A stretch of DNA of 64,000 nt from Terracoccus sp. 273MFTsu3.1 (GTDB taxonomy: Bacteria > Actinomycetota > Actinomycetes > Actinomycetales > Dermatophilaceae), in contig NZ_KB911826.1 in assembly GCF_000383675.1 (NCBI RefSeq), forward strand, positions 124,001 through 188,000, written 5' to 3'. The position numbers were made by a program, and so were the translations under genes. Shown here in pieces: positions 1 through 64,000 of the stretch (the first letter of the stretch is position 1; every line of letters starts with the position of its first letter). Under the pieces are notes generated by a model, which did not search any database, was not told the DNA's origin, and saw only the letters and a program-made list of their open reading frames with translations.

Positions 1-455
1 AGACCGGTCGGATCCGCCTCGACCGCTACCTCTTCACCCCGATGGCCTACCCCGCCGACTACGGCTACATCGAGGACTCGCTCGGCGAGGACGGTGACCC
101 CCTGGATGCTCTCGTGCTGCTGCCCGAGCCGGTCTTCCCCGGTGTCGTCGTCGAGGCCCGCCCGATCGGTGTCTTCCACATGACCGACGAAGCCGGCGGT
201 GACGACAAGGTGCTCTGCGTGCCCGTCGACCCGCGCACCGCCGACGTCCAGGACATCTCCGACGTCAGCACGTTCACGCTCGACGAGATCCAGCACTTCT
301 TCGAGCGCTACAAGGACCTCGAGCCCGGCAAGCACGTCGAGGGCTCCGACTGGGGCAACCGCGAGGCCGCCGAGAAGATCATCGGCGAGGCCTTCGACCG
401 CGCCAAGGAGCAGGGCACCTCGACCGCCCGCTGGGCGATGCCGCAGGGGCACTGA
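1..455 (+). CDS. ppa: Inorganic pyrophosphatase, 5' end outside the window
   Basis: Soluble family I inorganic pyrophosphatase, which hydrolyses PPi to two phosphates and so pulls biosynthetic reactions forward in the cytoplasm. The reading frame is open from the first bases; the residues before the first in-window ATG (position 42) read [13 protein letters not shown], matching the family just upstream of its YPADYG stretch, so the gene starts outside the window. The signature EDGDPLDAL supplies the metal-binding aspartates, and further conserved acidic residues ([16 protein letters not shown]) follow. About 150 residues are visible of a usual 160-175. It converges on the kinase gene that ends about 30 bases downstream. 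Confidence 0.95.
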
Positions 456-486
456 GCCCGCACGACCCGTCCGGCCCTCCGTCACC

Positions 487-1461
487 TCACCCGAGGAGGC
501 GGAGGGTCAGCCACGTCGCGAGCGTGAAGACCGCGACGGTGGCCGCCGCGAGACCGACGAGCGCCCCGCCGGCCCAGGTGCCCACGGGAGCCGTCTCCGC
601 CGCACCCGTCGCGAGCCGATGGCGTATGCCGTCCAGCCGGTCCGCGAGCTCCAGCGCGGTCCGTGGGCGGCGGGCCGGGTCGTGGGCGAGGGCCGAGCGG
701 AGCAGCTCGTCGAGGTCGCGGGGGGTGCCGGCGACGGGAGCTACGGGCGACGGGGTGAGCTTCGGGTCGCGGGTGGCGATGCTGAGGAGGCCGTCGTCGA
801 CGGCATACGGCGACCTCCCGGTCAGGAGCGCGTACGTCACGGCCGCGGCGGCGTAGACGTCGGCGCGCTCGTCGAATCCCTTGGTGCCATGGGCCTGCTC
901 GGGCGCCATGTAGGCCGGGGTGCCGGCGGTCACGGTGAGACCCGAGGACTCGGCGAGAGCCTTGGCCATGCCGAGGTCGGCGATGACGACGTGGTCGCGC
1001 CCACCGCGGTCGGTCAGGAGCAGGTTGCCGGGCTTGACGTCGCGGTGGACGACACCGTGCTCGTGGAGCACGTGCAGGCCACGGGCCGCGTCGGCCCCGA
1101 TGGCGAGGGCGCGCGCGGGGTCGCGGGCCTCGTCCGACGCAACGACCGCCCGGAGGACGTCGGCGACCGTGCCGCCGTCGACGTAGTCCATGACGAAGTA
1201 CGGGCGCCCGTCGTCGAGCTCACCGAGATCGTGCACACGCACCACCCGGTCGTCGGAGAGCCGGCGCAGGAGCCGCGCCTCGGCGAGGAAGCGATGACGG
1301 ATGTCGAGGTCGGAGCTCCAGTTGTCGGCGAGGACCTTGATCGCCACGGGGACGGCGAGATCGGGGTCGTGCGCGAGCCAGACGGTCGCGAAGGCCCCGG
1401 CGCCCAGTCGGTGCCGGAGCTGGTAGCGACCGATAGCCTCCATCGCGTCATCATGGCCCAT
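487..1461 (-). CDS. Membrane-anchored Ser/Thr protein kinase (Hanks type)
   Basis: A 324-residue eukaryotic-like Ser/Thr kinase. The kinase domain covers roughly residues 10-275: glycine loop LGAGAF near 19-24, ATP-binding Lys42 (VAIKV), helix-C Glu61, catalytic loop VHRDVKPGN with Asp141, metal-binding Asp162 in ADLG (DLG rather than DFG), then GTPAYMAPE. One hydrophobic helix at about 294-322 ends the protein, so the kinase faces the cytoplasm and there is no extracellular sensor domain. The start is the ATG at 1461; a second Met at residue 7 is possible. It is divergent from an ECF sigma factor only 44 bases away, so control of that sigma factor is a reasonable guess but unproven. Confidence 0.9.
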   Translation of the reverse strand: MGHDDAMEAIGRYQLRHRLGAGAFATVWLAHDPDLAVPVAIKVLADNWSSDLDIRHRFLAEARLLRRLSDDRVVRVHDLGELDDGRPYFVMDYVDGGTVADVLRAVVASDEARDPARALAIGADAARGLHVLHEHGVVHRDVKPGNLLLTDRGGRDHVVIADLGMAKALAESSGLTVTAGTPAYMAPEQAHGTKGFDERADVYAAAAVTYALLTGRSPYAVDDGLLSIATRDPKLTPSPVAPVAGTPRDLDELLRSALAHDPARRPRTALELADRLDGIRHRLATGAAETAPVGTWAGGALVGLAAATVAVFTLATWLTLRLLG

Positions 1462-1505
1462 CCGCTGCGGCGGGCGGGCTCCGGGTCAGGGGAACGGAGC
1501 ACATC

Positions 1506-2072
1506 GTGCTGCACGACGACACGCCGGAGGTGGAGTCGCTCGAACGGCTGCGGCTCGCGGCGCTCGAGGGCGACGGGCGGGCCCTCGACGACCTCGTGAG
1601 GGCGCTCGAACCGCTCGTGATGCGGCGCTGCGCCCGGCTCCTGCCACACCGTCCGGACGCCGAGGAGGCCTGCCAGGACGCGCTCGTCGCCGTGGCCTCG
1701 AAGCTCGGGTCCTTCTCGGGGAGCGGGTCGTTCGTCGGCTGGGTCACGGTCATCGCCTCCAACAGCGCCCGCTCGACCTACCGCTCGCTCAAGCGTCGCG
1801 GCTCGGAGCAGGCAGTGGCCGTGATGCCCGAGGCGCTCGACCCGCGGACGACGAGCGTCATGGCCGGCTCACGCGTCGACCTCATGGAGGCGCTCGACGC
1901 GATGGAGGCCGCCAAGCCCCACCTCGTCGAGTCCTTCGTGCTCCGCGACCTCGGTCAGCTGCCCTACGACGAGGTCGCCGCCATCACCGGCGTCCCGCTC
2001 GGCACGGCCAAGGCACGCATCCACGACGCCCGTGCCTTCATGCGCGAGCACCTCGTCGAACGGTTCGGCTGA
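1506..2072 (+). CDS. RNA polymerase sigma factor, ECF/sigma-70 family
   Basis: A 188-residue sigma-70 family factor. Region 2 is at about residues 20-85 (CARLLPHRPDAEEACQDAL, then SFVGWVTVIASNSARSTYR) and region 4 at about 125-185, with the helix-turn-helix LPYDEVAAITGVPLGTAKAR. Region 3 is absent, which defines the ECF type. The start is a GTG at 1506 behind a purine-rich stretch (GGGGAACGGAG). No linked anti-sigma factor is apparent. The neighbours are a divergent Ser/Thr kinase and a downstream anchored exported protein, so regulation may run through phosphorylation instead; that is inference. Confidence 0.85.
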   Translation: MLHDDTPEVESLERLRLAALEGDGRALDDLVRALEPLVMRRCARLLPHRPDAEEACQDALVAVASKLGSFSGSGSFVGWVTVIASNSARSTYRSLKRRGSEQAVAVMPEALDPRTTSVMAGSRVDLMEALDAMEAAKPHLVESFVLRDLGQLPYDEVAAITGVPLGTAKARIHDARAFMREHLVERFG

Positions 2073-2272
2073 GTACGCGGCTGAGGCGCCGCCGAGCTTC
2101 GGCCGAGGGCGCGGCTGAGCCGCGGCCGCGCTCACCAGGGCCGGGTGTCGAAGATCGTGGCCCGCTCGCGGCAACAAAAGCCCGTGCCGGAGCATCTCCA
2201 GGGGTGTCCACACCCCCGCCGACCGGCTCGGGCACACGGGTCCGTCACGGGCCGACCACAGGGAGAGTCACC
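2073..2272. other. Intergenic region with palindrome before a secreted-protein gene
   Basis: Two hundred bases without a convincing gene. It holds GC-rich inverted repeats just after the sigma factor stop and a perfect palindrome GGGGTGTCCACACCCC at 2201-2216 (7-bp arms, 2-bp spacer), about 55 bases ahead of the next start. The palindrome could be an operator for the downstream gene or chance in GC-rich DNA. Confidence 0.3.
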
Positions 2273-3082
2273 ATGACCAGCAGGAACACCACCGTCGCCG
2301 CCGTCCTCGCCTCGGCCGCCGTGGCGGGCGTCGCCGTGGGCGTCCTCATCCACGGCGTGACCGACGCCGGCGCGACACCCGGAGCGGGTGGGTCCGGCGC
2401 CGCCACGAGCCCCGCCACGAGCCCCGGCGCGACCGCTGGGTCGCGGCCGTCGACACCGTCGTCGGGCAGCAGCGCGCCGACGAGCCCGACGCGCGTCGCC
2501 ACGACGTCCGCCGCGTCGACGTCCCTCCCCGCGGGCCCGGCACCGGCGCGGGCAGCCCTGTCGGAGAAGGACCTCATGGTCGCCAACGACTACCTCGCCG
2601 CCGGCTTCGGCACGGCCCGGCTGCACACCGGTGAGGGGGCCGGACAGGCCACCATCACGGCGTGCCAGACGACGAACCCGGAAGGTCAGTACGGCCTGAA
2701 ACGGATGTACTCGTCGACGGTGGAGGCCGGCGACCTCCATGCCGACCAGTGGGTCCTCGACTTCCGCGAGGCGGCCGACGCCCAGCAGATGCTGTCGGCC
2801 GTCGTCGACTGGCGGACGCTGTGCACCGATCCCTCGAACGAGGGGATGAAGGGCGTGACCTTCAGCGCCACGAGGGCCACACAGGTCACGCTCGCCGACG
2901 GGTCGGAGGGCCAGCGCTGGACCATGGACTTCGAGCAGGACAACCACGCCCTGCGGCAGGCCGTGGCGGTCGTGCGCACCGGGACGCGCGTCTCCGTCAG
3001 CGTGGTGTCGGCGTCGCCGGCGCTCGTCGAGGGCGTTGACGCCGAGACCCTCGCGGAGCGCTCGGCCACGCGTCTCGGCTGA
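2273..3082 (+). CDS. Hypothetical exported, membrane-anchored protein
   Basis: A 269-residue protein I do not recognise. An N-terminal hydrophobic helix (about residues 8-28, AAVLASAAVAGVAVGVLIHG) acts as a signal anchor. A low-complexity Ser/Thr/Pro/Gly linker follows to about residue 90, typical of proteins spanning the cell wall, then a compact globular domain with two cysteines (ITACQTTN and DWRTLCTD) that could form a disulphide. The ATG at 2273 is chosen because GGGAGA lies 6-7 bases upstream and the hydrophobic segment then sits at the N terminus; a start at 2204 would add a polar leader. The domain may be a sensor-like extracellular domain, but I cannot assign it. Confidence 0.7.
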   Translation: MTSRNTTVAAVLASAAVAGVAVGVLIHGVTDAGATPGAGGSGAATSPATSPGATAGSRPSTPSSGSSAPTSPTRVATTSAASTSLPAGPAPARAALSEKDLMVANDYLAAGFGTARLHTGEGAGQATITACQTTNPEGQYGLKRMYSSTVEAGDLHADQWVLDFREAADAQQMLSAVVDWRTLCTDPSNEGMKGVTFSATRATQVTLADGSEGQRWTMDFEQDNHALRQAVAVVRTGTRVSVSVVSASPALVEGVDAETLAERSATRLG

Positions 3083-3134
3083 GGCCCTCTGATCCGCGCC
3101 GGGCATCCGGACAGATGGAACGGCAGATGGTGCC

Positions 3135-3166
3135 GCGTCCGGTGGGGTGATGACCCCACCGGACGC
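3135..3166. terminator. Bidirectional hairpin terminator
   Basis: A perfect 14-bp stem (GCGTCCGGTGGGGT and its complement) with a GATG loop. It lies between convergent genes ending at 3082 (+) and 3201 (-), the expected place for a shared terminator. There is no clear U-tract, as is common in high-GC actinobacteria. Confidence 0.7.
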
Positions 3167-3200
3167 AGCACCATGCGCCGGTTGATGCCGAGGGAGGGTG

Positions 3201-4709
3201 TCAGCTCGCCTCGGCGCCGTCTGCTGCGGCGACGGCCACCGTCTCTCGAGTCGGCTCGCGGGTCGCCTCGGACGATGCGGCGACCGCCTGGGCCGGGCGC
3301 GGCCGGAGCACGAACGCCGCGACGAGCAGTGCCACGAGGGTGAACGTCGCCGACGTGAGGAACGCCGGCTCGACGCCCGGCACGAACTGGCCGGGGACCG
3401 CCTGCGAGGCGTACACGCTGACGATCGCGGCGAGGCCCACGGCGCCACCGAGCTGCTGCGCGGTCTGGAGCAGCCCGGAGACCGTGCCGGCCTGGGCGCG
3501 GTCGACGCCGCCGAGGACGACGACGGTGACCGGCATGAAGACGAGAGCGGCCGACACGCCGTTGAGCACCAGCGCACCCAGGAGGTGGCCGGCATACGTG
3601 CTCGTCGTCGACATGGAGCTCAGCCACACGAAGCTGGCGGTCAGGCCCAGCGTGCCCACGAGGAGCATCGGCCGGGGACCGACCTTGGCGACGAGACGGG
3701 CGCTGACCCGCGACGTCGCGAAGATCGCGAGGCTGAGCGGGAGGAACGCGGCGCCCGTCGCCACCGGGCTGAAGCCGAGGACGAGCTGGAGGTACTGGGT
3801 CACGAGGAAGAACGTCGAGAACTGCGCGCCGACGACGAGGGCCATGAGCACGAGGGCTCCCCCGCGGGTGCGGTTGCGGACGAGCGCGAGTGGCAGCAGC
3901 GGCGAGCTGACCCGACCCTCGGTGCGCACGAAGAGCGCGATGAGCAGCGCGCCGACGACGAAGGAGCCGATCGTCAGGGGCGAGGCCCAGCCGCGGTCGG
4001 CCGCGCTGATGAAGCCGTGCACGACGGAGACGGAACCGAGGGTAGCGGTGACCGCGCCGACCACGTCGAAGCGGCCACGGATCCTCGGCGTCTCGGTCAC
4101 GAAGCGGCGCGCGAGGACGAGCACGACGGCCCCGATCGGGACGTTGACGAAGAGCGTCCAGTGCCAGCTGACGTAGTCGGTGAGGATCCCGCCGAGGAGC
4201 AGGCCGATGGACGCGCCCGCGGACGACACGGCCGTGAAGAGCGCGAGACCGCGGTTGCGGGCCGCCTCGTTCGGGGCGCTCGTCGTGACCAGGGCGAGGA
4301 CGCTCGGTGCGGCGAACGCGGCGCCGACGCCCTGGAGGGTGCGCGCGGCGATGAGCCAGGCCGGGGACGTGGCGAGGCCACCGAGCAGGCTCGCGATCGT
4401 GAAGATCGCGAGGCCGACCTCGAAGATGCGCAGTCGCCCGAAGACGTCGCCGAGGCGCCCGCCCAGGAGCAGCAGCCCGCCGAAGGCGAGGGTGTACGCG
4501 TTGAGCACCCAGGAGAGGCCCGCGGGCGTGAACCCGAGGTCGGTCTGGATGTGCGGGAGCGCGACGTTCACGACGGTCGCGTCGAGCACGAGCATGAGCT
4601 GGGCGACGAGGACGACGCCGAGGCCGATGGCTCCGCGTCGGGCGGCCCGCTCCCCCGCGGAGCGCTCGGGTTGTCGGGTGACGGGTGATGCGGTGGTGCT
4701 GGTCGACAT
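3201..4709 (-). CDS. MFS drug exporter, DHA2 (EmrB/QacA) family
   Basis: A 502-residue proton-coupled exporter of the 14-TM DHA2 family, usually exporting hydrophobic drugs or toxic metabolites. The family signature LDATVVNVALPHIQTDLG lies in the first helix, followed by the motif-A loop GGRLGDVFGR and the helix-5 stretch SAGASIGLLLGGILTDYVSW. The start is the ATG at 4709 preceded by GAGGTCAGAG; the open frame extends upstream to 5033, but that extension is polar and lacks family similarity. A short ORF (4718-4957) ends nine bases upstream and a divergent TetR gene follows, so the exporter is probably TetR-repressed and ligand-induced. The substrate is unknown. Confidence 0.92.
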   Translation of the reverse strand: MSTSTTASPVTRQPERSAGERAARRGAIGLGVVLVAQLMLVLDATVVNVALPHIQTDLGFTPAGLSWVLNAYTLAFGGLLLLGGRLGDVFGRLRIFEVGLAIFTIASLLGGLATSPAWLIAARTLQGVGAAFAAPSVLALVTTSAPNEAARNRGLALFTAVSSAGASIGLLLGGILTDYVSWHWTLFVNVPIGAVVLVLARRFVTETPRIRGRFDVVGAVTATLGSVSVVHGFISAADRGWASPLTIGSFVVGALLIALFVRTEGRVSSPLLPLALVRNRTRGGALVLMALVVGAQFSTFFLVTQYLQLVLGFSPVATGAAFLPLSLAIFATSRVSARLVAKVGPRPMLLVGTLGLTASFVWLSSMSTTSTYAGHLLGALVLNGVSAALVFMPVTVVVLGGVDRAQAGTVSGLLQTAQQLGGAVGLAAIVSVYASQAVPGQFVPGVEPAFLTSATFTLVALLVAAFVLRPRPAQAVAASSEATREPTRETVAVAAADGAEAS

Positions 4710-4717
4710 CTCTGACC

Positions 4718-4957
4718 TCAGGATTCGTGGTGCGTGGACAGGCGCGGCGAGCTCTCGTCGGTGAGGTCGCGGGCCATGGGCGTGAAGGACGTGGCGCGGG
4801 TGCGGCGGCGGCGCTCGCCGTCGCTGGCGCCCTGGGTGCCGTGGGTGCCCTCGGCTCCGTGGGTGCCGCGGGGCACGAGCGGGGCACGGTGGGTCGTGGC
4901 GAGGTGCGACAGGTGGACGCGTCGGGCCTGTCGGGTGGGCTGGATCGTGGTGGTCAT
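4718..4957 (-). CDS. Small hypothetical ORF (79 aa) leading the exporter gene
   Basis: A 79-codon ORF with an ATG at 4957 preceded by GAGGAG at good spacing, ending nine bases before the exporter start. The product is polar and basic, rich in Thr, His and Arg, with a short internal near-repeat GTHGAEGTHGTQG. No domain or signal peptide is visible. It could be a small protein co-expressed with the exporter or a translated leader whose translation affects the exporter. Base composition alone can keep such frames open in this genome, so confidence is limited. Confidence 0.4.
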   Translation of the reverse strand: MTTTIQPTRQARRVHLSHLATTHRAPLVPRGTHGAEGTHGTQGASDGERRRRTRATSFTPMARDLTDESSPRLSTHHES

Positions 4958-5000
4958 GGGTGCCGGACTCCTCTGTGACGACGATCGGCGCTACGATTAG

Positions 5001-5049
5001 CGGAGAACCACTCCGGTTCTGCCTGACCCACAATATGGAGACTGTCTCC
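5001..5049. promoter_or_regulatory. Two TetR-type operator candidates
   Basis: Two related inverted repeats lie between the divergent exporter unit and the TetR gene. One is CGGAGaaccaCTCCG at 5001-5015, the other GGAGACtGTCTCC at 5037-5049. Each has the CGGAG/GGAGAC half-site, and the second is flanked by A/T-rich bases (AATAT, TTTTA) suited to overlapping promoters. Position and spacing fit autoregulation plus repression of the exporter. Confidence 0.6.
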
Positions 5050-5071
5050 GTTTTAGCAAGGGAGATTTCTC

Positions 5072-5737
5072 GTGAGGCCTGCCGAAGCTGGCAGTGCGAC
5101 GCTCGAGTCGTCGCCGGGATCTGTTGCCGCCCAGAGGGATTCGGCTGACGGTCTGGCTCAGGAGAGCCCCGAGAAATTGCCTCGCCCGATGCGCGCCGAC
5201 GCCCGGCGCAACTACGACAAGATCCTCGCCACCGCCCGCATCGTCTTCACCGAGCGCGGCACGGACTCCTCGCTCGACGAGATCGCGAAGCGGGCCGGGG
5301 TGGGCCCCGGCACGCTCTACCGCCACTTCCCCACCCGCGAGGCCCTCGTCGACGCCCTCATGCAGGACTGGACCGACCGGGTGTCCGCCGACGCCGACGC
5401 CGCCATCGCCACGGGACAGCCCGCACGGGAGATGCTGCTCGGCTGGTTCGAGCACTTCATCGACCACATCACGCTCCACCGGGGCGCCGCCAGCAAGATC
5501 TGTGCCGCCATGGACGACCCGGCGTCCCCGATGTACCGCAAGTGCCGCGTCATGGGCGATGCCAACCGCCGCGTCATCGACCACCTCGACGCCGAGGGCG
5601 AGCTGCGCCCCGGCGTCGACGCCGCCAACGTCATGCGCCTCGTCAGCGGTGTCGCGAGCGTGGCCGACACGAGCCACGCCGACCTCGACGTCCGGCCCAT
5701 GCTCGAGGTCGTCGTCGACGGGATTGTTCGCGCCTGA
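5072..5737 (+). CDS. TetR/AcrR-family transcriptional repressor
   Basis: A 221-residue TetR-family regulator. The DNA-binding domain is at about residues 40-100: RADARRNYDKILATARIVF leads into the helix-turn-helix SLDEIAKRAGVGPGTLYRHF, a near-consensus TetR motif. The helical C-terminal ligand domain (about 105-215) is typical in length. The start is a GTG at 5072 with GGGAG seven bases upstream; the first 38 residues are a polar extension. Divergent from the DHA2 exporter with two palindromes between them, it most likely represses that exporter and itself. The LLM oxidoreductase starts 17 bases after its stop, so the two may be co-transcribed. Confidence 0.9.
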   Translation: MRPAEAGSATLESSPGSVAAQRDSADGLAQESPEKLPRPMRADARRNYDKILATARIVFTERGTDSSLDEIAKRAGVGPGTLYRHFPTREALVDALMQDWTDRVSADADAAIATGQPAREMLLGWFEHFIDHITLHRGAASKICAAMDDPASPMYRKCRVMGDANRRVIDHLDAEGELRPGVDAANVMRLVSGVASVADTSHADLDVRPMLEVVVDGIVRA

Positions 5738-5754
5738 CCCGTGGTTGCAGGGGC

Positions 5755-6690
5755 ATGACCGTCGACCTGCACCTCTTCACCGAGCCACAACAGGGCGCCA
5801 CCTACGACGACCTCCTCGCCGTCGCCCGTGCCGCCGAGGATCTCGGGTTCAGCGGCTTCTTCCGCTCCGACCACTACCTCGCCATGGGCGGGGACGGCGG
5901 CGCGGGGCCGACCGACGCGTGGACCACACTCGCCGGTCTGGCGCGTGACACGTCGACGATCCGCCTCGGCACGCTCGTCACGTCCGCCACCTTCCGCCTG
6001 CCCGGTCCGCTCGCGATCCAGGTCGCCGGCGTCGACCAGATGAGTGGTGGACGGGTCGAGCTGGGACTCGGCGCCGGCTGGTTCGAGGCCGAGCACACGG
6101 CATACGGCATCCCCTTCCCGCCGCTCGGCGAGCGCTTCGACCGCCTCGAGGAGCAGCTCGCGGTGATCACCGGCCTCTGGACTGCCGAGCCCGGGAAGAC
6201 CTTCAGCCACAACGGAACCCACTACCCCGTCATCGACTCCCCCGCACTGGCGAAGCCGGTGCAGCCTGGTGGCGTCCCGATCATCATCGGTGGTGGCGGC
6301 AAGCGACGCACGCCGGCACTGGCCGTGAGGTATGCCGCCGAGTTCAACGCGCCGTTCGTGTCGGCCCCCGATGCGGGCCGGCTCTTCGAGCGGGTCGGTG
6401 GCATGGCTCGAGAGGCCGGCCGAGAGGTCGGCTCGCTCAGGTACTCGGCGGCCCAGGTCGTCTGCGTGGGACGCGACGACGCGACCCTGCGACGCCGCGC
6501 CGAGGCCATCGGGCGCGACCTCGGCGAGCTGCGCGAGCACGGCCTCGCCGGCTCCCCCGACGAGGTCGTCGAGAAGATCGCGGCGTTCGAGGCGGTCGGC
6601 GCCGAGCGGGTCTACCTCCAGGTCCTCGACCTGTCCGACCTCGACCACGTGGCCGACGTCGCCGACGGCGTGCTGCGCCAGCTCGCCTGA
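5755..6690 (+). CDS. LLM-class (F420-dependent) oxidoreductase
   Basis: A 311-residue TIM-barrel flavin/F420 oxidoreductase of the luciferase-like monooxygenase superfamily. Visible family features are FFRSDHYL near the N terminus, GTLVTSATFRLPG, the conserved GGRVELGLGAGWFEAEH, the loop VPIIIGGGGKRR, and the C-terminal GSPDEVVEKIAAFEAVGAERVYLQ. Length and pattern match the actinobacterial F420-dependent subgroup; FMN or F420 cannot be decided from sequence alone. The ATG at 5755 follows GCAGGGG. It sits just downstream of the TetR gene, so it may serve a xenobiotic response together with the exporter. The substrate is unknown. Confidence 0.85.
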   Translation: MTVDLHLFTEPQQGATYDDLLAVARAAEDLGFSGFFRSDHYLAMGGDGGAGPTDAWTTLAGLARDTSTIRLGTLVTSATFRLPGPLAIQVAGVDQMSGGRVELGLGAGWFEAEHTAYGIPFPPLGERFDRLEEQLAVITGLWTAEPGKTFSHNGTHYPVIDSPALAKPVQPGGVPIIIGGGGKRRTPALAVRYAAEFNAPFVSAPDAGRLFERVGGMAREAGREVGSLRYSAAQVVCVGRDDATLRRRAEAIGRDLGELREHGLAGSPDEVVEKIAAFEAVGAERVYLQVLDLSDLDHVADVADGVLRQLA

Positions 6691-6699
6691 GCCCTCCTC

Positions 6700-6787
6700 C
6701 CTCGAGTGAGCGCTCCGTCCCAGTCGACCGAGCGCTCCGTCCCACTCGAGTGAGCGCCCCGTCCCACTCGACTGAGCGCCCTGTCCC
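6700..6787 (+). repeat. Four tandem 22-bp repeats (family A)
   Basis: Four contiguous 22-bp units at 6700-6721, 6722-6743, 6744-6765 and 6766-6787, with core GAGTGAGCGCTCCGTCCC and 1-4 differences each. They lie between the LLM oxidoreductase stop and the MarR promoter. The same unit, in both orientations, occurs at 50941-51030. Confidence 0.85.
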
Positions 6788-6813
6788 ACGTCGGCCACGC
6801 TCGACTTGATATG

Positions 6814-6828
6814 CATAGGTTATCTATG
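6814..6828. promoter_or_regulatory. MarR-type operator candidate
   Basis: Inverted repeat CATAGgttatCTATG inside a strikingly A/T-rich island (about 6805-6835) just before the MarR start. Composition and position suit a promoter overlapped by an autoregulatory MarR site. Confidence 0.6.
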
Positions 6829-6841
6829 TAAATTGCAGCGA

Positions 6842-7303
6842 GTGACCGAACCGACCACCCTGGGCAACGAGCTGCTGCGCTCGGCCGCGCGACTCTCGCG
6901 CTGGGCCAGCCGCCACGCGTCGTTCGACGTGCCCTTCGCGCAGGCCCGGCTGCTCGCCCTCCTCGACGAGCTCGGCCCCTCCCGCGTCAGCGCCCTCGCG
7001 GCCGCCGATCACAGCAGCCAGCCGACGATCACCACGCAGCTCCAGCGCCTCGAGGCGTCGGGCTGGGTGCACCGCGGGTCCGACCCGGACGACGCGCGCG
7101 CCACGGTCATCTCCCTCACCGACGACGGCCACGCCACGGTCGAGAGCCTGCGCCGGGCCCGACTGGCCGTCCTGTCCCCCGTCCTCGACCAGCTCGACGG
7201 ACCGGCCCTCGACCGGGTCCGCGTCGCCATCGATGTCCTGAACGAGCTGCTCGCCGCCGCGGCGGACACCCCTGTCCCGCACCCCACCCGAAAGGACGGA
7301 TGA
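6842..7303 (+). CDS. MarR-family transcriptional regulator
   Basis: A 153-residue winged-helix regulator of the MarR family. The DNA-recognition helix is in VSALAAADHSSQPTITTQLQRLEASGWV (split by me at about residues 48-75), followed by the wing segment RGSDPDDARATVISLTDDG, a MarR hallmark. GTG at 6842 is the preferred start; an upstream TTG at 6806 would place the operator-like palindrome inside the gene. Its stop overlaps the next start (ATGA at 7300-7303), so it is translationally coupled to the MFS transporter it presumably controls. Confidence 0.88.
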   Translation: MTEPTTLGNELLRSAARLSRWASRHASFDVPFAQARLLALLDELGPSRVSALAAADHSSQPTITTQLQRLEASGWVHRGSDPDDARATVISLTDDGHATVESLRRARLAVLSPVLDQLDGPALDRVRVAIDVLNELLAAAADTPVPHPTRKDG

Positions 7304-8526
7304 CCACCACCATGTGGCGCCAACCCAAGACCGTCTGGTCGATCGCCTTCGCCTGCGTGATCTCCTTCATGGGCATCGGCCTCGTCGACCCCATCCTCAA
7401 GCCGATCGCCGACGAGCTCGGCGCCGGCCCGTCGCAGGTCTCGCTCCTGTTCACCAGCTATCTCGCCGTCATGGGCATCGCGATGCTCGGCACCGGCTGG
7501 GTCAGCAGCCGCGTCGGCGCCAAGCGCACCCTGCTGCTCGGCCTCGCGCTCATCATCGTCGGCGCTGCCTTCGCCGGCAGCCAGGACACCGTCGGCGGCA
7601 TCGTCGCCTTCCGCGCCCTGTGGGGCCTCGGCAACGCGCTCTTCATCGCGACGGCACTGGCGACGATCGTCAACGCGGCCTCCGGCTCGGTCAAGCAGGC
7701 GATCATCCTCTACGAGGCCGCCCTCGGTGTCGGCATCGCGACCGGCCCGCTGCTCGGCGGCTGGCTGGGCGGCATCTCGTGGCGTTGGCCGTTCTACGGC
7801 GTCGCCCTGCTCATGGCCGTCGCGTTCATCGCGACCCTGACGACGCTGCCGAAGACCCCGCCGGCCGAGAACCCGACCTCGATCACGGCACCCCTGCGTG
7901 CCCTCGGCCACCGCGGCCTGCTCACCGTGGGCATCACCGCGCTGCTCTACAACTTCGGCTTCTTCACGCTGCTCGCCTTCACGCCGTTCCCGCTCGCCAT
8001 GGGCGCGCACGAGATCGGCTTCATCTTCTTCGGCTGGGGTGTCCTGCTCGCGATCACGTCGGTCTTCGTCGCCCCGATGATCCAGCGCCGCTTCGGCACG
8101 CTGGCCGGCATCGTCGGCGCGCTGCTCGGCTTCGCGGTCATCCTCGCCGCCATGGCGGTCTGGACCGACAACAAGACCGTGCTCGTCGTCGGCGTCATCC
8201 TCGCCGGCGCCTTCCTCGGTGTGAACAACACGCTCATCACCGAGACGGTCATGAAGGTCTCCCCCGTCGAGCGCGGGGTCGCGTCGGCGGCCTACTCCTT
8301 CGTCCGCTTCAGCGGCGGCGCGGTGGCCCCCTGGCTCGCCGGCAACCTCGGCGAGAAGTCGATCCACCTGCCGTTCTGGGTGGGCTCGGCCGCCGTCGTG
8401 CTCGCCGTCCTCGTGCTCCTCACCGCTCGCCGGATCATCAGCGCGCTCGACGAGGCGCCCGGGCACGGCGCCGAGGCGGTCACGTCCCGCACGGAGGCCG
8501 AGGCCCTCACGGTCGGCGACGCCTGA
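7300..8526 (+). CDS. MFS transporter (DHA1-like)
   Basis: A 408-residue transporter with 12 predicted membrane helices. The motif-A loop WVSSRVGAKRT lies between helices 2 and 3, and helix 5 contains YEAALGVGIATGPLLGGWLG, the antiporter motif-C pattern of drug exporters. The N-terminal helix AFACVISFMGIGLVDPIL is typical of DHA1 proteins. It overlaps the MarR gene by four bases (ATGA), which argues for a MarR-controlled efflux unit. The substrate cannot be told from sequence. Confidence 0.9.
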   Translation: MTTTMWRQPKTVWSIAFACVISFMGIGLVDPILKPIADELGAGPSQVSLLFTSYLAVMGIAMLGTGWVSSRVGAKRTLLLGLALIIVGAAFAGSQDTVGGIVAFRALWGLGNALFIATALATIVNAASGSVKQAIILYEAALGVGIATGPLLGGWLGGISWRWPFYGVALLMAVAFIATLTTLPKTPPAENPTSITAPLRALGHRGLLTVGITALLYNFGFFTLLAFTPFPLAMGAHEIGFIFFGWGVLLAITSVFVAPMIQRRFGTLAGIVGALLGFAVILAAMAVWTDNKTVLVVGVILAGAFLGVNNTLITETVMKVSPVERGVASAAYSFVRFSGGAVAPWLAGNLGEKSIHLPFWVGSAAVVLAVLVLLTARRIISALDEAPGHGAEAVTSRTEAEALTVGDA

Positions 8527-8561
8527 CGCCCACACTGTCGATCCCAGGCCGCCCCCCTGGT

Positions 8562-8630
8562 CAACACACCGAACAGTTCGCAACCCACCGGGATCCGATC
8601 CCGGTGGGTTGCGACTTTCACGGTGTGTTG
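8562..8630. repeat. Nested palindromic intergenic element, copy 1
   Basis: An outer 10-bp stem (CAACACACCG at 8562-8571 with 8621-8630) encloses an inner perfect 17-bp stem (8579-8595 with 8597-8613, one-base centre). A second copy with the same architecture is at 26550-26622. The element runs into the 3' end of the YjbR-like gene, whose stop codon (8618-8620) lies inside it. It could also terminate the MFS transcript. Confidence 0.85.
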
Positions 8631-8989
8631 CGCAAGAGGTCGGCCACGTCGGTGTCGCCGCGCCGGCGGCGCCCGCCGCGGATGTCGTAGGACTCGACGA
8701 GCAGCTCCGCGAGCTCAGCCCGCTCGAGGCGGTCGAGGCGCGCCCACATCGACACGCGGTAGCGGAAGGTGTCGACCCGCACGAACGTGTCGAGCCGGTC
8801 GGCCAGCGCCTGCTCCGTGTCCATCTCGCCGGTCCACACCTGGACGAGCTCGCGCCCGTCGTCGTCCCAGCGCAGACGAGCGAACGTATGCCGTCCGGCG
8901 TGCCAGGCGGGAGAGCCCTCGTGGGCGACCCCGAGCACCGCGCCGGGCAGGCGCCCGGCCAGCTCGTCCACGTCCGCCCACGTCGCCAT
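8618..8989 (-). CDS. MmcQ/YjbR-like protein
   Basis: A 123-residue protein of the MmcQ/YjbR fold family, small cytoplasmic proteins with a CyaY-like DNA-binding fold and poorly defined function. Recognisable segments are the N-terminal WADVDELAGRLPGA, an HEGSPAWHAGRHTFARLR region and the C-terminal TDVADLL. The start is the ATG at 8989, preceded by GAGGAGGAG; a longer frame to 9046 lacks a ribosome site. The last codons (LLRNTP and stop) are encoded by the palindromic element, so the C terminus may have been reshaped by the repeat. No operon partner is apparent. Confidence 0.8.
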   Translation of the reverse strand: MATWADVDELAGRLPGAVLGVAHEGSPAWHAGRHTFARLRWDDDGRELVQVWTGEMDTEQALADRLDTFVRVDTFRYRVSMWARLDRLERAELAELLVESYDIRGGRRRRGDTDVADLLRNTP

Positions 8990-9100
8990 CGCTCCTCCTC
9001 CCGAGCAGGCTAGACCGCCGGACGTGACCACTCGACGGGTCGGCACCCCCGAAACGTGGCCTCTCGACCGATCAGCGGGGCCGCGACCGTCAGTTGAACG

Positions 9101-10432
9101 TCAGTGGAAGGTGACGGAGCGGCCGGCCTGCATGGCGGCGTACGCGTCGGGGTCGGCCTCGAGGGCCGCGCGCCGCGCCTTGTGGCGATAGCGCAGGATC
9201 TGCACGATGCCGAGCGCCCACACGGGGTACTGCACCGTCATCGCGACCCGGAACGCGTCGACGTCCCACGTCGACGGCCCACCGGGAGCGACCCGGTCGA
9301 GGACGACACCGACGAGGGCCACCGCCGTCAGCGTGGCGATGAAGCCGCCGGTGTTGACGATGCCCGAGGCGCTGCCGATGCGGGTCGGCGGGTTGAACGT
9401 GCGCGCGAGGTCGAAGCCGATCATCGAACCCGGGCCACCGATGGCGATGAGCACGACGAGGACCACGAGCATCCACAGCGGCGCGCGCCCGGGCCAGAGC
9501 AGCACCACGGTCCAGGCGGCGATCGCGGCGGCGACGATCCACAGCACGAGGGTGCTGCGCGAGAACGGGTAGCGCATCGTCAGCGTGCCGATGACGGGGC
9601 TCGACACAACCGTCGTGACGACCATGAGCATGAGCAGCACACTGGCCGTCGACGCCGAGACGCCTTGTCCTGCAATGAGGAACGGGAAGCCCCAGAGCAT
9701 CGTGAACATGTTTGCGGCGAACTGCGACGTGAAGTGTGACCACAGCCCGAGGCGGGTCCCCGGCACGAGCCACGCCGCCTTGAGGGTGCGCGCGATGGCC
9801 CGGAGCCGCAGCTCGTCGCGGTGGTGGTCGACATAGGGGCTGTCCTTGACGACGACGACGAGCGCGACCCCGGTGAGCACGCCGACCGACGCCGCCACGG
9901 CATACGACGGGGTCCAGCCGAAGTGGTCGAGCGCGGCCGCGAGCGGGCCGGCAGCGGCGAGCGCCCCGAGCTGGCCGAGGACGCCGGTCAGCTGCGTCAC
10001 CATCGGCGTGCGCCGCGGCGAGAACCACAGGGCGACGAGGCGCAGGACCGAGATGAACACCATGGCGTCGCCCATGCCGAGCAGCACCCGGCAGAGCAGT
10101 GCGGCCGGGAAGGCGTGCACGAACGCGAAGCCGAACTGGGCCAGCGTCAGGAGGGTGAGCCCGACCCCGAGCATCCGCTTGCTGCCGTAGCGGTCGAGCA
10201 GCGCCCCGACCGGCAGCTGCATCGCCGCGTAGACGAAGACCTGGACGATCGTGAAGGTCGACAGCTGCGAGCTGGAGATGCCGAACCGGTCGGCGGCCTC
10301 GAGACCGGCGACACCGAGCGACGTGCGGTGGAAGACGGCGAGGACGTAGACCGAGATGGCGGCCGCCCAGACCGCCCAGGCGCGGCGGCCGTCGAGCGGA
10401 TAGCGCTGTCCGGGATGGGTCGTGCTCGTCAT
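9101..10432 (-). CDS. MFS permease downstream of malic enzyme
   Basis: A 443-residue, roughly 12-TM major facilitator. N-terminal helix AWAVWAAAISVYVLAVFHRTSLGVAG contains a charged HRT motif common in anion:cation symporter-like MFS proteins; LLDRYGSKRM is the motif-A loop, and helix 5 reads LTGVLGQLGALAAAGPLAAAL. The ATG at 10432 starts 17 bases after the malic enzyme stop, so both are probably on one transcript. That pairing suggests an organic-acid or related carbon substrate, which is inference. The C-terminal tail (RRAALEADPDAYAAMQ) is cytoplasmic. Confidence 0.88.
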   Translation of the reverse strand: MTSTTHPGQRYPLDGRRAWAVWAAAISVYVLAVFHRTSLGVAGLEAADRFGISSSQLSTFTIVQVFVYAAMQLPVGALLDRYGSKRMLGVGLTLLTLAQFGFAFVHAFPAALLCRVLLGMGDAMVFISVLRLVALWFSPRRTPMVTQLTGVLGQLGALAAAGPLAAALDHFGWTPSYAVAASVGVLTGVALVVVVKDSPYVDHHRDELRLRAIARTLKAAWLVPGTRLGLWSHFTSQFAANMFTMLWGFPFLIAGQGVSASTASVLLMLMVVTTVVSSPVIGTLTMRYPFSRSTLVLWIVAAAIAAWTVVLLWPGRAPLWMLVVLVVLIAIGGPGSMIGFDLARTFNPPTRIGSASGIVNTGGFIATLTAVALVGVVLDRVAPGGPSTWDVDAFRVAMTVQYPVWALGIVQILRYRHKARRAALEADPDAYAAMQAGRSVTFH

Positions 10433-10449
10433 CCGGTGGGTCGTGCTCC

Positions 10450-11898
<1,449 letters not shown>

Positions 11899-11976
11899 CG
11901 TCCCACGACCCGAGAAGCGCCCCGGACCTCGTCCGAAGACCGATCAGTAACCTTTGTCCACCACCGGAGGACGAGG

Positions 11977-12063
11977 GTCGTATGCCGTCGCGCCGGCTTC
12001 CCGAGACGCCCACCGCAGCGCTCGCGCGCGTTCCACCGCGGAGGCGGGCACCCGGCATACGAC
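11977..12063. repeat. Inverted pair of the iterated octamer between divergent genes
   Basis: GTCGTATGCCG at 11977-11987 and its exact complement CGGCATACGAC at 12053-12063 flank 65 bases between the malic enzyme and P-type ATPase starts. Both contain the octamer GTATGCCG that recurs through the window. Confidence 0.55.
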
Positions 12064-12072
12064 AATGGGCCG

Positions 12073-14556
12073 GTGACGGCAGACGGGGCGACGCACGGGA
12101 CGACGGACGACGCGACCCATGGCGGGGCGACCCTGACCCGGCCCGAGGGGCTCACGGGCGCCGAGGTGGCCGAGCGCGTCTCGCGTGGCGCCGTCAACGC
12201 GCTGACCGAGCGGACGTCGCGCTCGATCGGCGAGATCGTCCGGGCCAACGTGCTGACCCGGTTCAACGCGATCCTCGGCGCCCTCTTCGTCCTCGTCATG
12301 GTGACGGGGTCGTTCGCCGACGGGCTCTTCGGGATCGTCCTCGTCGTCAACTCCGCCATCGGCATCGTGCAGGAGTACCTCGCCAAGCGGAAGCTCGACC
12401 GGCTCGCGCTGCTCAACGCCCCGACGACGCGGGTCGTGCGCGACGGCGAGGTGCGGGTCGTGCCGACGACCGAGGTGGTGCTGGACGACCTCATCGAGCT
12501 GCGCACGGGCGACGAGGTGCCCGCCGACGGCACCCTCCTCGCGAGCGCCGGGCTCGAGCTCAACGAGGCGAACCTCACCGGGGAGTCCGACCCGGTGCCG
12601 CACGGCGAGGGCGACGACATCATGTCCGGCACGAGCGTCGTCGCCGGGTCGGGCCGCTACCACGCGAGCAAGGTCGGCGCCGACGCCTACGTCAACCGGA
12701 TCGCCGCCGACGCAAGGAAGTTCACGCGCACCCGTTCGGAGATTCAGGAGTCGATCAACACCCTCCTGACCTACATCACGTGGGTCATCGTCGGTGCCCT
12801 GCCCATCGCGATCTGGTCGCAGTGGCGCACGGTCGGCGACCAGGGATGGCGCGAGGTCGTCATCCGCTCGGCGGCCGGCGTCGTCGGTCTCGTGCCCGAG
12901 GGGCTCGTGCTCCTCACGTCGGTCGCATTCCTCCTGTCCGCGGTGCAGCTGACACGGCGCAACGTCCTCGTCCAGCAGCTTCCGGCCGTCGAGGGTCTCG
13001 CCCGGGTCGACGTCGTCTGCCTCGACAAGACGGGGACGCTGACCGCGGGCGAGATCGCGTTCGAGGACGCGCACACCCTCGCCGGGCAGGACGCCGACGA
13101 GATCCGTTGCGCGCTGGGGGCGCTCGCCGACGACCCGAACGCCAACGGCACCCTGACGGCCGTGGCCGCCGCCGTCGAGGCGCCCGGCTGGGAGCGCACG
13201 CAGACGATCCCGTTCAACTCCTCCCGCAAGTGGAGCGCGGCGTGCTTCGCCGAGCGCTCGACGTGGGTGCTCGGCGCGCCGGAGGTGCTGCTCGCCGCCG
13301 ACCCGCAGCCCTCTCCGCCCGAGGTGATCGAGTCGATCCGGGCCCGGGTCGCCGAGCTCGCGGACTCCGGGCGACGTGTCGTCCTGCTCGCCCGGAGCGA
13401 GACGCACCTCACGGAGGCGACGCTGCCCGCCGACATCACCCCGGCTGCCCTCGTGACGCTCACGGAGCAGGTGCGCCCCGACGCCAGGGCGACGCTCGAC
13501 TACTTCGCCGAGCAGGGCGTCGCCATCAAGGTCGTCTCGGGCGACAACCCGGTCACCGTCGCCGCCGTGGCCCGGACCGTGGGGCTCGACGTCGGCGAGC
13601 CCGTCGACGCCCGCACGCTGCCCGACGACCAGGACGCCCTGCGGGAGGTCCTCGCGGCGCACACGGTCTTCGGCCGGGTCACCCCGGAGCAGAAGCGCGC
13701 CTTCGTGCACGCACTCCAGGCCGACGGTCACGTCGTGGCGATGACCGGAGACGGGGTCAACGACGCCCTCGCCCTCAAGGACGCCGACATCGGCGTGGCC
13801 ATGGGCAACGGGGCCCAGGCCACCAAGGCGGTCGCCGAGCTCGTCCTGCTCGACGGGAAGTTCTCGCACCTGCCCGACGTGCTCGCCGAGGGACGCCGGG
13901 TCATCGGCAACGTCGAGCGCGTCGCCAACCTCTTCCTCGCCAAGAACGCGATGAGCCTCGTGGCCATCCTCGCGGCAGCGCTCATCGCCGTCCCCTTCCC
14001 GTTCCTGCCGCGCCACCTGACGCTCGTCTCGGCCGTGACCATCGGCATCCCGGCGTTCTTCCTCGCCCTCGGACCCAACAAGCGCCGCTACCTCTCCGGC
14101 TTCCTCGGGCGCATCCTGCGTTTCGCCGTGCCGTCCGGGGCCGTCGCGGGACTCGCCGTCATCACGTCCTACCTGCTCGCCGGCAGCAGCTACGGCGTGC
14201 CGCCCGACGAGTTCTCGACCCGGTGTGCCGTCGAGTCCGGCGCCAAGACCGTCGCCGACGTCGCCTGCTGGCAGCCGGGCAGCGGCGCGACGATCACGCT
14301 CCTCACCGTCTTCTTCTGGATCCTCGTCGTGCTCGCCCGGCCCTTCCGGCTGTGGAAGGCCGTGCTCGTCGCCTCGATGGTCGCGCTCGCCGTCACGGCG
14401 TTCGCGTGGCCGGTCGCCGCGTCATTCTTCAACCTCGACGCGCCGCTGCCGCTCGTGTGGCAGTCGCTCGCGGTCGGCGCGGTCGGCGCCGGGCTGGTCG
14501 AGGCGATCTACCGGCTCTCGCCCTCGGTGCGCCAGGCCCACCACATGCGCGACTGA
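12073..14556 (+). CDS. Cation-translocating P-type ATPase, CtpE-like
   Basis: An 827-residue P-type ATPase of the plasma membrane. The actuator motif TGES is at 169-172, the phosphorylated Asp318 in CLDKTGTLTAG, and the hinge motif MTGDGVNDALALKDAD includes Asp560 and Asp564. The pre-catalytic membrane motif is VPEGL rather than the CPx motif of heavy-metal pumps, arguing against copper or zinc export. Overall layout resembles mycobacterial CtpE, reported to act in calcium uptake; calcium here is inference. About ten membrane helices are visible. GTG at 12073 is used because homology begins at TRPEGLTGAEVAERV soon after; upstream in-frame codons overlap the divergent malic enzyme gene. Confidence 0.9.
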   Translation: MTADGATHGTTDDATHGGATLTRPEGLTGAEVAERVSRGAVNALTERTSRSIGEIVRANVLTRFNAILGALFVLVMVTGSFADGLFGIVLVVNSAIGIVQEYLAKRKLDRLALLNAPTTRVVRDGEVRVVPTTEVVLDDLIELRTGDEVPADGTLLASAGLELNEANLTGESDPVPHGEGDDIMSGTSVVAGSGRYHASKVGADAYVNRIAADARKFTRTRSEIQESINTLLTYITWVIVGALPIAIWSQWRTVGDQGWREVVIRSAAGVVGLVPEGLVLLTSVAFLLSAVQLTRRNVLVQQLPAVEGLARVDVVCLDKTGTLTAGEIAFEDAHTLAGQDADEIRCALGALADDPNANGTLTAVAAAVEAPGWERTQTIPFNSSRKWSAACFAERSTWVLGAPEVLLAADPQPSPPEVIESIRARVAELADSGRRVVLLARSETHLTEATLPADITPAALVTLTEQVRPDARATLDYFAEQGVAIKVVSGDNPVTVAAVARTVGLDVGEPVDARTLPDDQDALREVLAAHTVFGRVTPEQKRAFVHALQADGHVVAMTGDGVNDALALKDADIGVAMGNGAQATKAVAELVLLDGKFSHLPDVLAEGRRVIGNVERVANLFLAKNAMSLVAILAAALIAVPFPFLPRHLTLVSAVTIGIPAFFLALGPNKRRYLSGFLGRILRFAVPSGAVAGLAVITSYLLAGSSYGVPPDEFSTRCAVESGAKTVADVACWQPGSGATITLLTVFFWILVVLARPFRLWKAVLVASMVALAVTAFAWPVAASFFNLDAPLPLVWQSLAVGAVGAGLVEAIYRLSPSVRQAHHMRD

Positions 14557-14574
14557 CGACCAGGCGGATCGTCG

Positions 14575-14615
14575 CCGGTCGCCGTCCGGCGGCCCACCCG
14601 ATGAGCGGCGACCGG
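14575..14615 (+). terminator. Hairpin after the P-type ATPase
   Basis: CCGGTCGCC at 14575-14583 pairs perfectly with GGCGACCGG at 14607-14615, eighteen bases after the ATPase stop. The loop of 23 bases is long and there is no U-tract, so this is a moderate candidate. Confidence 0.4.
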
Positions 14616-14731
14616 GCGCCGGTCCGCGACGCCCTACACTGGGAGCTGCACAGGGATCTGGCGTGACCTGTTGGGCGGGTAGGCACGCACCGTTTGTCGC
14701 GTACCCCGCGACCAGATCCGGAGCTGCACAC

Positions 14732-15967
14732 GTGTCACCCATCGACTCCTACCGCCACCTCTTCGGCCTCACCGGCCGCACCTACATCGTCGTCGCCTTC
14801 CTGGCTCGTATGCCGCTCGCGATGAGCCAGCTGGGCACCCTCCTGCTCGTGTCGTCCGCCACCGGCAGCTACGGCGCGGGCGGCTTCTGCGCCGGTGCCC
14901 TCGCCGTGGCCAACGCCGTGGGGGCCCCCTTCTGGGGCGCCCGGGCCGACCGGCTCGGCCAGCGACGCGTCGTCGCCTTCCAGTCGCTCGCCGGGGCGGC
15001 CGGCCTCGTCGGCATCCTCCTCGTCGTCAACGCCGGACTCCCTTGGGGCGTGGCCGCGGTCGCGAGCGCAATCGCGGGTCTCCTTCTGCCGCAGATCGGT
15101 CCGCTGGCGCGCGTGCGCTGGCGCCCCATCACCGCCGAGACCGGGGCCCGCCAGCACCGGCTCGTCGACGCCGCCTTCTCCTACGAGGGCGCGGCCGACG
15201 AGGCCTCCTTCGTCCTGGGCCCGGCGCTCGTCGGGCTCGGCGTCTCGCTCGCGAGTCCCACGGCGGCGCTGGCGCTCGCGGCCGCGGGCCTCGCCGTCTT
15301 CGGCACGTGGTTCGCCCTGCACGAGACCGCGACGGTCACGCACGCCGCGACGTCACGGACGAGCGGCGCCGTCGGCCGGCTGATGACCCCCGCCGTCGTC
15401 GTCCTGTGCGCCGCCCAGCTGCTCGTCGGCACCGTCTTCGGGTCGGTCCAGACCGGCACGTCCGTCCTCGCCACCGCCGCAGGCTCCCCCGGCCTCACGG
15501 GCTACTTCCACGCGCTGCTCGGGGTCGGCAGCGTCATCGCCGGTCTCGCCGTCGCAGGACTCCCCGCCCGGTTCGCGCTGTCGGCGCGGCTGCGATGGTT
15601 CGCCGTCGGCCTGCTCACCCTCTCGGCGCCGCTCCTGCTCGTCGGGTCGCTGCCCGCGCTCGTGCCCGTCCTGCTCGTGCTCGGCCTCACCGTCGCGCCC
15701 TACATGATCACGACGTTCACGCTGGGCGAGCGCGTCACGCCGCCGTCCCGCACCGGCGCCGCGATGACGGCGCTCGCCGCGGCCACGGGGCTGGGCTACG
15801 CGGTCGGAGCCGCGCTCGCCGGACGCCTCGCCGACTGGGGCGGCCACACGCCGGCGTATGCCGTCACCGTCGGCGCCGGCGCCGCGGCCGTCCTCGTCTC
15901 GTGGGGATTCCGACGGGTCCTCGAGCGCGCCCAACCGCACGAGGCCGCGCCGGCGACCATCCCCTGA
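14732..15967 (+). CDS. MFS transporter
   Basis: A 411-residue hydrophobic protein with about 12 helices and MFS loops: GARADRLGQRRVVAF (motif A), an intracellular-loop segment FSYEGAADEASFVLGPALVG, and GRLADWGGHTPAYAVT near the C terminus. The pattern resembles sugar- or drug-efflux-like MFS proteins of actinobacteria, but the substrate is unknown. GTG at 14732 follows GGAG at 14720-14723. A short inverted repeat (GGATCTGG at 14654-14661, CCAGATCC at 14712-14719) lies in the leader and may be regulatory. It is convergent with the acetyltransferase gene downstream. Confidence 0.85.
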   Translation: MSPIDSYRHLFGLTGRTYIVVAFLARMPLAMSQLGTLLLVSSATGSYGAGGFCAGALAVANAVGAPFWGARADRLGQRRVVAFQSLAGAAGLVGILLVVNAGLPWGVAAVASAIAGLLLPQIGPLARVRWRPITAETGARQHRLVDAAFSYEGAADEASFVLGPALVGLGVSLASPTAALALAAAGLAVFGTWFALHETATVTHAATSRTSGAVGRLMTPAVVVLCAAQLLVGTVFGSVQTGTSVLATAAGSPGLTGYFHALLGVGSVIAGLAVAGLPARFALSARLRWFAVGLLTLSAPLLLVGSLPALVPVLLVLGLTVAPYMITTFTLGERVTPPSRTGAAMTALAAATGLGYAVGAALAGRLADWGGHTPAYAVTVGAGAAAVLVSWGFRRVLERAQPHEAAPATIP

Positions 15968-16030
15968 GCCCGAACGGTGCGCGGTAGCACCTCTGAGGCC
16001 AGCCAGCACCCCCTGCACCTCCAGCGCCAC

Positions 16031-16136
16031 GGCCCCCCGAACCGACGCGCACCGGCCCGCGAACCCGACCACTCAGGCGCCGCGGCCCCCGAACCGACGC
16101 GCACCGGCCCGCGAACCCGACCACCCAGGCGCCGCG
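16031..16136 (+). repeat. Two tandem copies of a ~53-bp sequence
   Basis: Copies at about 16031-16083 and 16084-16136 are nearly identical (core CCGAACCGACGCGCACCGG) and differ by one C and one T/C change. They fill the gap between the convergent MFS and acetyltransferase genes (15968-16156). No ORF depends on them; partial third-copy wording follows at 16133-16150. Confidence 0.75.
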
Positions 16137-16156
16137 GCCCGCACACCGGCGGGGCG

Positions 16157-16633
16157 TCAGCGGTCGAGGCGGAGCCGCATCGCAGGCCAGGCCGTCGGGG
16201 TGAAGCCGAGCTCCTCGTAGAGCCCCGACCCCTCCCCAGTCGCGAAGAGCTCGACGACCGAGGCCTGCGTCTCGTCGCGCAACCAGTCGAGGACGCCGAC
16301 GACGCACGCCCGGGCGAGGCCCTGCCGGCGCGCCCGAGGATGGGTCGCGACGTTGTTGACGAGACCCCAGACACCGTTCGGGTTCACGGGCGAGGGGGTC
16401 TCGAAGCGGAGCGCCGCCATGGCCCCGGCCACGACCTCGCCGTCGGCGTCCTCGGCGACGACCACGCAGGCCCGGCCGCCGTCGAGCTCCCGCTCGAACC
16501 ACGCGGTGGCCGCCTCCTGCCAGCCCGGGTCGTCGACGCCCGGCACCCCCATCGCCGAGAACATCAACGCCCGCAGGCCGACCACGACGGCAGCATCCGC
16601 GGCGGTGGCCCTCCGCGTCGTCCAGGCCGTCAC
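16157..16633 (-). CDS. GNAT-family N-acetyltransferase
   Basis: A 158-residue acetyl-CoA-dependent N-acetyltransferase. It begins TAWTTRRATAADAAVVV, the usual GNAT opening, and the acetyl-CoA motif A is visible as VWGLVNNVATHPRARRQGLARACV, with the R-x-x-G-x-A pattern. The end (GLYEELGFTP) is the standard GNAT beta-bulge region. The GTG at 16633 overlaps the TGA of the upstream phosphotransferase-fold gene (GTGA), so the two are translationally coupled. Open frame continues upstream to 17383 but is only antisense-like filler. The acceptor substrate is unknown. Confidence 0.85.
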   Translation of the reverse strand: MTAWTTRRATAADAAVVVGLRALMFSAMGVPGVDDPGWQEAATAWFERELDGGRACVVVAEDADGEVVAGAMAALRFETPSPVNPNGVWGLVNNVATHPRARRQGLARACVVGVLDWLRDETQASVVELFATGEGSGLYEELGFTPTAWPAMRLRLDR

Positions 16634-17760
16634 CGGACGGCACCACCCGTGAACGCCGGGGCGAGCGGCACGTCGGTGGCGGCATACGTCGTCTCGACGG
16701 CACGCGCCAGCCGGAGCGCGACCTCGGCGAGCTCGGGCAGCGCCCGCCCGAGCGCCGCGGTGCGCAGGAAGCGGTGCACCCGGTCGGGCATGCGCGGCAT
16801 CGGCTTGACCGGGTTGACCCCCTGCGGCTCCCCGTCGACGAGCCCGGCCAGGCACCAGCTGCCGGCGAGCCAGGCCCACGCCTCCGTCGCGAGGTCGAGG
16901 TCGTGGTCGAAGTCGGCACCCAGCACCTCGGGCCACTCCAGGGCCACGGCGTCCCGCCATCGCCCCAGTGCCACCTCCGCGGCCGACGTCTCGAGCGACC
17001 AGGCGCACCAGCACGTCGGCCACGGCACCCGGAGGTAGGCCGCGTCCCAGACGACCGGTCGCCACAACGCGAACTCGAAGTCGAGCAGGACGAGCCCCGC
17101 GTCGCGGACGAGGTTGTTGTCGGGGCACATGTCGGCGGCGGACAGGCTGCAGGCATCGACCCGGAAGCGGTCCGGCACCTTCGCGATCACGTCGAACGTC
17201 CCCGCCGGCACCGGGACGTCGAGGGCAGCGGCGAGGCGTTCCCACACCGAGACCGCCTCGGCGAGATGTGCCGGGAGGTAGTCGACGTCGACCGGCTCCG
17301 ACGAGCGGGACAGCACGCCGGCCTCGAAGGCCTCGCGCACCTGGTGCCCGGCCCGGTGCAGACCCGCCACGGCCGTGGCCCACCCGGACAACGTGGTCGA
17401 AGCCCGGTCGGCGTCGTCGCCGAGGAGCGCGTCGGCCAGGTGAGTGCCGTCCCCGAGGTCGCCCATGACGACGAGGCGCGGGTCGCTGGACTCAGCCACG
17501 AGGGTCGGTGTCTGCGCGACCCCGGTCAGCGCCTCGAGAGCGGACGCCTCGCGGGCGTAGGCCTCGCGTCCCTCGTCGCTGAGGTAGCGCTTGACCACGA
17601 ACGAGCGGCCCGACGGGTCGACGGTTCGCACGACGAGCGTGCGGCGGCTGCCGGGGAAGGGCTCGCCCACGGCTCGCAGCGGGCCTCCGACGAGACCGGC
17701 GGCGACGGCCAGCGTCTCGGCCAGGACGTCCTGGCCCACGTCTGCCCGGGTCGCGCTCAC
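16630..17760 (-). CDS. Aminoglycoside-phosphotransferase-fold kinase
   Basis: A 376-residue protein of the APH/choline kinase fold. An ATP-binding Lys lies in RSFVVKRYL, a catalytic-loop-like segment reads SAADMCPDNNLV, and the metal site is LLDFEFALWRPVVWDAAYL. The usual HGD of the catalytic loop is AAD here, while the Asp and downstream Asn are kept, so activity is plausible but the substrate is not predictable. GTG at 17760 is my start; GTG at 17805 would add 15 residues and has GAAAG next to it. It is coupled to a GNAT gene by overlap. Antibiotic resistance should not be assumed, since this fold covers many small-molecule kinases. Confidence 0.75.
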   Translation of the reverse strand: MSATRADVGQDVLAETLAVAAGLVGGPLRAVGEPFPGSRRTLVVRTVDPSGRSFVVKRYLSDEGREAYAREASALEALTGVAQTPTLVAESSDPRLVVMGDLGDGTHLADALLGDDADRASTTLSGWATAVAGLHRAGHQVREAFEAGVLSRSSEPVDVDYLPAHLAEAVSVWERLAAALDVPVPAGTFDVIAKVPDRFRVDACSLSAADMCPDNNLVRDAGLVLLDFEFALWRPVVWDAAYLRVPWPTCWCAWSLETSAAEVALGRWRDAVALEWPEVLGADFDHDLDLATEAWAWLAGSWCLAGLVDGEPQGVNPVKPMPRMPDRVHRFLRTAALGRALPELAEVALRLARAVETTYAATDVPLAPAFTGGAVR

Positions 17761-17805
17761 CGGGTCACTGTGCCAGATCGACGGCGGCCCGGGCTCGACA
17801 GGCAC

Positions 17806-17866
17806 CTTTCGACAAAAGCCCCACGACGAGCCATTCCAAAACTTCTCACCACAAATTTGTCGAAAG
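17806..17866. promoter_or_regulatory. A/T-rich region with inverted repeats (promoter/operator candidate)
   Basis: CTTTCGACAAA at 17806-17816 and its perfect complement TTTGTCGAAAG at 17856-17866 bracket 39 bases; the decamer ACAAATTTGT (17851-17860) is itself a palindrome. The stretch is far more A/T-rich than its surroundings, as expected for a promoter of the leftward phosphotransferase-fold gene or of a rightward transcript. Confidence 0.45.
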
Positions 17867-17951
17867 TCCGTACACGTGGCGACAGGTTCATTACTGTCAC
17901 ACCTGTAACACCCCCACGGCTGGCACGCACCCCCCCATCCGCACCAGCCTC

Positions 17952-17990
17952 GAAGGAGCCCGTCCTGCGCGCGCGCAGGTGGGCTCCTTC
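17952..17990 (+). terminator. Strong hairpin, possible end of a short transcript
   Basis: GAAGGAGCCC (17952-17961) pairs with GGGCTCCTTC (17981-17990), with an inner CCTGCGCG/CGCGCAGG stem. No protein gene ends just upstream on the + strand, so it either backs up the tRNA terminator on the other strand or ends a small RNA starting near 17870. Confidence 0.55.
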
Positions 17991-18059
17991 GTCATTCCGG
18001 GAGTATGCCGTCCCGCGGGCCAGGGATGCGCCCGCGCCGTGGCGTGTCGGACACGGAGA

Positions 18060-18098
18060 AGGCCCCGCCGCCTGCGACGAACGCAGGTGACGGGGCCT
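18060..18098 (-). terminator. Terminator of the tRNA-Thr gene
   Basis: AGGCCCCG (18060-18067) pairs with CGGGGCCT (18091-18098), with an inner CCTGCG/CGCAGG stem. It lies eight bases past the 3' end of the leftward tRNA gene. Confidence 0.75.
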
Positions 18099-18105
18099 CG
18101 AGCCG

Positions 18106-18179
18106 AGCCGCTTATCGGAATCGAACCGATGACCTATTCATTACGAGTGAATCGCTCTGGCCGACTGAGCTAAAGCGGC
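18106..18179 (-). tRNA. tRNA-Thr (anticodon CGT)
   Basis: On the minus strand the acceptor stem GCCGCTT pairs with AAGCGGC. The D arm contains TAGCTCAGTCGGCCAGAGC, the anticodon arm is ATTCA-CTCGTAA-TGAAT with anticodon CGT reading ACG threonine codons, and the T arm contains GGTTCGATTCC. CCA is not encoded. A hairpin terminator follows. In many actinobacteria a tRNA-Thr gene lies near the tmk-holB region, consistent with the location here. Confidence 0.95.
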
Positions 18180-18397
18180 TGGTCGTGCAGGCCGCGACGA
18201 GCGCGACCGGGCACGGAGGTTGAGTATACGCACGACCCTTGCCGGAGAAAAATCGTGCCCCGACGAGGCCGTCGGCACGTCGCCACCGGCCGCGATCGAG
18301 CCGGTGCCGACCCCCGGGAATGCCGCGCCGACCCCTCGGCCTTGACCTGAGGAGACCCCCCGGAACCCCACCGGCCATTCCCCAGGAAGGACCCACG
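18180..18397. other. Intergenic region between tRNA-Thr and an oxidoreductase gene
   Basis: This 218-base gap must hold the leftward tRNA promoter and the rightward oxidoreductase promoter. The relatively A/T-rich patches GAGTATACG (around 18220) and GAGAAAAATCG (around 18245) are the best places. No conserved RNA or further ORF is seen. Confidence 0.4.
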
Positions 18398-19354
18398 ATG
18401 ACCGAGTCGAACGCCTCGACCGCGACGATGCGCGCCATGACCTACGACACGTACGGCGGACCCGAGTCGCTGGCCCTCACCGCGCAACCGCGCCCCAAGG
18501 TCGGGCCCGGAGAGGTGCTCGTGCGGGTGCGATCCGCGTCGGTCAACCCCGTGGACTGGAAGCTCATGTCGGGCGGCCTCGACGCCGTCATGGACGTGCG
18601 GTTCCCCGTCGTCCCGGGGTGGGACGTGTCCGGGGTCGTCGAGGCGGTCGGCTTCGACACCCCCGAGTTCTCCCCCGGCGACGAGGTGCTGGCCTACGCC
18701 CGCAAGGACTACGTCCACGGTGGCACGTTCGCCGAGCTCGTCAGCGTGCCGGTGCGCACCGTCGCCGCCAAGCCCGCGTCGATGTCGTGGGACGAGGCGG
18801 CCGGCCTCCCGCTCGCGGGCCTCACCGCCCTGCGCCTGCTGACCCGCCTCGAGGTCGGCGAGGGCGACACCCTGCTCGTCCACGCCGCGGCCGGCGGCGT
18901 CGGCTCGCTCGCCGTGCAGATCGCCAGATCGCTCGGCGCCCGTGTCATCGGGACGGCGTCGGAGAGCAACCACGCCCGCCTGCACGAGCTCGGTGCGGAG
19001 CCGGTGACCTACGACGACGGCGTGGTCGACCGCATCCGTGCACTCGCTCCCGACGGCGTCGACGCCGTCGCGGACTTCGTGGGTGACGTGCTCGACGTGA
19101 CGACGGCCGTGCTCGCCGACGGTGGACGCCACGCCTCGATCGCCGACGGGTCGGTCGCCGAGGCCGGCGGCAGCTACGTCTGGGTGCGGCCGGACGGCGC
19201 CGAGCTGGCCCGACTGACCGCGCTCTTCGAGGACGGCACCCTGACGGTGCCGGTCGCTCAGACCTTCCCGCTCGAGGAGCTGGCGGACGCCTTCCGGCTC
19301 AGCCAGGAGGGGCACACCGCCGGCAAGATCGTCGTCCGGGTCTCGACCGACTGA
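18398..19354 (+). CDS. NADP-dependent quinone-oxidoreductase-like dehydrogenase
   Basis: A 318-residue zinc-independent medium-chain dehydrogenase/reductase of the quinone oxidoreductase group. The N-terminal GroES-like domain carries VRSASVNPVDWKL and VVPGWDVSGVVEAVG; the nucleotide site is HAAAGGVGSLAVQIARSLGARVIGTAS (residues around 160-185 in two parts); the C terminus ends GHTAGKIVVRV. The catalytic-zinc Cys/His set is absent. It reduces quinones or enones with NADPH by family analogy. The ATG at 18398 follows AGGAAGG. It stands alone, with a gap on both sides. Confidence 0.9.
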   Translation: MTESNASTATMRAMTYDTYGGPESLALTAQPRPKVGPGEVLVRVRSASVNPVDWKLMSGGLDAVMDVRFPVVPGWDVSGVVEAVGFDTPEFSPGDEVLAYARKDYVHGGTFAELVSVPVRTVAAKPASMSWDEAAGLPLAGLTALRLLTRLEVGEGDTLLVHAAAGGVGSLAVQIARSLGARVIGTASESNHARLHELGAEPVTYDDGVVDRIRALAPDGVDAVADFVGDVLDVTTAVLADGGRHASIADGSVAEAGGSYVWVRPDGAELARLTALFEDGTLTVPVAQTFPLEELADAFRLSQEGHTAGKIVVRVSTD

Positions 19355-19456
19355 CCGACTCAATGACTGCCCGAGCCGACTGACCGAGCCGACCGGCCGA
19401 GCCGGCTGGGTCGAGGCCTCCGGCGTACGCCGTCGCGGCGTCGGGGCCTTGCAGCG

Positions 19457-21211
19457 TCAGGCGTCGCAGACCTCGCCGTTGCGGGGCGCGAGTCCCCGCA
19501 CGAGGTAGTCGTCGACGATCGCGTCTGCGCAGTCGTTGCCGTTGGCATAGACCCCGTGGCCGTCCGCGTCGACGAGCACGAAGCGCGACCCGAAGATGCC
19601 GTGACCCATCTCGCGCGTGCCGTCGGGAGGGGTGGTCAGGTCGCGCTCGTTGGCCAGGACGAGCACCGGGGACGTCGCGTCCACGGTGAGGATGAGGTTG
19701 GTGCGCTGGGTGCCCACCCAACCCTCGCAGGAGTCCGTCGGCACGCCGTGGAGGTGCGCGTAGACAGGGTGCTCGGCGAGGACGGAGGCACTCGGCTCCA
19801 TCTGCGACGTCGCGTCGAGCGGCCAGTCCGCGCAGTGGATCGGCAGGTGGCTCTCCTCGTAGCCGCCGACGTACGACCCGTCGTCGTCACGCATCACCGT
19901 GTCCATCGCGGTCCACACGAGGTCGGTGCCGTCACCGTCCTCGAGCGCCACGTGGAGCGCGTCCTCGACGTCCGCCCAGGAGTCGGGGTAGAGGAGCACC
20001 GCGTTGATGGCCGTGACGGCCCAGCCCTCGGTGAGCCGCGGGATGCCCTGCGCGTCGCTCGGGAGCGGTTTGCGGTCGAGCCGGTCGAGAAAGGCGAGCA
20101 GGCGGGTGCGTGCCGTGTCGACATCGTCACCGAGAGCGCAGTCACCCTGGTCGACGCAGTCCTGCAGGAAGGCGTCGAGCCCGTCCTCCACCGTCGCGGC
20201 CTCGTCCTCGGCCCAGCCGTCGACGGCGTCCTGCGAGGCCGAGTCCGACGCGAAGTAGTCGGGCGAGACCGCCGAGTCGATGACCATGAGCCCGATCCGG
20301 TCCGGGAACTGGGCGCCGTAGAGCGCCCCGATGAGCGTGCCGTAGCTGATGCCGTAGTAGTTGAGGTGGGCGTCGCCGACGGCGTCACGCATGACGTCGA
20401 GGTCGCGCGCCACCTGCTCGGAGCCCATGTTGCGGGCGAGCGCACCGCCTCGGGCCAGGCACCCCTGGAGCCGAGCCGTCCGTGACGCTACGGCCGCCGC
20501 CTTCTCGGCCTTGGTGTCCGGGGTGGGATCGGCCGCGTACATCGCGTCGAGGTCCCTGCTGCGCAGGCAGGCGAAGCCGCCCGACTCACCGATGCCGCGT
20601 GGGTCGAAGCCCACGACGTCCCAGACCTCGCGGACGTCGTCGGAGAAGAAGTCCCGGGCCTCCATCGCGAACTCGAGTCCGGAGGCGCCAGGGCCACCGG
20701 GGTTGATGAAGAGCGTGCCCTTGCGTGCCTTGGGGTTGCCCGCAGGTACCTTGCGCAGGGCGATCTCAACCGTCTCCCCACGCGGTGCGAGGTAGTCGAC
20801 AGGGACGCGCACCGTGCCGCACCGGTCGTCGTCGGAGCCCCGCCCGTCGCCCGTGACGTCGCAGGCGTGCCAGCTGATCGTCTGGTCGTAGAAGACGTCG
20901 AGACCCTGGGCGGGCTCCGACGTCGGCGTGCCGAGCTCGACCCGGTCGCGCTGCGGTGCGTCACCGTCCGCCCCGGCGGCGCCGTCGGGGTCCGGGCTCG
21001 ACGAGCCCGCCGCCGAAGTGCCGGACGTGCCGCCGCTCGCGGCGTCACCATTGGCCTCGCCGGTCCCGTGGGGCGGGGCGGCGGCAAGCAGAACGAGCGC
21101 CGCGAGGACCGCGACGGAGACGATGGGCGCGAGCAGTCGGCTCAGCAGGTCGTGCCGTCGCGCGGCGCCGTTCCCCTGAGCAGGTACCCGTCCACGGCGG
21201 AGTCCACGCAC
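19457..21211 (-). CDS. SlpD/TAP-like secreted alpha/beta hydrolase, third of three
   Basis: A 584-residue exported alpha/beta hydrolase of the tripeptidyl aminopeptidase-like group. A signal-anchor helix (LLSRLLAPIVSVAVLAALVLLAAA) precedes a low-complexity wall-spanning linker. The catalytic set is Ser in YYGISYGTLIG, Asp in VLANERDLTTP and His in DADGHGVYAN; NPGGPGASG forms the oxyanion region and the C-terminal TAP-like domain has ADAIVDDYLVRG. Cysteine pairs suggest disulphides. GTG at 21211 overlaps the upstream gene by 70 bases; a later start is possible. It is the last gene of a three-gene paralogous run and probably trims peptides outside the cell. Confidence 0.88.
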   Translation of the reverse strand: MRGLRRGRVPAQGNGAARRHDLLSRLLAPIVSVAVLAALVLLAAAPPHGTGEANGDAASGGTSGTSAAGSSSPDPDGAAGADGDAPQRDRVELGTPTSEPAQGLDVFYDQTISWHACDVTGDGRGSDDDRCGTVRVPVDYLAPRGETVEIALRKVPAGNPKARKGTLFINPGGPGASGLEFAMEARDFFSDDVREVWDVVGFDPRGIGESGGFACLRSRDLDAMYAADPTPDTKAEKAAAVASRTARLQGCLARGGALARNMGSEQVARDLDVMRDAVGDAHLNYYGISYGTLIGALYGAQFPDRIGLMVIDSAVSPDYFASDSASQDAVDGWAEDEAATVEDGLDAFLQDCVDQGDCALGDDVDTARTRLLAFLDRLDRKPLPSDAQGIPRLTEGWAVTAINAVLLYPDSWADVEDALHVALEDGDGTDLVWTAMDTVMRDDDGSYVGGYEESHLPIHCADWPLDATSQMEPSASVLAEHPVYAHLHGVPTDSCEGWVGTQRTNLILTVDATSPVLVLANERDLTTPPDGTREMGHGIFGSRFVLVDADGHGVYANGNDCADAIVDDYLVRGLAPRNGEVCDA

Positions 21212-22941
21212 GAGTTGCCAGCGTAGTAGGTGCCGTGCCCGTCGTGGTCCGAAGTGAGCAGAACGCCCGAGGCGAGATCCTTGGCGAGCTGCTTCGTGCC
21301 GCCGATCGGCGTCGCCGGGTCACGCTCGTTGCCGATGACGAGGATCGGGTCGGCGCCGGCCGCGAGCGTCGTTCCCTTGGGAGCGCGCCCGGCCGTCGGC
21401 CACGTGCGACAGTTGTCGTAGAGCTCACCGGTCATCCGGGCCCACAGCGGGTGCGCGGCCTTGGCCTTCTTCTGCTCCGCGGCCAGGGAGGGGTCGCCCG
21501 CCGACCGCGGCCAGTCGGCACACCGCACCGGGATCATCGCCTGCAGGTAGGTGCTCGGGGCGTAGTCGCCGGTGATGCCGCGCTCGACGACCGACATGCC
21601 CTTGGCGAGGAGGATGTCCCCCTTGCCGGTGAACGCCTGGGCGAGCCCCTTGTCGAGCGTCGGCCAGGACTGGTCGGAGTAGAGGCACATGAAGATGGCG
21701 AAGCCGACCCATCCCTCGCCGATCCGGGTCAGGCCCGGCTTCGTCGTCGTCAGGCCGTTCTTCTCGACGCTGTCGAGCAGGTCGACGATCTTCTGGCGGG
21801 CGCCGGCCTTGTCGCTGCCGAGGGCGCAGTCGGGCCGGGCGACGCACCAGTCGATGAAGGCGTCGATCGAGGACTCGAAGCCCTGGATGTCGTACGTCAT
21901 CTCCTGCTGCTCGGTCTGGTTGGGCGACATCGCCGAGTCGAGCACCATCCGGCCGACCTTCTTCGGGAACGTGTCGGCGTAGATCGCGCCGAGGAACGTG
22001 CCGTAGGAGCCGCCGAAGAAGTTGAGCTTCTCGTCGCCGAGGAGCACCCGCATGACGTCCATGTCGCGGGCCACCTCGGTCGTGCTCATGTGCATCGCCC
22101 GGTCGCCACCGCGCGCCGCGCAGCGCTTCGTCACCCCGTCGACGTCGGCGAGCAGGGTCGAGCGCTCGGCCGCCGAGTCGGGCGTCGGGTCGGCGCTGAA
22201 GAGCAGGTCCATGTCGGAGTTGCTCAGGCACCGCACCGGGCTCGACGCCCCGATCCCCCGCGGGTCGAAGCCGACGATGTCGTAGGCCGCCCGGACCCCC
22301 GGAGAGAAGACGAACGACGAGTACTGGGCGTACTCCACCCCGGAGCCGCCGGGCCCTCCGGGGTTGATGACGAGCGAGCCGAGCCGCTTGGACGGCTGGG
22401 TGGCCGGGGCCTTGCGCAGCGCGAGGGTGAAGCGGTCGCCGGCCGGCTTGGCGTAGTCGACGGGCACCTCCATCGTGGCGCACTCGTGCTTGGCGTTGTC
22501 GGCGCACGGCGACCAGCCGAGCTGCTGGGTGTAGAAGGGCGCGAGGGCCGCCGGGTAGTCCGCCCTGACGCTGCCGTTCGGCGCCTGCGTCGCGGGCGGC
22601 ACGTCCGTGGTGCCCGGTGCCGGGACGCCTGACGCCGGTGCCGTGACCCGGGGCTGGGCGACGGTCGGCGGGTTGCCGATCCGCCAGACGGCGAGGACCA
22701 GCGCTGCGACGACGGCCACCACGGCGACGGCCGCGAGCACCGGTCGCAGCGACGACCGGGCCGTGCGGCCCGTCCCGGGGCCGCCGGTGGGCGCGGGGTG
22801 CGCGGGGTCTCCGGACCCACCGGGCCCGTCCGTGCCACCGCGTCCGGCACCCGGCGAAGGCGCCGGGTAGGAGGGCGGAAGGGCGGCATACCCCGTCGGT
22901 GCGTCCGGAAGGTCGTCGGGACGCGGGTCCTCGTTCAGCAC
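21142..22941 (-). CDS. SlpD/TAP-like secreted alpha/beta hydrolase, second of three
   Basis: A 599-residue paralogue of its two neighbours. A Pro/Gly-rich cytoplasmic N terminus (about 60 residues) is followed by one membrane helix (VLAAVAVVAVVAALVLAVW), a linker and the extracellular hydrolase. The catalytic Ser is in NFFGGSYGTFLG, Asp in VIGNERDPATP and His in DHDGHGTYYA. The GTG at 22941 overlaps the upstream gene by seven bases (GTGCTGA), so translation is coupled. Anchoring by a TM helix, compared with a lipid in the first copy, suggests different placement in the envelope. The natural substrate is unknown; aminopeptidase activity is a family expectation. Confidence 0.9.
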   Translation of the reverse strand: MLNEDPRPDDLPDAPTGYAALPPSYPAPSPGAGRGGTDGPGGSGDPAHPAPTGGPGTGRTARSSLRPVLAAVAVVAVVAALVLAVWRIGNPPTVAQPRVTAPASGVPAPGTTDVPPATQAPNGSVRADYPAALAPFYTQQLGWSPCADNAKHECATMEVPVDYAKPAGDRFTLALRKAPATQPSKRLGSLVINPGGPGGSGVEYAQYSSFVFSPGVRAAYDIVGFDPRGIGASSPVRCLSNSDMDLLFSADPTPDSAAERSTLLADVDGVTKRCAARGGDRAMHMSTTEVARDMDVMRVLLGDEKLNFFGGSYGTFLGAIYADTFPKKVGRMVLDSAMSPNQTEQQEMTYDIQGFESSIDAFIDWCVARPDCALGSDKAGARQKIVDLLDSVEKNGLTTTKPGLTRIGEGWVGFAIFMCLYSDQSWPTLDKGLAQAFTGKGDILLAKGMSVVERGITGDYAPSTYLQAMIPVRCADWPRSAGDPSLAAEQKKAKAAHPLWARMTGELYDNCRTWPTAGRAPKGTTLAAGADPILVIGNERDPATPIGGTKQLAKDLASGVLLTSDHDGHGTYYAGNSCVDSAVDGYLLRGTAPRDGTTC

Positions 22942-24488
22942 TTGAGTCCGTCCTTGGGCACGCGCCCTTGCACGTAGTAGGCGTCGATGGCGCTGTCGAC
23001 GCACGTGTTGCTCCGACCGTAGGCGGTGTGGCCGTCGCCGTCGTAGGACACGAGCACGGCGTTGTCGAGCTGGTCGCGCAAGCGCTTGGACCACTCGTAG
23101 ATCGTCGCGGGGTCGCGCGTCGTGCCGACGACGACGATCGGGTCGCTGCCGGGGGCCGCCACCTTGTGCGGGCCGACGGCTGACTTCACCGGCCACACGC
23201 CGCAGGGCAGGGCGCCCCACGCGAGGTTGGCACCCCACGTCGGCGCCTTGGCCGAGAAGTCCTTGGCGTAGGTCTCGTAGGCGGACAGGTCGGGGCTGTC
23301 CGGTCGGTCGAGGCAGTTGACGGCGTAGATCGACTCCATGAGGTTGCCGTCGTAGCCGCCACCCGGACGACGGCCCGCATAGGCGTCGGCCAGCTGCATG
23401 AGGGACTGGCCGTTGCCTGACTTGGCCTCCCGGAGGGCGTCGGTGAGGAAGCCCCACGAGCCCTGGTCGTAGAGCGCGACGGCGACACCGAGGCGGGCCC
23501 AGCCCTCGGTGAGCAGCGGCGCGCTGGGGTCGCCCGTCGGCAGCGGCTGCCGGTCGACCTGGCGGAAGAAGTCGTCGAGGCCCTTGAGCGCGGCCTCCGG
23601 GGTCGTGCCGAGGGGGCAGTCCTCGGTGACACAGTCCTCGACGTAGGCCTGCGTCGCGATCTGGAACCCCCGGGCCTGGCCCTCGCCGAGCTCGGCGCTC
23701 GTCAGGTCGGGCGGCACGACACCGTCGAGGACGACGCGGCCGACGCGCTGCGGGAAGAGGTCGGCGTACGTCGAGCCGAGGAACGTGCCGTAGGACTTGC
23801 CGAGATAGTTCAGCTGGGTGTCACCCACCGCGGCCCTGAGGATGTCCATGTCGCGGGCGGCGTCGGCGGTCGAGAGGTGCTTGACGAGGTCGGGGTTGTC
23901 CTTCTGGCACCCGTCGGCCATGGCCTTGGCCTGCGTGACGAGCGCCTGCTCCTCGGTGGCGTCGTCGGGCGTCGGATCGGCCGCGAGGAAGTGGTCGAGC
24001 GCCTTGTCGTCGAGGCAGTCGATCGGGTCGGAGCTCGCGACGCCGCGCGGGTCGAAGCCGACGAGGTCGTAGTAGCGACGCACCTCAGGGCCGCCGATCG
24101 TCTCGGCTCCGCCGCGGACGTACTCGATGCCGGACGCGCCGGGGCCGCCGGGGTTGACGAGGAGCGAGCCGAGGCGCTTGGCCTGGTCACGGGCCTTGAC
24201 CCGGGCGACCTTGATCGTCAGGTCCTTCGACGGGTCCGGGGCCGCGTGGTCGAGCGGGACCCGCAGGTCGGCGCACTCGAGGTCGCCGCACTTCTTCCAG
24301 TCGAGCTTCTGGGCGTAGTAGGGGGCGAGAGCAGCGCTCGGGGCCGCCGTGGCCGCCGGGAGGCCGGTCTTGGAGGTGGGCCCGACCGGGGGCTCGCTCG
24401 TCGTGCAGGCCGCAGCAGCCAGCACCAGCGCCAGGGTCGCCGCGGTGGCGGTGAGGGCGCGGGAGATGGCGGCAGGGCGTGTCGTCAT
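22935..24488 (-). CDS. SlpD/TAP-like lipoprotein hydrolase, first of three
   Basis: A 517-residue lipoprotein. The signal peptide ends in lipobox LAAAAC with Cys28 as the lipid site. The alpha/beta hydrolase core has NPGGPGASGIEY, nucleophile Ser in YLGKSYGTFLG, Asp in VVGTTRDPATI and His in DGDGHTAYGR; the C-terminal TAP-like domain ends AIDAYYVQGRVPKDG. Four or more cysteines are placed as in its paralogues. It is the promoter-proximal gene of the triplet and likely cleaves di- or tripeptides from peptide N termini at the cell surface. The gap to holB (24489-24677) holds its promoter; no clear box stands out. Confidence 0.92.
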   Translation of the reverse strand: MTTRPAAISRALTATAATLALVLAAAACTTSEPPVGPTSKTGLPAATAAPSAALAPYYAQKLDWKKCGDLECADLRVPLDHAAPDPSKDLTIKVARVKARDQAKRLGSLLVNPGGPGASGIEYVRGGAETIGGPEVRRYYDLVGFDPRGVASSDPIDCLDDKALDHFLAADPTPDDATEEQALVTQAKAMADGCQKDNPDLVKHLSTADAARDMDILRAAVGDTQLNYLGKSYGTFLGSTYADLFPQRVGRVVLDGVVPPDLTSAELGEGQARGFQIATQAYVEDCVTEDCPLGTTPEAALKGLDDFFRQVDRQPLPTGDPSAPLLTEGWARLGVAVALYDQGSWGFLTDALREAKSGNGQSLMQLADAYAGRRPGGGYDGNLMESIYAVNCLDRPDSPDLSAYETYAKDFSAKAPTWGANLAWGALPCGVWPVKSAVGPHKVAAPGSDPIVVVGTTRDPATIYEWSKRLRDQLDNAVLVSYDGDGHTAYGRSNTCVDSAIDAYYVQGRVPKDGLKC

Positions 24489-24677
24489 GCCGGAAACCGT
24501 AACCGGTCGACCTGTAGGCGGCCGCCCCGGACGACAGGTCGTGACCGCATCGAGGCCGTATGCCGTGTCGCCCGGACCGTCTGCCGCGCCGGCTCCCGCA
24601 CGGGGCGGGTCGTAGGCCCGCCGAGCGCTCCCCCGTCACGCATGAAGAACCTCACACCACCGGCCGACCCGGGTGGG

Positions 24678-25838
24678 TCAGATGCCGAGGTCGCGCGGGA
24701 CCCGCAGCTGCAGAGCCATCGCCTCGAGCGCGAGCAGCGGCGACACGTTGGCGTTGATGCGGTCGCGGGCCTCGTTGATGGCGTCCATGGCGGCGAGCAG
24801 CTGCTCGGGGCTGAAGACCCCGGCGAGCGCGCGCACCTTGTCGACGGCGTCGGGGTTGACGAGGTCGACGTCGGAGCGCAGGCGCAGCACGAGCGCGTCG
24901 CGGTAGATCGAGGTGAGGTCGATGAGGGCCCGGTCGACGACGTCGCGGGCCGAGCGGGTGGCCCGCGTCTTCTGCTCGCGCTCGAGGGCGGCGAGCTGCG
25001 AGCGGATATGGGGCGGCTGGGTGCGCGCGGTGGGGTCGGCGCCGAGCGTCTCCATGAGGTGCGCGCGCTCGGCGGCGTCGCGCTCGGCGCTCGAGGCGGT
25101 CGACTCCTCCTCGGCGATCTGGGCGAGGTCGGCGGCGGCGCCGATGGCGTCACCGACCCCGAGGATCTTGGTCGCCATGGCGATGACGTCACGGCGGCGG
25201 ATGCGGGCCTGCTCGTCGCGAGCCAGTCGGCGCGCGAGCCCGACGTGCGACTGGGCCGCGCGCGCGGCATACAACGCCATGGCGGGGTCGACCCCGTCGC
25301 GTCGCTGGAGCAGCTCGGCGACGGCCTCGACCGGCGGTGTGCGCAGACGGACGTGTCGCGACCGCGAGCGGATCGTGACGATGACGTCCTCGAGGCTCGG
25401 GGCGCAGAGCATCCAGACCGTGCGCGGCGTCGGCTCCTCGAGGGCCTTGAGCAGCGCGTCGGCCGGGGCGTCGGTGTAGGCGGTGAGGCGGTCGGCGTCC
25501 TCGATGATGATGATGCGCCAGCGGCCCACCGACGGGCGCAGCGCGGCCTCCTGGACGAGCGCCCGGGCCTCGGCGACCTTGATCGACAGGCCCTCGGTGG
25601 CGACGACCTTGACGTCGGCGTGGCTGCCGTCGAGGGCCGTGCGGCACTCGCGGCACTGGCCGCAGCCACCGTCGGGGCACTGGAGGGCGGCGGCGAAGGC
25701 CCGGGCGGCGGTCGAGCGGCCCGAGCCGGGCGGACCGGTGAAGAGCCACGCGTGCGTCATCGCGGACTCGTCGCTGACGGCACGCGAGAGCGTCTCGATC
25801 GTGGGCTCCTGGCCGACGAGGTCGGCCCACACGGTCAT
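24678..25838 (-). CDS. holB: DNA polymerase III subunit delta'
   Basis: A 386-residue clamp-loader subunit. The AAA+ fold begins VWADLVGQEPTIETLSRAV; the P-loop reads GPPGSGRST, with Arg in place of the usual Lys, as expected for a delta' subunit that does not hydrolyse ATP. A zinc module is visible in CPDGGCGQCRECR, and IIIIEDADRLT and LLKALEEPTPRTVW follow, including the sensor and SRC-like (IRSRSRHV) region. It overlaps the tmk stop by four bases (ATGA), so it is coupled to thymidylate kinase. Together they serve replication: dTTP supply and loading of the sliding clamp. Confidence 0.93.
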   Translation of the reverse strand: MTVWADLVGQEPTIETLSRAVSDESAMTHAWLFTGPPGSGRSTAARAFAAALQCPDGGCGQCRECRTALDGSHADVKVVATEGLSIKVAEARALVQEAALRPSVGRWRIIIIEDADRLTAYTDAPADALLKALEEPTPRTVWMLCAPSLEDVIVTIRSRSRHVRLRTPPVEAVAELLQRRDGVDPAMALYAARAAQSHVGLARRLARDEQARIRRRDVIAMATKILGVGDAIGAAADLAQIAEEESTASSAERDAAERAHLMETLGADPTARTQPPHIRSQLAALEREQKTRATRSARDVVDRALIDLTSIYRDALVLRLRSDVDLVNPDAVDKVRALAGVFSPEQLLAAMDAINEARDRINANVSPLLALEAMALQLRVPRDLGI

Positions 25839-26494
25839 CGGCGGGCCGCCATGACGCGGTCGACGCCGTCGACGACGCCGGCGTGGAGCCGCTCGACCGA
25901 CCCGGTCGCGTCGAGGACGAGGTAGCGCTCGGGGTCGGCAGCGGCGAGCTCGAGGTAGCCGCGGCGGACCGCGGCGTGGAAGGCGTCGGCCTCGGACTCG
26001 AGGCGGTCGTGCACGGTGCCGCGGCGCGCCCGGCCCACCTCGGGCGAGACGTCGAGGACGATGGTCAGGTCGGGCAGCAGGCCACCGACGGCCCAGTGCT
26101 GCAGGGCGGTGATCTCGTCGCGGCCGAGCTCGCGGCCGGCCCCCTGGTAGGTGATCGAGCTGTCGACGTAGCGGTCGGTGATGACGACGGCGCCGCGCAC
26201 GAGCGCCGGCTTGATGAGCTGCTCGACGTGGTGGGCCTTGTCGGCCGCGAAGAGCAGCGCCTCTGCCCGCGCCGCGACGTGGTCGCCGTGCAGCACGAGC
26301 TCGCGGATCTGCGCGCCGAGCGGCGTGCCTCCGGGCTGGCGGGTCACGACGACCTCGCGGCCCCGCTGCTCGAGGGCCTCCGTGAGCAGGCGCACCTGGG
26401 TCGACTTGCCCGCGCCGTCGCCGCCCTCGAAGCAGACGAAGAGCCCGGGGGCGGTGCCCTGCCGATGGGTCGCGGCCGCGAGGTTCTCCGTCAC
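25835..26494 (-). CDS. tmk: Thymidylate kinase
   Basis: A 219-residue dTMP kinase that makes dTDP for DNA synthesis. The P-loop is FEGGDGAGKSTQ, the DR(Y/H) motif is DRYVDSSITYQGAGR, the substrate-binding segment is TRQPGGTPLG, and the lid region lies around ARRGTVHDRLESE. GTG at 26494 is used; no better start lies downstream before the P-loop. Its 3' end overlaps holB. topA is not adjacent here, although the topA-tmk-holB order is common in actinobacteria; topA lies 24.5 kb away. Confidence 0.95.
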   Translation of the reverse strand: MTENLAAATHRQGTAPGLFVCFEGGDGAGKSTQVRLLTEALEQRGREVVVTRQPGGTPLGAQIRELVLHGDHVAARAEALLFAADKAHHVEQLIKPALVRGAVVITDRYVDSSITYQGAGRELGRDEITALQHWAVGGLLPDLTIVLDVSPEVGRARRGTVHDRLESEADAFHAAVRRGYLELAAADPERYLVLDATGSVERLHAGVVDGVDRVMAARR

Positions 26495-26549
26495 GCCCCG
26501 ACCCTATGCCAGCGCCCGGACACCGGACCCGCGTCCCCGACGTCTCACC

Positions 26550-26622
26550 CGCAACACACCGAGAAGGTCACAACCCACCGCGTTCCGATCCCGGTGGGTT
26601 GTGACCTGCGCGGTGTGTTGCG
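26550..26622. repeat. Nested palindromic intergenic element, copy 2
   Basis: An outer perfect 12-bp stem (CGCAACACACCG at 26550-26561 with 26611-26622) encloses an inner perfect 15-bp stem (26566-26580 with 26592-26606). Architecture and much of the sequence match the element at 8562-8630; the centre differs (CGTTCCGATCC against GGATCCGATCC). It lies between tmk and asd and could act as a terminator for asd. Confidence 0.85.
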
Positions 26623-26639
26623 GGGTGGGCGGGTGACCG

Positions 26640-27867
<1,228 letters not shown>

Positions 27868-28350
27868 ATGAGCCGACTCAGCATTCGGGCCACCTGCGCG
27901 ATGGCCGTCGTCGCACCGCTTCTCGTCGTCAGCGCCGTGTCCGCCGGTGCCGGCGGCAACGGAGCCGTCACGTTCACCGACAACCAGCACTCGGTCGTCG
28001 ACGTGTTCCACGACATGAACCCGTGCACCGGGGACCCGGGCACGGTCAGCGCCGTGGAGAACCAGATCTTCCACGGCACCATCAACAAGACCGGCTCGTG
28101 GTTCACGGGCACGGTCGAGGGCAAGTTCACGTTCACGCCGGACGACCCCTCGAAGGTCACCTACACGGGACACTTCGCCACGTGGTTCGGTGACGAGAAC
28201 AACCTGCGCAACGGCGTCGAGCACAGCACGTTCAACGTCAACGCGACAGGCACGGACGGGTCCCACCTGCAGTTCCACGACAACGCCCAGGCCACGCTCA
28301 ACGCGAACGGCACCGTGACGGTCTCGTTCGACCACATGTCCTGCGCCTGA
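27868..28350 (+). CDS. Small secreted protein, unknown function
   Basis: A 160-residue exported protein. A Sec signal peptide (SIRATCAMAVVAPLLVVSAVSAG) probably cleaves after VSA near residue 26. The mature part is beta-rich and polar, with repeated hydroxylated and Asn residues (TFTDNQHSVVDVF, TFNVNATGTDG) and two cysteines (NPCTG and the penultimate CA) that may form a disulphide. I cannot assign a family with confidence; similar small beta proteins occur in streptomycete secretomes. The ATG at 27868 follows GGGAGAG. It is a single gene with a strong terminator downstream. Confidence 0.75.
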   Translation: MSRLSIRATCAMAVVAPLLVVSAVSAGAGGNGAVTFTDNQHSVVDVFHDMNPCTGDPGTVSAVENQIFHGTINKTGSWFTGTVEGKFTFTPDDPSKVTYTGHFATWFGDENNLRNGVEHSTFNVNATGTDGSHLQFHDNAQATLNANGTVTVSFDHMSCA

Positions 28351-28365
28351 GGGGCGCCGGAGTCA

Positions 28366-28399
28366 CCGGGCCGAGCGATCCAGCGACCGCTCGGCCCGG
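28366..28399. terminator. Bidirectional terminator
   Basis: CCGGGCCGAGCG (28366-28377) pairs perfectly with CGCTCGGCCCGG (28388-28399) across a 10-base loop, between convergent genes ending at 28350 (+) and 28413 (-). Confidence 0.8.
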
Positions 28400-28412
28400 C
28401 ATGCCCTCGACG

Positions 28413-29174
28413 TCACTGCCGGTGGCGGTCGGCGTTGGCGTGGATCGCGTCGCGCACGTATGCCGCGAGGCCGGGTGCGATGTCCTCGTACGTCTTCGTG
28501 AAGCGGGGATCGGCGACGTACATGTCGGCGAGCCCCCGGTGGAAGGTGTGGTCGAGGTCGTAGAAGCGGTCGTGGATGTGTCGGCGGTGCTGCTCGGCCG
28601 CGTCCATGGCCGCCTCGCTCGTCGCGGGCTCGCCTGACTGCAGTGCTGTGACGAAGGCGGCGTTGACGGCGTCGGCCTCCTGCTTGACCTGCTCCCAGTC
28701 GGCCTTCGTGTAGCGCTTGGTGCGCGACCGCGACTGCTTCCAGGCGTCGGTCTCACCCCAGCGCTCCTGGGCCTCCTGCTCGTACTCGTCGCTGAAGCCG
28801 TCGCCGAAGAGCTCCTTGAGGTCCTCAGGCGTGGCGGGCTGCTCGTTCATCTCTCGCTCCAGTGCTCGGTCGATGGCCGAGACGAGCTCGCGCAGCTCGT
28901 CCAGCCGGGTCATGACGGTGGCGCGCTGCCGGCGCAGGTGGTCGGCCGCGTCCTCACCGCCTCGCAGCAGCGTCGCGATCTCGTCGAGCGGCATCTCGAG
29001 CCGCCGGTAGACCACGACCTGCTGCAGGCGCGTGAGGTCCTCGTCGGTGTAGAGGCGGTAGCCCGCCCGCGAGCGCTCGCTCGGGACGAGCAGGCCGATC
29101 TCGTCGTAGTGGTGCAGCGTGCGCACCGTCACGCCGAAGAGCTCGGCGACCTGCCCCACCGTCCAGGTGGTCAT
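28413..29174 (-). CDS. MerR-family regulator, TipA type
   Basis: A 253-residue two-domain regulator. Residues 1-70 form the MerR winged helix (WTVGQVAELFGVTVRTLHHYDEIGLL, RAGYRLYTDEDL), followed by a coiled-coil dimer helix and a C-terminal TipAS domain (about 110-253) that in TipA binds thiopeptide antibiotics. The length equals the classical long TipA form. I prefer the ATG at 29174 because GGAAGG sits nine bases upstream; an ATG at 29195 would be almost leaderless from the predicted promoter. It likely activates its own promoter, which carries the typical 19-bp spacer and a palindrome. An internal start giving TipAS alone is possible. Confidence 0.9.
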   Translation of the reverse strand: MTTWTVGQVAELFGVTVRTLHHYDEIGLLVPSERSRAGYRLYTDEDLTRLQQVVVYRRLEMPLDEIATLLRGGEDAADHLRRQRATVMTRLDELRELVSAIDRALEREMNEQPATPEDLKELFGDGFSDEYEQEAQERWGETDAWKQSRSRTKRYTKADWEQVKQEADAVNAAFVTALQSGEPATSEAAMDAAEQHRRHIHDRFYDLDHTFHRGLADMYVADPRFTKTYEDIAPGLAAYVRDAIHANADRHRQ

Positions 29175-29202
29175 CTCCTGCGTCCTTCCAGTCATGGGAT
29201 CG

Positions 29203-29233
29203 AGCGTGACGCCTCACGCGACGTGAGGGTCAA
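29203..29233 (-). promoter_or_regulatory. MerR/TipA-type promoter with 19-bp spacer and operator
   Basis: Read leftward, TTGACC (29233-29228) is a -35 box, followed by a 19-base spacer and CACGCT (29208-29203) as a -10 box. The spacer contains the palindrome CCTCACG-cga-CGTGAGG (29212-29228 on the + strand). Long spacers with a central palindrome are characteristic of MerR-family promoters. Confidence 0.7.
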
Positions 29234-29322
29234 GCCCATTGAAGCGCCGATGGGCGGGCACGGCGCCGGGAGCGCCGCACGTCCCGGGTGGCGCCGTCGG
29301 GCGTGCGGCCTACGCTCGGTAC

Positions 29323-30297
29323 GTGGAGCTCGAGGTCCGTCACCTGCGCGTCGTCGCGGTGGTCGCGCAGCAGGGCAGCATCCCCGCCGCGGCGGCCGCT
29401 CTGGGGGTGTCCCCGTCGACCCTGGGCTCCGAGGTCGGCCGCATCGAACGCGCCCTCGGCTGCACCCTGTTCCGGCCGAGCGGAGACGGGGTCGCGTGCA
29501 CCGCGATCGGCGAACGCGTCGTGTCGCGGGCCCGCACCGTCCTCGACGAGGTGGCGGCGCTGCGTGAGGACGTGCGCACCCACCGCGCGAGCGACGCCCC
29601 GCTGCGCATCACGTCGGACTCGATGCGCTACTTCACGTCCTTCGTCAGCCACGCCTACGCGACGGACATGCGACGACCGTTGATGCCCGTGCCGCCGCTG
29701 GCCGGCGGGACCACGACCGAGGCGATCAGCGACGGCCGGGTCGACGTCGCGGTCGTCATCGCGCTCGTGGCCGACCTGCGCGAGGAGCGCGCGCGGTCGA
29801 TGATCGGCGAACGCGTCATCGTCGAGCGCGAGCCGCTGCTCGTCGCGTTGTCCGCGTCGCACCCGCTGGCGGCCCAGCGGTGCGTCGACATCAGGGAGCT
29901 CGCCGGCGAGGACTGGATCCTGCCGCCGACCGAGGTCGACCCCGGGTCCGAGGCGACGAGCACCGTGCTCGCCCGTCTCGGCGTCACCCTCCGTTCGTCC
30001 TACGGACCGCACGACCTCGGGCCGTTGTGGCCGGCGGTCGTCGCCGGCCGCGCCGTGTCCTTCGCCGTGCCCACGGCGTCCGCCCCGCCGGGCGGTGTGC
30101 TGCGGCCGCTGTGCGACCAGCCGATCACGGCCCGGCGCCTGCTCCGCTGGCGGCTGGGGGCGCTCGACGACGAGGACGTCGAGCGGTGCGTGCGCGCAGC
30201 GGGCTCGGCCTACCGGGAGCAGCTGACCCACACCGCGCAGACCCAGGGCTGGTGGCCGACCGCACGCTCCGACGAGAAGCCGATCCTCGCGCCCTGA
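29323..30297 (+). CDS. LysR-family transcriptional regulator
   Basis: A 324-residue LysR-type regulator. The N-terminal helix-turn-helix (RHLRVVAVVAQQGSIPAAAAALGVSPSTLGSEVGRIERALG, read here in sections, residues about 5-46) is canonical, and an effector-binding domain follows from about residue 90 (PLRITSDS, DVAVVIALVADLREE, LLVALSASHPLA). GTG at 29323 is the start. The gene is divergent from TipA-type MerR and followed 51 bases later by dimethylargininase, which it might regulate, although LysR targets are more often divergent. The effector is unknown. Confidence 0.85.
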   Translation: MELEVRHLRVVAVVAQQGSIPAAAAALGVSPSTLGSEVGRIERALGCTLFRPSGDGVACTAIGERVVSRARTVLDEVAALREDVRTHRASDAPLRITSDSMRYFTSFVSHAYATDMRRPLMPVPPLAGGTTTEAISDGRVDVAVVIALVADLREERARSMIGERVIVEREPLLVALSASHPLAAQRCVDIRELAGEDWILPPTEVDPGSEATSTVLARLGVTLRSSYGPHDLGPLWPAVVAGRAVSFAVPTASAPPGGVLRPLCDQPITARRLLRWRLGALDDEDVERCVRAAGSAYREQLTHTAQTQGWWPTARSDEKPILAP

Positions 30298-30348
30298 CCG
30301 GCCGTTGCGACCTCCGACCGGTCGGCGCCGCGCCCCTAGAGTGAGCGC

Positions 30349-31119
30349 GTGCACCGTCGCCTCGCGCTCGTCCGTCGACCCTCCCCTCGTCTCGCGGACG
30401 GGATCGTGACGCACATCGAGCGCTCGGCCTCCGTCGACGGCGAGCTGGCCCTGCGGCAGTGGCAGGAGTACGTCGACGTGCTCGGACGTCGCGGTTGGTC
30501 GGTCGTCGAGGCACCTCCGGTCGACGACTGCCCCGACGGCGTCTTCATCGAGGACCAGGTCGTCGTGCACGGCGACGTCGCGATCCTGTGCCGGGCCGGC
30601 GCCCCCGGACGCCGCGGCGAGCGCGCGGGGGTGCGCGAGGCCGTCGAGGCACAGGGCTACCGGGTCGTCGAGGTCGAGGAGCCCGGCACCCTCGACGGCG
30701 GGGACGTGCTCAAGCACGGGCACGTCGTGTGGGTCGGTGTCGGCGGCCGGACGAACCTCGTCGGCATCGAGCAGCTGCGGCGCGCGTGGGCGGGCCATCG
30801 CGTCGAGGTCGTGGCGGTGCCCGTGTCGAAGGTCCTGCACCTCAAGTCTGCGGTGACCGCTCTGCCCGACGGGACCGTCCTGGGCTACCCGCCGCTCGTC
30901 GACGACCTGAGCGCGTGGCCCCGGTTCCTCGCTGTTCCAGAGGAGTCAGGCGCCCACGTCGTGCTGCTCGGCGGCATGTCCGTGCTCATGTCGGCGTCCG
31001 CGCCGCGCACCGCGCAGCTGCTCGCCGCCCGCGGGCACGACGTGACGACCGTCGACATCTCCGAGTTCGAGAAGCTCGAGGGCTGCGTCACCTGCCTGTC
31101 GGTGCGCCTGCGCGGATAG
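30349..31119 (+). CDS. Dimethylarginine dimethylaminohydrolase
   Basis: A 256-residue amidinotransferase-fold enzyme that hydrolyses N-omega-methylated arginines to citrulline and methylamines. The substrate-binding FIEDQ motif lies near residues 67-71, the LDGGDVL motif near 115-121, catalytic His164 in KVLHLKSAVT, and catalytic Cys249 in GCVTCLSVR at the C terminus, matching the positions in the characterised Pseudomonas enzyme. GTG at 30349 is the start. Methylarginines come from degraded methylated proteins or the environment, so a nitrogen-scavenging role is plausible. Confidence 0.9.
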   Translation: MHRRLALVRRPSPRLADGIVTHIERSASVDGELALRQWQEYVDVLGRRGWSVVEAPPVDDCPDGVFIEDQVVVHGDVAILCRAGAPGRRGERAGVREAVEAQGYRVVEVEEPGTLDGGDVLKHGHVVWVGVGGRTNLVGIEQLRRAWAGHRVEVVAVPVSKVLHLKSAVTALPDGTVLGYPPLVDDLSAWPRFLAVPEESGAHVVLLGGMSVLMSASAPRTAQLLAARGHDVTTVDISEFEKLEGCVTCLSVRLRG

Positions 31120-31193
31120 ACCGGTGGCCGCGCCACTCTCTGTTAAGGTCGCTAACTGGATGAGCAATCTCCCGAGCGACTGAGGTGACCGAC

Positions 31194-32033
31194 ATGCCCG
31201 GATCCACCACCCCGACGACGGCTGCCCTGACCAGCAGCGACCAGCTGCGTCGCGCGGCCGTCGTCGCCGCCGAGATCTTCTGCGTCGTCGGCACGCTCTT
31301 CGGCGTGGGCGTCCTCGGCACGCGCGTCGAGGAGTCCTCGGGAGGAGCCCTCGCCGCGACCGCGACCCTCATCGCGCCCGCCGGCCCGGCCTTCTCGATC
31401 TGGACCCCGATCTACCTCGGCCTCCTCGCGTATGCCGTGTGGCAGGCCCTGCCTGTCAACGCCGTTCGCGAGCGGGTGCGTAGCACCGGGTGGCTCGCCG
31501 CCGCGTCGATGGTGCTCAACGCGACGTGGCTCCTCGTCACGCAGCAGGGCTGGATCTGGGCGAGCGTCGCCGTCATCGTCACGCTCGCGCTGACCCTCGG
31601 CGTCCTCCTGCGCCGCCTGACCCGTGAGCCCGCCAGGTCGACGTGGGAGCAGGTCGTCCTCGACGGCACGTTCGGCCTCTACCTCGGCTGGGTCGCCGTC
31701 GCGACGTGCGCCAACATCACTGCGGCACTGGTGGACTCGGGCGTGGACCTCGGCGCCACCGCCAACCAGGCTGCGGCGGTGGTCGTCCTGGCCGTCGCGG
31801 CCGGACTCGGCATCGTCTTCGCCCGTCGCCTCGGTGGCCGCTGGTCGGTCGCCGCCGCGATGGCCTGGGGGCTCGCGTGGATCGCCGTCGGCCGCCTCGG
31901 GGACGAGCCGGGCTCCCTCGTGACCGGCATCGCAGCGGTCGTCGCCGCCGTGGTCGTCGTCGTCGCCGCCGGGCGCTGGCACACCCGACGGCGGGCGACG
32001 CCGGAGACGTCGCGACGGCTGCGCACGGTCTGA
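31194..32033 (+). CDS. TspO/MBR-like membrane protein
   Basis: A 279-residue integral membrane protein with about seven helices and hallmarks of the tryptophan-rich sensory protein family: PAGPAFSIWTPIYLGLLAYAVWQ and SMVLNATWLLVTQQ. TspO proteins bind porphyrins and cholesterol-like ligands and modulate stress and tetrapyrrole responses. This one is longer than the classical 5-TM form, as is usual in actinobacteria. The ATG at 31194 is preceded by GAGGTG; a GTG at 31185 is an alternative. The partial palindrome GTTA-N7-TAAC at 31142-31156 may be an operator. The next gene is an FAD oxidoreductase, a suggestive but unproven tetrapyrrole link. Confidence 0.85.
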   Translation: MPGSTTPTTAALTSSDQLRRAAVVAAEIFCVVGTLFGVGVLGTRVEESSGGALAATATLIAPAGPAFSIWTPIYLGLLAYAVWQALPVNAVRERVRSTGWLAAASMVLNATWLLVTQQGWIWASVAVIVTLALTLGVLLRRLTREPARSTWEQVVLDGTFGLYLGWVAVATCANITAALVDSGVDLGATANQAAAVVVLAVAAGLGIVFARRLGGRWSVAAAMAWGLAWIAVGRLGDEPGSLVTGIAAVVAAVVVVVAAGRWHTRRRATPETSRRLRTV

Positions 32034-32199
32034 GGACCTCGGCGCCGCGCCCTCGGAACGCGTGTCGCGACGGTCCGGCGGCGCGTCGTGAGCCGGCCGG
32101 GTGCCCGCCTCGGATATGGCCCTCGCAGCCACCCCGCGACCGACCCGCGAGGTCTACGCTGCGACGGGGGCCGGACTCGAGCAGTGGGGTGATCCTTTC
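32034..32199. other. Intergenic / alternative N-terminal region
   Basis: This 166-base stretch lies between the TspO-like gene and the chosen start of the FAD oxidoreductase. Part of it (from GTG 32101 or ATG 32116) is open in the oxidoreductase frame, but the peptide it would add has no family similarity. No hairpin or operator is seen. Confidence 0.3.
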
Positions 32200-33447
32200 G
32201 TGGACGCTGACGTCGTCATCGTCGGGGCAGGGCTGGCAGGGCTGCGGTGCGCGCGACGACTGACCGAGCTCGGTCATGAGGTCGTCGTCCTCGAGTCGAG
32301 CGACGGGGTCGGCGGGCGCATCCGCACCGACGTCGTCGACGGCTTCCGGTGCGACCGGGGCTTCCAGGTGCTCAACCCCGCCTACCCGGCGGTGCGGCGG
32401 TGGGTCGACGTGTCGACGCTCGACCTCAAGCCCTTCGGGTCCGGGGTGCTGGTGCGGCGCACGAACGGCCTGCAGGTGCTCGCCGACCCGATGCGCGAGC
32501 CGCGGCTGCTCGCCCAGACGATGCGCAGCGGCTACCTCCACCCGCGTGAGCTGGCAGGCGTCACGCGGTGGACCGCTCGCGTCATCGCCGACCCGAAGAC
32601 CGTTCTCGCCCAGAAGGACTCGACCCTCGCCGACTCACTCGACGAGGCCGGTGTCACGGGTCGCCTCCGCCGTGAGGTGCTCGACCCCTTCCTCGCCGGC
32701 GTCCTCGTCGACAGCCACGGCGGCTCGTCGGCCAACTTCACGAAGCTGCTCGTGCGGATGTTCGCGCTGGGCCGGCCGGCCGTCCCGGCGACGGGCATGC
32801 AGGCCCTGCCCGAACAGGTCGCGAAGCCGCTCGGCGACCGCGTCCGGCTCAACAGCCACGTCGAGTCGATCACGACCGTGCACGGGGGCGTCGACGTCCG
32901 CGTCGACGGCCGGCGCCTGAGGGCCCGCAGCGCCGTCGTCGCCACCGACCCCATTGGGGCGGCGACCCTCACGACCCTGCCCGAGCCGCCGACCAAGGGC
33001 CTCGTCACGTGGTGGTTCGACGCGCCGGAGCCGCCCCACTCCCTGCCCCTCGTGGCCGTCGACGGACGACGCCACGACTCCGTCCCACCCGGCCCGGTGT
33101 GGAACACCGCCGTCATGACGGCCGCAGCCCCGAGCTACGCCCCGCCGACGGAGCACCTCGTCGAGGCGACGTGCCTGCTCGACCGTGCCGACGGCGACGC
33201 GTCGGAGGCCGACGTCCTGCGCCACGTCGGCGAGATCTACGGCTGCGACACGACGGACTGGCGCGTCGTCACGCGACACCGCGTCGACGCGGCGCTGCCC
33301 GCCATGACACCGCCCCTCGAGGTGCGGTCACCGGTCACGCTCGGCGACGGCGTCTTCGTCTGCGGCGACCACCGCGACACAGCCTCGATCCAGGGCGCGC
33401 TCGTCTCCGGCCAGCGCGCGGCCGAGGCGGTCAACGCACACCTCTGA
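32200..33447 (+). CDS. FAD-dependent amine-oxidase/phytoene-desaturase-like oxidoreductase
   Basis: A 415-residue flavoprotein. The N-terminal dinucleotide-binding motif is DVVIVGAGLAGLRCARRLTELG, followed by VVLESSDGVGGRIRT, the hallmark of the flavin amine oxidase/protoporphyrinogen oxidase/phytoene desaturase superfamily. The C-terminal FAD motif is LGDGVFVCGDHRDTASIQGALVSG. GTG at 32200 places the Rossmann fold at the extreme N terminus; longer starts exist at 32101 and 32116. The substrate is unknown. The TspO-like gene 166 bases upstream hints at tetrapyrrole or isoprenoid chemistry, but no other pathway gene is near. Confidence 0.82.
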   Translation: MDADVVIVGAGLAGLRCARRLTELGHEVVVLESSDGVGGRIRTDVVDGFRCDRGFQVLNPAYPAVRRWVDVSTLDLKPFGSGVLVRRTNGLQVLADPMREPRLLAQTMRSGYLHPRELAGVTRWTARVIADPKTVLAQKDSTLADSLDEAGVTGRLRREVLDPFLAGVLVDSHGGSSANFTKLLVRMFALGRPAVPATGMQALPEQVAKPLGDRVRLNSHVESITTVHGGVDVRVDGRRLRARSAVVATDPIGAATLTTLPEPPTKGLVTWWFDAPEPPHSLPLVAVDGRRHDSVPPGPVWNTAVMTAAAPSYAPPTEHLVEATCLLDRADGDASEADVLRHVGEIYGCDTTDWRVVTRHRVDAALPAMTPPLEVRSPVTLGDGVFVCGDHRDTASIQGALVSGQRAAEAVNAHL

Positions 33448-33565
33448 CGCGGCACGCCCCCACCGCGAGAAGAAAGTTCGCGGCAGGTGCATCCCTGCAC
33501 GGCACGTCCTCGGAAGTAGGGGCAGACGGCACACGACGCCGTCGCTCCCGGAGAGAGGACAGACC

Positions 33566-34276
33566 GTGAAGAAGCGCCATCTCGTCCCCGTCGTCGCGGC
33601 CCTGGCGGGCGCCCTCGCCGTCCCTGCCGCCGTCGCCGCCCCTGCTGCGTCGGGCGCATCGAGTGCATCGAGTGCATCCAGTGCCTCGCGCACCCAGGCG
33701 TCGGCGGTCGCCGCAGCCGCCCCGACCGGAACCACGAGCCTCGCCGACGTGCTGCTCGCGGACGGCAACCAGTTCGACGGCAACTGGTACGACTACGACA
33801 TCGTCACCGAGGCGGTCCTGGCCGTCCTCGCGGCGAAGCCCGACAGCCCGGTGGGCCTGCTGACGCAGGGTGACGTGCCGCTGACGGCCTTCATCCCCAA
33901 CGACCGGGCCTTCCAGGTCCTCGCTGCCGACCTGACGGGCCGCTGGTACGGCTCCGAGACGAAGGTCTTCGAGGCGCTCGCCGGCGCCGTCGGCATCGAC
34001 GCCCTGGAGCAGGTCCTGCTCTACCACGTCGTCCCCGGCGGCCCCGTCACCTCGTCGCAGGCCCTCCGGTCCGACGGCGCGATGCTGGCGACGGCGCTCC
34101 CGGGCAAGAGCATCAAGGTCGACGTGCTGTCGCGCTGGCTCAAGCTCGTCCGCCTCGTCGACGGCGACCGCAACGATGCCGACCCGCTGCTCAACCCGCG
34201 GGCGCTCGACATCAACAAGGGCAACCGGCAGATCGCGCACGGCATCGTCCTCGTCCTGCGACCCGCCGACCTCTGA
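33566..34276 (+). CDS. Secreted fasciclin-domain protein
   Basis: A 236-residue exported protein. The signal peptide (KKRHLVPVVAALAGALAVPAAVA) probably cleaves near residue 25, a short Ser/Ala repeat (ASSASSASSAS) follows, and a single fasciclin (FAS1) domain spans about 60-236 with its H1 motif FIPNDRAFQVLA and H2 motif YHVVPGG. FAS1 domains mediate surface adhesion. The nearest well-studied relatives are mycobacterial MPT70/MPT83, which belong to the SigK regulon; an ECF sigma and RskA-like anti-sigma pair lies 1.7 kb downstream. The start is a GTG at 33566 with GGAGAGAGGA before it. Confidence 0.88.
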   Translation: MKKRHLVPVVAALAGALAVPAAVAAPAASGASSASSASSASRTQASAVAAAAPTGTTSLADVLLADGNQFDGNWYDYDIVTEAVLAVLAAKPDSPVGLLTQGDVPLTAFIPNDRAFQVLAADLTGRWYGSETKVFEALAGAVGIDALEQVLLYHVVPGGPVTSSQALRSDGAMLATALPGKSIKVDVLSRWLKLVRLVDGDRNDADPLLNPRALDINKGNRQIAHGIVLVLRPADL

Positions 34277-34396
34277 CGCCCTCCGCGCGGCCCCCGAGGT
34301 CCGCACCGCACACCACAGATCCCCCTCCCGGATGCACCTCCACCCGAGCGCGGCCCCGTCGCACTCGAGCACTCACCCCTCTGGAAAGGAACGACC

Positions 34397-35218
34397 ATGA
34401 AGTCGCTTCGCATCGCCGCCGCCACGACCCTCGCCCTCGCCCCGGCCGCCTTCCTCGCGGCCCCGGCCCACGCGGCCGACGCCACGGTCTCGATCCTCCA
34501 CGCCGTGCCCGGCGCGACGGTCGACGTCTACGCCAACGGCAAGGCCCTCCTGACGGACTTCAAGCCGGGCACGCTGACCGATCCGCTGATGCTTCCCGAG
34601 GGCACCTACGACCTCAAGGTCACGCAGGCCGGCGCGGGCGCCGGTGGCGCAGCCGTCATCGAGGCCAACGACGTCAAGGTGCCGGGCGGCGCCAACGTCA
34701 CCGTCGTCGCGCACCTGTCCGAGGCCGGCAAGCCGGTCCTCACGCCCTTCGTCAACGACACGTCCACGATCGATGCCGGCAAGGCGCGGATCACCGTGCG
34801 CCACACGGCCGCCGCCCCGGCAGTCGACGTCCGGGCCAACGGCACGGTGGCGTTCAAGAACCTCACCAACCCGAACGAGGCCAAGGCCGACCTGCCCGCC
34901 GGCACGATCTCGGCCGACGTCGTCCTCGCGGGGACCGACACCGTCGCGATCGGCCCGGCCGACCTCGACCTCAAGGAGGGCACCAACACGATCGTGTACG
35001 CGTGGGGCAGCGCCGCCGACAAGAACCTCGAGCTCGCAGTCCAGACCCTCTCCGGCATGCACTCGGCCCCGGGCGGCGTCCCGGCCGGGGCCGGCGGCCA
35101 GGCCGCTGCGGCGCGGGAGTCCTCCGATGTCGCTCGCTACGCGGCCGTCATCGGCGCCGCTGCCGCCGCAGGCGGGCTCGTCCTCGTGTCGCGCCGCCGG
35201 GCCGCCGGGGTCCGCTGA
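34397..35218 (+). CDS. DUF4397-domain surface protein with C-terminal membrane anchor
   Basis: A 273-residue exported protein. The signal peptide ends AAPAHA at about residue 26; tandem Ig-like DUF4397 repeats follow (SILHAVPGATVDVYANGK and VRHTAAAPAVDVRANGT begin the two units). The C terminus has a hydrophobic helix (YAAVIGAAAAAGGLVLVSRRR), a membrane anchor with positive stop. No clear LPXTG precedes the helix, so sorting by the adjacent sortase is uncertain. A ribosome site GGAAAGGA precedes the ATG at 34397. It likely works at the surface with the fasciclin protein. Confidence 0.88.
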   Translation: MKSLRIAAATTLALAPAAFLAAPAHAADATVSILHAVPGATVDVYANGKALLTDFKPGTLTDPLMLPEGTYDLKVTQAGAGAGGAAVIEANDVKVPGGANVTVVAHLSEAGKPVLTPFVNDTSTIDAGKARITVRHTAAAPAVDVRANGTVAFKNLTNPNEAKADLPAGTISADVVLAGTDTVAIGPADLDLKEGTNTIVYAWGSAADKNLELAVQTLSGMHSAPGGVPAGAGGQAAAARESSDVARYAAVIGAAAAAGGLVLVSRRRAAGVR

Positions 35219-35248
35219 CCCGGTACGCACCCGTCACGAACGACCGAG

Positions 35249-36013
35249 ATGAACCGCACCGTCGACCCCGGACCGGGTCGCTCCCGGGCCCGGGCATCGA
35301 GCCCGTCCAGGGGGGTGGCCGCCGCGCTCGCGGCCGCTCTCCTGGCGGGCGTGGGCGTGGCGTGGCTGACGCGTGACTCGGATGCCGCCCTCCCAGCGGC
35401 GTCGGTGGCGGGCGTCACCAGCACCGCGGCACGCCCCGCCGGCGACCCCACGACCCCTGCCCCGCAACCGGGGTCGCCGGGGTCGGGGTCGCCGGCCGGG
35501 ACGGACGGCTCGGCCGGTCCGGCACGACCAGCGGTCCACCCGGCGACGCAGCAGGCGGGTGCGACCGCGGCAGTCCCCGACCGCCTGACGATCCGCCGTC
35601 TCGGCATCGACATGCGGGTCGTGCCGGTGGGCGTCGCCCGTGACGGCGAGATGGCGCTGCCGGAGACGCCTGCGCAGGTGGGCTGGTACCGCTACGGCCC
35701 CCGACCCGGCGACGACGCCGGGTCGACGGTCCTCGCGGCCCACCTCGACATGCCGGGCTACGGCATCGGCCCCATCGCCACTGTCGAGGAGCTGCGCACG
35801 GGCGACGTCATCACGGTGCGGTCGGGCGAGGTGACGAGGCGGTACGCCGTGACGTCGGTGGCCAGCGTCCGCAAGACGACGCTCGACCTCGCGGCACTCT
35901 TCGCCCGCGACGGGCCGGCCCTGCTCCACGTCGTGACGTGCGGCGGCGACTTCGACCGCGAACGGCGTCGCTACGACGAGAACGTCGTCGTGACCGCCGA
36001 GCCGCTCGCATGA
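35249..36013 (+). CDS. Class F sortase
   Basis: A 254-residue membrane-tethered transpeptidase. One N-terminal helix (GVAAALAAALLAGVGVAWL, about 22-40) is followed by a Pro/Gly linker and a sortase domain from about 108. The catalytic triad is His165 (AAHLDMPG), Cys231 (VVTCGGDFD) and Arg near 240 (RERRRYDENVVV). The YRYGPRPGDD segment and overall pattern match class F enzymes of actinobacteria. The sorting signal it recognises is not obvious in the two preceding surface proteins. Its stop overlaps the ATGA of the ECF sigma gene, so the sortase and sigma factor are coupled. Confidence 0.88.
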   Translation: MNRTVDPGPGRSRARASSPSRGVAAALAAALLAGVGVAWLTRDSDAALPAASVAGVTSTAARPAGDPTTPAPQPGSPGSGSPAGTDGSAGPARPAVHPATQQAGATAAVPDRLTIRRLGIDMRVVPVGVARDGEMALPETPAQVGWYRYGPRPGDDAGSTVLAAHLDMPGYGIGPIATVEELRTGDVITVRSGEVTRRYAVTSVASVRKTTLDLAALFARDGPALLHVVTCGGDFDRERRRYDENVVVTAEPLA

Positions 36014-36609
36014 GCCCCACGTGGTTAGGTGGGTCCGTGCACGTGCACGACGATCCTGACGTCGAGTCCGCCGAGCTCGCCGTCCGGCTGTCCGGTGGGG
36101 ACCGCGAGGCCCTGGCCGAGATGTACCGCCGCTGGTCCCCCCTCGTGCACACCATCGCCCTGCGTGCCCTCGGTGCCAGGGAGGACGCCGAGGACGTCGT
36201 CCAGCAGGTCTTCGTCGCCGCGTGGCGTGGCCGGGCGACGTTGCGACCCGACCAGGGGTCACCCGCCGCCTGGCTCGTCGGCATCACGAAGCACCGGATC
36301 GCCGACGTCCGCACGCAGCGCTACCGCACCCACCGCAACCTGCAGGCGGTCGCGTCCGAGGTCGTCACGGAGCAGGCGCCCACCCACGAGGCAGACTGGG
36401 CCGAGCGACTGCTTCTCGTGCACGAGCTGGAACGCATGGGCGATCCTCGAGCGACCGTGCTCCGAATGGCGTTCCTGGAGGACCGCACGCAGGAGGAGAT
36501 CGCCCGCACGCTGGAGATGCCCCTCGGCACCGTCAAGAGCCACGTCAGGCGAGGGCTGCTCGAGCTGAGAGACCGACTCAAGGAGGTGGAACGTGTCGCA
36601 TCCGACTGA
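36010..36609 (+). CDS. ECF sigma factor, SigK/SigL-like
   Basis: A 199-residue ECF sigma factor. Region 2 (about 20-90) includes LAEMYRRWSPLVHTIALRALG and EDAEDVVQQVFVAAWRG; region 4 (about 130-190) has MAFLEDRTQEEIARTLEMPLGTVKSHVRRGL. The ATG at 36010 overlaps the sortase stop; GTG at 36037 is an alternative start. The anti-sigma gene overlaps its 3' end by 17 bases. By analogy with mycobacterial SigK, it would transcribe the fasciclin-family surface genes upstream, possibly including its own operon. No unambiguous shared promoter box was found by eye. Confidence 0.9.
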   Translation: MSPTWLGGSVHVHDDPDVESAELAVRLSGGDREALAEMYRRWSPLVHTIALRALGAREDAEDVVQQVFVAAWRGRATLRPDQGSPAAWLVGITKHRIADVRTQRYRTHRNLQAVASEVVTEQAPTHEADWAERLLLVHELERMGDPRATVLRMAFLEDRTQEEIARTLEMPLGTVKSHVRRGLLELRDRLKEVERVASD

Positions 36610-37348
36610 CGACGAGCTCGTCGACCTCGCCCTCGGCGAACCCGTCGACGCCGAGCGTTCCGCCCACGTCGCCACCTGCGGCCAGTGCTCCGCGACCGTG
36701 GAGCAGCTGCGTCGCACCGTGCGCCTCGCGAGCGGCCCGGTGTCGTATGCCGGGTGGCAGGCTCCCGACGACGCCGTCTGGGCGCGGGTGGCCGCTGAGA
36801 TCGACGCCGACGACCCGCCGGTGGCAGAGGTGCCCGAGACCGCGAACGCGGCGTCGTCCCCCGACGTGGCGGCCCACGACATCCGCGTCGCCCGTGACGG
36901 CGCGCGGCGACCGTCGCGCCGCCGCACCGCCGCGTGGGCCGGCGCGCTCGTCGCTGCCAGCCTGGTCGTGGGCCTGCTCGCCGGGCGGGCCATCTGGAGC
37001 CCGAACGAGAGCGGGAGCGTCTCGCAGGTCGCCCTGAAGACCCTCGACACGCGCCAGCGGGAGGGAGAGGCCTCGGTCGTGCGGACCGGGGACGGGCTCG
37101 ACCTCAACGTCGTCACCGACCGTCCGCTCGACGCCGGCGACGGCTACCTCGAGGTCTGGCTCATCAACGCCGACGGCAAACGGATGGTCTCCGTCGGGGT
37201 GCTGCGACCCGGCGAGACGGGCACCTTCCCGATCAGCCAGGCGCTCATCGACCAGGGGTACGTCGTCGTCGACATCTCCAAGGAGCAGTTCGACGACAAG
37301 CCGGCCCACTCGGGCGACAGCCTGCTGAGGGGCAAGCTGCCCGCCTGA
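36593..37348 (+). CDS. Membrane anti-sigma factor, RskA-like
   Basis: A 251-residue regulator holding its cognate ECF sigma factor at the membrane. The cytoplasmic anti-sigma domain carries a zinc-type motif His25-x3-Cys29-x2-Cys32 (AHVATCGQC); one TM helix spans about 113-134 (AAWAGALVAASLVVGLLAG); the extracellular C terminus is an RskA domain (GYLEVWLINADGKRMVSVGVL, GTFPISQALIDQG). Regulated proteolysis probably releases the sigma factor. GTG at 36593 overlaps the sigma gene by 17 bases. It ends three bases from the convergent MarR stop. Confidence 0.92.
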   Translation: MSHPTDDELVDLALGEPVDAERSAHVATCGQCSATVEQLRRTVRLASGPVSYAGWQAPDDAVWARVAAEIDADDPPVAEVPETANAASSPDVAAHDIRVARDGARRPSRRRTAAWAGALVAASLVVGLLAGRAIWSPNESGSVSQVALKTLDTRQREGEASVVRTGDGLDLNVVTDRPLDAGDGYLEVWLINADGKRMVSVGVLRPGETGTFPISQALIDQGYVVVDISKEQFDDKPAHSGDSLLRGKLPA

Positions 37349-37351
37349 GCG

Positions 37352-37924
37352 TCACGTCATGAGGTTCTTCATCGCGGCGGTCGCACCCCTGAGGTAGCGC
37401 TCGACGACGACGCGGTCGCCCTCGGACAGGGTCGCGTCGAGGGCCGCGAGGCTCTCGAACATCGGCGTCATCCGGGCGAGCACCTCGGCGCGGCCGCGCT
37501 CGGTGATGACCACCTCGGTGCGTCGGCCGTCGCCGGGGTGTGAGCGACGCTCCGCGTGCCCGTGGCCGACGAGGCGGTCGACGACGCCGGACGACGCGGC
37601 CGACGTCACCCCGAGCACTTTGGCGAGGTCGACGGGACCGATGGGTCCGCGCATGAGGTGGCGGAGCGAGTGCAGCTCCGACGTGCTGAGGCCCGCCTTG
37701 CGGGCGACGACCGCAGGGACGGTCTCGGACACCTCGACGAGCTCCTGCAGGGCCGTGAGGGTGCCCGTCGTGCGCCACTCGGGCACGCCGGGAACGAGGC
37801 CGACCTCGGGCGGCCCGTCCGCCCGGGCGTGCTGCCCGCCGTCGGCGGCCGCACCCTTCGAGCGGCGGGCACGGCTCGGAGCCGGCTGTTGGCCGACGGT
37901 CTGTTTGCTGCTAATGTCACTCAC
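37352..37924 (-). CDS. MarR-family transcriptional regulator
   Basis: A 190-residue winged-helix regulator. A 50-residue polar N-terminal extension precedes the MarR domain: AGLSTSELHSLRHLMRGPIGPVDLAKVLGVTSAASSGVVDRLVGHGHAER with the wing HPGDGRRTEVVITERG (quoted in parts). The start is GTG 37924 or TTG 37927, both directly next to the operator-like palindrome, suggesting a nearly leaderless transcript. It is divergent from the MMPL transporter gene and most likely represses it. Confidence 0.85.
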   Translation of the reverse strand: MSDISSKQTVGQQPAPSRARRSKGAAADGGQHARADGPPEVGLVPGVPEWRTTGTLTALQELVEVSETVPAVVARKAGLSTSELHSLRHLMRGPIGPVDLAKVLGVTSAASSGVVDRLVGHGHAERRSHPGDGRRTEVVITERGRAEVLARMTPMFESLAALDATLSEGDRVVVERYLRGATAAMKNLMT

Positions 37925-37928
37925 CAAC

Positions 37929-37943
37929 TTAGTAATCTACTGA
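37929..37943. promoter_or_regulatory. MarR operator candidate between marR-like and MMPL genes
   Basis: Near-palindrome TTAGTAatcTACTGA in an A/T-rich window, directly between the divergent starts. One position of the six-base arms differs. Location supports control of both promoters by the MarR protein. Confidence 0.6.
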
Positions 37944-37978
37944 GTAACCCGATGAACCATCTTAACTGGAGGTGTGGC

Positions 37979-40096
37979 GTGCGTTCGGTGACCGACAGGA
38001 TCACGCGCAAGTGGTGGGCCGTGGCGATCGTCGTCCTGGCCCTGGCAGGAGCGATGGGCGTCGTGAGCGCCGTGGGCGAGGCGCAGCGCACCTCGGCCTC
38101 GACCGATGCCCTGCCGATCGGATCCGACAGCGCAGCGGCGCTCGCGATGCGCGACCGGCTGCCCGAGGCCGAGGGCTCCACGGCCGTCGTCCTCTTCAGC
38201 AAGGGCTCCGGCACGCTGACCGCCGCCGACCTGGCGGCCGTCGAGGGACGCGTCGCCCAGGTCCCCGGCGCCGGCCGTGCCCCGCTCCAGCGCAGCGAGG
38301 ACGGCACGGCCGCGCTCGCGATCGTGCCCGTCGACGCCACGGACGCCACGGAGACGGCAGCCCTCGTGGGCGACATCCGAGAGGTGGTCAAGGCCGACCT
38401 GCCCGAGGGCGTCACGGCCCAGGTCACCGGGCCGGCCGCCGTCCAGGCCGACCTCGCCGCGGTCTTCGAGGGCGCCAACACGCGTCTGCTCATCGCCACC
38501 GCCTCCGTCGTCGCCCTGCTGCTCGTGCTGACCTACCGCAGCCCGATCCTCTGGATCTTCCCGCTCGTCGTCGTCGGTGTCGCGGACCGACTCGCGGCCG
38601 TGGTCGCGACACACACGCTCGCGGCATTCTCCATCGTGTGGGACGAGTCGACCATCGGCATCCTCTCGGTCCTCGTCTTCGGCGCCGGCACCGACTACGC
38701 CCTGCTGCTCATCTCGCGCTACCGGGACGAGCTCCGCAGCCACGCCGACCGGCGGGAGGCCATGTCCGTGGCCCTTCGCCGCACGTCCGAGGCCGTCCTG
38801 TCGAGCGCCGTCACCGTCGTCATCGGCCTGCTGACGCTGCTGCTCTCCCTGTTCCCGGCGACGCGCGGCCTGGGCCTCGCCTGCGCCGTTGGTGTCGTCG
38901 TCGTCGCGGCCTTCGTCCTGCTCGTCCTCCCGGCGGCCCTCGTCCTCTTCGACCGCTGGATCTTCTGGCCCAAGGTTCCCCGCGAGGGCGAGGCCGCTCT
39001 GGCCGACGGCCACTCGCTGTGGCGCCGCGTCGGCGACCGCGTCGCCGCGCACCCGAAGCGCATCATCAGCGTCACGCTCGTCGTGCTCGCGGTCATGGCG
39101 GCGGGCATCGCCGCGATCGACACCGGGCTCAAGCCCGCCGACCAGTTCCTCAGCAAGCCGGAGGCCATCGCCGCGAGCGAGCGGCTGGCCCAGTCCTTCC
39201 CTGCCGGCAGCGCCGACCCCGCCGTCATCGTCACGACGGCGGACCCTCAGGCCGTGACGGCCGCGGTGCAGGACGTCCCCGGCGTCGCCGGCGCCCGCAC
39301 CGTCAAGGAGGCGGACGGGGTGGCAGAGGTCGACGCCGTCATCGCGGCTGCGCCCGGATCGGACGAGGCGACCGACACCGTGCGGGCCCTGCGCGCGGCA
39401 CTCACGTCGCACCCGCAGAGCCACGTCGCCGGCACCGAGGCCGTGGCCCTCGACCAGGCGGAGGCGTCGTCGCGCGACCGGCTCGTCATCTTCCCGATCG
39501 TGCTCGCCCTCGTGCTGCTGGCCCTGGGCCTGCTGCTCCGCTCGGTCGTCGCACCGCTCGTCCTCGTCGCGACCGTCGTCGCCACCTTCCTCGCGAGCGT
39601 CGGGGCGTCGTGGTGGATCTTCACGAAGGTCTTCGGTTTCTCGGGCCTCGACGACAGCGCCCCGCTCTTCGCCTTCGTCTTCCTCGTGGCGCTCGGCGTC
39701 GACTACAACATCTTCCTCGTGACGCGGGCACGCGAGGAGTCGCGCCTGCACGGGTCGCGTCAGGGGATGCTGCGTGGCCTGGCCGCCACGGGCGGCGTCA
39801 TCACGAGCGCCGGCATCCTGCTCGCCGCGGTCTTCGCGGTGCTCGGTGTGCTGCCGCTCGTCGTGCTGGCCCAGATCGGGGTCATCATCTGCGTCGGCGT
39901 CCTGCTCGACACCCTCGTCGTGCGCACGCTTCTCGTCCCGGCCATCGCGGTCGTCCTCGGCGACCGCTTCTGGTGGCCGCGCCGAACGCACCCGGCCCCG
40001 TCGGGCCAGTCGACGACCGAGGGCGCCGGCCCTGCCGCCGATGCCAGTGCCGATGCCGATGCAGATGGCAGGACGAAAGTCGCGACAAACTCTTGA
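37979..40096 (+). CDS. MMPL-family RND transporter
   Basis: A 705-residue, about 12-TM transporter of the MMPL branch of the RND superfamily. An N-terminal helix (WWAVAIVVLALAGAMGVVSAV) is followed by a first periplasmic-type domain, a helix block containing GAGTDYALLLISRYRDEL, a second extracellular domain, and a second helix block with LGVDYNIFLVTRAREE; the GxDY motifs carry the proton-relay acids. The C-terminal tail is Asp/Ala-rich. GTG at 37979 follows GGAGGTG. Such proteins export lipids, siderophores or drugs in actinobacteria. Divergent MarR control suggests an inducible efflux role. Confidence 0.92.
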   Translation: MRSVTDRITRKWWAVAIVVLALAGAMGVVSAVGEAQRTSASTDALPIGSDSAAALAMRDRLPEAEGSTAVVLFSKGSGTLTAADLAAVEGRVAQVPGAGRAPLQRSEDGTAALAIVPVDATDATETAALVGDIREVVKADLPEGVTAQVTGPAAVQADLAAVFEGANTRLLIATASVVALLLVLTYRSPILWIFPLVVVGVADRLAAVVATHTLAAFSIVWDESTIGILSVLVFGAGTDYALLLISRYRDELRSHADRREAMSVALRRTSEAVLSSAVTVVIGLLTLLLSLFPATRGLGLACAVGVVVVAAFVLLVLPAALVLFDRWIFWPKVPREGEAALADGHSLWRRVGDRVAAHPKRIISVTLVVLAVMAAGIAAIDTGLKPADQFLSKPEAIAASERLAQSFPAGSADPAVIVTTADPQAVTAAVQDVPGVAGARTVKEADGVAEVDAVIAAAPGSDEATDTVRALRAALTSHPQSHVAGTEAVALDQAEASSRDRLVIFPIVLALVLLALGLLLRSVVAPLVLVATVVATFLASVGASWWIFTKVFGFSGLDDSAPLFAFVFLVALGVDYNIFLVTRAREESRLHGSRQGMLRGLAATGGVITSAGILLAAVFAVLGVLPLVVLAQIGVIICVGVLLDTLVVRTLLVPAIAVVLGDRFWWPRRTHPAPSGQSTTEGAGPAADASADADADGRTKVATNS

Positions 40097-40363
40097 CAGG
40101 GGGCGGCCGCGGCCGTTCAATCAAGGGGACGAACCTTCGACAAACCATGGACATACGAGGCAGATGCCTCAGCGGAAGCCTCGTCGTCCAGACCCCGCAG
40201 TCACCGTTTGACACCGCCACCCCTCGACAGCCCGTTGCGGTCGCGATCGATGCCCTCCCCGTCGATCGAGGCAGATCGTGGGCCGCGCGCCGGACTCCCT
40301 TCCGGTGCGTGGCCCACATCTGCATGGCGAGAGGCATCCGGCTTCGGCGTCGCGCTCCGCCGC
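40097..40363. other. 267-base gap without a gene
   Basis: The gap lies between convergent genes (MMPL and an acetyltransferase). It holds a small hairpin GAGGC-agat-GCCTC at about 40158-40171 and lower-GC text than usual. No ORF with a ribosome site or recognisable remnant was found. It may be decayed sequence. Confidence 0.4.
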
Positions 40364-40972
40364 TCAGACCGGCCATTCCTCGCGGAGCAGGCCCCACGTG
40401 TTGTCGTCGAGCCAGGTGCCGTCCTTGCCCAGCGACTTGGCCCGGATCGTGGCCTCGTGCCGCATGCCGATGCGGCGCAGCACCCGGTTCGAGGCGATGT
40501 TGTCGGCATAGGCATCAGCGGTGATCCGGCGCAGCCCCAGGTCGCGGAAGCCGATGACGAGCAGCTCAGCGGCCGCCTCGGCCGCCAGGCCGCGACCCTG
40601 GACGTCGGGGTGCAGCGCGTAGCCGATCGTCCCCTCCCACTCCTGCGCCGGCGCGCGGCCGATGCTGTGGCACGGCTCGAGCCGCATCATGACGTCACCG
40701 ACGACACGACCCGTACGACCCGTGCGCCGCTCCTCGACGGCGAGCGCGAGCAGCGGCTGGACCGCACCGGGCCGACCGCGCTCGATGCGCTGGGCGATGC
40801 GCTCGCGCACCTCGTCGTGGGTCAGGACGTCATGGCTGAGGTGGACGACGACCTCGGGCAGGCAGCGGTAGGCATGCACGGCATCGACGTCGTCGAGCGT
40901 CAGCGGGCGCAGCAGGAGGCGATCGGTGAGCCGCGGCCACACGAGCCGGGACAGGTCGGGAGACGCCGGCAC
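40364..40972 (-). CDS. GNAT acetyltransferase, RimJ/RimL type
   Basis: A 202-residue acetyltransferase of the RimJ/RimL subgroup, which acetylates protein N termini or small amines. It opens WPRLTDRLLLRPLTLDDVDAVHAYR, the acetyl-CoA site reads IGYALHPDVQGRGLAAEAAAELL, and the C-terminal signature is ADNIASNRVLRRIGMRHEA. The start GTG at 40972 shares one base with the TAG stop of the upstream hydrolase gene, so they are one unit. Confidence 0.88.
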   Translation of the reverse strand: MPASPDLSRLVWPRLTDRLLLRPLTLDDVDAVHAYRCLPEVVVHLSHDVLTHDEVRERIAQRIERGRPGAVQPLLALAVEERRTGRTGRVVGDVMMRLEPCHSIGRAPAQEWEGTIGYALHPDVQGRGLAAEAAAELLVIGFRDLGLRRITADAYADNIASNRVLRRIGMRHEATIRAKSLGKDGTWLDDNTWGLLREEWPV

Positions 40973-42378
40973 TAGCGCCAGCCGTCCGCGGCGACCCCGC
41001 CCGGCACGTCGCCGGCCGGGTCGTAGGGCGTACGCGTGAAGCGGAACGACGCGAGGTCGAGGTGCGACGGCGTGCCGTCGGCGGCACGCACGACCCGAAG
41101 CGGCTCGCCCGTGTAGTAGCCGTCCAGCCCCACCCAGACGTCGGGGCCGTCCGCGACGAAGCGCGAGCCGCGGGCCTGGCCGGGCTCACCGAGCACGAGA
41201 TGCTCTCCGACGACCTTCGCCATGGACACCGACGGCCCCCAGTGCCACGTTCCGACGAGCTCGAGGGCCGACGGGTCCCCCGATGCGAACCACGGCTCCG
41301 GCGCTCGTGGCTCGCGCGCGACGAACGCCGCGAGCAGCTCGGGGGCGATCTGGCCCATGCCGCTCGTCGTGTTGGTGACCACGACGACACCGTCACCGCT
41401 CTCGATCTCGACGCGCAGGCCCGCGAGGAAACCGGGCATCGAGCCGCCGTGGCCGGCATACCTCGTGCCGTCGACGTTCCAGACCTGCCAGCCGAGCCCG
41501 TGGGCGGTGGTCCAGGGCTGGCCGGGGTTGTCGTTGATCGTGTGGGGCTCGTACATCTCGGCGAGGGTGTCGGACGACAGGAGCTCGGCCGTGTCGCCCC
41601 CGGCGAACGTGGCCCAGCGCGCCAGGTCCTGCACCGTGGTCCAGAGCTGCCCGGCGGGGGCCATCGCGCCCGCGTCGTGCTCGGGCTCGGGCAGCAGGAC
41701 GTCGGCGAAGGGGTGCACCGCAAGACCCTGCGCGGCCCGGCCGCTGGGGCGGGTCGTCGTCCGGGACATGCCGAGCGGGTCGAGCAGGCCGCGCCGGACG
41801 ACCTCGAACCAGTCGACCCCGTGCGCCCGGGCCAGGAGCTCGCCCAGGGCCGCGAAGCCGACATTCGTGTAGTGGAATCGTCGACCGGCCCGGAAGCGCT
41901 GCCCCACAGGTGATCCCGCGACGCCGCCCGCGAGCGACTCCCAGTCACCCCCGGGCGTCCGCTCCCACCACGGGCCGTTCGTCTCGGCCTGCACCCCGCC
42001 CCCGTGCGAGAGCAGCTGGGCGATCGTTGCCCCGCCGAACCGCGAGCCGGGCACGTGGTCCTCGAACCGGTCGAGCAGGTCGACCCGGCCGGCATCGCGC
42101 AGGCGCATGACAGCCACGGCCACGAAGGTCTTCGTGATGGAGCCCATCCGGTACTGCGTGTCGGCGTCGGCCGGCTGCCCGCCGAGGCGGCCGTCGAGAG
42201 TGCCGATGGCGTCGGACCACACGAGAGCGCCGCCACGCACGATCCCGGCGGCGACCGAGGGCAGGCGACCACGGCGCTGCTCGGTCGCGAGGAGGTGGTG
42301 CAGGTGGCGGGCGGTGACGGGGTCGATCACGCCGTCGGTGCCCGGGACGTCGGCGGCGCTGCGCGGGTCGGTGCTCAC
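40972..42378 (-). CDS. Beta-lactamase-fold serine hydrolase
   Basis: A 468-residue serine hydrolase of the class C beta-lactamase/esterase group. The catalytic SxxK is Ser80-Lys83 (GSITKTF), the YxN motif is Tyr170-Asn172 (HYTNVGF), and the third motif is HGG in AGHGGSMPG. No signal peptide is present with the GTG at 42378 (GGAG six bases upstream), so it appears cytoplasmic; a longer frame to 42480 also lacks a convincing signal. The C-terminal 120 residues form an extra beta-rich domain. Esterase or peptidase action is more likely than antibiotic resistance. Confidence 0.85.
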   Translation of the reverse strand: MSTDPRSAADVPGTDGVIDPVTARHLHHLLATEQRRGRLPSVAAGIVRGGALVWSDAIGTLDGRLGGQPADADTQYRMGSITKTFVAVAVMRLRDAGRVDLLDRFEDHVPGSRFGGATIAQLLSHGGGVQAETNGPWWERTPGGDWESLAGGVAGSPVGQRFRAGRRFHYTNVGFAALGELLARAHGVDWFEVVRRGLLDPLGMSRTTTRPSGRAAQGLAVHPFADVLLPEPEHDAGAMAPAGQLWTTVQDLARWATFAGGDTAELLSSDTLAEMYEPHTINDNPGQPWTTAHGLGWQVWNVDGTRYAGHGGSMPGFLAGLRVEIESGDGVVVVTNTTSGMGQIAPELLAAFVAREPRAPEPWFASGDPSALELVGTWHWGPSVSMAKVVGEHLVLGEPGQARGSRFVADGPDVWVGLDGYYTGEPLRVVRAADGTPSHLDLASFRFTRTPYDPAGDVPGGVAADGWR

Positions 42379-42467
42379 CCGCTCCAGCCTAGGCCGGGGG
42401 TCTCTGGCGTGGCGCAGGCCACCCCGGCAGGATGGGACGGCGGCCCCACGGTCGCCCCGCATCGGAT

Positions 42468-42483
42468 ATCTTGACATCAAGAT
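42468..42483. promoter_or_regulatory. Perfect operator-like palindrome upstream of icd
   Basis: ATCTTGA-ca-TCAAGAT has perfect 7-bp arms and lies 64 bases before the icd start, in the only A/T-rich patch of the 168-base intergenic region (42379-42546). It also faces the divergent hydrolase gene. The cognate regulator is not identified here. Confidence 0.65.
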
Positions 42484-42546
42484 TTATTCGGGGATCCTCG
42501 AAGACCGGATCTCGGCACGAACAGCAACCCGAACGGAGCACCCGCG

Positions 42547-44769
42547 TTGGACTCGACAATCATCTACACGCACACGGACGAGGCGCCCGCCCTGGCCACG
42601 GCCTCGCTGCTGCCCATCGTCTCGGCCTTCGCCAAGCAGGCCGGCGTCGAGGTCGAGACGCGTGACATCTCACTCTCGGGTCGCATCATCGCCGCGTTCC
42701 CCGACGCCCTGAAGCCGGAGCAGCGGATCGGTGACGCCCTGGCCGAGCTCGGAGCGCTCGCCAAGACGCCCGAGGCCAACATCATCAAGCTCCCCAACGT
42801 CTCGGCGTCGATCCCGCAGCTCAAGGCCGCCGTCGCCGAGCTCCAGGCCGCGGGCTACGCCCTGCCCGACTACCCCGACACTCCGTCCACCGACGAGGAG
42901 AAGGCGGCTCGGGCGGCATACGACAAGATCAAGGGTTCGGCCGTCAACCCCGTTCTGCGGGAAGGCAACTCGGACCGCCGTGCCCCGGCGTCGGTGAAGA
43001 GCTACGCGCGCAAGCACCCGCACTCGATGGGCGCGTGGAGCGCCGACTCCAAGACCAACGTCGCAACGATGGGTGCCGACGACTTCCGCCACAACGAGAC
43101 GTCCGTCGTCCTGCCTGCCGACGACACGCTGCGCGTCGAGCTCGTCGGCGCCGACGGGTCCACCACCGTCCTCAAGGAGTCGATCCCCGTCCTCGCCGGC
43201 GAGGTCGTCGACGCGACGTTCATGGACGTCGCGAAGCTGCGTGACTTCCTCTCCGAGCAGGTCGCCCGGGCCAAGGCCGAGGGCGTCCTCTTCTCGGTGC
43301 ACCTCAAGGCCACGATGATGAAGGTCTCCGACCCGATCATCTTCGGTCACGTCGTGCGCGCCTTCTTCCCCGACGTCTTCGAGACGTATGCCGGCGCGCT
43401 GGCCTCCGTGGGGGCATCCCCCAACGACGGGCTCGGCGCCGTGCTCAAGGCCGTCGAGGGCCTGCCCGCCGACGAGCGCGCCGAGGTCGAGGCCGCGGTC
43501 GCCCAGGGCTTCGAGGAGGGCCCCGCCATCGCGATGGTCGACTCGAACAAGGGCATCACCAACCTCCACGTCCCGAGCGACGTCATCGTCGACGCGTCGA
43601 TGCCGGCGATGATCCGCACGTCGGGCCACATGTGGAACCGCGAGGGGGGCGAGCAGGACACGCTCGCCGTGCTGCCGGACAGCTCGTACGCCGGCATCTA
43701 CCAGGTCGTCCTCGACGACTGCCGCACCAACGGCGCCTACGACCCGTCGACGATGGGCTCGGTCTCCAACGTCGGGCTCATGGCGCAGGCCGCCGAGGAG
43801 TACGGCAGCCACGACAAGACGTTCGAGATCCCGGCGGACGGCACCGTGCGCGTCGTCGACTCCTCGGGCACGACCCTGCTCGAGCACGCCGTCTCGGCGG
43901 GCGACATCTGGCGAGCCTGCCAGACGAAGGACGTGCCCATCCGTGACTGGGTCAAGCTCGCCGTCACCCGCGCTCGCGCCACCGGCACGCCGGCGATCTT
44001 CTGGCTCGACGCCGACCGCGCCCACGACGCGAACCTCATCACCAAGGTGAACGAGTACCTCACCGAGCACGACACCGACGGCCTGACCATCGAGATCATG
44101 AAGCCGACCGACGCGATCGCCTACTCCCTCGGGCGCATCCGCAAGGGCGAGGACACGATCTCGGTCACCGGCAACGTGCTGCGCGACTACCTCACCGACC
44201 TCTTCCCGATCCTCGAGCTCGGCACCTCGGCCAAGATGCTGTCGGTCGTCCCGCTCATCAACGGCGGTGGCCTCTTCGAGACCGGCGCCGGCGGCTCGGC
44301 CCCGAAGCACGTGCAGCAGCTCGTCCAGGAGAACTACCTCCGCTGGGACAGCCTCGGAGAGTTCCTCGCCCTGGCCGTCAGCTTCGAGCACCTCGCCGAC
44401 GTCACCGACAACGCCCGCGCGCGGGTGCTCGGCGAGACCCTCGACCGTGCCACCGGCACGCTCCTCGACGAGAACAAGGGCCCGGCGCGCAAGGTCGGCC
44501 AGATCGACAACCGCGGAAGCCACGTGTGGCTGGCCCTCTACTGGGCCCAGGAGCTCGCCCGGCAGACCGACGACGCAGCGCTGGCCGAGACGTTCGGCCC
44601 CGTGGCGCAGGCCCTCGTCGACAACATCGACACGATCTCCCGGGAGCTCGTCGACGCCCAGGGACACCCGGTCGACATCGGCGGCTACTACCGTCCCGAC
44701 GCGGCCAAGGTCGCCTCGGTCATGCGCCCGTCGAAGACCTTCAACCAGATCATCGACGCCCTCTCCTGA
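42547..44769 (+). CDS. icd: Monomeric NADP-dependent isocitrate dehydrogenase
   Basis: A 740-residue monomeric-type enzyme oxidising isocitrate to 2-oxoglutarate with NADP in the TCA cycle, a form common in actinobacteria. The family opening [23 protein letters not shown], the segment [25 protein letters not shown], the substrate/metal region [25 protein letters not shown], and [37 protein letters not shown] are all visible (each quoted from separate places). The start is a TTG at 42547 with GGAG eight or nine bases upstream; TTG may lower expression. A palindrome lies upstream and a strong terminator downstream. Its product, 2-oxoglutarate, is the node controlled by the PknG pathway encoded at the end of the window. 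Confidence 0.95.
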
Positions 44770-44785
44770 GCGCAGCGCCACCCGG

Positions 44786-44822
44786 CAGCGCCCACTCGAC
44801 CTCACGGGCCGGGTGGGCGCTG
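44786..44822 (+). terminator. Terminator of icd
   Basis: CAGCGCCCAC (44786-44795) pairs perfectly with GTGGGCGCTG (44813-44822), extended inward by two pairs and a wobble, starting 17 bases after the icd stop and followed by TGTCGT. Confidence 0.8.
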
Positions 44823-44918
44823 TGTCGTATGCCGTCACGCGCGTCGGCGCGGACGTGCCGTGGGCACGCGGCCGGCTGCACGGCACACGCCCCGGCCGGC
44901 CGGCGCGGCAACCTGCCG

Positions 44919-45656
44919 CTACTGGCTCTCGGCGTCGCGCAGCGCGTCACTGGCCTCGGTGATGATGGCCTGCATGGCAGCCGCGGCGGCGGCACCGTCG
45001 CCGGACTGGACCGCCTCGGCGACGTCACCGTGCAGGCGGACCGCGAGGGGGTTCGGCGTGGTCGGCATGAGGTCGTGGTGGGTGCGGCCGGCGAGCACCT
45101 CGCCGACGACGTCGGACAGGGCCGCGAGCATCTCGTTGCCGGAGGCGGCGAGCAGGGTCGAGTGGAAGAGCTGGTCGGCCACGAGGTAGGCCTCGAGGTC
45201 GCCCGACTTGGCGTGCACCGCCATCTGCATGACGGCGCCCATGAGGGCCCCGCACTGGTCGGGGGTCGCCCGGGCGGCGGCGAGCTCGGCCGCGACGGGC
45301 TCGACGCCTCGGCGCACGTCGCCGAGGGAGAGCAGCTGCTGCTCACGCCCCGGCCCGTCGAGGCGCCACCGGATGACGCGCGGGTCGAAGACGTTCCACG
45401 ACGTGCTGGGCAGGACGCGCACGCCGACGCGCTTGCGGGCCTCGACGAGTCCCATCGAGTCGAGGACCCGGACGGCCTCGCGCACGACGGACCGGGACAC
45501 CCCGTAGCGCTCGTCCAGCTGGTCGATGCGCAGCACGGTGCCCGGGGCGAGCTCTCCGGTGGCGACCTGTCGGCCGAGGTCATCGAGCACGCTCGCATGC
45601 AGGGCGGGGCGACGGTCCGTGGGCACAGCCACAGCCTGACACACGGCAGTCGTCAT
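44919..45656 (-). CDS. GntR-family regulator (FadR type), probable gluconate repressor
   Basis: A 245-residue regulator. The N-terminal winged helix (VLDDLGRQVATGELAPGTVLRIDQLDERYGVSRSVVREAVRVLDSMGLV, in parts, about 25-75) is a classic GntR motif, and the C-terminal all-helical FCD domain carries metal/ligand residues in LVADQLFHSTLLAASGN and RLHGDVAEAV. Divergent from gntK-gntT, it most likely represses them and is released by gluconate or a phosphorylated product. ATG at 45656 is used; 45671 is an alternative. Confidence 0.88.
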   Translation of the reverse strand: MTTAVCQAVAVPTDRRPALHASVLDDLGRQVATGELAPGTVLRIDQLDERYGVSRSVVREAVRVLDSMGLVEARKRVGVRVLPSTSWNVFDPRVIRWRLDGPGREQQLLSLGDVRRGVEPVAAELAAARATPDQCGALMGAVMQMAVHAKSGDLEAYLVADQLFHSTLLAASGNEMLAALSDVVGEVLAGRTHHDLMPTTPNPLAVRLHGDVAEAVQSGDGAAAAAAMQAIITEASDALRDAESQ

Positions 45657-45672
45657 CGAGCCGACCCACACT

Positions 45673-45709
45673 TAAAACAGTTTTATTAACGGTCAGGTCT
45701 TGATAAGAC
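45673..45709. promoter_or_regulatory. Operator candidates for the gluconate regulator
   Basis: Two palindromes lie in the A/T-rich divergent region: TAAAACaGTTTTA at 45673-45685 and GTCTTgatAAGAC at 45697-45709. Either or both could bind the GntR-family protein and overlap the gntK promoter. Confidence 0.55.
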
Positions 45710-45784
45710 GTTCTTGTTGTTGCACCCTAGTGCGAGCGACTCGACGAAGACGTCGTTCGAGCCGGACGAAGGAGTCACGGAGAC

Positions 45785-46315
45785 ATGCAGCACAACCCAC
45801 CTCCCCTGGTCGTCGTCATGGGGGTGTCCGGCTCGGGCAAGACCACCGTCGGCGCGGCCCTCGCACAGCGCCTGCGCGTCCCCTTCGCGGACGCCGACGA
45901 CTTCCACCCCCAGGCCAACATCGACAAGATGTCGGCCGGCATGCCGCTGACGGACGACGACCGCGGCCCGTGGCTCGCCACCATCGCCGTCTGGCTCGGC
46001 GAGCACGCGCAGAGCGGTGGGGTGGCCAGCTGCTCGGCCCTGAAGCGCGCCTACCGCGACGTCCTCGCGGCCGCGGCGCCCCACGTCGTCTTCGTCCACC
46101 TGCACGGGGACCCCGACGTCATCGCCGCCCGCGTCGCCGGCCGGCCCGGACACTTCATGCCCACGGCGCTCGTCGAGTCGCAGTTCGCGACCCTCGAGCC
46201 GCTCGAGCCGGGCGAGCGCGGAGCCGTCCTCGACGTCGACCAGCCGGTCGACGACCTCGTCACCCAGTCCCTCACCCTCATCGACTCTCGCGACCCGGAA
46301 GCGACCCGCCCATGA
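45785..46315 (+). CDS. gntK: Gluconokinase
   Basis: A 176-residue thermoresistant-type gluconokinase, phosphorylating gluconate to 6-phosphogluconate for the pentose phosphate or Entner-Doudoroff route. The P-loop is MGVSGSGKTT (residues about 12-21), the substrate segment DADDFHPQANIDKMSAGMPLTDDDRGPWL is diagnostic (quoted in family terms), and GRPGHFMPTALVESQFATLEPL is the C-terminal signature. A ribosome site GGAG precedes the ATG at 45785. It overlaps the permease start (ATGA). Confidence 0.95.
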   Translation: MQHNPPPLVVVMGVSGSGKTTVGAALAQRLRVPFADADDFHPQANIDKMSAGMPLTDDDRGPWLATIAVWLGEHAQSGGVASCSALKRAYRDVLAAAAPHVVFVHLHGDPDVIAARVAGRPGHFMPTALVESQFATLEPLEPGERGAVLDVDQPVDDLVTQSLTLIDSRDPEATRP

Positions 46316-47709
46316 CCGCCGACCTGCTCTCCCTGCTCCCCCTCTCGGCCCTGACCGCCGACACGCCGCCGCCCGACATCCCGGCCGGACGCCTCGTGCC
46401 CGCCGCGCTGCTCGGCATCGCCGTGCTCGTCGTCCTCATCGTGCGCTTCAAGCTGCACCCCTTCCTCTCGCTGACCCTGGGAGCGCTCACCGTCGGCGCC
46501 GTCGCCGGCGTCCCGATGGCGGACGTGGTCGACAGCTACTCGAAGGGCTTCGGCAGCACGGCTGCCGGCGTGGGCATCCTCATCGCGCTCGGCGCGATGT
46601 TCGGCAAGCTGCTCGCCGACTCGGGTGGCGCCGACGAGATCGTCGACACGATCATCGGCCGCAGCGGCACACGGTCGCTGCCCTGGGCGATGGCCGCGGT
46701 CGGCGCCATCATCGGCCTGCCGATGTTCTTCGAGATCGGCCTCGTCCTGCTGATGCCGGTCATCTTCCTCGTCGCACGCCGCTCCCAGCAGTCCGTGGTC
46801 CGCGTCGGCATCCCCGCCCTCGCCGGCCTCTCGGCCATGCACGGACTCGTGCCGCCCCACCCCGGCCCGCTGGTGGCCATCGACGCCCTCAAGGCCAACC
46901 TCGGCGTGACGCTCGGCTTCGGCATCCTCGTCGCCATCCCGACCATCGCGATCGCCGGCCCGTGGTTCGCGCGTCTCGCAGGTCGTTGGGTCGACGTCCC
47001 CGCGCCGGACCTGTTCGAGGCGCGGGAGTCGGACAACGGCCCTCGCCCGTCGTTCGGCATCACGATGCTCACCGTCCTGACGCCCGTCGTCCTCATGATG
47101 GGCAAGGCCCTGGCCGACATCCTCGCCGACAAGGGCACCGCCGCCCGCACCGTCCTCGACTTCCTCGGAACGCCGCTCGTCGCGCTGCTCATCGCCGTCA
47201 TCCTCGCGATGTTCACCCTGGGCCGCGGCGCCGGGATGGGCGTCAAGCAGGTCAGCTCCTCCCTCGAGTCCTCGCTCGGCCCGATCGCCGGCATCATCCT
47301 CATCGTGGCGGCCGGTGGCGGGTTCAAGCAGACCCTCGTCGACACCGGCATCGGCCAGCTCGTCGCCGACTGGATCGCGGGCAGCGGCCTGTCGGTGCTC
47401 CTGCTCGCCTGGCTCGTCGCGGTGCTCATCCGTCTGGCCACCGGCTCGGCCACGGTGGCCACGGTCACCGCCTCGGGAATCCTCGCGCCGCTCGCAGCGG
47501 GCATGTCCACCAACGGGGTCTCGCTCATGGTCCTCGCCATCGGCGCCGGCTCGGTGTTCTTCTCTCACGTCAACGACGCCGGCTTCTGGCTCGTCAAGGA
47601 GTACTTCGGCCTCAAGGTCGGCCAGACCATCAAGACCTGGTCGGTGATGGAGACGATCCTGTCGGTGACCGGGCTCGTCCTCGTGCTCCTGCTCAACCTC
47701 GTCGTCTAG
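46312..47709 (+). CDS. gntT: Gluconate permease, GntP family
   Basis: A 465-residue proton-coupled gluconate transporter with about 12-14 helices. Family features include FKLHPFLSLTLGALTVG, GFGSTAAGVGILIALGAMFGKLLADSGGAD (in parts), the motif LVPPHPGPLVAI, and near the C terminus ATGSATVATVTASGILAPL and SHVNDAGFWLVKEYFGL. It overlaps gntK by four bases, so uptake and phosphorylation of gluconate form one operon under the divergent GntR-family regulator. Confidence 0.95.
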   Translation: MTADLLSLLPLSALTADTPPPDIPAGRLVPAALLGIAVLVVLIVRFKLHPFLSLTLGALTVGAVAGVPMADVVDSYSKGFGSTAAGVGILIALGAMFGKLLADSGGADEIVDTIIGRSGTRSLPWAMAAVGAIIGLPMFFEIGLVLLMPVIFLVARRSQQSVVRVGIPALAGLSAMHGLVPPHPGPLVAIDALKANLGVTLGFGILVAIPTIAIAGPWFARLAGRWVDVPAPDLFEARESDNGPRPSFGITMLTVLTPVVLMMGKALADILADKGTAARTVLDFLGTPLVALLIAVILAMFTLGRGAGMGVKQVSSSLESSLGPIAGIILIVAAGGGFKQTLVDTGIGQLVADWIAGSGLSVLLLAWLVAVLIRLATGSATVATVTASGILAPLAAGMSTNGVSLMVLAIGAGSVFFSHVNDAGFWLVKEYFGLKVGQTIKTWSVMETILSVTGLVLVLLLNLVV

Positions 47710-47754
47710 CCTCGTCGTTCGGCCGAAGGCCGCGGCAAACACAGCACCCGACAC

Positions 47755-47798
47755 CGTCGAGAGGCCGGTTCTCGTTCACGAGAGCCGGCCTTTCGACG
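47755..47798. terminator. Long bidirectional terminator
   Basis: A 20-bp stem with two wobble pairs (47755-47774 against 47779-47798) and loop TTCA, between the convergent gluconate permease and acyl-CoA dehydrogenase genes. TTT follows within the stem. Confidence 0.85.
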
Positions 47799-47811
47799 TG
47801 ACGTGAGCTGG

Positions 47812-48972
47812 TCAGTGGATGCGGACCCCGCTGATGGCACGGGCGATGACGAGGCGCTGGATCTCGGACGTGCCCTCGAAGATCGTGTAGATCTTCGCGT
47901 CGCGCGACCACCGCTCCACGGGGTGGTCGGTGACGTATCCGGCCCCGCCGAGGATCTGCACCGCCTTGTCGGTCACGGCGACCGCGACCTCGCCGGCCTT
48001 GAGCTTGCTCATCGAGCCCTCGGCCGCGGTGAACGGCTGGTTCGTGCGCCCCATCCAGGACGCCCGCCAGACGAGCAGACGTGCGGCGTCGATCTCGGTG
48101 CGCATGTCGGCGAGGGCGAAGGCGATCGCCTGGTTCTCGATGATCGGCCGCCCGAACGCGACGCGGTCCTTGGCGTAGTCGAGGGCGTACTCGTAGGCCG
48201 CCCTGGCGATCCCGAGCGCCTGCGCGCCGACCGTGGGCCGTGAGATCTCGAACGTCCGCATCGCCGCCTGCCCGGTCGAGGACGCGCCCTCGCGGGCGCG
48301 GGCGAGGCGCTCGTCGAGCTTGTCCTTGCCGCCCAGCAGGCACGACCCCGGCACGCGCACGTCGTCGAGGAAGACGTCGGCGGTGTGCGAGGCGCGCAGA
48401 CCGAGCTTGCGCAGCTTCTTGGCGCCCTGCAGACCCGGGGTGCCGGGCGGGACGATGAAGGCGGCCTGCCCGCGAGAGCCGAGGTCGGGGTCGACGACGG
48501 CCGTCACGACGTGGACGTTGGCGATGCCGCCGTTGGTGATGTAGGCCTTCTGCCCGCCCAGGACCCACTCGTCGGTGGCCTCGTCGTAGCGGGCCCTCGT
48601 GCGCATGGCGCCGACGTCGGAGCCGGCCTGCGGCTCGGTCGTCGCGAAGGCCCCGAGCTTCGGGTCGTCGGCGTCGCCGTAGCACTGGGGCAGCCACTCG
48701 ACCATCTGGTCGGGGGTGCCCGAGCCGTAGATCGCGGCCACCGCGAGGGTCGTGCCGAAGATCGACATGCCGATGCCCGCGTCACCCCAGAAGAGCTCCT
48801 CGTTGGCGAGGTTGATCGAGATGCCGGTCGGGTCGGACCAGCACTGGGCCAGGAACTCGAAGCCGTAGAGGCCGTTCTTCGCGGCCTCCTGGATGACCGG
48901 CCAGGGCGTCTCCTCCCTCGCGTCCCACTCGGAGGCGGCGGGGCGCACGACGTCGGCGGCGAAGCCGTGCAC
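47812..48972 (-). CDS. Acyl-CoA dehydrogenase, N terminus displaced by a frameshift
   Basis: A 386-residue open frame covering nearly all of an FAD-dependent acyl-CoA dehydrogenase, the first step of beta-oxidation. Visible are LGAFATTEPQAGSDVGAMRT (FAD/substrate loop), WVLGGQKAYITNGG, the C-terminal LGGAGYVTDHPVERWSRDAKIYTIFEGTSEIQRLVIARAI (in parts), with the catalytic Glu in IFEGTSE. The GTG at 48972 is not the natural start: the expected N-terminal 16-17 residues are present just upstream in another frame (48973-49025), and one missing G restores the join. It lies just downstream of an SCP2-like protein gene. It may be inactive, or the base may be a sequencing error. Confidence 0.88.
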   Translation of the reverse strand: MHGFAADVVRPAASEWDAREETPWPVIQEAAKNGLYGFEFLAQCWSDPTGISINLANEELFWGDAGIGMSIFGTTLAVAAIYGSGTPDQMVEWLPQCYGDADDPKLGAFATTEPQAGSDVGAMRTRARYDEATDEWVLGGQKAYITNGGIANVHVVTAVVDPDLGSRGQAAFIVPPGTPGLQGAKKLRKLGLRASHTADVFLDDVRVPGSCLLGGKDKLDERLARAREGASSTGQAAMRTFEISRPTVGAQALGIARAAYEYALDYAKDRVAFGRPIIENQAIAFALADMRTEIDAARLLVWRASWMGRTNQPFTAAEGSMSKLKAGEVAVAVTDKAVQILGGAGYVTDHPVERWSRDAKIYTIFEGTSEIQRLVIARAISGVRIH

Positions 48973-49025
48973 CCAGTCCGCAGCTCGGTCTGGTCGTCGT
49001 TCAGGGCGAGCGAGAACTCCACCAC
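48973..49025 (-). other. Out-of-frame N-terminal segment of the acyl-CoA dehydrogenase
   Basis: From the GTG at 49025 the frame reads VVEFSLALNDDQTELR and then leaves the family. Adding one G between 48978 and 48977 gives ELR-DWVHGFAADVVRP, exactly continuous with the main ORF and with the family pattern. This marks a single-base deletion. Confidence 0.8.
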
Positions 49026-49033
49026 GACGAGCC

Positions 49034-49501
49034 TCAGGCCTTGGGGATGTCGAAGAAGTTCGCGATGTTGGCGGCGAGCCCGAGGTCGCCCTTGGCCTTG
49101 ATCTTGCCGGTCATGAACATCATGACCGGGTTGCCGCTCTTGGTGATGACCTTGGTGAAGTCGACGGGCGACATGGCGAGGGACAGTGTCGAGTCGCCGT
49201 CGTGGCCGGGCACCGAGGTGCACGTGCCGTCGGCGAAGCGCACGGTCCACTCGTCGGCGCCACCGTCGGGGCGGCCGGTGATGCTCCAGTGCGTCGTCGC
49301 GGTCGTCGAGCCCGCCCGGTCGGGGCGGAAGAGCTCGGGCATGCGACGGAAGATCGCGTCGACGATCGGGCCGCGGTTGGCGCTCTCCATGACCTCCCTG
49401 ACGTCCTTGTCGGACATCTCCTTGACGATGCGGATGAACTCGCCGGGCTCGACGGCGGCGAGCTCGTCGGCGGTGGCGGTCGTGAAGTCGATCTCGGGCA
49501 T
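49034..49501 (-). CDS. SCP2-like sterol/lipid-binding protein
   Basis: A 155-residue protein with an SCP2-type lipid-binding fold: WTVRFADGTCTSVPGHDGDSTLSLAMSPVDF and KVITKSGNPVMMFMTGKIKAKGDLGLAANIANFF (in parts) are typical, the second being the hydrophobic-pocket region. Such proteins bind acyl-CoA or sterol-like ligands. The ATG at 49501 has GGAGGG upstream; the frame to 49528 is less likely. It sits just upstream of the acyl-CoA dehydrogenase, so the pair probably acts in lipid oxidation. Confidence 0.88.
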   Translation of the reverse strand: MPEIDFTTATADELAAVEPGEFIRIVKEMSDKDVREVMESANRGPIVDAIFRRMPELFRPDRAGSTTATTHWSITGRPDGGADEWTVRFADGTCTSVPGHDGDSTLSLAMSPVDFTKVITKSGNPVMMFMTGKIKAKGDLGLAANIANFFDIPKA

Positions 49502-49555
49502 CGGGGGTCCCTCCGGAGGAAACGGCATTGTTACCGCGAGTAGGTTACCGGACGG

Positions 49556-50347
49556 TCACCCGTCGAGGAACCAACCGGCCACCATCCCGTCGGGGCGCCC
49601 GGGCTCGATGTAGTGCTCCCACGCGAAGGCCACGGCGAACATCTCGACGGGCATCTGGAGCATCCCCTGCGCGTCGGACTGGCTCGCGTGCGCCTTGAGC
49701 GCCGAGCGCTTGACCTCGAGGAACTCGCTGACGTCGCACGCCCAGTGCAGCTCGCTCTCGAGGCTGCCGAGCGGGTTGCCGTCGTCCATGGGCTGGCTGG
49801 GGTCCCACTCCCCCACGTCGAGGCCCGCCGCCATCGCGGCCTGGTGCGACCGGATCATCGCGTCGCGGTTCATCGAGCCCTCGAGGTAGCGGGGCGTACC
49901 CGCGAGCTCGGCGGCCCGCTTCGTCACGGCGTGCACCTTGACGTGGTCGGGGTGGCCGTAGCCCCCGTGCCAGTCGTAGCCGACGACGACGTCGGCCTCC
50001 TCCTCGCGCAGGACCGCCGCGAGGCGCTGCGCCGCCTCCTCCGTGTCGGCCCGGGCGAAGCTCTCCTCGTGGTCGTTCTGCGCCCACCCGGTCATGCCGG
50101 AGTCGCCGTAGCCGAGGAACTCGACGCGGTGGGTGCCGATGACCGCGTTGGAGGCGGCCGCCTCGGCCCGACGCCGCTCGACGACGGTCTCGCCGTCGGC
50201 GAGGTCGTCAGGGGCGTCGCCGTGGTCACCGTTGGTGGCGACGACGAGCACGACGCGGTGGCCCTCGCTGACGGCCCGCGCCATCGATCCGGCGGACTGC
50301 GAGGCCTCGTCGTCGGGGTGGGCGTGGACGAAGACAACGGTTGACAT
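49556..50347 (-). CDS. PIG-L (LmbE) family deacetylase
   Basis: A 263-residue zinc-dependent deacetylase. The metal motif AHPDDE follows directly after the N terminus (VVFVHAHPDDEAS) and a second His lies in GYGHPDHVKVH. The family includes the mycothiol enzymes MshB and Mca and GlcNAc-PI deacetylases. Length is close to these, and actinobacteria make mycothiol, so a role near mycothiol or conjugate metabolism is possible but not shown. It ends 54 bases upstream of the SCP2 gene on the same strand, so co-transcription is possible. Confidence 0.88.
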   Translation of the reverse strand: MSTVVFVHAHPDDEASQSAGSMARAVSEGHRVVLVVATNGDHGDAPDDLADGETVVERRRAEAAASNAVIGTHRVEFLGYGDSGMTGWAQNDHEESFARADTEEAAQRLAAVLREEEADVVVGYDWHGGYGHPDHVKVHAVTKRAAELAGTPRYLEGSMNRDAMIRSHQAAMAAGLDVGEWDPSQPMDDGNPLGSLESELHWACDVSEFLEVKRSALKAHASQSDAQGMLQMPVEMFAVAFAWEHYIEPGRPDGMVAGWFLDG

Positions 50348-50359
50348 GGGATCAGCCTC

Positions 50360-50833
50360 TCACCGCGGGCCGACGTTCCCGTCACCAGAGCCACGGGGCG
50401 CGACCGGCAGCGTGTAGACGACGTAGCCCTCGAACGTCGCGACCTCGTCGTAGAGCCGCCGCGCGACGGCGTTCGACTCGTGGGTCTGCCAGTAGACGCT
50501 GCCGCAGCCGTGCTCGCGTGCCCAGTCACGCACGGCCGCGATGAGGGCGCTCGCCGCACCCCGACCACGCGTCGCCGGGTCGGTGAAGAGGTCCTCGAGG
50601 TAGCAGAGGTCTGGCTCGCTCGAGCTGGGGTGCACGAGGAAGTGGGTGATCCCGACGAGCTCGCCGTCGAGCCACGCTCCGATCCCGTGCAGCCTTGTGT
50701 CAGAGGCGATCTCGTGCCACGCCCTGTCGTATGCCGCGTGGCCGAGCTCGCGCTCGTAGAAGCGGATGTACGCGCGGAAGAGCACCTCCCACCGGTCCCG
50801 GTCGGCGGGTCCCAGACGTCGGGTCTCGATCAC
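50360..50833 (-). CDS. GNAT acetyltransferase
   Basis: A 157-residue GNAT protein. It begins IETRRLGPADRDRWEVLFRAY; the acetyl-CoA site is CYLEDLFTDPATRGRGAASALI, and the end (VYWQTHESNAVARRLYDEVATFEGYVVY) resembles the diamine/thialysine N-acetyltransferase group, which keeps this Trp and Tyr pattern. The start is a GTG at 50833. It lies 12 bases upstream of the PIG-L gene on the same strand. The substrate is likely a small amine. Confidence 0.85.
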   Translation of the reverse strand: MIETRRLGPADRDRWEVLFRAYIRFYERELGHAAYDRAWHEIASDTRLHGIGAWLDGELVGITHFLVHPSSSEPDLCYLEDLFTDPATRGRGAASALIAAVRDWAREHGCGSVYWQTHESNAVARRLYDEVATFEGYVVYTLPVAPRGSGDGNVGPR

Positions 50834-50888
50834 GACCCGACGCTAGCGCGACGACGCCGTGCGCGGCAGGACCACCACACGGCATACC

Positions 50889-51030
50889 GAATGGGCCACT
50901 CGAATGGGCCACTCGAACGGGCCACTCGAACGGGCCACTCGAGTGAGCGCTCGGCCACAGACGAGTGAGCGCCCCGTCCCAGACGTGTGGGACGGAGCGC
51001 TCACTCGAGTGGGACGGAGCGCTCACTCGA
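50889..51030. repeat. Composite repeat: four 13-bp units plus 22-bp family B units
   Basis: Four 13-bp tandem units (GAATGGGCCACTC or GAACGGGCCACTC) occupy 50889-50940. They run into two forward 22-bp units (about 50936-50980) and then two inverted 22-bp units GTGGGACGGAGCGCTCACTCGA at 50987-51008 and 51009-51030. Forward and inverted units at 50962-51007 fold into a 20-bp hairpin with one G.T pair. The 22-bp unit is that of the 6700-6787 array. It abuts the topA stop (51039), so the hairpin may terminate topA. Confidence 0.85.
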
Positions 51031-51038
51031 CGGGTGGG

Positions 51039-53813
51039 TCAGGCCTTCTTGGCGGTGGCCTTCTTCGTCGTGCGCGTCGTCGCCTTCTTCGCGGTCTTCT
51101 TCGCCGTCTTCTTCACGGCCCGCTTGCGGGTCGTCGGGCCCTTGGCGCGCTTCTCGGCGAGCAGCTCGAAGCCCCGCTCCGGCGTGATCGCCTCCGGGTC
51201 GTCGTCCTTGCGCAGCGTCGCGTTGGTCTCGCCGTCGGTGACGTACGGACCGAAGCGGCCGTCCTTGACCACGACCGGCTTGCCGCTGACGGGGTCGGCG
51301 CCGAGCTCCTTGAGGGGCGGGGCGGCCGCGGCCCGGCCGCGCTGCTTGGGCTGGGCGTAGATGGCGAGCGCCTCGTCGAGGGTGATGTCGAAGAGCTGCT
51401 GCTCCGTCGTCAGCGACCGCGAGTCGGTGCCCTTCTTGAGGTACGGACCGTAACGACCGTTCTGCGCCGTGATCTCGACGCCCTCGGCATCGGCGCCGAG
51501 GACGCGCGGCAGCGAGAGCAGCTTGAGCGCGTCGTCGATCGTCAGGGTCGCGAGCTCCATGTCCTTGAAGAGCGAGGCCGTGCGCGGCTTGACCTTCGCG
51601 GCCTTCTTGGCCTTCGGCTTGTCGGCACCGTTCGCACCGTCGTCGTCCTCGATGACCTCGGTGACGTAGGGCCCGTAGCGGCCGGCGCGGGCGATGATCT
51701 CGCGACCGGTCTCGGGGTCCTTGCCGAGCACCTTGCCGTCGTCGGCGGCGACCTCGAGCAGCTCGCGCGCCTTCTCGGGCGTCATCTCGTCGGGGGCGAT
51801 GTCGTCGGTGATCGTCGCGCGGCGCGGCGTGGCCGACACCTCGGCGCCGTCGGCGACCTCGCCCGTCGCGAGGTCGACGCCCGCGGGCACGATCTCTTCG
51901 ACGTAGGGGCCGTAGCGGCCGACGCGCACGACCATGCCGTCACCGATGGGGATCGTGCTGATCTCCTTGGCGTCGATCTCGCCGAGGTCCTCGACGAGGC
52001 TGCGCAGCCCTGCGGCCGACGTGGCTTCCTCGCCGAAGTAGAAGCGCTTCAGCCACTCGACGCGACCCTCCTCGCCGTTGGCGATGCGGTCGAGGTCCTC
52101 CTCCATCGAGGCGGTGAACTCGTAGTCGACGAGGTTGCCGAAGTGCTCCTCGAGCAGGCGCGTCACGGCGAACGCGAGCCACGTCGGCACGAGCGCCTGG
52201 CCCTTGGTGAAGACGTAGCCGCGGTCCTGGATGGTGCCGATCGTCGAGGCGTACGTCGAGGGGCGGCCGATGCCGCGCTCCTCCATGGCCTTGACGAGGG
52301 TCGCCTCGGTGAAGCGGGCGGGCGGGCTCGTCTCGTGGCCGTCGGCCTCGGCGCGCACGACCTCGAGGGCCACCCCGGCCGAGAGCTTCGGAAGACGGCG
52401 CTCCTCGGCGGCGGCATCGGCGCGGGCGGCGGACTCGTCGTCCCGGCCCTCCTCGTAGGCCGCGAGGAAGCCCTTGAAGGTGATGACGGTGCCGCTCGCG
52501 CTGAACTCGACGGACTGCGCACCCTCGAGCGCCGTGTCGACGGCGAGCTTGACGGTGGCGGTCGAGCCGCGGGCGTCGGCCATCTGCGAGGCCACGGTGC
52601 GCTTCCAGATCAGCTCGTAGAGCGCGAACTCCTCACCGCGCAGGGAGCCGGCGACCTGGGCCGGCGAGCGGAAGCGGTCACCGGCGGGGCGGATGGCCTC
52701 GTGGGCCTCCTGCGCGTTCTTGACCTTCTTCTCGTAGCGGCGCGGGCTGTCGGGGACGTACTCGGCGCCGTACATGTCGCGGGCCTGGCTGCGCGCGGCG
52801 GTCATCGCGGCGTCCGACAGCGTCGTGCTGTCGGTACGCATGTAGGTGATGTAGCCGTTCTCGTAGAGCCGCTGCGCCACGCGCATCGCGTTCTTGGACG
52901 ACATCCGCAGCTTGCGCGAGGCCTCCTGCTGGAGCGTCGAGGTCGTGAACGGCGCCGACGGGCGGCGGGTGTAGGGCTTCTCCTGGACGTCGGTGACCCG
53001 CGCCGTCAGCGGCAGGCACGCCTCGGCGATCCGCGTCGCGAGCGCCTCGTCGAGGTGGACGACACCCTTGCCGGTGAGGCGACCGTCGTCGGCGAAGTCG
53101 CGACCGGAGGCCACGCGCACACCGTCGACGGACGAGAGCCGCGCCGTGAACTGCTGGCTGGCGGAGTCGGGCGTGAAGTCGCCCTCGACGTCCCAGTAGG
53201 AGGAGCGGACGAACGCCATGCGCTCGCGCTCGCGCTCGACGACCATGCGGGTCGCGACGGACTGGACGCGGCCGGCCGACAGCCCCTGGCGGACCTTGCG
53301 CCACAGGACCGGGCTGACCTCGTAGCCGTAGAGGCGGTCGAGGATGCGGCGGGTCTCCTGGGCGTCGACCATCGCGGTGTCGATCTCGCGGGTGTCGTTG
53401 ACGGCCCGCTGGATCGCCTCGCGGGTGATCTCGTGGAACACCATGCGCTTGACCGGGACCCGCGGCTTGAGCGCCTCGAGCAGGTGCCACGCGATGGCCT
53501 CGCCCTCGCGGTCCTCATCGGTGGCGAGGTAGAGCTCGCTGGCGTCCTTGAGGAGCCGCTTGAGCTCGGCGACCTTCTTCTTCTTGTCCGGGTCGACGAC
53601 GTAGTACGGCTCGAAGCCGTTGTCGACGTCGACGGCGAACTTGCCGAACGGGCCCTTCTTCATGTCGGCCGGCAGCTCGGACGGGTTGGGCAGGTCACGG
53701 ATGTGACCGACGGACGCCTCGACCTCGAAGTCGCCTCCGAGGTAGCCGGCGATGGTCTTCGCCTTGGCGGGCGACTCGACGATGACGAGCTTGCGGCCCT
53801 TGCCTGCGGCCAT
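51039..53813 (-). CDS. topA: DNA topoisomerase I
   Basis: A 924-residue type IA topoisomerase relaxing negative supercoils. The Toprim domain begins KLVIVESPAKAKTIAGYL and includes ATDEDREGEAIAWHL; the catalytic Tyr is residue 324 in GYITYMRTDST. The C terminus has four topoisomerase repeats, each marked by GRYGPYV or GRFGPYV, and no zinc fingers. A very Lys-rich tail (KKTAKKTAKKATTRTTKK) of the actinobacterial kind, shown in mycobacteria to aid processivity, ends the protein. ATG at 53811-53813. The promoter region contains an unusual inverted repeat. Confidence 0.96.
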   Translation of the reverse strand: MAAGKGRKLVIVESPAKAKTIAGYLGGDFEVEASVGHIRDLPNPSELPADMKKGPFGKFAVDVDNGFEPYYVVDPDKKKKVAELKRLLKDASELYLATDEDREGEAIAWHLLEALKPRVPVKRMVFHEITREAIQRAVNDTREIDTAMVDAQETRRILDRLYGYEVSPVLWRKVRQGLSAGRVQSVATRMVVERERERMAFVRSSYWDVEGDFTPDSASQQFTARLSSVDGVRVASGRDFADDGRLTGKGVVHLDEALATRIAEACLPLTARVTDVQEKPYTRRPSAPFTTSTLQQEASRKLRMSSKNAMRVAQRLYENGYITYMRTDSTTLSDAAMTAARSQARDMYGAEYVPDSPRRYEKKVKNAQEAHEAIRPAGDRFRSPAQVAGSLRGEEFALYELIWKRTVASQMADARGSTATVKLAVDTALEGAQSVEFSASGTVITFKGFLAAYEEGRDDESAARADAAAEERRLPKLSAGVALEVVRAEADGHETSPPARFTEATLVKAMEERGIGRPSTYASTIGTIQDRGYVFTKGQALVPTWLAFAVTRLLEEHFGNLVDYEFTASMEEDLDRIANGEEGRVEWLKRFYFGEEATSAAGLRSLVEDLGEIDAKEISTIPIGDGMVVRVGRYGPYVEEIVPAGVDLATGEVADGAEVSATPRRATITDDIAPDEMTPEKARELLEVAADDGKVLGKDPETGREIIARAGRYGPYVTEVIEDDDGANGADKPKAKKAAKVKPRTASLFKDMELATLTIDDALKLLSLPRVLGADAEGVEITAQNGRYGPYLKKGTDSRSLTTEQQLFDITLDEALAIYAQPKQRGRAAAAPPLKELGADPVSGKPVVVKDGRFGPYVTDGETNATLRKDDDPEAITPERGFELLAEKRAKGPTTRKRAVKKTAKKTAKKATTRTTKKATAKKA

Positions 53814-54105
53814 GGTGCACCTTCAACTTCCCGCATCTCACGTGCAGCGGATTCGTCGCTGCCCCGACGTGGACGCGGACCGACCGTAACAGCCCGCGCC
53901 GAGTGCGGTCTCACGACATCCACCGGACAGGGCGTATGCCGCCCGCCGCGGGCCGAGTCCCCGGCTCGCTCGCGTGAGTGGCGGGGTCACCTGCCGCGGG
54001 TGCGTCGAAAAGGCGCCCCACGGCATACGCCCTCGGGGAATGATGGCGAGTCAGCGCTCGTTCCCCATGGTAGTTTAGACTTCAACAACTTCGGAAGGAA
54101 CCGCC
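53814..54105. promoter_or_regulatory. Divergent promoter region, topA / dioxygenase
   Basis: Within 292 bases lies a perfect 12-bp inverted repeat, GGGCGTATGCCG at 53930-53941 and its complement at 54021-54032, both holding the iterated octamer. Nearer the dioxygenase gene is an A/T-rich TAGTTTAGACTTCAAC (54071-54086) whose TAGACT (54076-54081) could be a -10 box and whose GTT/AAC ends hint at an operator. No ORF is evident. Confidence 0.45.
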
Positions 54106-54885
54106 ATGTCCGCCCCCGTCCTCTACCTGAGCCACGGCGCCCCGCCGCTCGCCGACGACGAGCGCTGGACGGCCGAGCTCGCCGGATGGTCCGCGGACCT
54201 GCCGAAGCCCACGAACGTCCTCATGGTGTCCGCGCACTGGGAGGACGCGCCGACGACCCTCGGCTCGACGACCGGCGCACCGCTGACCTACGACTTCTGG
54301 GGCTTCCCGCAGAGGTACTACGAGGTGACCTACGACGCCCCCGCCGCCCCCGGGCTCGCCGACGACGTGACGCGGCTGCTGACGTGGCCGGGTCACCAGG
54401 TGCACCGCGACGAGGCGCGCGGCCTCGACCACGGCGCGTACGTCCCGCTCAAGGAGATGTTCCCCGACGCCGACGTGCCGGTGCTGCAGATGTCGATGCC
54501 GACGCTCGACCCGCGAGGGCTCTTCGAGATCGGCCGCCGCCTCGCACCGCTGCGCGACCAGGGCACGATGATCGTCGGCTCGGGCTTCACGACCCACAAC
54601 CTGCGCTGGTTCAACCCGCACGCCGGCGCCGACGGCCTGCCCCCGCGCGCCAGCGCCGAGTTCGACCACTGGGCCCAGGAGGCCATGAAGGCCCAGGACG
54701 TCGACAGCCTGCTCGACTTCCTCGACAAGGCCCCGGCCGCCCACGAGGCCCACCCCCGGACGGAGCACTTCGCCCCGCTCTTCGTGACCCTCGGCGCCGC
54801 CTACGAGTCCGGCGGTCTCGACAACAAGAGCGTCATCGACGGGTTCTGGTTCGGGCTGAGCAAGCGCTCCTGGCAGTTCGACTGA
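54106..54885 (+). CDS. Extradiol ring-cleavage dioxygenase, DODA/LigB type
   Basis: A 259-residue class III extradiol dioxygenase-fold enzyme of the 4,5-DOPA-dioxygenase-like group. Putative metal/catalytic histidines are in LYLSHGAPP, VSAHWEDA, GLDHGAYVPL and TEHFAPLFV; TMIVGSGFTTHNL is a strong family motif. It would cleave catechol-type rings with Fe(II) or Zn, though many bacterial homologues have unknown substrates. GGAAGGA precedes the ATG at 54106. It stands alone and is followed by tandem hairpins. Confidence 0.9.
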   Translation: MSAPVLYLSHGAPPLADDERWTAELAGWSADLPKPTNVLMVSAHWEDAPTTLGSTTGAPLTYDFWGFPQRYYEVTYDAPAAPGLADDVTRLLTWPGHQVHRDEARGLDHGAYVPLKEMFPDADVPVLQMSMPTLDPRGLFEIGRRLAPLRDQGTMIVGSGFTTHNLRWFNPHAGADGLPPRASAEFDHWAQEAMKAQDVDSLLDFLDKAPAAHEAHPRTEHFAPLFVTLGAAYESGGLDNKSVIDGFWFGLSKRSWQFD

Positions 54886-54964
54886 GCCGCCCGATGCCCC
54901 GGCCCTAGGGCTGGGAACCGGCGGGTAACCCCATCCGTTCTCCGAGTGTGGGTGCCCCACGCAC

Positions 54965-55039
54965 GCGGCCGCGGCTCGTAACCTCCCCTGACTCCGAGCC
55001 GCGGCCGCTCCCTCCCCGGAGGGGGCCGTCCGGGGAGGG
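54965..55039. terminator. Two adjacent strong hairpins after the dioxygenase gene
   Basis: Hairpin 1: a perfect 14-bp stem at 54965-54978 and 54995-55008 (GCGGCCGCGGCTCG) with a 16-base loop. Hairpin 2: a perfect 11-bp stem at 55010-55020 and 55029-55039 (CCCTCCCCGGA) with an 8-base loop. They occupy the gap 54886-55207 before the TelA-like gene, insulating it, or forming a structured leader if its promoter is upstream. Confidence 0.6.
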
Positions 55040-55207
55040 GAACCCACGCGTTCGCCCACCCGTCGCAGGCGCACGGCACGTAGAGTGGCCGTACGCCCGA
55101 CGAGCGCGCCGCAGGCGTGATTCGTGCGCCGTCCGCGGTGCCGACGGGCGAGGGACTTCGGTCGCGTCGCCGACGTGGCCGGCACGCGAGGGAAGGACCC
55201 GCTCCAC

Positions 55208-56467
55208 ATGACTGACCAGCCCGCCGCCCAGGCAGCCGCGCCCGCCCAGGTCGCTCCCCTCGAGCCGCCGCCCGGCGACGCGTTCATCCTCACCGCTCCC
55301 GCGCCGACGGCCGCCGTCGCCGAGACCGCCGCCCCGAAGATGGCACCGGCCGTCCCCGAGGCGGCGCTGCCCGGCCTCGACGCCAAGGTCGACACCTACC
55401 TCGACTCCCTGACGAAGGCGGCGGCGCGTTCGCCCGAGTGGGAGACCAAGGCCGCCGACGTGCGCAGCATGGGCAACGACGAGGTCAGGTTCGCCGCCGA
55501 GTCGTCCAACCGGATGCTCCAGATGCCGGTCAAGGCGCTCAACGAGGGCGGCCTCTCGGGCAACTCGAAGGTCGGCAAGACCCTGCTCGACCTGCGGCGC
55601 ACCGTCGAGGACCTCGACCCGGGGCAGGCCACGGGCGCCAAGAAGTTCCTCGGCATGATCCCCTTCGGCGACAAGGTCACCGACTACTTCCGCAAGTACC
55701 AGTCGGCCCAGAGCCACCTCAACGGCATCCTCCACTCGCTCCAGTCGGGGCAGGACGAGCTCGTCAAGGACAACGTCGCCCTCAACCTCGAGAAGAAGAA
55801 CCTCTGGGAGTCGATGGGCCGGCTCAACCAGTACGTCTACGTCGCCGAGCGGCTCGACGCCAAGCTCGCCGCCCAGGTCGCGACCCTCGAGGCGACCGAC
55901 CCCGAGCGGGCCAAGGCGCTGCGCGAGGACGTCCTCTTCTACGTGCGCCAGAAGCACCAGGACCTGCTGACCCAGCTCGCGGTCTCGATCCAGAACTACC
56001 TCGCGATCGACATCATCATCAAGAACAACATCGAGCTCATCAAGGGCGTCGACCGCGCGACCACGACGACCGTCTCGGCCCTGCGCACCGCCGTCATCGT
56101 GGCCCAGGCGCTCAACAACCAGCAGCTCGTCCTCGACCAGATCACGGCCCTCAACGCGACGACCTCGGGCATCATCGAGCGCACGTCGGAGGCGCTCAAG
56201 CAGAACTCCGCCCGGATCCAGGAGCAGTCGGCGAGCGCGACGCTGTCGATCGAGTCTCTGCAGAAGGCCTTCGCCAACATCTACGAGACGATGGACACCA
56301 TCGACCAGTTCAAGGTGCGGGCCCTCGACAACATGGCCGCGACGATCGGCACGCTCGAGACCGAGGTCGCCAAGTCGCGCAGCTACCTCGACCGCGTGTC
56401 CAAGCAGGACGCCCGCCGCGCCGAGAACGCCGCTCCCGGGCTGCTCGACCTCGGCTCCGGCCGATGA
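55208..56467 (+). CDS. TelA-like (toxic anion resistance) family protein
   Basis: A 419-residue cytoplasmic, mostly helical protein of the TelA/KlaA family. A Pro/Ala-rich tail (1-60) precedes the conserved core: RMLQMPVKAL, FLGMIPFGDKVTDYFRKYQSAQSHLNGIL, ENLxx-like KKNLWESMGRL, and the signature KNNIELIKGVDRATTTTVSALRTAV (quoted in sections). Long amphipathic helices suggest coiled-coil assembly. The tellurite-resistance name comes from plasmid relatives and need not apply. The ATG at 55208 heads a series ending in a PknG kinase; a 152-base gap to the next gene leaves room for a second promoter. Confidence 0.9.
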   Translation: MTDQPAAQAAAPAQVAPLEPPPGDAFILTAPAPTAAVAETAAPKMAPAVPEAALPGLDAKVDTYLDSLTKAAARSPEWETKAADVRSMGNDEVRFAAESSNRMLQMPVKALNEGGLSGNSKVGKTLLDLRRTVEDLDPGQATGAKKFLGMIPFGDKVTDYFRKYQSAQSHLNGILHSLQSGQDELVKDNVALNLEKKNLWESMGRLNQYVYVAERLDAKLAAQVATLEATDPERAKALREDVLFYVRQKHQDLLTQLAVSIQNYLAIDIIIKNNIELIKGVDRATTTTVSALRTAVIVAQALNNQQLVLDQITALNATTSGIIERTSEALKQNSARIQEQSASATLSIESLQKAFANIYETMDTIDQFKVRALDNMAATIGTLETEVAKSRSYLDRVSKQDARRAENAAPGLLDLGSGR

Positions 56468-56619
56468 GGGTGGCTGGGCATGGGAGCCCGACCGGGAGCC
56501 GGTGACGGGCCCGCGGCGCGGGTGAGGTGAGGCGGGATCGCCGTGGCGCGACCCGTGGAGCAGGATGTGCGTGGCCGGCCGACGGTCGGCGCGCGTGACA
56601 CACCAGAGGGGACAACGCA

Positions 56620-57255
56620 GTGGGAATCCGGTCGTGGTTCGGGTTGGACAGGCCCGAGGCACCCGAGCCCGTGCGCTCGGGGCCACCGACCACCGAGCAG
56701 CTCCTCGGGGCGCTCGACGCCATCGAGGCCCAGGCCCGCGAGGGCAAGGTGCCCGGCGTCGTGCTCTCGCGCCTGCTGCGTGTCACCCGGATCGTGCGCC
56801 AGACCCTGCCGCGCCTGTCCAACCTCGGCCTCGGCAGCAGCCAGGGCTTCAGCGTGATGGCCACCGCCACCGACTACCTGCCGGTCGCCATCGGCAACTA
56901 CCTGCGCCTGCCGCGCGACTGGGCCGACACGCGTCCCATCGCGGCGGGCAAGAGCTCCGTCATGCTCCTCGTCGACCAGCTCGACCTGCTCGGCACGACG
57001 ATGGACAAGGTCTACGACGCCGTATGCCGTGCCGACGCCGAGGCGATCATCGTGCACGGGGCGTTCCTCGAGCAGAAGTTCGGCCAGGCGTCGGAAGGCG
57101 GCGTGCTCGGGCTCGGTCCGGACCCCGTGCAGGTCGCGCCACCGCCCGGCTCGGGGTCGGGCTCGTCGGGAGCCGCGGGCTCGTCGGGAACCGCGGACCC
57201 GCCCGGCGCCGTCAGCACGTCACCGTCCCCCCACCCGCTGGCCCCGCCGGAGTGA
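56620..57255 (+). CDS. Hypothetical protein between TelA-like and AAA+ genes
   Basis: A 211-residue protein I do not recognise. Residues 1-145 look globular and mainly helical (TTEQLLGALDAIEAQAREGK, SRLLRVTRIVRQTLPRLSNL, VMATATDYLPVAIGNYLRLPRDWA); the last 50 are a Gly/Ser/Pro-rich disordered tail. No signal peptide or membrane helix is present. TelA-family genes elsewhere are often next to XpaC-type proteins; this one has a similar size and helical character, but similarity is too weak for me to claim. GTG at 56620 follows GAGGGG. The position implies a shared complex with the neighbouring TelA-like and AAA+ proteins. Confidence 0.75.
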   Translation: MGIRSWFGLDRPEAPEPVRSGPPTTEQLLGALDAIEAQAREGKVPGVVLSRLLRVTRIVRQTLPRLSNLGLGSSQGFSVMATATDYLPVAIGNYLRLPRDWADTRPIAAGKSSVMLLVDQLDLLGTTMDKVYDAVCRADAEAIIVHGAFLEQKFGQASEGGVLGLGPDPVQVAPPPGSGSGSSGAAGSSGTADPPGAVSTSPSPHPLAPPE

Positions 57256-57320
57256 TGCATGAACGCCGACCGTGAACGCCGACCCTCAGTGCCGACCTGG
57301 GTGCTGACTGGGTGCGGATC

Positions 57321-59033
57321 ATGACCACCGACGAGTCACGCCTCGCCGAGAGCCTGGAGCAGCTGAGCGACGTCGCCGCGGAGGCCGGCCTCGACCCGGC
57401 CGCCGCCCGTGACGAGGGGCTGCGTGTCGCGGCCGCGCTGGCCGAGTCCGTGCCCGGTGCGGCCCCCGCCTGGGCCGAGGTCGCGCACCCCGGTCTCACC
57501 GACGTCGCCCGGATCAACGAGGCGTTCTTCGACGCCGCCTCGTCGGGGCGTCGCTGGCGCGGCGCCCCGACCGACCTCCTCGACGCCCTCGTCGCCTCCC
57601 GACACACCCTCGCCGCCGAGTACGCCGAGGCGTTGACCGAGGTGGCCTCGTCCGCCGTCATGCTCGGCACGGCGCCCATCTGGGTCATCGCCAACGCGTC
57701 CGCCGCCTCCGGCGCCTACCTCGCCGCAGCACGCCTCCCCTCGGCCGGCCTGCCCGGCCTGCCCGGAGGCCCTCTCGGCGGCTCACCGGGGATGGGCTCC
57801 GGCTCCCCCGACACGATGCGACCGAACGTCCCCGGTCCGATCGACCCCCGCCTCCTCGAGCTGGTCCGCCCCGGCAGCCCTGCGCCTCAGGGCGACCCGG
57901 CGGGAGTACCCGCACCCGGTGCGACGGCCACGTCCGCCCCCACGGACCCTCCGACCGAGCCGGAGAAGCCCGCCGAGCCCGAGAAGTCGGTCGAGGAGCT
58001 CCTCGCCGAGCTCGACACGATGATCGGCCTCGAGCGGGTCAAGAAGGAGATCCACCGCCAGGTGGCCCTGCTCTCCGTCGAGAAGATGCGCACGCACGCC
58101 GGCCTCAAGGCGCCGAAGATGAGCCGACACCTCATCTTCGTCGGCAACCCCGGCACTGGGAAGACGACCGTCGCGCGACTCGTCGGTGGCATCTACAAGG
58201 CGCTCGGGCTGCTCCCCACCGGCCAGCTCGTCGAGGTCGACCGCAGTGAGCTCGTCGCCGGCTACGTCGGGCAGACCGCGATGAAGACCGCAGAGGTCTG
58301 CGCCAAGGCCACCGGCGGAGTGCTCTTCATCGACGAGGCCTACGCCCTGACCGGCGACCAGTACGCCGAAGAGGCGGTCAACACCCTCGTCAAGGAGATG
58401 GAGGACCATCGCGAGGACCTCGTCGTCATCGTCGCCGGCTACCCCGACCCGATGGTCCGCTTCATCGCCCAGAACCCGGGCCTGGCCAGCCGGTTCACGA
58501 CGACCATCGAGTTCGACGACTACTCCGACGACGAGCTGCTCGCCATCCTCGACTCCATCGCGGGTGGCAGCGACTACGAGCTGACCACCGAGGCCCGCAC
58601 CCGCGTGCGCCACATCCTGCAGGCCACGCCGCGCACCTCCGCCTTCGGCAACGGCCGCTTCTCTCGCAACCTCTTCGAGCAGGCGGTCGGGCGGCACGCC
58701 TGGCGGCTCAAGGACGCGACGGAGCCGACCCGCGACGACCTGCGTCTACTCACTGCAGACGACGTCACCGACCAGCCCGACGCACCCGACGACCAACTCA
58801 CTGACGAACTCACCGACGAATCCGACGACAAGCCCACCGACGAGCCCGCCGGCGCACCGGCCGAGCCGACGAGCCAGGCACCGGGTGGACCGGAGGCGAC
58901 GCCCGAGGATCCGGCGGCCGTCAGGGCAGACCCTGATGGTCCGGCGGGCACCGATGAGGCAGTCTCGAACGAGCACGACGAGCACGACAAGCAGGACGAC
59001 ACGAGCGCGACCGAGCACGAGGACACCGCATGA
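57321..59033 (+). CDS. AAA+ ATPase, CbxX/SpoVK (EccA-like) type
   Basis: A 570-residue protein. An N-terminal helical domain (about 1-160) and a Pro/Gly linker precede the AAA+ module at about 225-490: LDTMIGLERVKKEIHRQV, Walker A GNPGTGKTT (275-283, Lys281), pore-loop-like GYVGQTAMKT, Walker B VLFIDEAYAL (Asp338, Glu339) and arginine-finger segment NPGLASRF. A highly acidic tail (about 490-570, rich in Asp, Glu, Pro and Thr) ends it. The fold is shared with rubisco activase CbbX and type VII EccA, which remodel protein complexes. ATG 57321 or GTG 57312 starts it. It is coupled to the GlnX-like gene by ATGA. Confidence 0.88.
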   Translation: MTTDESRLAESLEQLSDVAAEAGLDPAAARDEGLRVAAALAESVPGAAPAWAEVAHPGLTDVARINEAFFDAASSGRRWRGAPTDLLDALVASRHTLAAEYAEALTEVASSAVMLGTAPIWVIANASAASGAYLAAARLPSAGLPGLPGGPLGGSPGMGSGSPDTMRPNVPGPIDPRLLELVRPGSPAPQGDPAGVPAPGATATSAPTDPPTEPEKPAEPEKSVEELLAELDTMIGLERVKKEIHRQVALLSVEKMRTHAGLKAPKMSRHLIFVGNPGTGKTTVARLVGGIYKALGLLPTGQLVEVDRSELVAGYVGQTAMKTAEVCAKATGGVLFIDEAYALTGDQYAEEAVNTLVKEMEDHREDLVVIVAGYPDPMVRFIAQNPGLASRFTTTIEFDDYSDDELLAILDSIAGGSDYELTTEARTRVRHILQATPRTSAFGNGRFSRNLFEQAVGRHAWRLKDATEPTRDDLRLLTADDVTDQPDAPDDQLTDELTDESDDKPTDEPAGAPAEPTSQAPGGPEATPEDPAAVRADPDGPAGTDEAVSNEHDEHDKQDDTSATEHEDTA

Positions 59034-60367
59034 GCGCACCGACGACGAACATCCCCGTCGCCATCCCGGCGGGTGCGTCGTCCGGCGCGCCCGCGGGCCA
59101 GCAGCCGCGCACCATCGCCGGCAGCCTGTCCGGCGGCATCCCCGGCGCCCGGGGCGTGGCCAGCCGGCTGCTGCACGGCACTCCCGGCCGGATGCGCCTC
59201 TTCGGCCTCCTCGGTGTCCTCGCGGCGCTCCTGCTCGGCGCGATCAGCGTCAACGCGCTGCTCGCGTCGCAGTCGGCGGTCGAGCGCGCCGCTAACAACA
59301 GCGCCCAGGTGGTCCGCGCCCAGTCGATCCACGTCGACCTGCTGCGTGCCGACGCGGTCGCCACCAACGCCTTCCTCGTCGGCGGTCTCGAGTCGCCCGA
59401 GTCACGCGCCAAGTACGAAGGCGCGATGGGACGCGTCGCCGCAGGCATCGCCGAGGCGGCCGCCGCCCAGCCCGCCGACGGCCGCGCCCTCGGAGTGCTG
59501 TCCCAGCGCGTGCAGACCTATGCCGCCCTCGTCGAGCAGGCCCGCTCCAACAACCGACTCGGCCTGCCCGTCGGCGCGCAGTACCTCACCCAGGCGAGCA
59601 CCGGGCTCCGAGCCGACGCGATCCCCATCATCGAGCAGGTGGTCGCGGCCAACGAGGAGCGGGCGACGATGGAGTTCGAGCGCAGCAACTCGAGCGTCCA
59701 GCTCCTCGTCGGCGTCGTCTCGCTCATCGGTCTCGTGGCCCTCGCCGTGTGGCTCGCCAAGCGCACGCACCGCTACCTCAACCCGTCGCTCACCAGCGCG
59801 ATCGCGCTGCTGCTCGTGGCCCTCTTCGTCACCGCCACCGTCATCACCGGCATCAGCACGGCGACCCGTGACGTGTCCGCCGGCGACTACGAGCGGGCCG
59901 TGGCCCTGGCGAACGTGACGACGGCAGCCAACGACGCCCGCGCCAACGAGAGCCTGACCCTCATCAAGCGCGGGTCCGGCGCGGCGAACGAGGCCGCGTG
60001 GAAGACCAACCGCACGGCCGTCGACGCCGGCCTCGCGAAGACCGACGAGTCCGCCGAGCTGACGCGGTCATGGCAAGCCTACGTGGACGCCCACGTCAAG
60101 GTGCGGTCCCTCGACAACGGGGGCCGGTGGGACGACGCGGTCGAGCTCGCGACGAGCACGGCCGCCGGCGGCGCTGCCAACACCTTCGACACCTTCGACG
60201 TCGCCGTGACGCAGGCGCGCGACAGCGCCAGCAAGGCCACGGTCACGACGCTTGAGGGCCTCGGCGGCAGCGCGCCGCTCGTCGCCGTCGTCGTCGCCCT
60301 CGTGGCCCTCGTCGCGTCGTGGCTCATCGTCCGAGGAGTCGGCCAGCGGACCGAGGAGTACCGATGA
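59030..60367 (+). CDS. GlnX-like four-helix membrane protein
   Basis: A 445-residue membrane protein. Helices are at about 57-80, 223-244, 256-277 and 414-436, giving two extracellular helical domains (about 81-222 and 278-413) and a cytoplasmic N terminus. This matches the topology and gene order of mycobacterial GlnX (next to GlnH and PknG), thought to relay amino-acid binding from GlnH across the membrane to PknG. The ectodomains resemble chemoreceptor four-helix sensors (ANNSAQVVRAQSIHVDLLRADAVATNAFL, in parts). It starts in an ATGA overlap with the AAA+ gene and ends in another with the GlnH-like gene. Confidence 0.82.
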   Translation: MSAPTTNIPVAIPAGASSGAPAGQQPRTIAGSLSGGIPGARGVASRLLHGTPGRMRLFGLLGVLAALLLGAISVNALLASQSAVERAANNSAQVVRAQSIHVDLLRADAVATNAFLVGGLESPESRAKYEGAMGRVAAGIAEAAAAQPADGRALGVLSQRVQTYAALVEQARSNNRLGLPVGAQYLTQASTGLRADAIPIIEQVVAANEERATMEFERSNSSVQLLVGVVSLIGLVALAVWLAKRTHRYLNPSLTSAIALLLVALFVTATVITGISTATRDVSAGDYERAVALANVTTAANDARANESLTLIKRGSGAANEAAWKTNRTAVDAGLAKTDESAELTRSWQAYVDAHVKVRSLDNGGRWDDAVELATSTAAGGAANTFDTFDVAVTQARDSASKATVTTLEGLGGSAPLVAVVVALVALVASWLIVRGVGQRTEEYR

Positions 60368-61350
60368 GCACGCTCACGACGACGCTGCGGCGTCGCCTCT
60401 CCACCCTCGTCGCCGTGGCCGGGCTGGGCGCCCTCGCCGGCTGCTCCGGCGTCACGTACGCCGAGACCCAGCTGCCGACGACCCCGGCACCGAAGCCGTC
60501 GAGCAGCGCGCCCGCCGTGCCCGCGCCGACGTGCACCAACGCGACTCAGTCCTACGACCCGCTGCCGAGCCTTCCCAGCCGGGGCGACATCACTGACAGC
60601 ACAATGCGCAAGATCCTCGACAAGGGCTTCATCACCGTCGGGGTCTCGGCCGACACCTACCTCTTCGGGGCCCGCAACGCCTTCACCGGCGGCATCGAGG
60701 GCTTCGACATCGACATGGCACGCGCCGTCGCCAAGGCCATCTTCGGCGACCCGAGCAAGGTCCAGCTGCGCGTCATCACGGCCTCCGACCGCATCCCACT
60801 GCTCAAGGACCGCGAGATCGACATGGTCGCCCGCAACATGTCGATGACGTGCGGGCGCTGGAACGACATCGGCTTCTCGGCCGAGTACTACCGCTCCGGC
60901 CAGAAGGTCCTCGTCAGCAAGGCCCTGCCCGGCGCCAAGGACCTCAGCCTCGCCGACCTCAAGGGCAAGCGGGTGTGCGCCCCGACCGCCACGACCTCAC
61001 TGACCAAGCTCCAGCAGGTGCCGGGGCCGGTCGTCGTGACGGCGGGCACCCACACGGGGTGCCTCGTGCTGCTCCAGCAGGGCAAGGCCGACGCCATCAC
61101 CGGTGACGACACGGTGCTCGCGGGTCTCGCCGCGCAGGACCCCAACACCGTCGTCACGAGCGCCAAGGCCATCACCGTCGAGCCCTACGGCCTGGGCGTC
61201 AACAAGGCCGACGTCTACCTCGCCCGCTACGTCAACAGGGTCATCGCCGATCTCGAGGCCGACGGCGAGTGGAAGACGATCTACAACCGCTGGCTCGCCG
61301 AGCCGCTCGGCCCCGCGCCCGCACCCCCGACGCCGGTCTACGGACGATGA
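60364..61350 (+). CDS. glnH: GlnH-like amino-acid-binding lipoprotein
   Basis: A 328-residue extracellular solute-binding lipoprotein. The signal ends in lipobox LAGC with Cys27. The type II periplasmic-binding fold (family 3) shows ILDKGFITVGVSADTYLFG, GGIEGFDIDMARAVAKAIFG, ASDRIPLLKDREIDMVARNMSMT and a C-terminal DGEWKTIYNRWLAEPLG (each from separate places). No ABC permease or ATPase is linked, so it is a sensor rather than a transporter subunit. In mycobacteria GlnH binds Asp, Glu and Asn; the ligand here is presumed similar. ATGA overlaps join it to genes on both sides. Confidence 0.9.
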   Translation: MSTLTTTLRRRLSTLVAVAGLGALAGCSGVTYAETQLPTTPAPKPSSSAPAVPAPTCTNATQSYDPLPSLPSRGDITDSTMRKILDKGFITVGVSADTYLFGARNAFTGGIEGFDIDMARAVAKAIFGDPSKVQLRVITASDRIPLLKDREIDMVARNMSMTCGRWNDIGFSAEYYRSGQKVLVSKALPGAKDLSLADLKGKRVCAPTATTSLTKLQQVPGPVVVTAGTHTGCLVLLQQGKADAITGDDTVLAGLAAQDPNTVVTSAKAITVEPYGLGVNKADVYLARYVNRVIADLEADGEWKTIYNRWLAEPLGPAPAPPTPVYGR

Positions 61351-62585
61351 GCGCAATGCCGCAGAGCCACCCCGACCCGGGCACCGTCGCACCGACGGCA
61401 CCCGGGCGGCTCGGCGTGCCCGTGCAGGCCGGCGAGGCCCAGACCTACCTCAACGCGTTGCGCGAGTGGGTCGCCCAGCGCCGCGCCGACCTCGGCGAGG
61501 TCGACCGTGCGGTCCTCAAGCTCTCGCAGGCCGAGCAGGTCGCGATCACCACCGACCTCACCGTGGCGCTCACCTTCTGGAAGGCCGTCAGCGACCGCCT
61601 GACCCTCCTCGAGACGACCTTCGACGGCGGCCGCGTCGGTCCCGTCGAGGCCGAGCGCCTCTCGACCCTCATCCACGGACGGCTTGACTCCAACACGACC
61701 GAGCACCTCGCGCTGCCGTCGAGCGGCTCGCTCGCGGTGAGCCTCCCGGAGGCGTGCCGGCTGCTCGACTCGTTGACCCGCACCCTCCAGGCGCGGGCCT
61801 CCCTCGCCCCCGGGGCGGCGGAGGCGACGCAGCGGATCACCATGGTGCGGGCCGGGATCGAGCGCACCCGCGACCAGATCCCGCTGGTCCCGGCCGGCAC
61901 GCAGCGTGACGACGCCACCGAGAAGCTCGCGCGGCTCGACCGCCGGATGGACGACCTCGTGGAACGCGCCCGTCGTGGCGCCGACGTCGGCGGGATCATC
62001 GGCCCCCTCGAGATCGACGTGGCCGTGCTCGAGCGCGACCTCATCGTCGCCGCCGCCGAGCGCGCCTCCGCCGCGCGCAGCCGGGTGCGCACCCAGCAGC
62101 AGGTCGAGGAGCTCGACGCGCGCGCCGCCGCCATCCGGGCCCTCGAACGCGCCTGCCTCGAGGCGATCACGCCGGCACCCCACCTCGCGATCCCCAACGT
62201 CCGAGCGCTGGGACCCGTGCCGCAGGCGGCAGCCGAGCTCACGGCATACCGCGACAAGCTCGAGCGGGTCTCCCGGGCGCTCGACCTCGCCCACGAGACG
62301 TATGCCGCCGGGCTGGCCGAGCGGGACGAGGTCGTCGGGCTCGTGGGTGCCGTCGGCGCCATGGCCGCCGCCGCGACGCTGACTCCCGAGGCGGGAGCCG
62401 ACGTGGCCGAGCTGCGCCGCCGCCTCGACGAGACGCTCGCCGCCCGCCCGCTGCCGATCTCCCGTGCCCGCGCCCTCGCCGCGGCCTTCTCGGCCTACGT
62501 CGACGCGGCCACCCGCCCGCAGCCCCGTGCCGCTCGAGCCACTCCCCGTCCCAACGCACCCCGACCCCAGAGGCCCCGCCCATGA
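61347..62585 (+). CDS. Hypothetical helical protein between glnH and pknG
   Basis: A 412-residue soluble, strongly helical protein without signal peptide or TM helix. Heptad-like stretches (LNALREWVAQRRADLGEVDRAVLKLSQAEQ; VAVLERDLIVAAAERASAARSRVRTQQQVEELDARAAAIRALERACLEA, in parts) predict long coiled coils at about 33-70 and 225-275. The C terminus (about 385-412) is Pro/Arg-rich and basic. I recognise no domain. ATGA overlaps link it to the GlnH-like and PknG-like genes, so it is produced in step with them and may scaffold the kinase or AAA+ complex. Mycobacterial glnH-pknG clusters lack this gene. Confidence 0.78.
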   Translation: MSAMPQSHPDPGTVAPTAPGRLGVPVQAGEAQTYLNALREWVAQRRADLGEVDRAVLKLSQAEQVAITTDLTVALTFWKAVSDRLTLLETTFDGGRVGPVEAERLSTLIHGRLDSNTTEHLALPSSGSLAVSLPEACRLLDSLTRTLQARASLAPGAAEATQRITMVRAGIERTRDQIPLVPAGTQRDDATEKLARLDRRMDDLVERARRGADVGGIIGPLEIDVAVLERDLIVAAAERASAARSRVRTQQQVEELDARAAAIRALERACLEAITPAPHLAIPNVRALGPVPQAAAELTAYRDKLERVSRALDLAHETYAAGLAERDEVVGLVGAVGAMAAAATLTPEAGADVAELRRRLDETLAARPLPISRARALAAAFSAYVDAATRPQPRAARATPRPNAPRPQRPRP

Positions 62586-64000
62586 ACTGCACGCAGCCGG
62601 GCTGCACCGGAACGATCGTCGACGGCTACTGCGACGTGTGCGGCATGGCCGCCGGCTCCACCCCCGCCACCGCCGTCAGGGCACCGGCCCCGGCCGCGGC
62701 CGCCGTCCCCGGTCCGTCCATCCCTGAAGGTGGCGCCTGCCAGCAGCCCGGATGCACGGGCACGATCGATGCTGGCTACTGCAACGTCTGTGGCACGCCG
62801 GCCGACCAGCTCGGTGTCGCCGGGTATGCCGCCCCCTCCGCGCCGTCCGTCGCTGCCACCACGGGCGCCGCCGCGGCCACAGGGGCCACCGGAGGTGTCG
62901 GCCCCGAGATCTCCACGCGCTCGGCCGCCTCGAGCAACCTCGCGTCGGCAGCATTGGGCTCCAAGCGTGCCCGCGAGGCCGGGTCCATCGCCACGCGTCG
63001 CACGGGGGGCTCGCAGCGCCTGCGCTCGGCCCGCCTCGGTGGCGGCATCACCTCGGTGCGCCCGGCACCCGAGATCGACGCCGAGAAGGCCCTGCTCACC
63101 AACCCGTCCGTGCCCGAGAACAAGCGCTTCTGCCCGAAGTGCGGCGAGCCGGTCGGTCGCGGCCGCGACGGCAAGCCGGGTCGGACGACCGGCTTCTGCG
63201 CCAACTGCCGCCACCCGTTCTCCTTCGACCCCAAGCTCAAGGCGGGCGACCTCGTCGCGGGCCAGTACGAGGTCGCCGGCTGCCTCGCCCACGGCGGCCT
63301 CGGCTGGATCTACCTGGCACGCGACAAGAACGTCTCGGACCGGTGGGTCGTGCTCAAGGGCCTGCTCAACTCGGCCGACCCCGACGCCCTCGCGGCGGCC
63401 ATCGCCGAACAGCGCTTCCTCGCGCAGGTGTCGCACCCGAGCATCGTCGAGATCTACAACTTCGTCACGCACGACGACGCCGGCTACATCGTCATGGAGT
63501 ACGTCGGCGGCACCTCGCTCAAGTCGATCCTCAAGCAGCGCCTCCAGGCCGCCGGGAAGTACGACCCGCTGCCCGTCGACCAGGCCCTCGCCTACATCCT
63601 CGAGATCCTGCCGTCGTTCCAGTACCTGCACGACCTCGGGCTCGTCTACTGCGACTTCAAGCCCGACAACATCATCCAGGTCGGCGACGAGGTCAAGCTC
63701 ATCGACCTCGGTGGCGTGCGCCGCGCCGACGACGACGACTCGGCGATCTTCGGCACCGTCGGCTACCAGGCCCCCGAGGTGGCCGAGCTCGGCGTCTCCG
63801 CCGCCTCTGACATCTACACCATCGGGCGCACCCTCGTCGTGCTGACGATGGAGTTCCGTGGCTACCAGACGACCTTCCTCAACACCCTCCCGGCCCAGGA
63901 CACCGTGCCGGTCTTCCAGCGCTACGACTCGTTCTACCGGCTCGTCGCGAAGGCGTGCGCGCCCAACCGGGACGACCGATTCGTCTCGGCCGACGAGCTG
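62582..64000 (+). CDS. pknG: PknG-like Ser/Thr protein kinase, 3' end outside the window
   Basis: A cytoplasmic kinase; 473 residues are visible before the window ends. Two identical-spacing zinc ribbons open the protein (Cys3, 8, 17, 20 and Cys53, 58, 67, 70). A disordered Ala/Ser/Arg-rich linker follows, then a rubredoxin-like site (Cys184, 187, 206, 209), as in PknG. The kinase domain starts near 222: GGLGWIYLARD loop, Lys259 in VVLKG, catalytic loop VYCDFKPDN with Asp358 (YCD replaces HRD), DLG motif LIDLGGV, and GTVGYQAPE. PknG phosphorylates FHA proteins (GarA/OdhI) controlling 2-oxoglutarate dehydrogenase. ATGA overlap with the upstream gene. A TPR domain is expected beyond the edge. 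Confidence 0.92.
   Translation, partial: MNCTQPGCTGTIVDGYCDVCGMAAGSTPATAVRAPAPAAAAVPGPSIPEGGACQQPGCTGTIDAGYCNVCGTPADQLGVAGYAAPSAPSVAATTGAAAATGATGGVGPEISTRSAASSNLASAALGSKRAREAGSIATRRTGGSQRLRSARLGGGITSVRPAPEIDAEKALLTNPSVPENKRFCPKCGEPVGRGRDGKPGRTTGFCANCRHPFSFDPKLKAGDLVAGQYEVAGCLAHGGLGWIYLARDKNVSDRWVVLKGLLNSADPDALAAAIAEQRFLAQVSHPSIVEIYNFVTHDDAGYIVMEYVGGTSLKSILKQRLQAAGKYDPLPVDQALAYILEILPSFQYLHDLGLVYCDFKPDNIIQVGDEVKLIDLGGVRRADDDDSAIFGTVGYQAPEVAELGVSAASDIYTIGRTLVVLTMEFRGYQTTFLNTLPAQDTVPVFQRYDSFYRLVAKACAPNRDDRFVSADEL

Follow-up and report, generated by a model that had tools for sequence, protein, structure and literature searches.

Introduction

The DNA uptake sequences (DUS) of Neisseriaceae are described as strict, non-palindromic words present in thousands of copies on both strands, with dialects that differ between clades, two dialects in some genomes, conserved sites, and close inverted pairs that act as terminators (PMC3630211, PMC2397512); Simonsiella is reported to carry two dialects in one genome (PMC3630211). 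Tracts of recent recombination are reported to be enriched in DUS (PMC2397512). The uptake sequences of Pasteurellaceae (USS) are 9-base words in two subtypes, which occur hundreds to thousands of times and also form inverted pairs (PMC12616744, PMC3630211). Inverted-pair hairpins at gene ends and family dialects have been described for DNA uptake sequences (PMC2397512, PMC12616744, PMC3630211). A bias towards gene termini is reported for the Pasteurellaceae USS, and one orientation was the commoner within reading frames in all DUS/USS genomes tested (PMC2346458). HIP1, a highly iterated octamer of cyanobacteria, is described as a palindrome tied to methyltransferases, which is replaced by other words (alternate HIPs) in some genomes (PMC4390886).

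The octamer GTATGCCG was noticed in a 64-kb window (the whole stretch of DNA analysed, 64,000 nucleotides) by a sequence-only reading, which likened it to HIP1. That likeness holds for abundance and for clade-wise replacement by other words and goes no further: GTATGCCG is asymmetric and not its own reverse complement, it forms inverted-pair hairpins at gene ends, and it has dialects. Because of the non-palindromy, the hairpin pairs and the dialects, DUS and USS are the better likeness; the word resembles the uptake sequences of Neisseria and Pasteurellaceae more closely than it does HIP1, Chi or KOPS. The traits listed above for DUS recur here, the inverted pairs as an arrangement alone, but the word has 8 bases against 10-12, and its host is Gram-positive without an evident type IVa pilus. 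USS are alike in copy number, subtypes and inverted pairs; they differ in the words themselves and in their terminus bias, which is absent here for all sites taken together. Chi is also an asymmetric over-represented octamer, but no polarity was found for GTATGCCG in the complete chromosome of a second genome (G158), and RecC is missing from most word-rich genomes.

Results

Exact matching returned the 33 copies already counted by eye, at the same positions, 18 on the plus strand (GTATGCCG) and 15 on the minus strand (CGGCATAC) (Table 1). The earlier expectation that few would arise by chance was right in kind, its rough figure of two being replaced by about one per window: a third-order Markov model predicts 1.28, and dinucleotide-shuffled versions of the window held 0.72 on average and 3 at most (100 shuffles). 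C stands directly before 24 of the 33 copies, as had been observed for most. Genes were called with a simple GC-frame caller, so that coding and intergenic counts are approximate; on this basis 10 of the 33 copies lie outside called genes, where at least eight had been claimed, and the 23 within genes occupy several codon frames, 14 of them sharing a single phase and 9 having another.

Table 1. Copies of GTATGCCG in the 64-kb window, with their setting and their retention in related genomes (I. oryzae, Intrasporangium oryzae).
Position	Strand	Setting	Conservation
624..631	+		
801..808	-		
3590..3597	-		
6098..6105	-		
6330..6337	+		
8886..8893	+		
9898..9905	-		
11980..11987	+	intergenic, convergent pair with 12053	
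12053..12060	-	intergenic, convergent pair with 11980	
14808..14815	+		
15856..15863	+		
16680..16687	-		
18003..18010	+	outside called genes, ~95 bases from tRNA-Thr 18105-18179	
22884..22891	-		kept in G002, sole congener aligned
24558..24565	+		kept in G002, sole congener aligned
25265..25272	-		kept in G002, sole congener aligned
27077..27084	-		kept in G002, sole congener aligned
27146..27153	-		kept in G002, sole congener aligned
28458..28465	+		kept in 2/2 aligned congeners
31430..31437	+		kept in G001, sole congener aligned
36745..36752	+		kept in 2/3 aligned congeners
41454..41461	-		kept in 4/6 aligned congeners and I. oryzae
42914..42921	-	monomeric isocitrate dehydrogenase gene	kept in 4/7 congeners, not I. 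oryzae
43386..43393	+	monomeric isocitrate dehydrogenase gene	kept in 5/7 congeners, I. oryzae and G267
44827..44834	+	outside called genes	kept in 2/3 congeners aligned gap-free
50729..50736	+		kept in 6/7 congeners
50880..50887	-	outside called genes, ~150 bases beyond topA 3' end	kept in 6/7 congeners
53934..53941	+	intergenic, upstream of topA, convergent pair with 54021	kept in 6/6 aligned congeners
54021..54028	-	intergenic, convergent pair with 53934	kept in 5/6 aligned congeners
57022..57029	+		kept in 4/7 congeners and I. oryzae
62242..62249	-	divergent pair with 62300	kept in 6/7 congeners and I. oryzae
62300..62307	+		kept in 7/7 congeners, I. oryzae and G267
62824..62831	+	outside called genes	kept in 2/6 aligned congeners

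The enrichment extends over the whole genome (4.94 Mb), which holds 2,244 copies (1,133 + 1,111 by strand; about 1 per 2.2 kb) and 257 copies of the reversed string. In an 823-kb sample of this genome GTATGCCG was the most over-represented octamer, and 361 copies were observed where a third-order Markov model predicted 16.6 (822,690 bases); L107, which is all N, was left out of later sample counts. Neither of the two conditions that would have refuted the earlier reading holds: the Markov model does not predict the counts, and the enrichment is not confined to the window. The word is strict, single-base variants being hardly raised at its ends in the sample, and the sequence flanking the copies has weak preferences. 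Densities elsewhere reach 1 per 1.4 kb for GTATGCCG in G158 and about 1 per 0.8 kb for the dialect GGATGCCG in G339.

Codon or protein preference, doubted as a cause from the start, was excluded by the agreement of this Markov model with two further tests. Synonymous shuffling gave an expectation of 13.1 coding copies (sd 4.0, maximum 19, 30 shuffles) where 250 were observed, and within G-Tyr-GCC-G tyrosine was encoded by TAT in 153 of 213 cases (72%), as against 128 of 4,260 (3%) outside the word. Together with the window shuffles, these tests rule out chance, composition and codon usage as the origin of the word, which is maintained against codon bias.

Polarity of the KOPS or Chi type, which the balance of strands had already argued against, was sought with 319 sites in 24 stretches of G158, a genome with a complete chromosome, and amounted to at most 52.7% over trial origins placed every 105 kb. 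Round this chromosome, 23 of the 24 stretches of 20 kb contained 9 to 19 copies each and the remaining one 3. An excess on the coding strand was seen in the sample of the host genome (162 vs 88) and was not significant in G158 (115 vs 103). No bias towards gene termini was detected when all sites were compared by quintile (host, p 0.21; G158, p 0.76); among four tests of single orientations, only the reverse copies of G158 deviated (p 0.036, uncorrected).

Close pairs of GTATGCCG as such were no commoner than the Poisson expectation, and 32 of the 37 were inverted. Twelve of the 13 convergent intergenic pairs spaced by 60 bp or less lie within 80 bp 3' of a stop codon; five chosen from these 13 were folded, and all gave stable hairpins (z -4.2 to -11). 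As judged from the sequence, the arrangement matches the inverted pairs of DUS and USS, and the hairpins are putative terminators.

Of 119 genomes in the host family, which consists of soil actinobacteria, 61 were word-rich (above 150 copies per Mb), and the 229 taken from the order's other families included no such genome; within its order, GTATGCCG is confined to one family. Copy number can differ widely inside a genus: G274 has 1,062 copies and G333 3,681, G311 of the same genus 19. The dialect GGATGCCG was found in g98, g106 and g120, and GTATGNCG in G042 and Flexivirga, while two words were present at once in G289 and G318. In a Janibacter-like clade (g5/g9) the word is an unrelated one, CGAAGGGGG, which abounds in all seven genomes of that clade and in none of the 112 others. 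Samples of 12 kb from six further genera with low or middling counts gave no clear strong word. GTACGCCG was mildly raised in three of these six and in Allobranchiibius; its excess may be a Tyr-Ala codon effect, and no dialect is therefore claimed in those genera. In G221 most of the sampled copies lie inside a longer shared sequence, which is partly a REP-like hairpin. By title or start of abstract, none of the matches listed from the open-access literature was a publication on GTATGCCG; two that contain the words themselves have titles on other subjects.

When orthologous places were compared within the genus, the GTATGCCG copy was retained in 67 of 87 cases, as against 2 of 22 for words of the same shape, the comparisons not being independent. 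Sites in gapped alignments were left out, as was G005 from the topA comparison, topA not being found there; the topA tree included 24 of 80 named loci. None of the 59 same-genus GTATGCCG sites that could be aligned to G275 was kept, and 14 of 63 were in the alignment to G267, so that dialects do not stand at the same places, a point counted against an uptake function.

Three mobile-looking stretches were poor in copies: a prophage-like one (L115, 0 copies in 20 kb), a 14-kb contig bearing IS110 (0 copies) and a 20-kb metal-transport stretch (1 copy), the last two of which were probably acquired recently. Within word-poor stretches 9 of 16 called genes were scanned in L115, 5 of 10 in L105 and 5 of 16 in L103. 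Low copy numbers were also met with in L099 (4 copies), L106 (0 in 3 kb) and L146 of G158 (3).

The host genome carries ComEC, an adjoining ComEA-like helix-hairpin-helix gene and a Flp/Tad pilus locus. ComEC and TadE are near-universal in the family (115 of 119 genomes each), and their presence does not track the word; nor, among the gene clusters round ComEC that recur in four or more of the 21 genomes compared, does any separate word-rich from word-poor genomes. PilM, a part of the type IVa pilus, occurs in 5 of 119 family genomes and is absent from the host; a Neisseria-type pilus is therefore not evident, and by this marker the type IVa pilus was ruled out. Comparisons of ComEC, TadE, PilM and the ComEC neighbourhood revealed no causal gene or receptor for the word, and none of the literature matches listed was seen to describe competence in these bacteria.

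Discussion

By analogy with the systems described above, GTATGCCG is probably a clade-specific, uptake-sequence-like self-tag, the first in Gram-positives; we put the probability of this at roughly 55%. In its favour are the density and lack of polarity, the retention of copies against codon bias, the inverted pairs, the dialects, the scarcity in the prophage-like stretch and the presence of ComEC, the ComEA-like gene and the Flp/Tad locus; against it count the failure of ComEC and TadE to track the word, the absence of PilM from the host and the lack of a terminus bias. DNA that bears the word would be preferred by a receptor on the cell surface, for which a minor pilin of the Flp/Tad pilus or a ComEA/ComEC partner is the most plausible candidate. 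Since word-bearing alleles would be imported and recombined more often, copies would build up and persist through molecular drive, whether or not selection takes part. Dialects would arise when the receptor mutates, and loss of the uptake system would let the word decay. We regard as an even bet the fuller proposal that this Gram-positive family labels its DNA with an uptake word read by Flp/Tad-type competence machinery, in the dialects GTATGCCG, GGATGCCG and GTATGNCG, that one clade has swapped the whole word for CGAAGGGGG, its receptor having been altered or exchanged and its genome marked anew, and that uptake sequences arose independently a third time.

A word driven by methylation or repair could have most of these traits in common. 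We judge it unlikely that GTATGCCG is or contains a methyltransferase target whose copies arise or are preserved through methylation-directed mismatch repair, as has been proposed for HIP1, with the dialects as changed specificities, even though its abundance, strictness and clade-wise replacement resemble those described for alternate HIPs (PMC4390886). GTATGCCG, GGATGCCG, GTATGNCG and CGAAGGGGG each contain a potentially methylatable adenine, but the host genome and two of three sampled congeners lack the type IIG-like domain PF07669 (G004 has one), and its occurrence across the family is scattered (73 of 119 genomes), which rules out a conserved methyltransferase of this class. The end variants are hardly raised, whereas HIP1 deviates most at its ends, and the words are non-palindromic and 8-9 bases long. 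We know of no contiguous asymmetric methyltransferase site of that length, and inverted-pair hairpins are not, to our knowledge, a HIP trait.

A Chi-like site for recombination or against degradation, recognised by AdnAB or some other helicase-nuclease, appears quite improbable. A dense, strict, non-palindromic octamer with a coding-strand excess in the host sample would suit such a role, but G158 lacks that excess, replication polarity is missing, and inverted hairpin pairs and complete replacement of the word would be unexpected. The host has no RecC (PF04257), and neither do 45 of the 61 word-rich genomes, although 24 of the 43 word-poor genomes have one; Chi of RecBCD was rejected on account of RecC's absence here and in most word-rich genomes.

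There is a slim chance that the word serves a chromosome-organising or segregation protein (KOPS-, matS- or TraB/clt-like). The size of an octamer suits FtsK/TraB-type readers, but the copies run to thousands, occur in every sampled stretch of G158 and show no polarity, and sister genera that still need segregation are without the word.

The longer shared, partly REP-like sequence round most sampled G221 copies speaks for the spread of a short repeat element, but such an origin, or a compositional or codon artefact, has next to no probability, being refuted for the host genome by the Markov model, the codon shuffle, the TAT test and the weak flank preferences.

If GTATGCCG is an uptake tag, it would be the first DNA self-recognition tag outside a few Gram-negative groups. 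As a third case, in a Gram-positive without an evident type IVa pilus, it would mean that self-tagging has re-evolved on different machinery, and the family would be a natural laboratory for the origin, dialect change and replacement of such words. Should methylation be the cause instead, GTATGCCG would stand beside HIP1 as its asymmetric equivalent. Under either cause the word is usable as a test handle and could flag recent foreign DNA in these genomes.

Abundance of the octamer

The sequence-only reading had counted 33 copies of the octamer GTATGCCG (reverse complement CGGCATAC; the word), and all were recovered in place, 18 as GTATGCCG and 15 as CGGCATAC, against 0.72 expected from dinucleotide shuffles and 1.28 from a third-order model. 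The excess over a Markov model and its extension beyond the window were both confirmed: the whole source genome (G000; 4.94 Mb, 18 contigs) carries 1,133 and 1,111 copies vs 257 for the reversed string, and in a sample of 822,690 bases the word ranked first among over-represented octamers by z (361 vs 16.6 expected). G158, a sister genome whose chromosome is complete, held 319 copies in 480,000 bases (13.5 expected). GAGGTAG/CTACCTC was counted 32 times in the window vs 7.4 by the third-order model; its density was lower in the source sample (287 in 821 kb).

Coordinates and sampled loci of the features
Feature	Genome or group	Coordinates or loci
Window	G000	contig C7, 124001-188000
GAGGTAG/CTACCTC, examples	G000	window positions 26, 2590, 5874
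Word-free stretch	G000	L115, contig C1, 840001-860000
CGAAGGGGG		L168, L169, L174, L175, L236, L025, L026 and family scan
GTATGCCGCT extension	G221 (genus g10)	L140, L141, L181, L182
GGCGTACGCC	G144	L172, L173
C/G runs	G074	L168, L169, L236
CGCCGTCG or CGACGTCG	Micrococcaceae (Arthrobacter and relatives)	L050-L080 (many topA loci)
Acidobacteria MAG (ATN4) record		L021

Distribution in the family and order

All nine genomes examined of the window's genus were rich in the word, with 1,423 to 2,358 copies, the minimum coming from a genome 74% complete. From named topA loci the family can be identified as Intrasporangiaceae with their relatives, which GTDB names Dermatophilaceae. Among 119 family genomes (53 genera), 61 exceeded 150 copies per Mb (word-rich), 15 had 40-150 (middling) and 43 lay below 40 (word-poor). 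An order-level sample of 248 genomes comprised, besides G000, 18 from the family, of which ten carried 1,142 to 2,982 copies and eight carried 7 to 71, and 229 from other families, each with at most 177 and mostly within a few-fold of a control string.

At least three copies were found in 10 of 80 named topA loci. In a topA tree of 32 rows, taking in 24 of the 80, all ten fell in a single supported clade with Intrasporangium, Knoellia, Phycicoccus, Flexivirga, Metallococcus and others, and the nearest named relatives of the window's genus were Intrasporangium and Humibacillus. Within genus g105 copy numbers differed (G274, 1,062; G333, 3,681; G311, 19), the last being most simply a loss of the word. 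A record labelled Acidobacteria MAG (ATN4) grouped in this tree with Ornithinimicrobium and is probably mislabelled.

Strictness and dialects

Few of the 24 single-base variants were raised in the source sample, chiefly GGATGCCG (168 vs 87.5) and GTACGCCG (103 vs 48). GGATGCCG is the main word in sister genera; it ranked first among octamers in two MAGs, one of Humibacillus (12 in 12.9 kb) and one of Dermatophilaceae (33 in 16.3 kb), and among the 119 family genomes it reached 3,816 and 3,838 copies in genus g98, 3,949 in g106 and 2,099 to 4,480 in four genomes of g120, the remaining 112 having 241 to 1,336 (highest in G243 of g11). Both GTATGCCG and GGATGCCG were abundant in G289 and G318 (g120), and the sixth position was unconstrained (GTATGNCG) in G042 (g3) and Flexivirga. 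The two spellings are not swapped in place: when 59 GTATGCCG sites from the same genus were aligned to G275 none was kept, with GGATGCCG absent from the commonest counterparts, and of 63 aligned to G267, 14 were kept. In the topA tree g98, g106 and Humibacillus formed the sister clade of Intrasporangium and the window's genus taken together; the Dermatophilaceae MAG fell elsewhere, adjoining Knoellia with weak support, and the change of dialect therefore probably arose more than once.

In G221, 22 of 24 sampled GTATGCCG copies extend as GTATGCCGCT and several are part of a longer REP-like hairpin; counts for g10 may thus include copies of a repeat element as well as the word.

Unrelated words in other clades

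All seven sampled genomes of the Janibacter-like genera g5 and g9 were poor in GTATGCCG (7 to 41 copies) and carried 1,311 to 1,939 copies of CGAAGGGGG, evenly on both strands; the other 112 family genomes had 11 to 80. CGAAGGGGG is a second iterated word, unrelated to GTATGCCG, which it replaces there. Its density was 0.56 and 0.48 per kb at two Janibacter loci; in 140 kb, 53 of 74 copies were coding, with greater density between genes, most positions were strict, and six of nine close pairs were convergent, one folding at -30.5 kcal/mol.

The palindrome GGCGTACGCC, possibly a HIP-like word of genus g8, was counted 12 times across the two strands, at 6 places, in 40 kb of G144 vs 0.36 expected. 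C/G runs of at least 8 were unusually frequent in G074 (31 octamer hits in 40 kb vs 3.8; 30 in 20 kb vs 2.1). At many Micrococcaceae topA loci the most raised octamers were CGCCGTCG or CGACGTCG, weaker than GTATGCCG.

Maintenance

Codon or protein preference, already judged insufficient in the sequence-only reading, was dismissed by synonymous-codon shuffling of 702 called genes, which left 13.1 coding copies (sd 4.0, maximum 19 in 30 shuffles) vs 250 observed. The favoured frame, xxG TAT GCC G (Tyr-Ala), accounted for 153 of these; TAT was used in 153/213 G-Tyr-GCC-G contexts vs 128/4,260 tyrosine codons outside the word (G158: 94/107 vs 314/2,118). Density was higher between genes (0.86 per kb) than within them (0.36).

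The word is maintained. At orthologous positions of the topA region, seven congeners matched the G000 copy exactly in 67 of 87 comparisons, vs 2/22 for control words of shape [GC]TAT[GC]4 (Fisher p 5e-9), and when every ordered pair among eight genomes was taken 497/728 were kept vs 17/203 for same-shape words and an average of 47% for any octamer; these comparisons lack independence. Five of six copies were kept in Intrasporangium oryzae (83% identity; any octamer, 30%).

Arrangement and mobile DNA

Pairs less than 100 bases apart in the G000 and G158 samples were inverted in 32 of 37 cases (22 convergent, 10 divergent, 5 direct; p 7e-6); close pairs in themselves were no more numerous than Poisson expectation. 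Thirteen intergenic pairs were convergent and no more than 60 bases apart; twelve of them sit within 80 bases past a stop codon, and five of the 13, picked by hand, folded with energies between -31 and -38 kcal/mol and z between -4.2 and -11. No gene-terminus bias was seen for all sites together. Within genes one orientation was in excess in the source sample (162 vs 88), an excess absent in G158 (115 vs 103). KOPS- or Chi-like polarity, doubted from the outset, did not emerge in G158, where trial origins every 105 kb gave none above 52.7%.

The 37 source stretches of 20 kb held a mean of 8.9 copies. Only one was word-free; it is prophage-like, with 16 co-directional called genes including portal, major head, contractile tail sheath and tape-measure proteins. 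Another, with metal-transport genes, held one copy, and a 14-kb contig carrying an IS110 transposase held none; scarcity in mobile-looking DNA is seen in these three low stretches, those scanned for genes.

Candidate machinery

G000 encodes ComEC, adjoined by a ComEA-like helix-hairpin-helix gene. The contig of the window also carries a Flp/Tad pilus locus (T2SSE ATPase, AAA_31 ATPase, RcpC/CpaB, TadE, Flp), at about 60 kb from the end of the window. The naturally competent Micrococcus luteus has Flp pili and comEA and comEC homologues (PMC6370729). ComEC and TadE, each in 115/119 family genomes, are near-universal and their presence does not follow that of the word, and no gene cluster around ComEC in 21 genomes separated word-rich from word-poor. 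PilM occurred in 5/119 and PF07669 was not found in G000. RecC was patchy (47/119: 24/43 word-poor, 7/15 middling, 16/61 word-rich), being found neither in G000 nor in 45 of the 61 word-rich genomes; this inverse relation may be merely phylogenetic.

Interpretation

The main rival explanation is a drive through methylation or repair, as proposed for HIP1, the cyanobacterial octamer to which the word had been likened. A DNA uptake function is the alternative that we prefer. In the Neisseria uptake word AT precedes GCCGTCTGAA. The resemblance of GTATGCCGTC to that word (GCCGTCTGAA in PMC6370729) is of interest as a lead only. Uptake words are reported in PMC2346458 to have a gene-terminus bias, which did not appear here when all sites were pooled, and a one-orientation excess in genes, which was present in the source sample but not in G158. 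PMC2397512, PMC3630211 and PMC12616744 describe DNA uptake sequences as numerous on both strands, strictly asymmetric and conserved, with inverted pairs that form hairpins past gene ends, dialects, genomes holding two words, and scarcity in mobile DNA, this last being seen here in a few mobile-looking stretches. Because this is also the trait set of the word, we consider it somewhat better than an even chance (about 0.55) that it works like a DNA uptake word.
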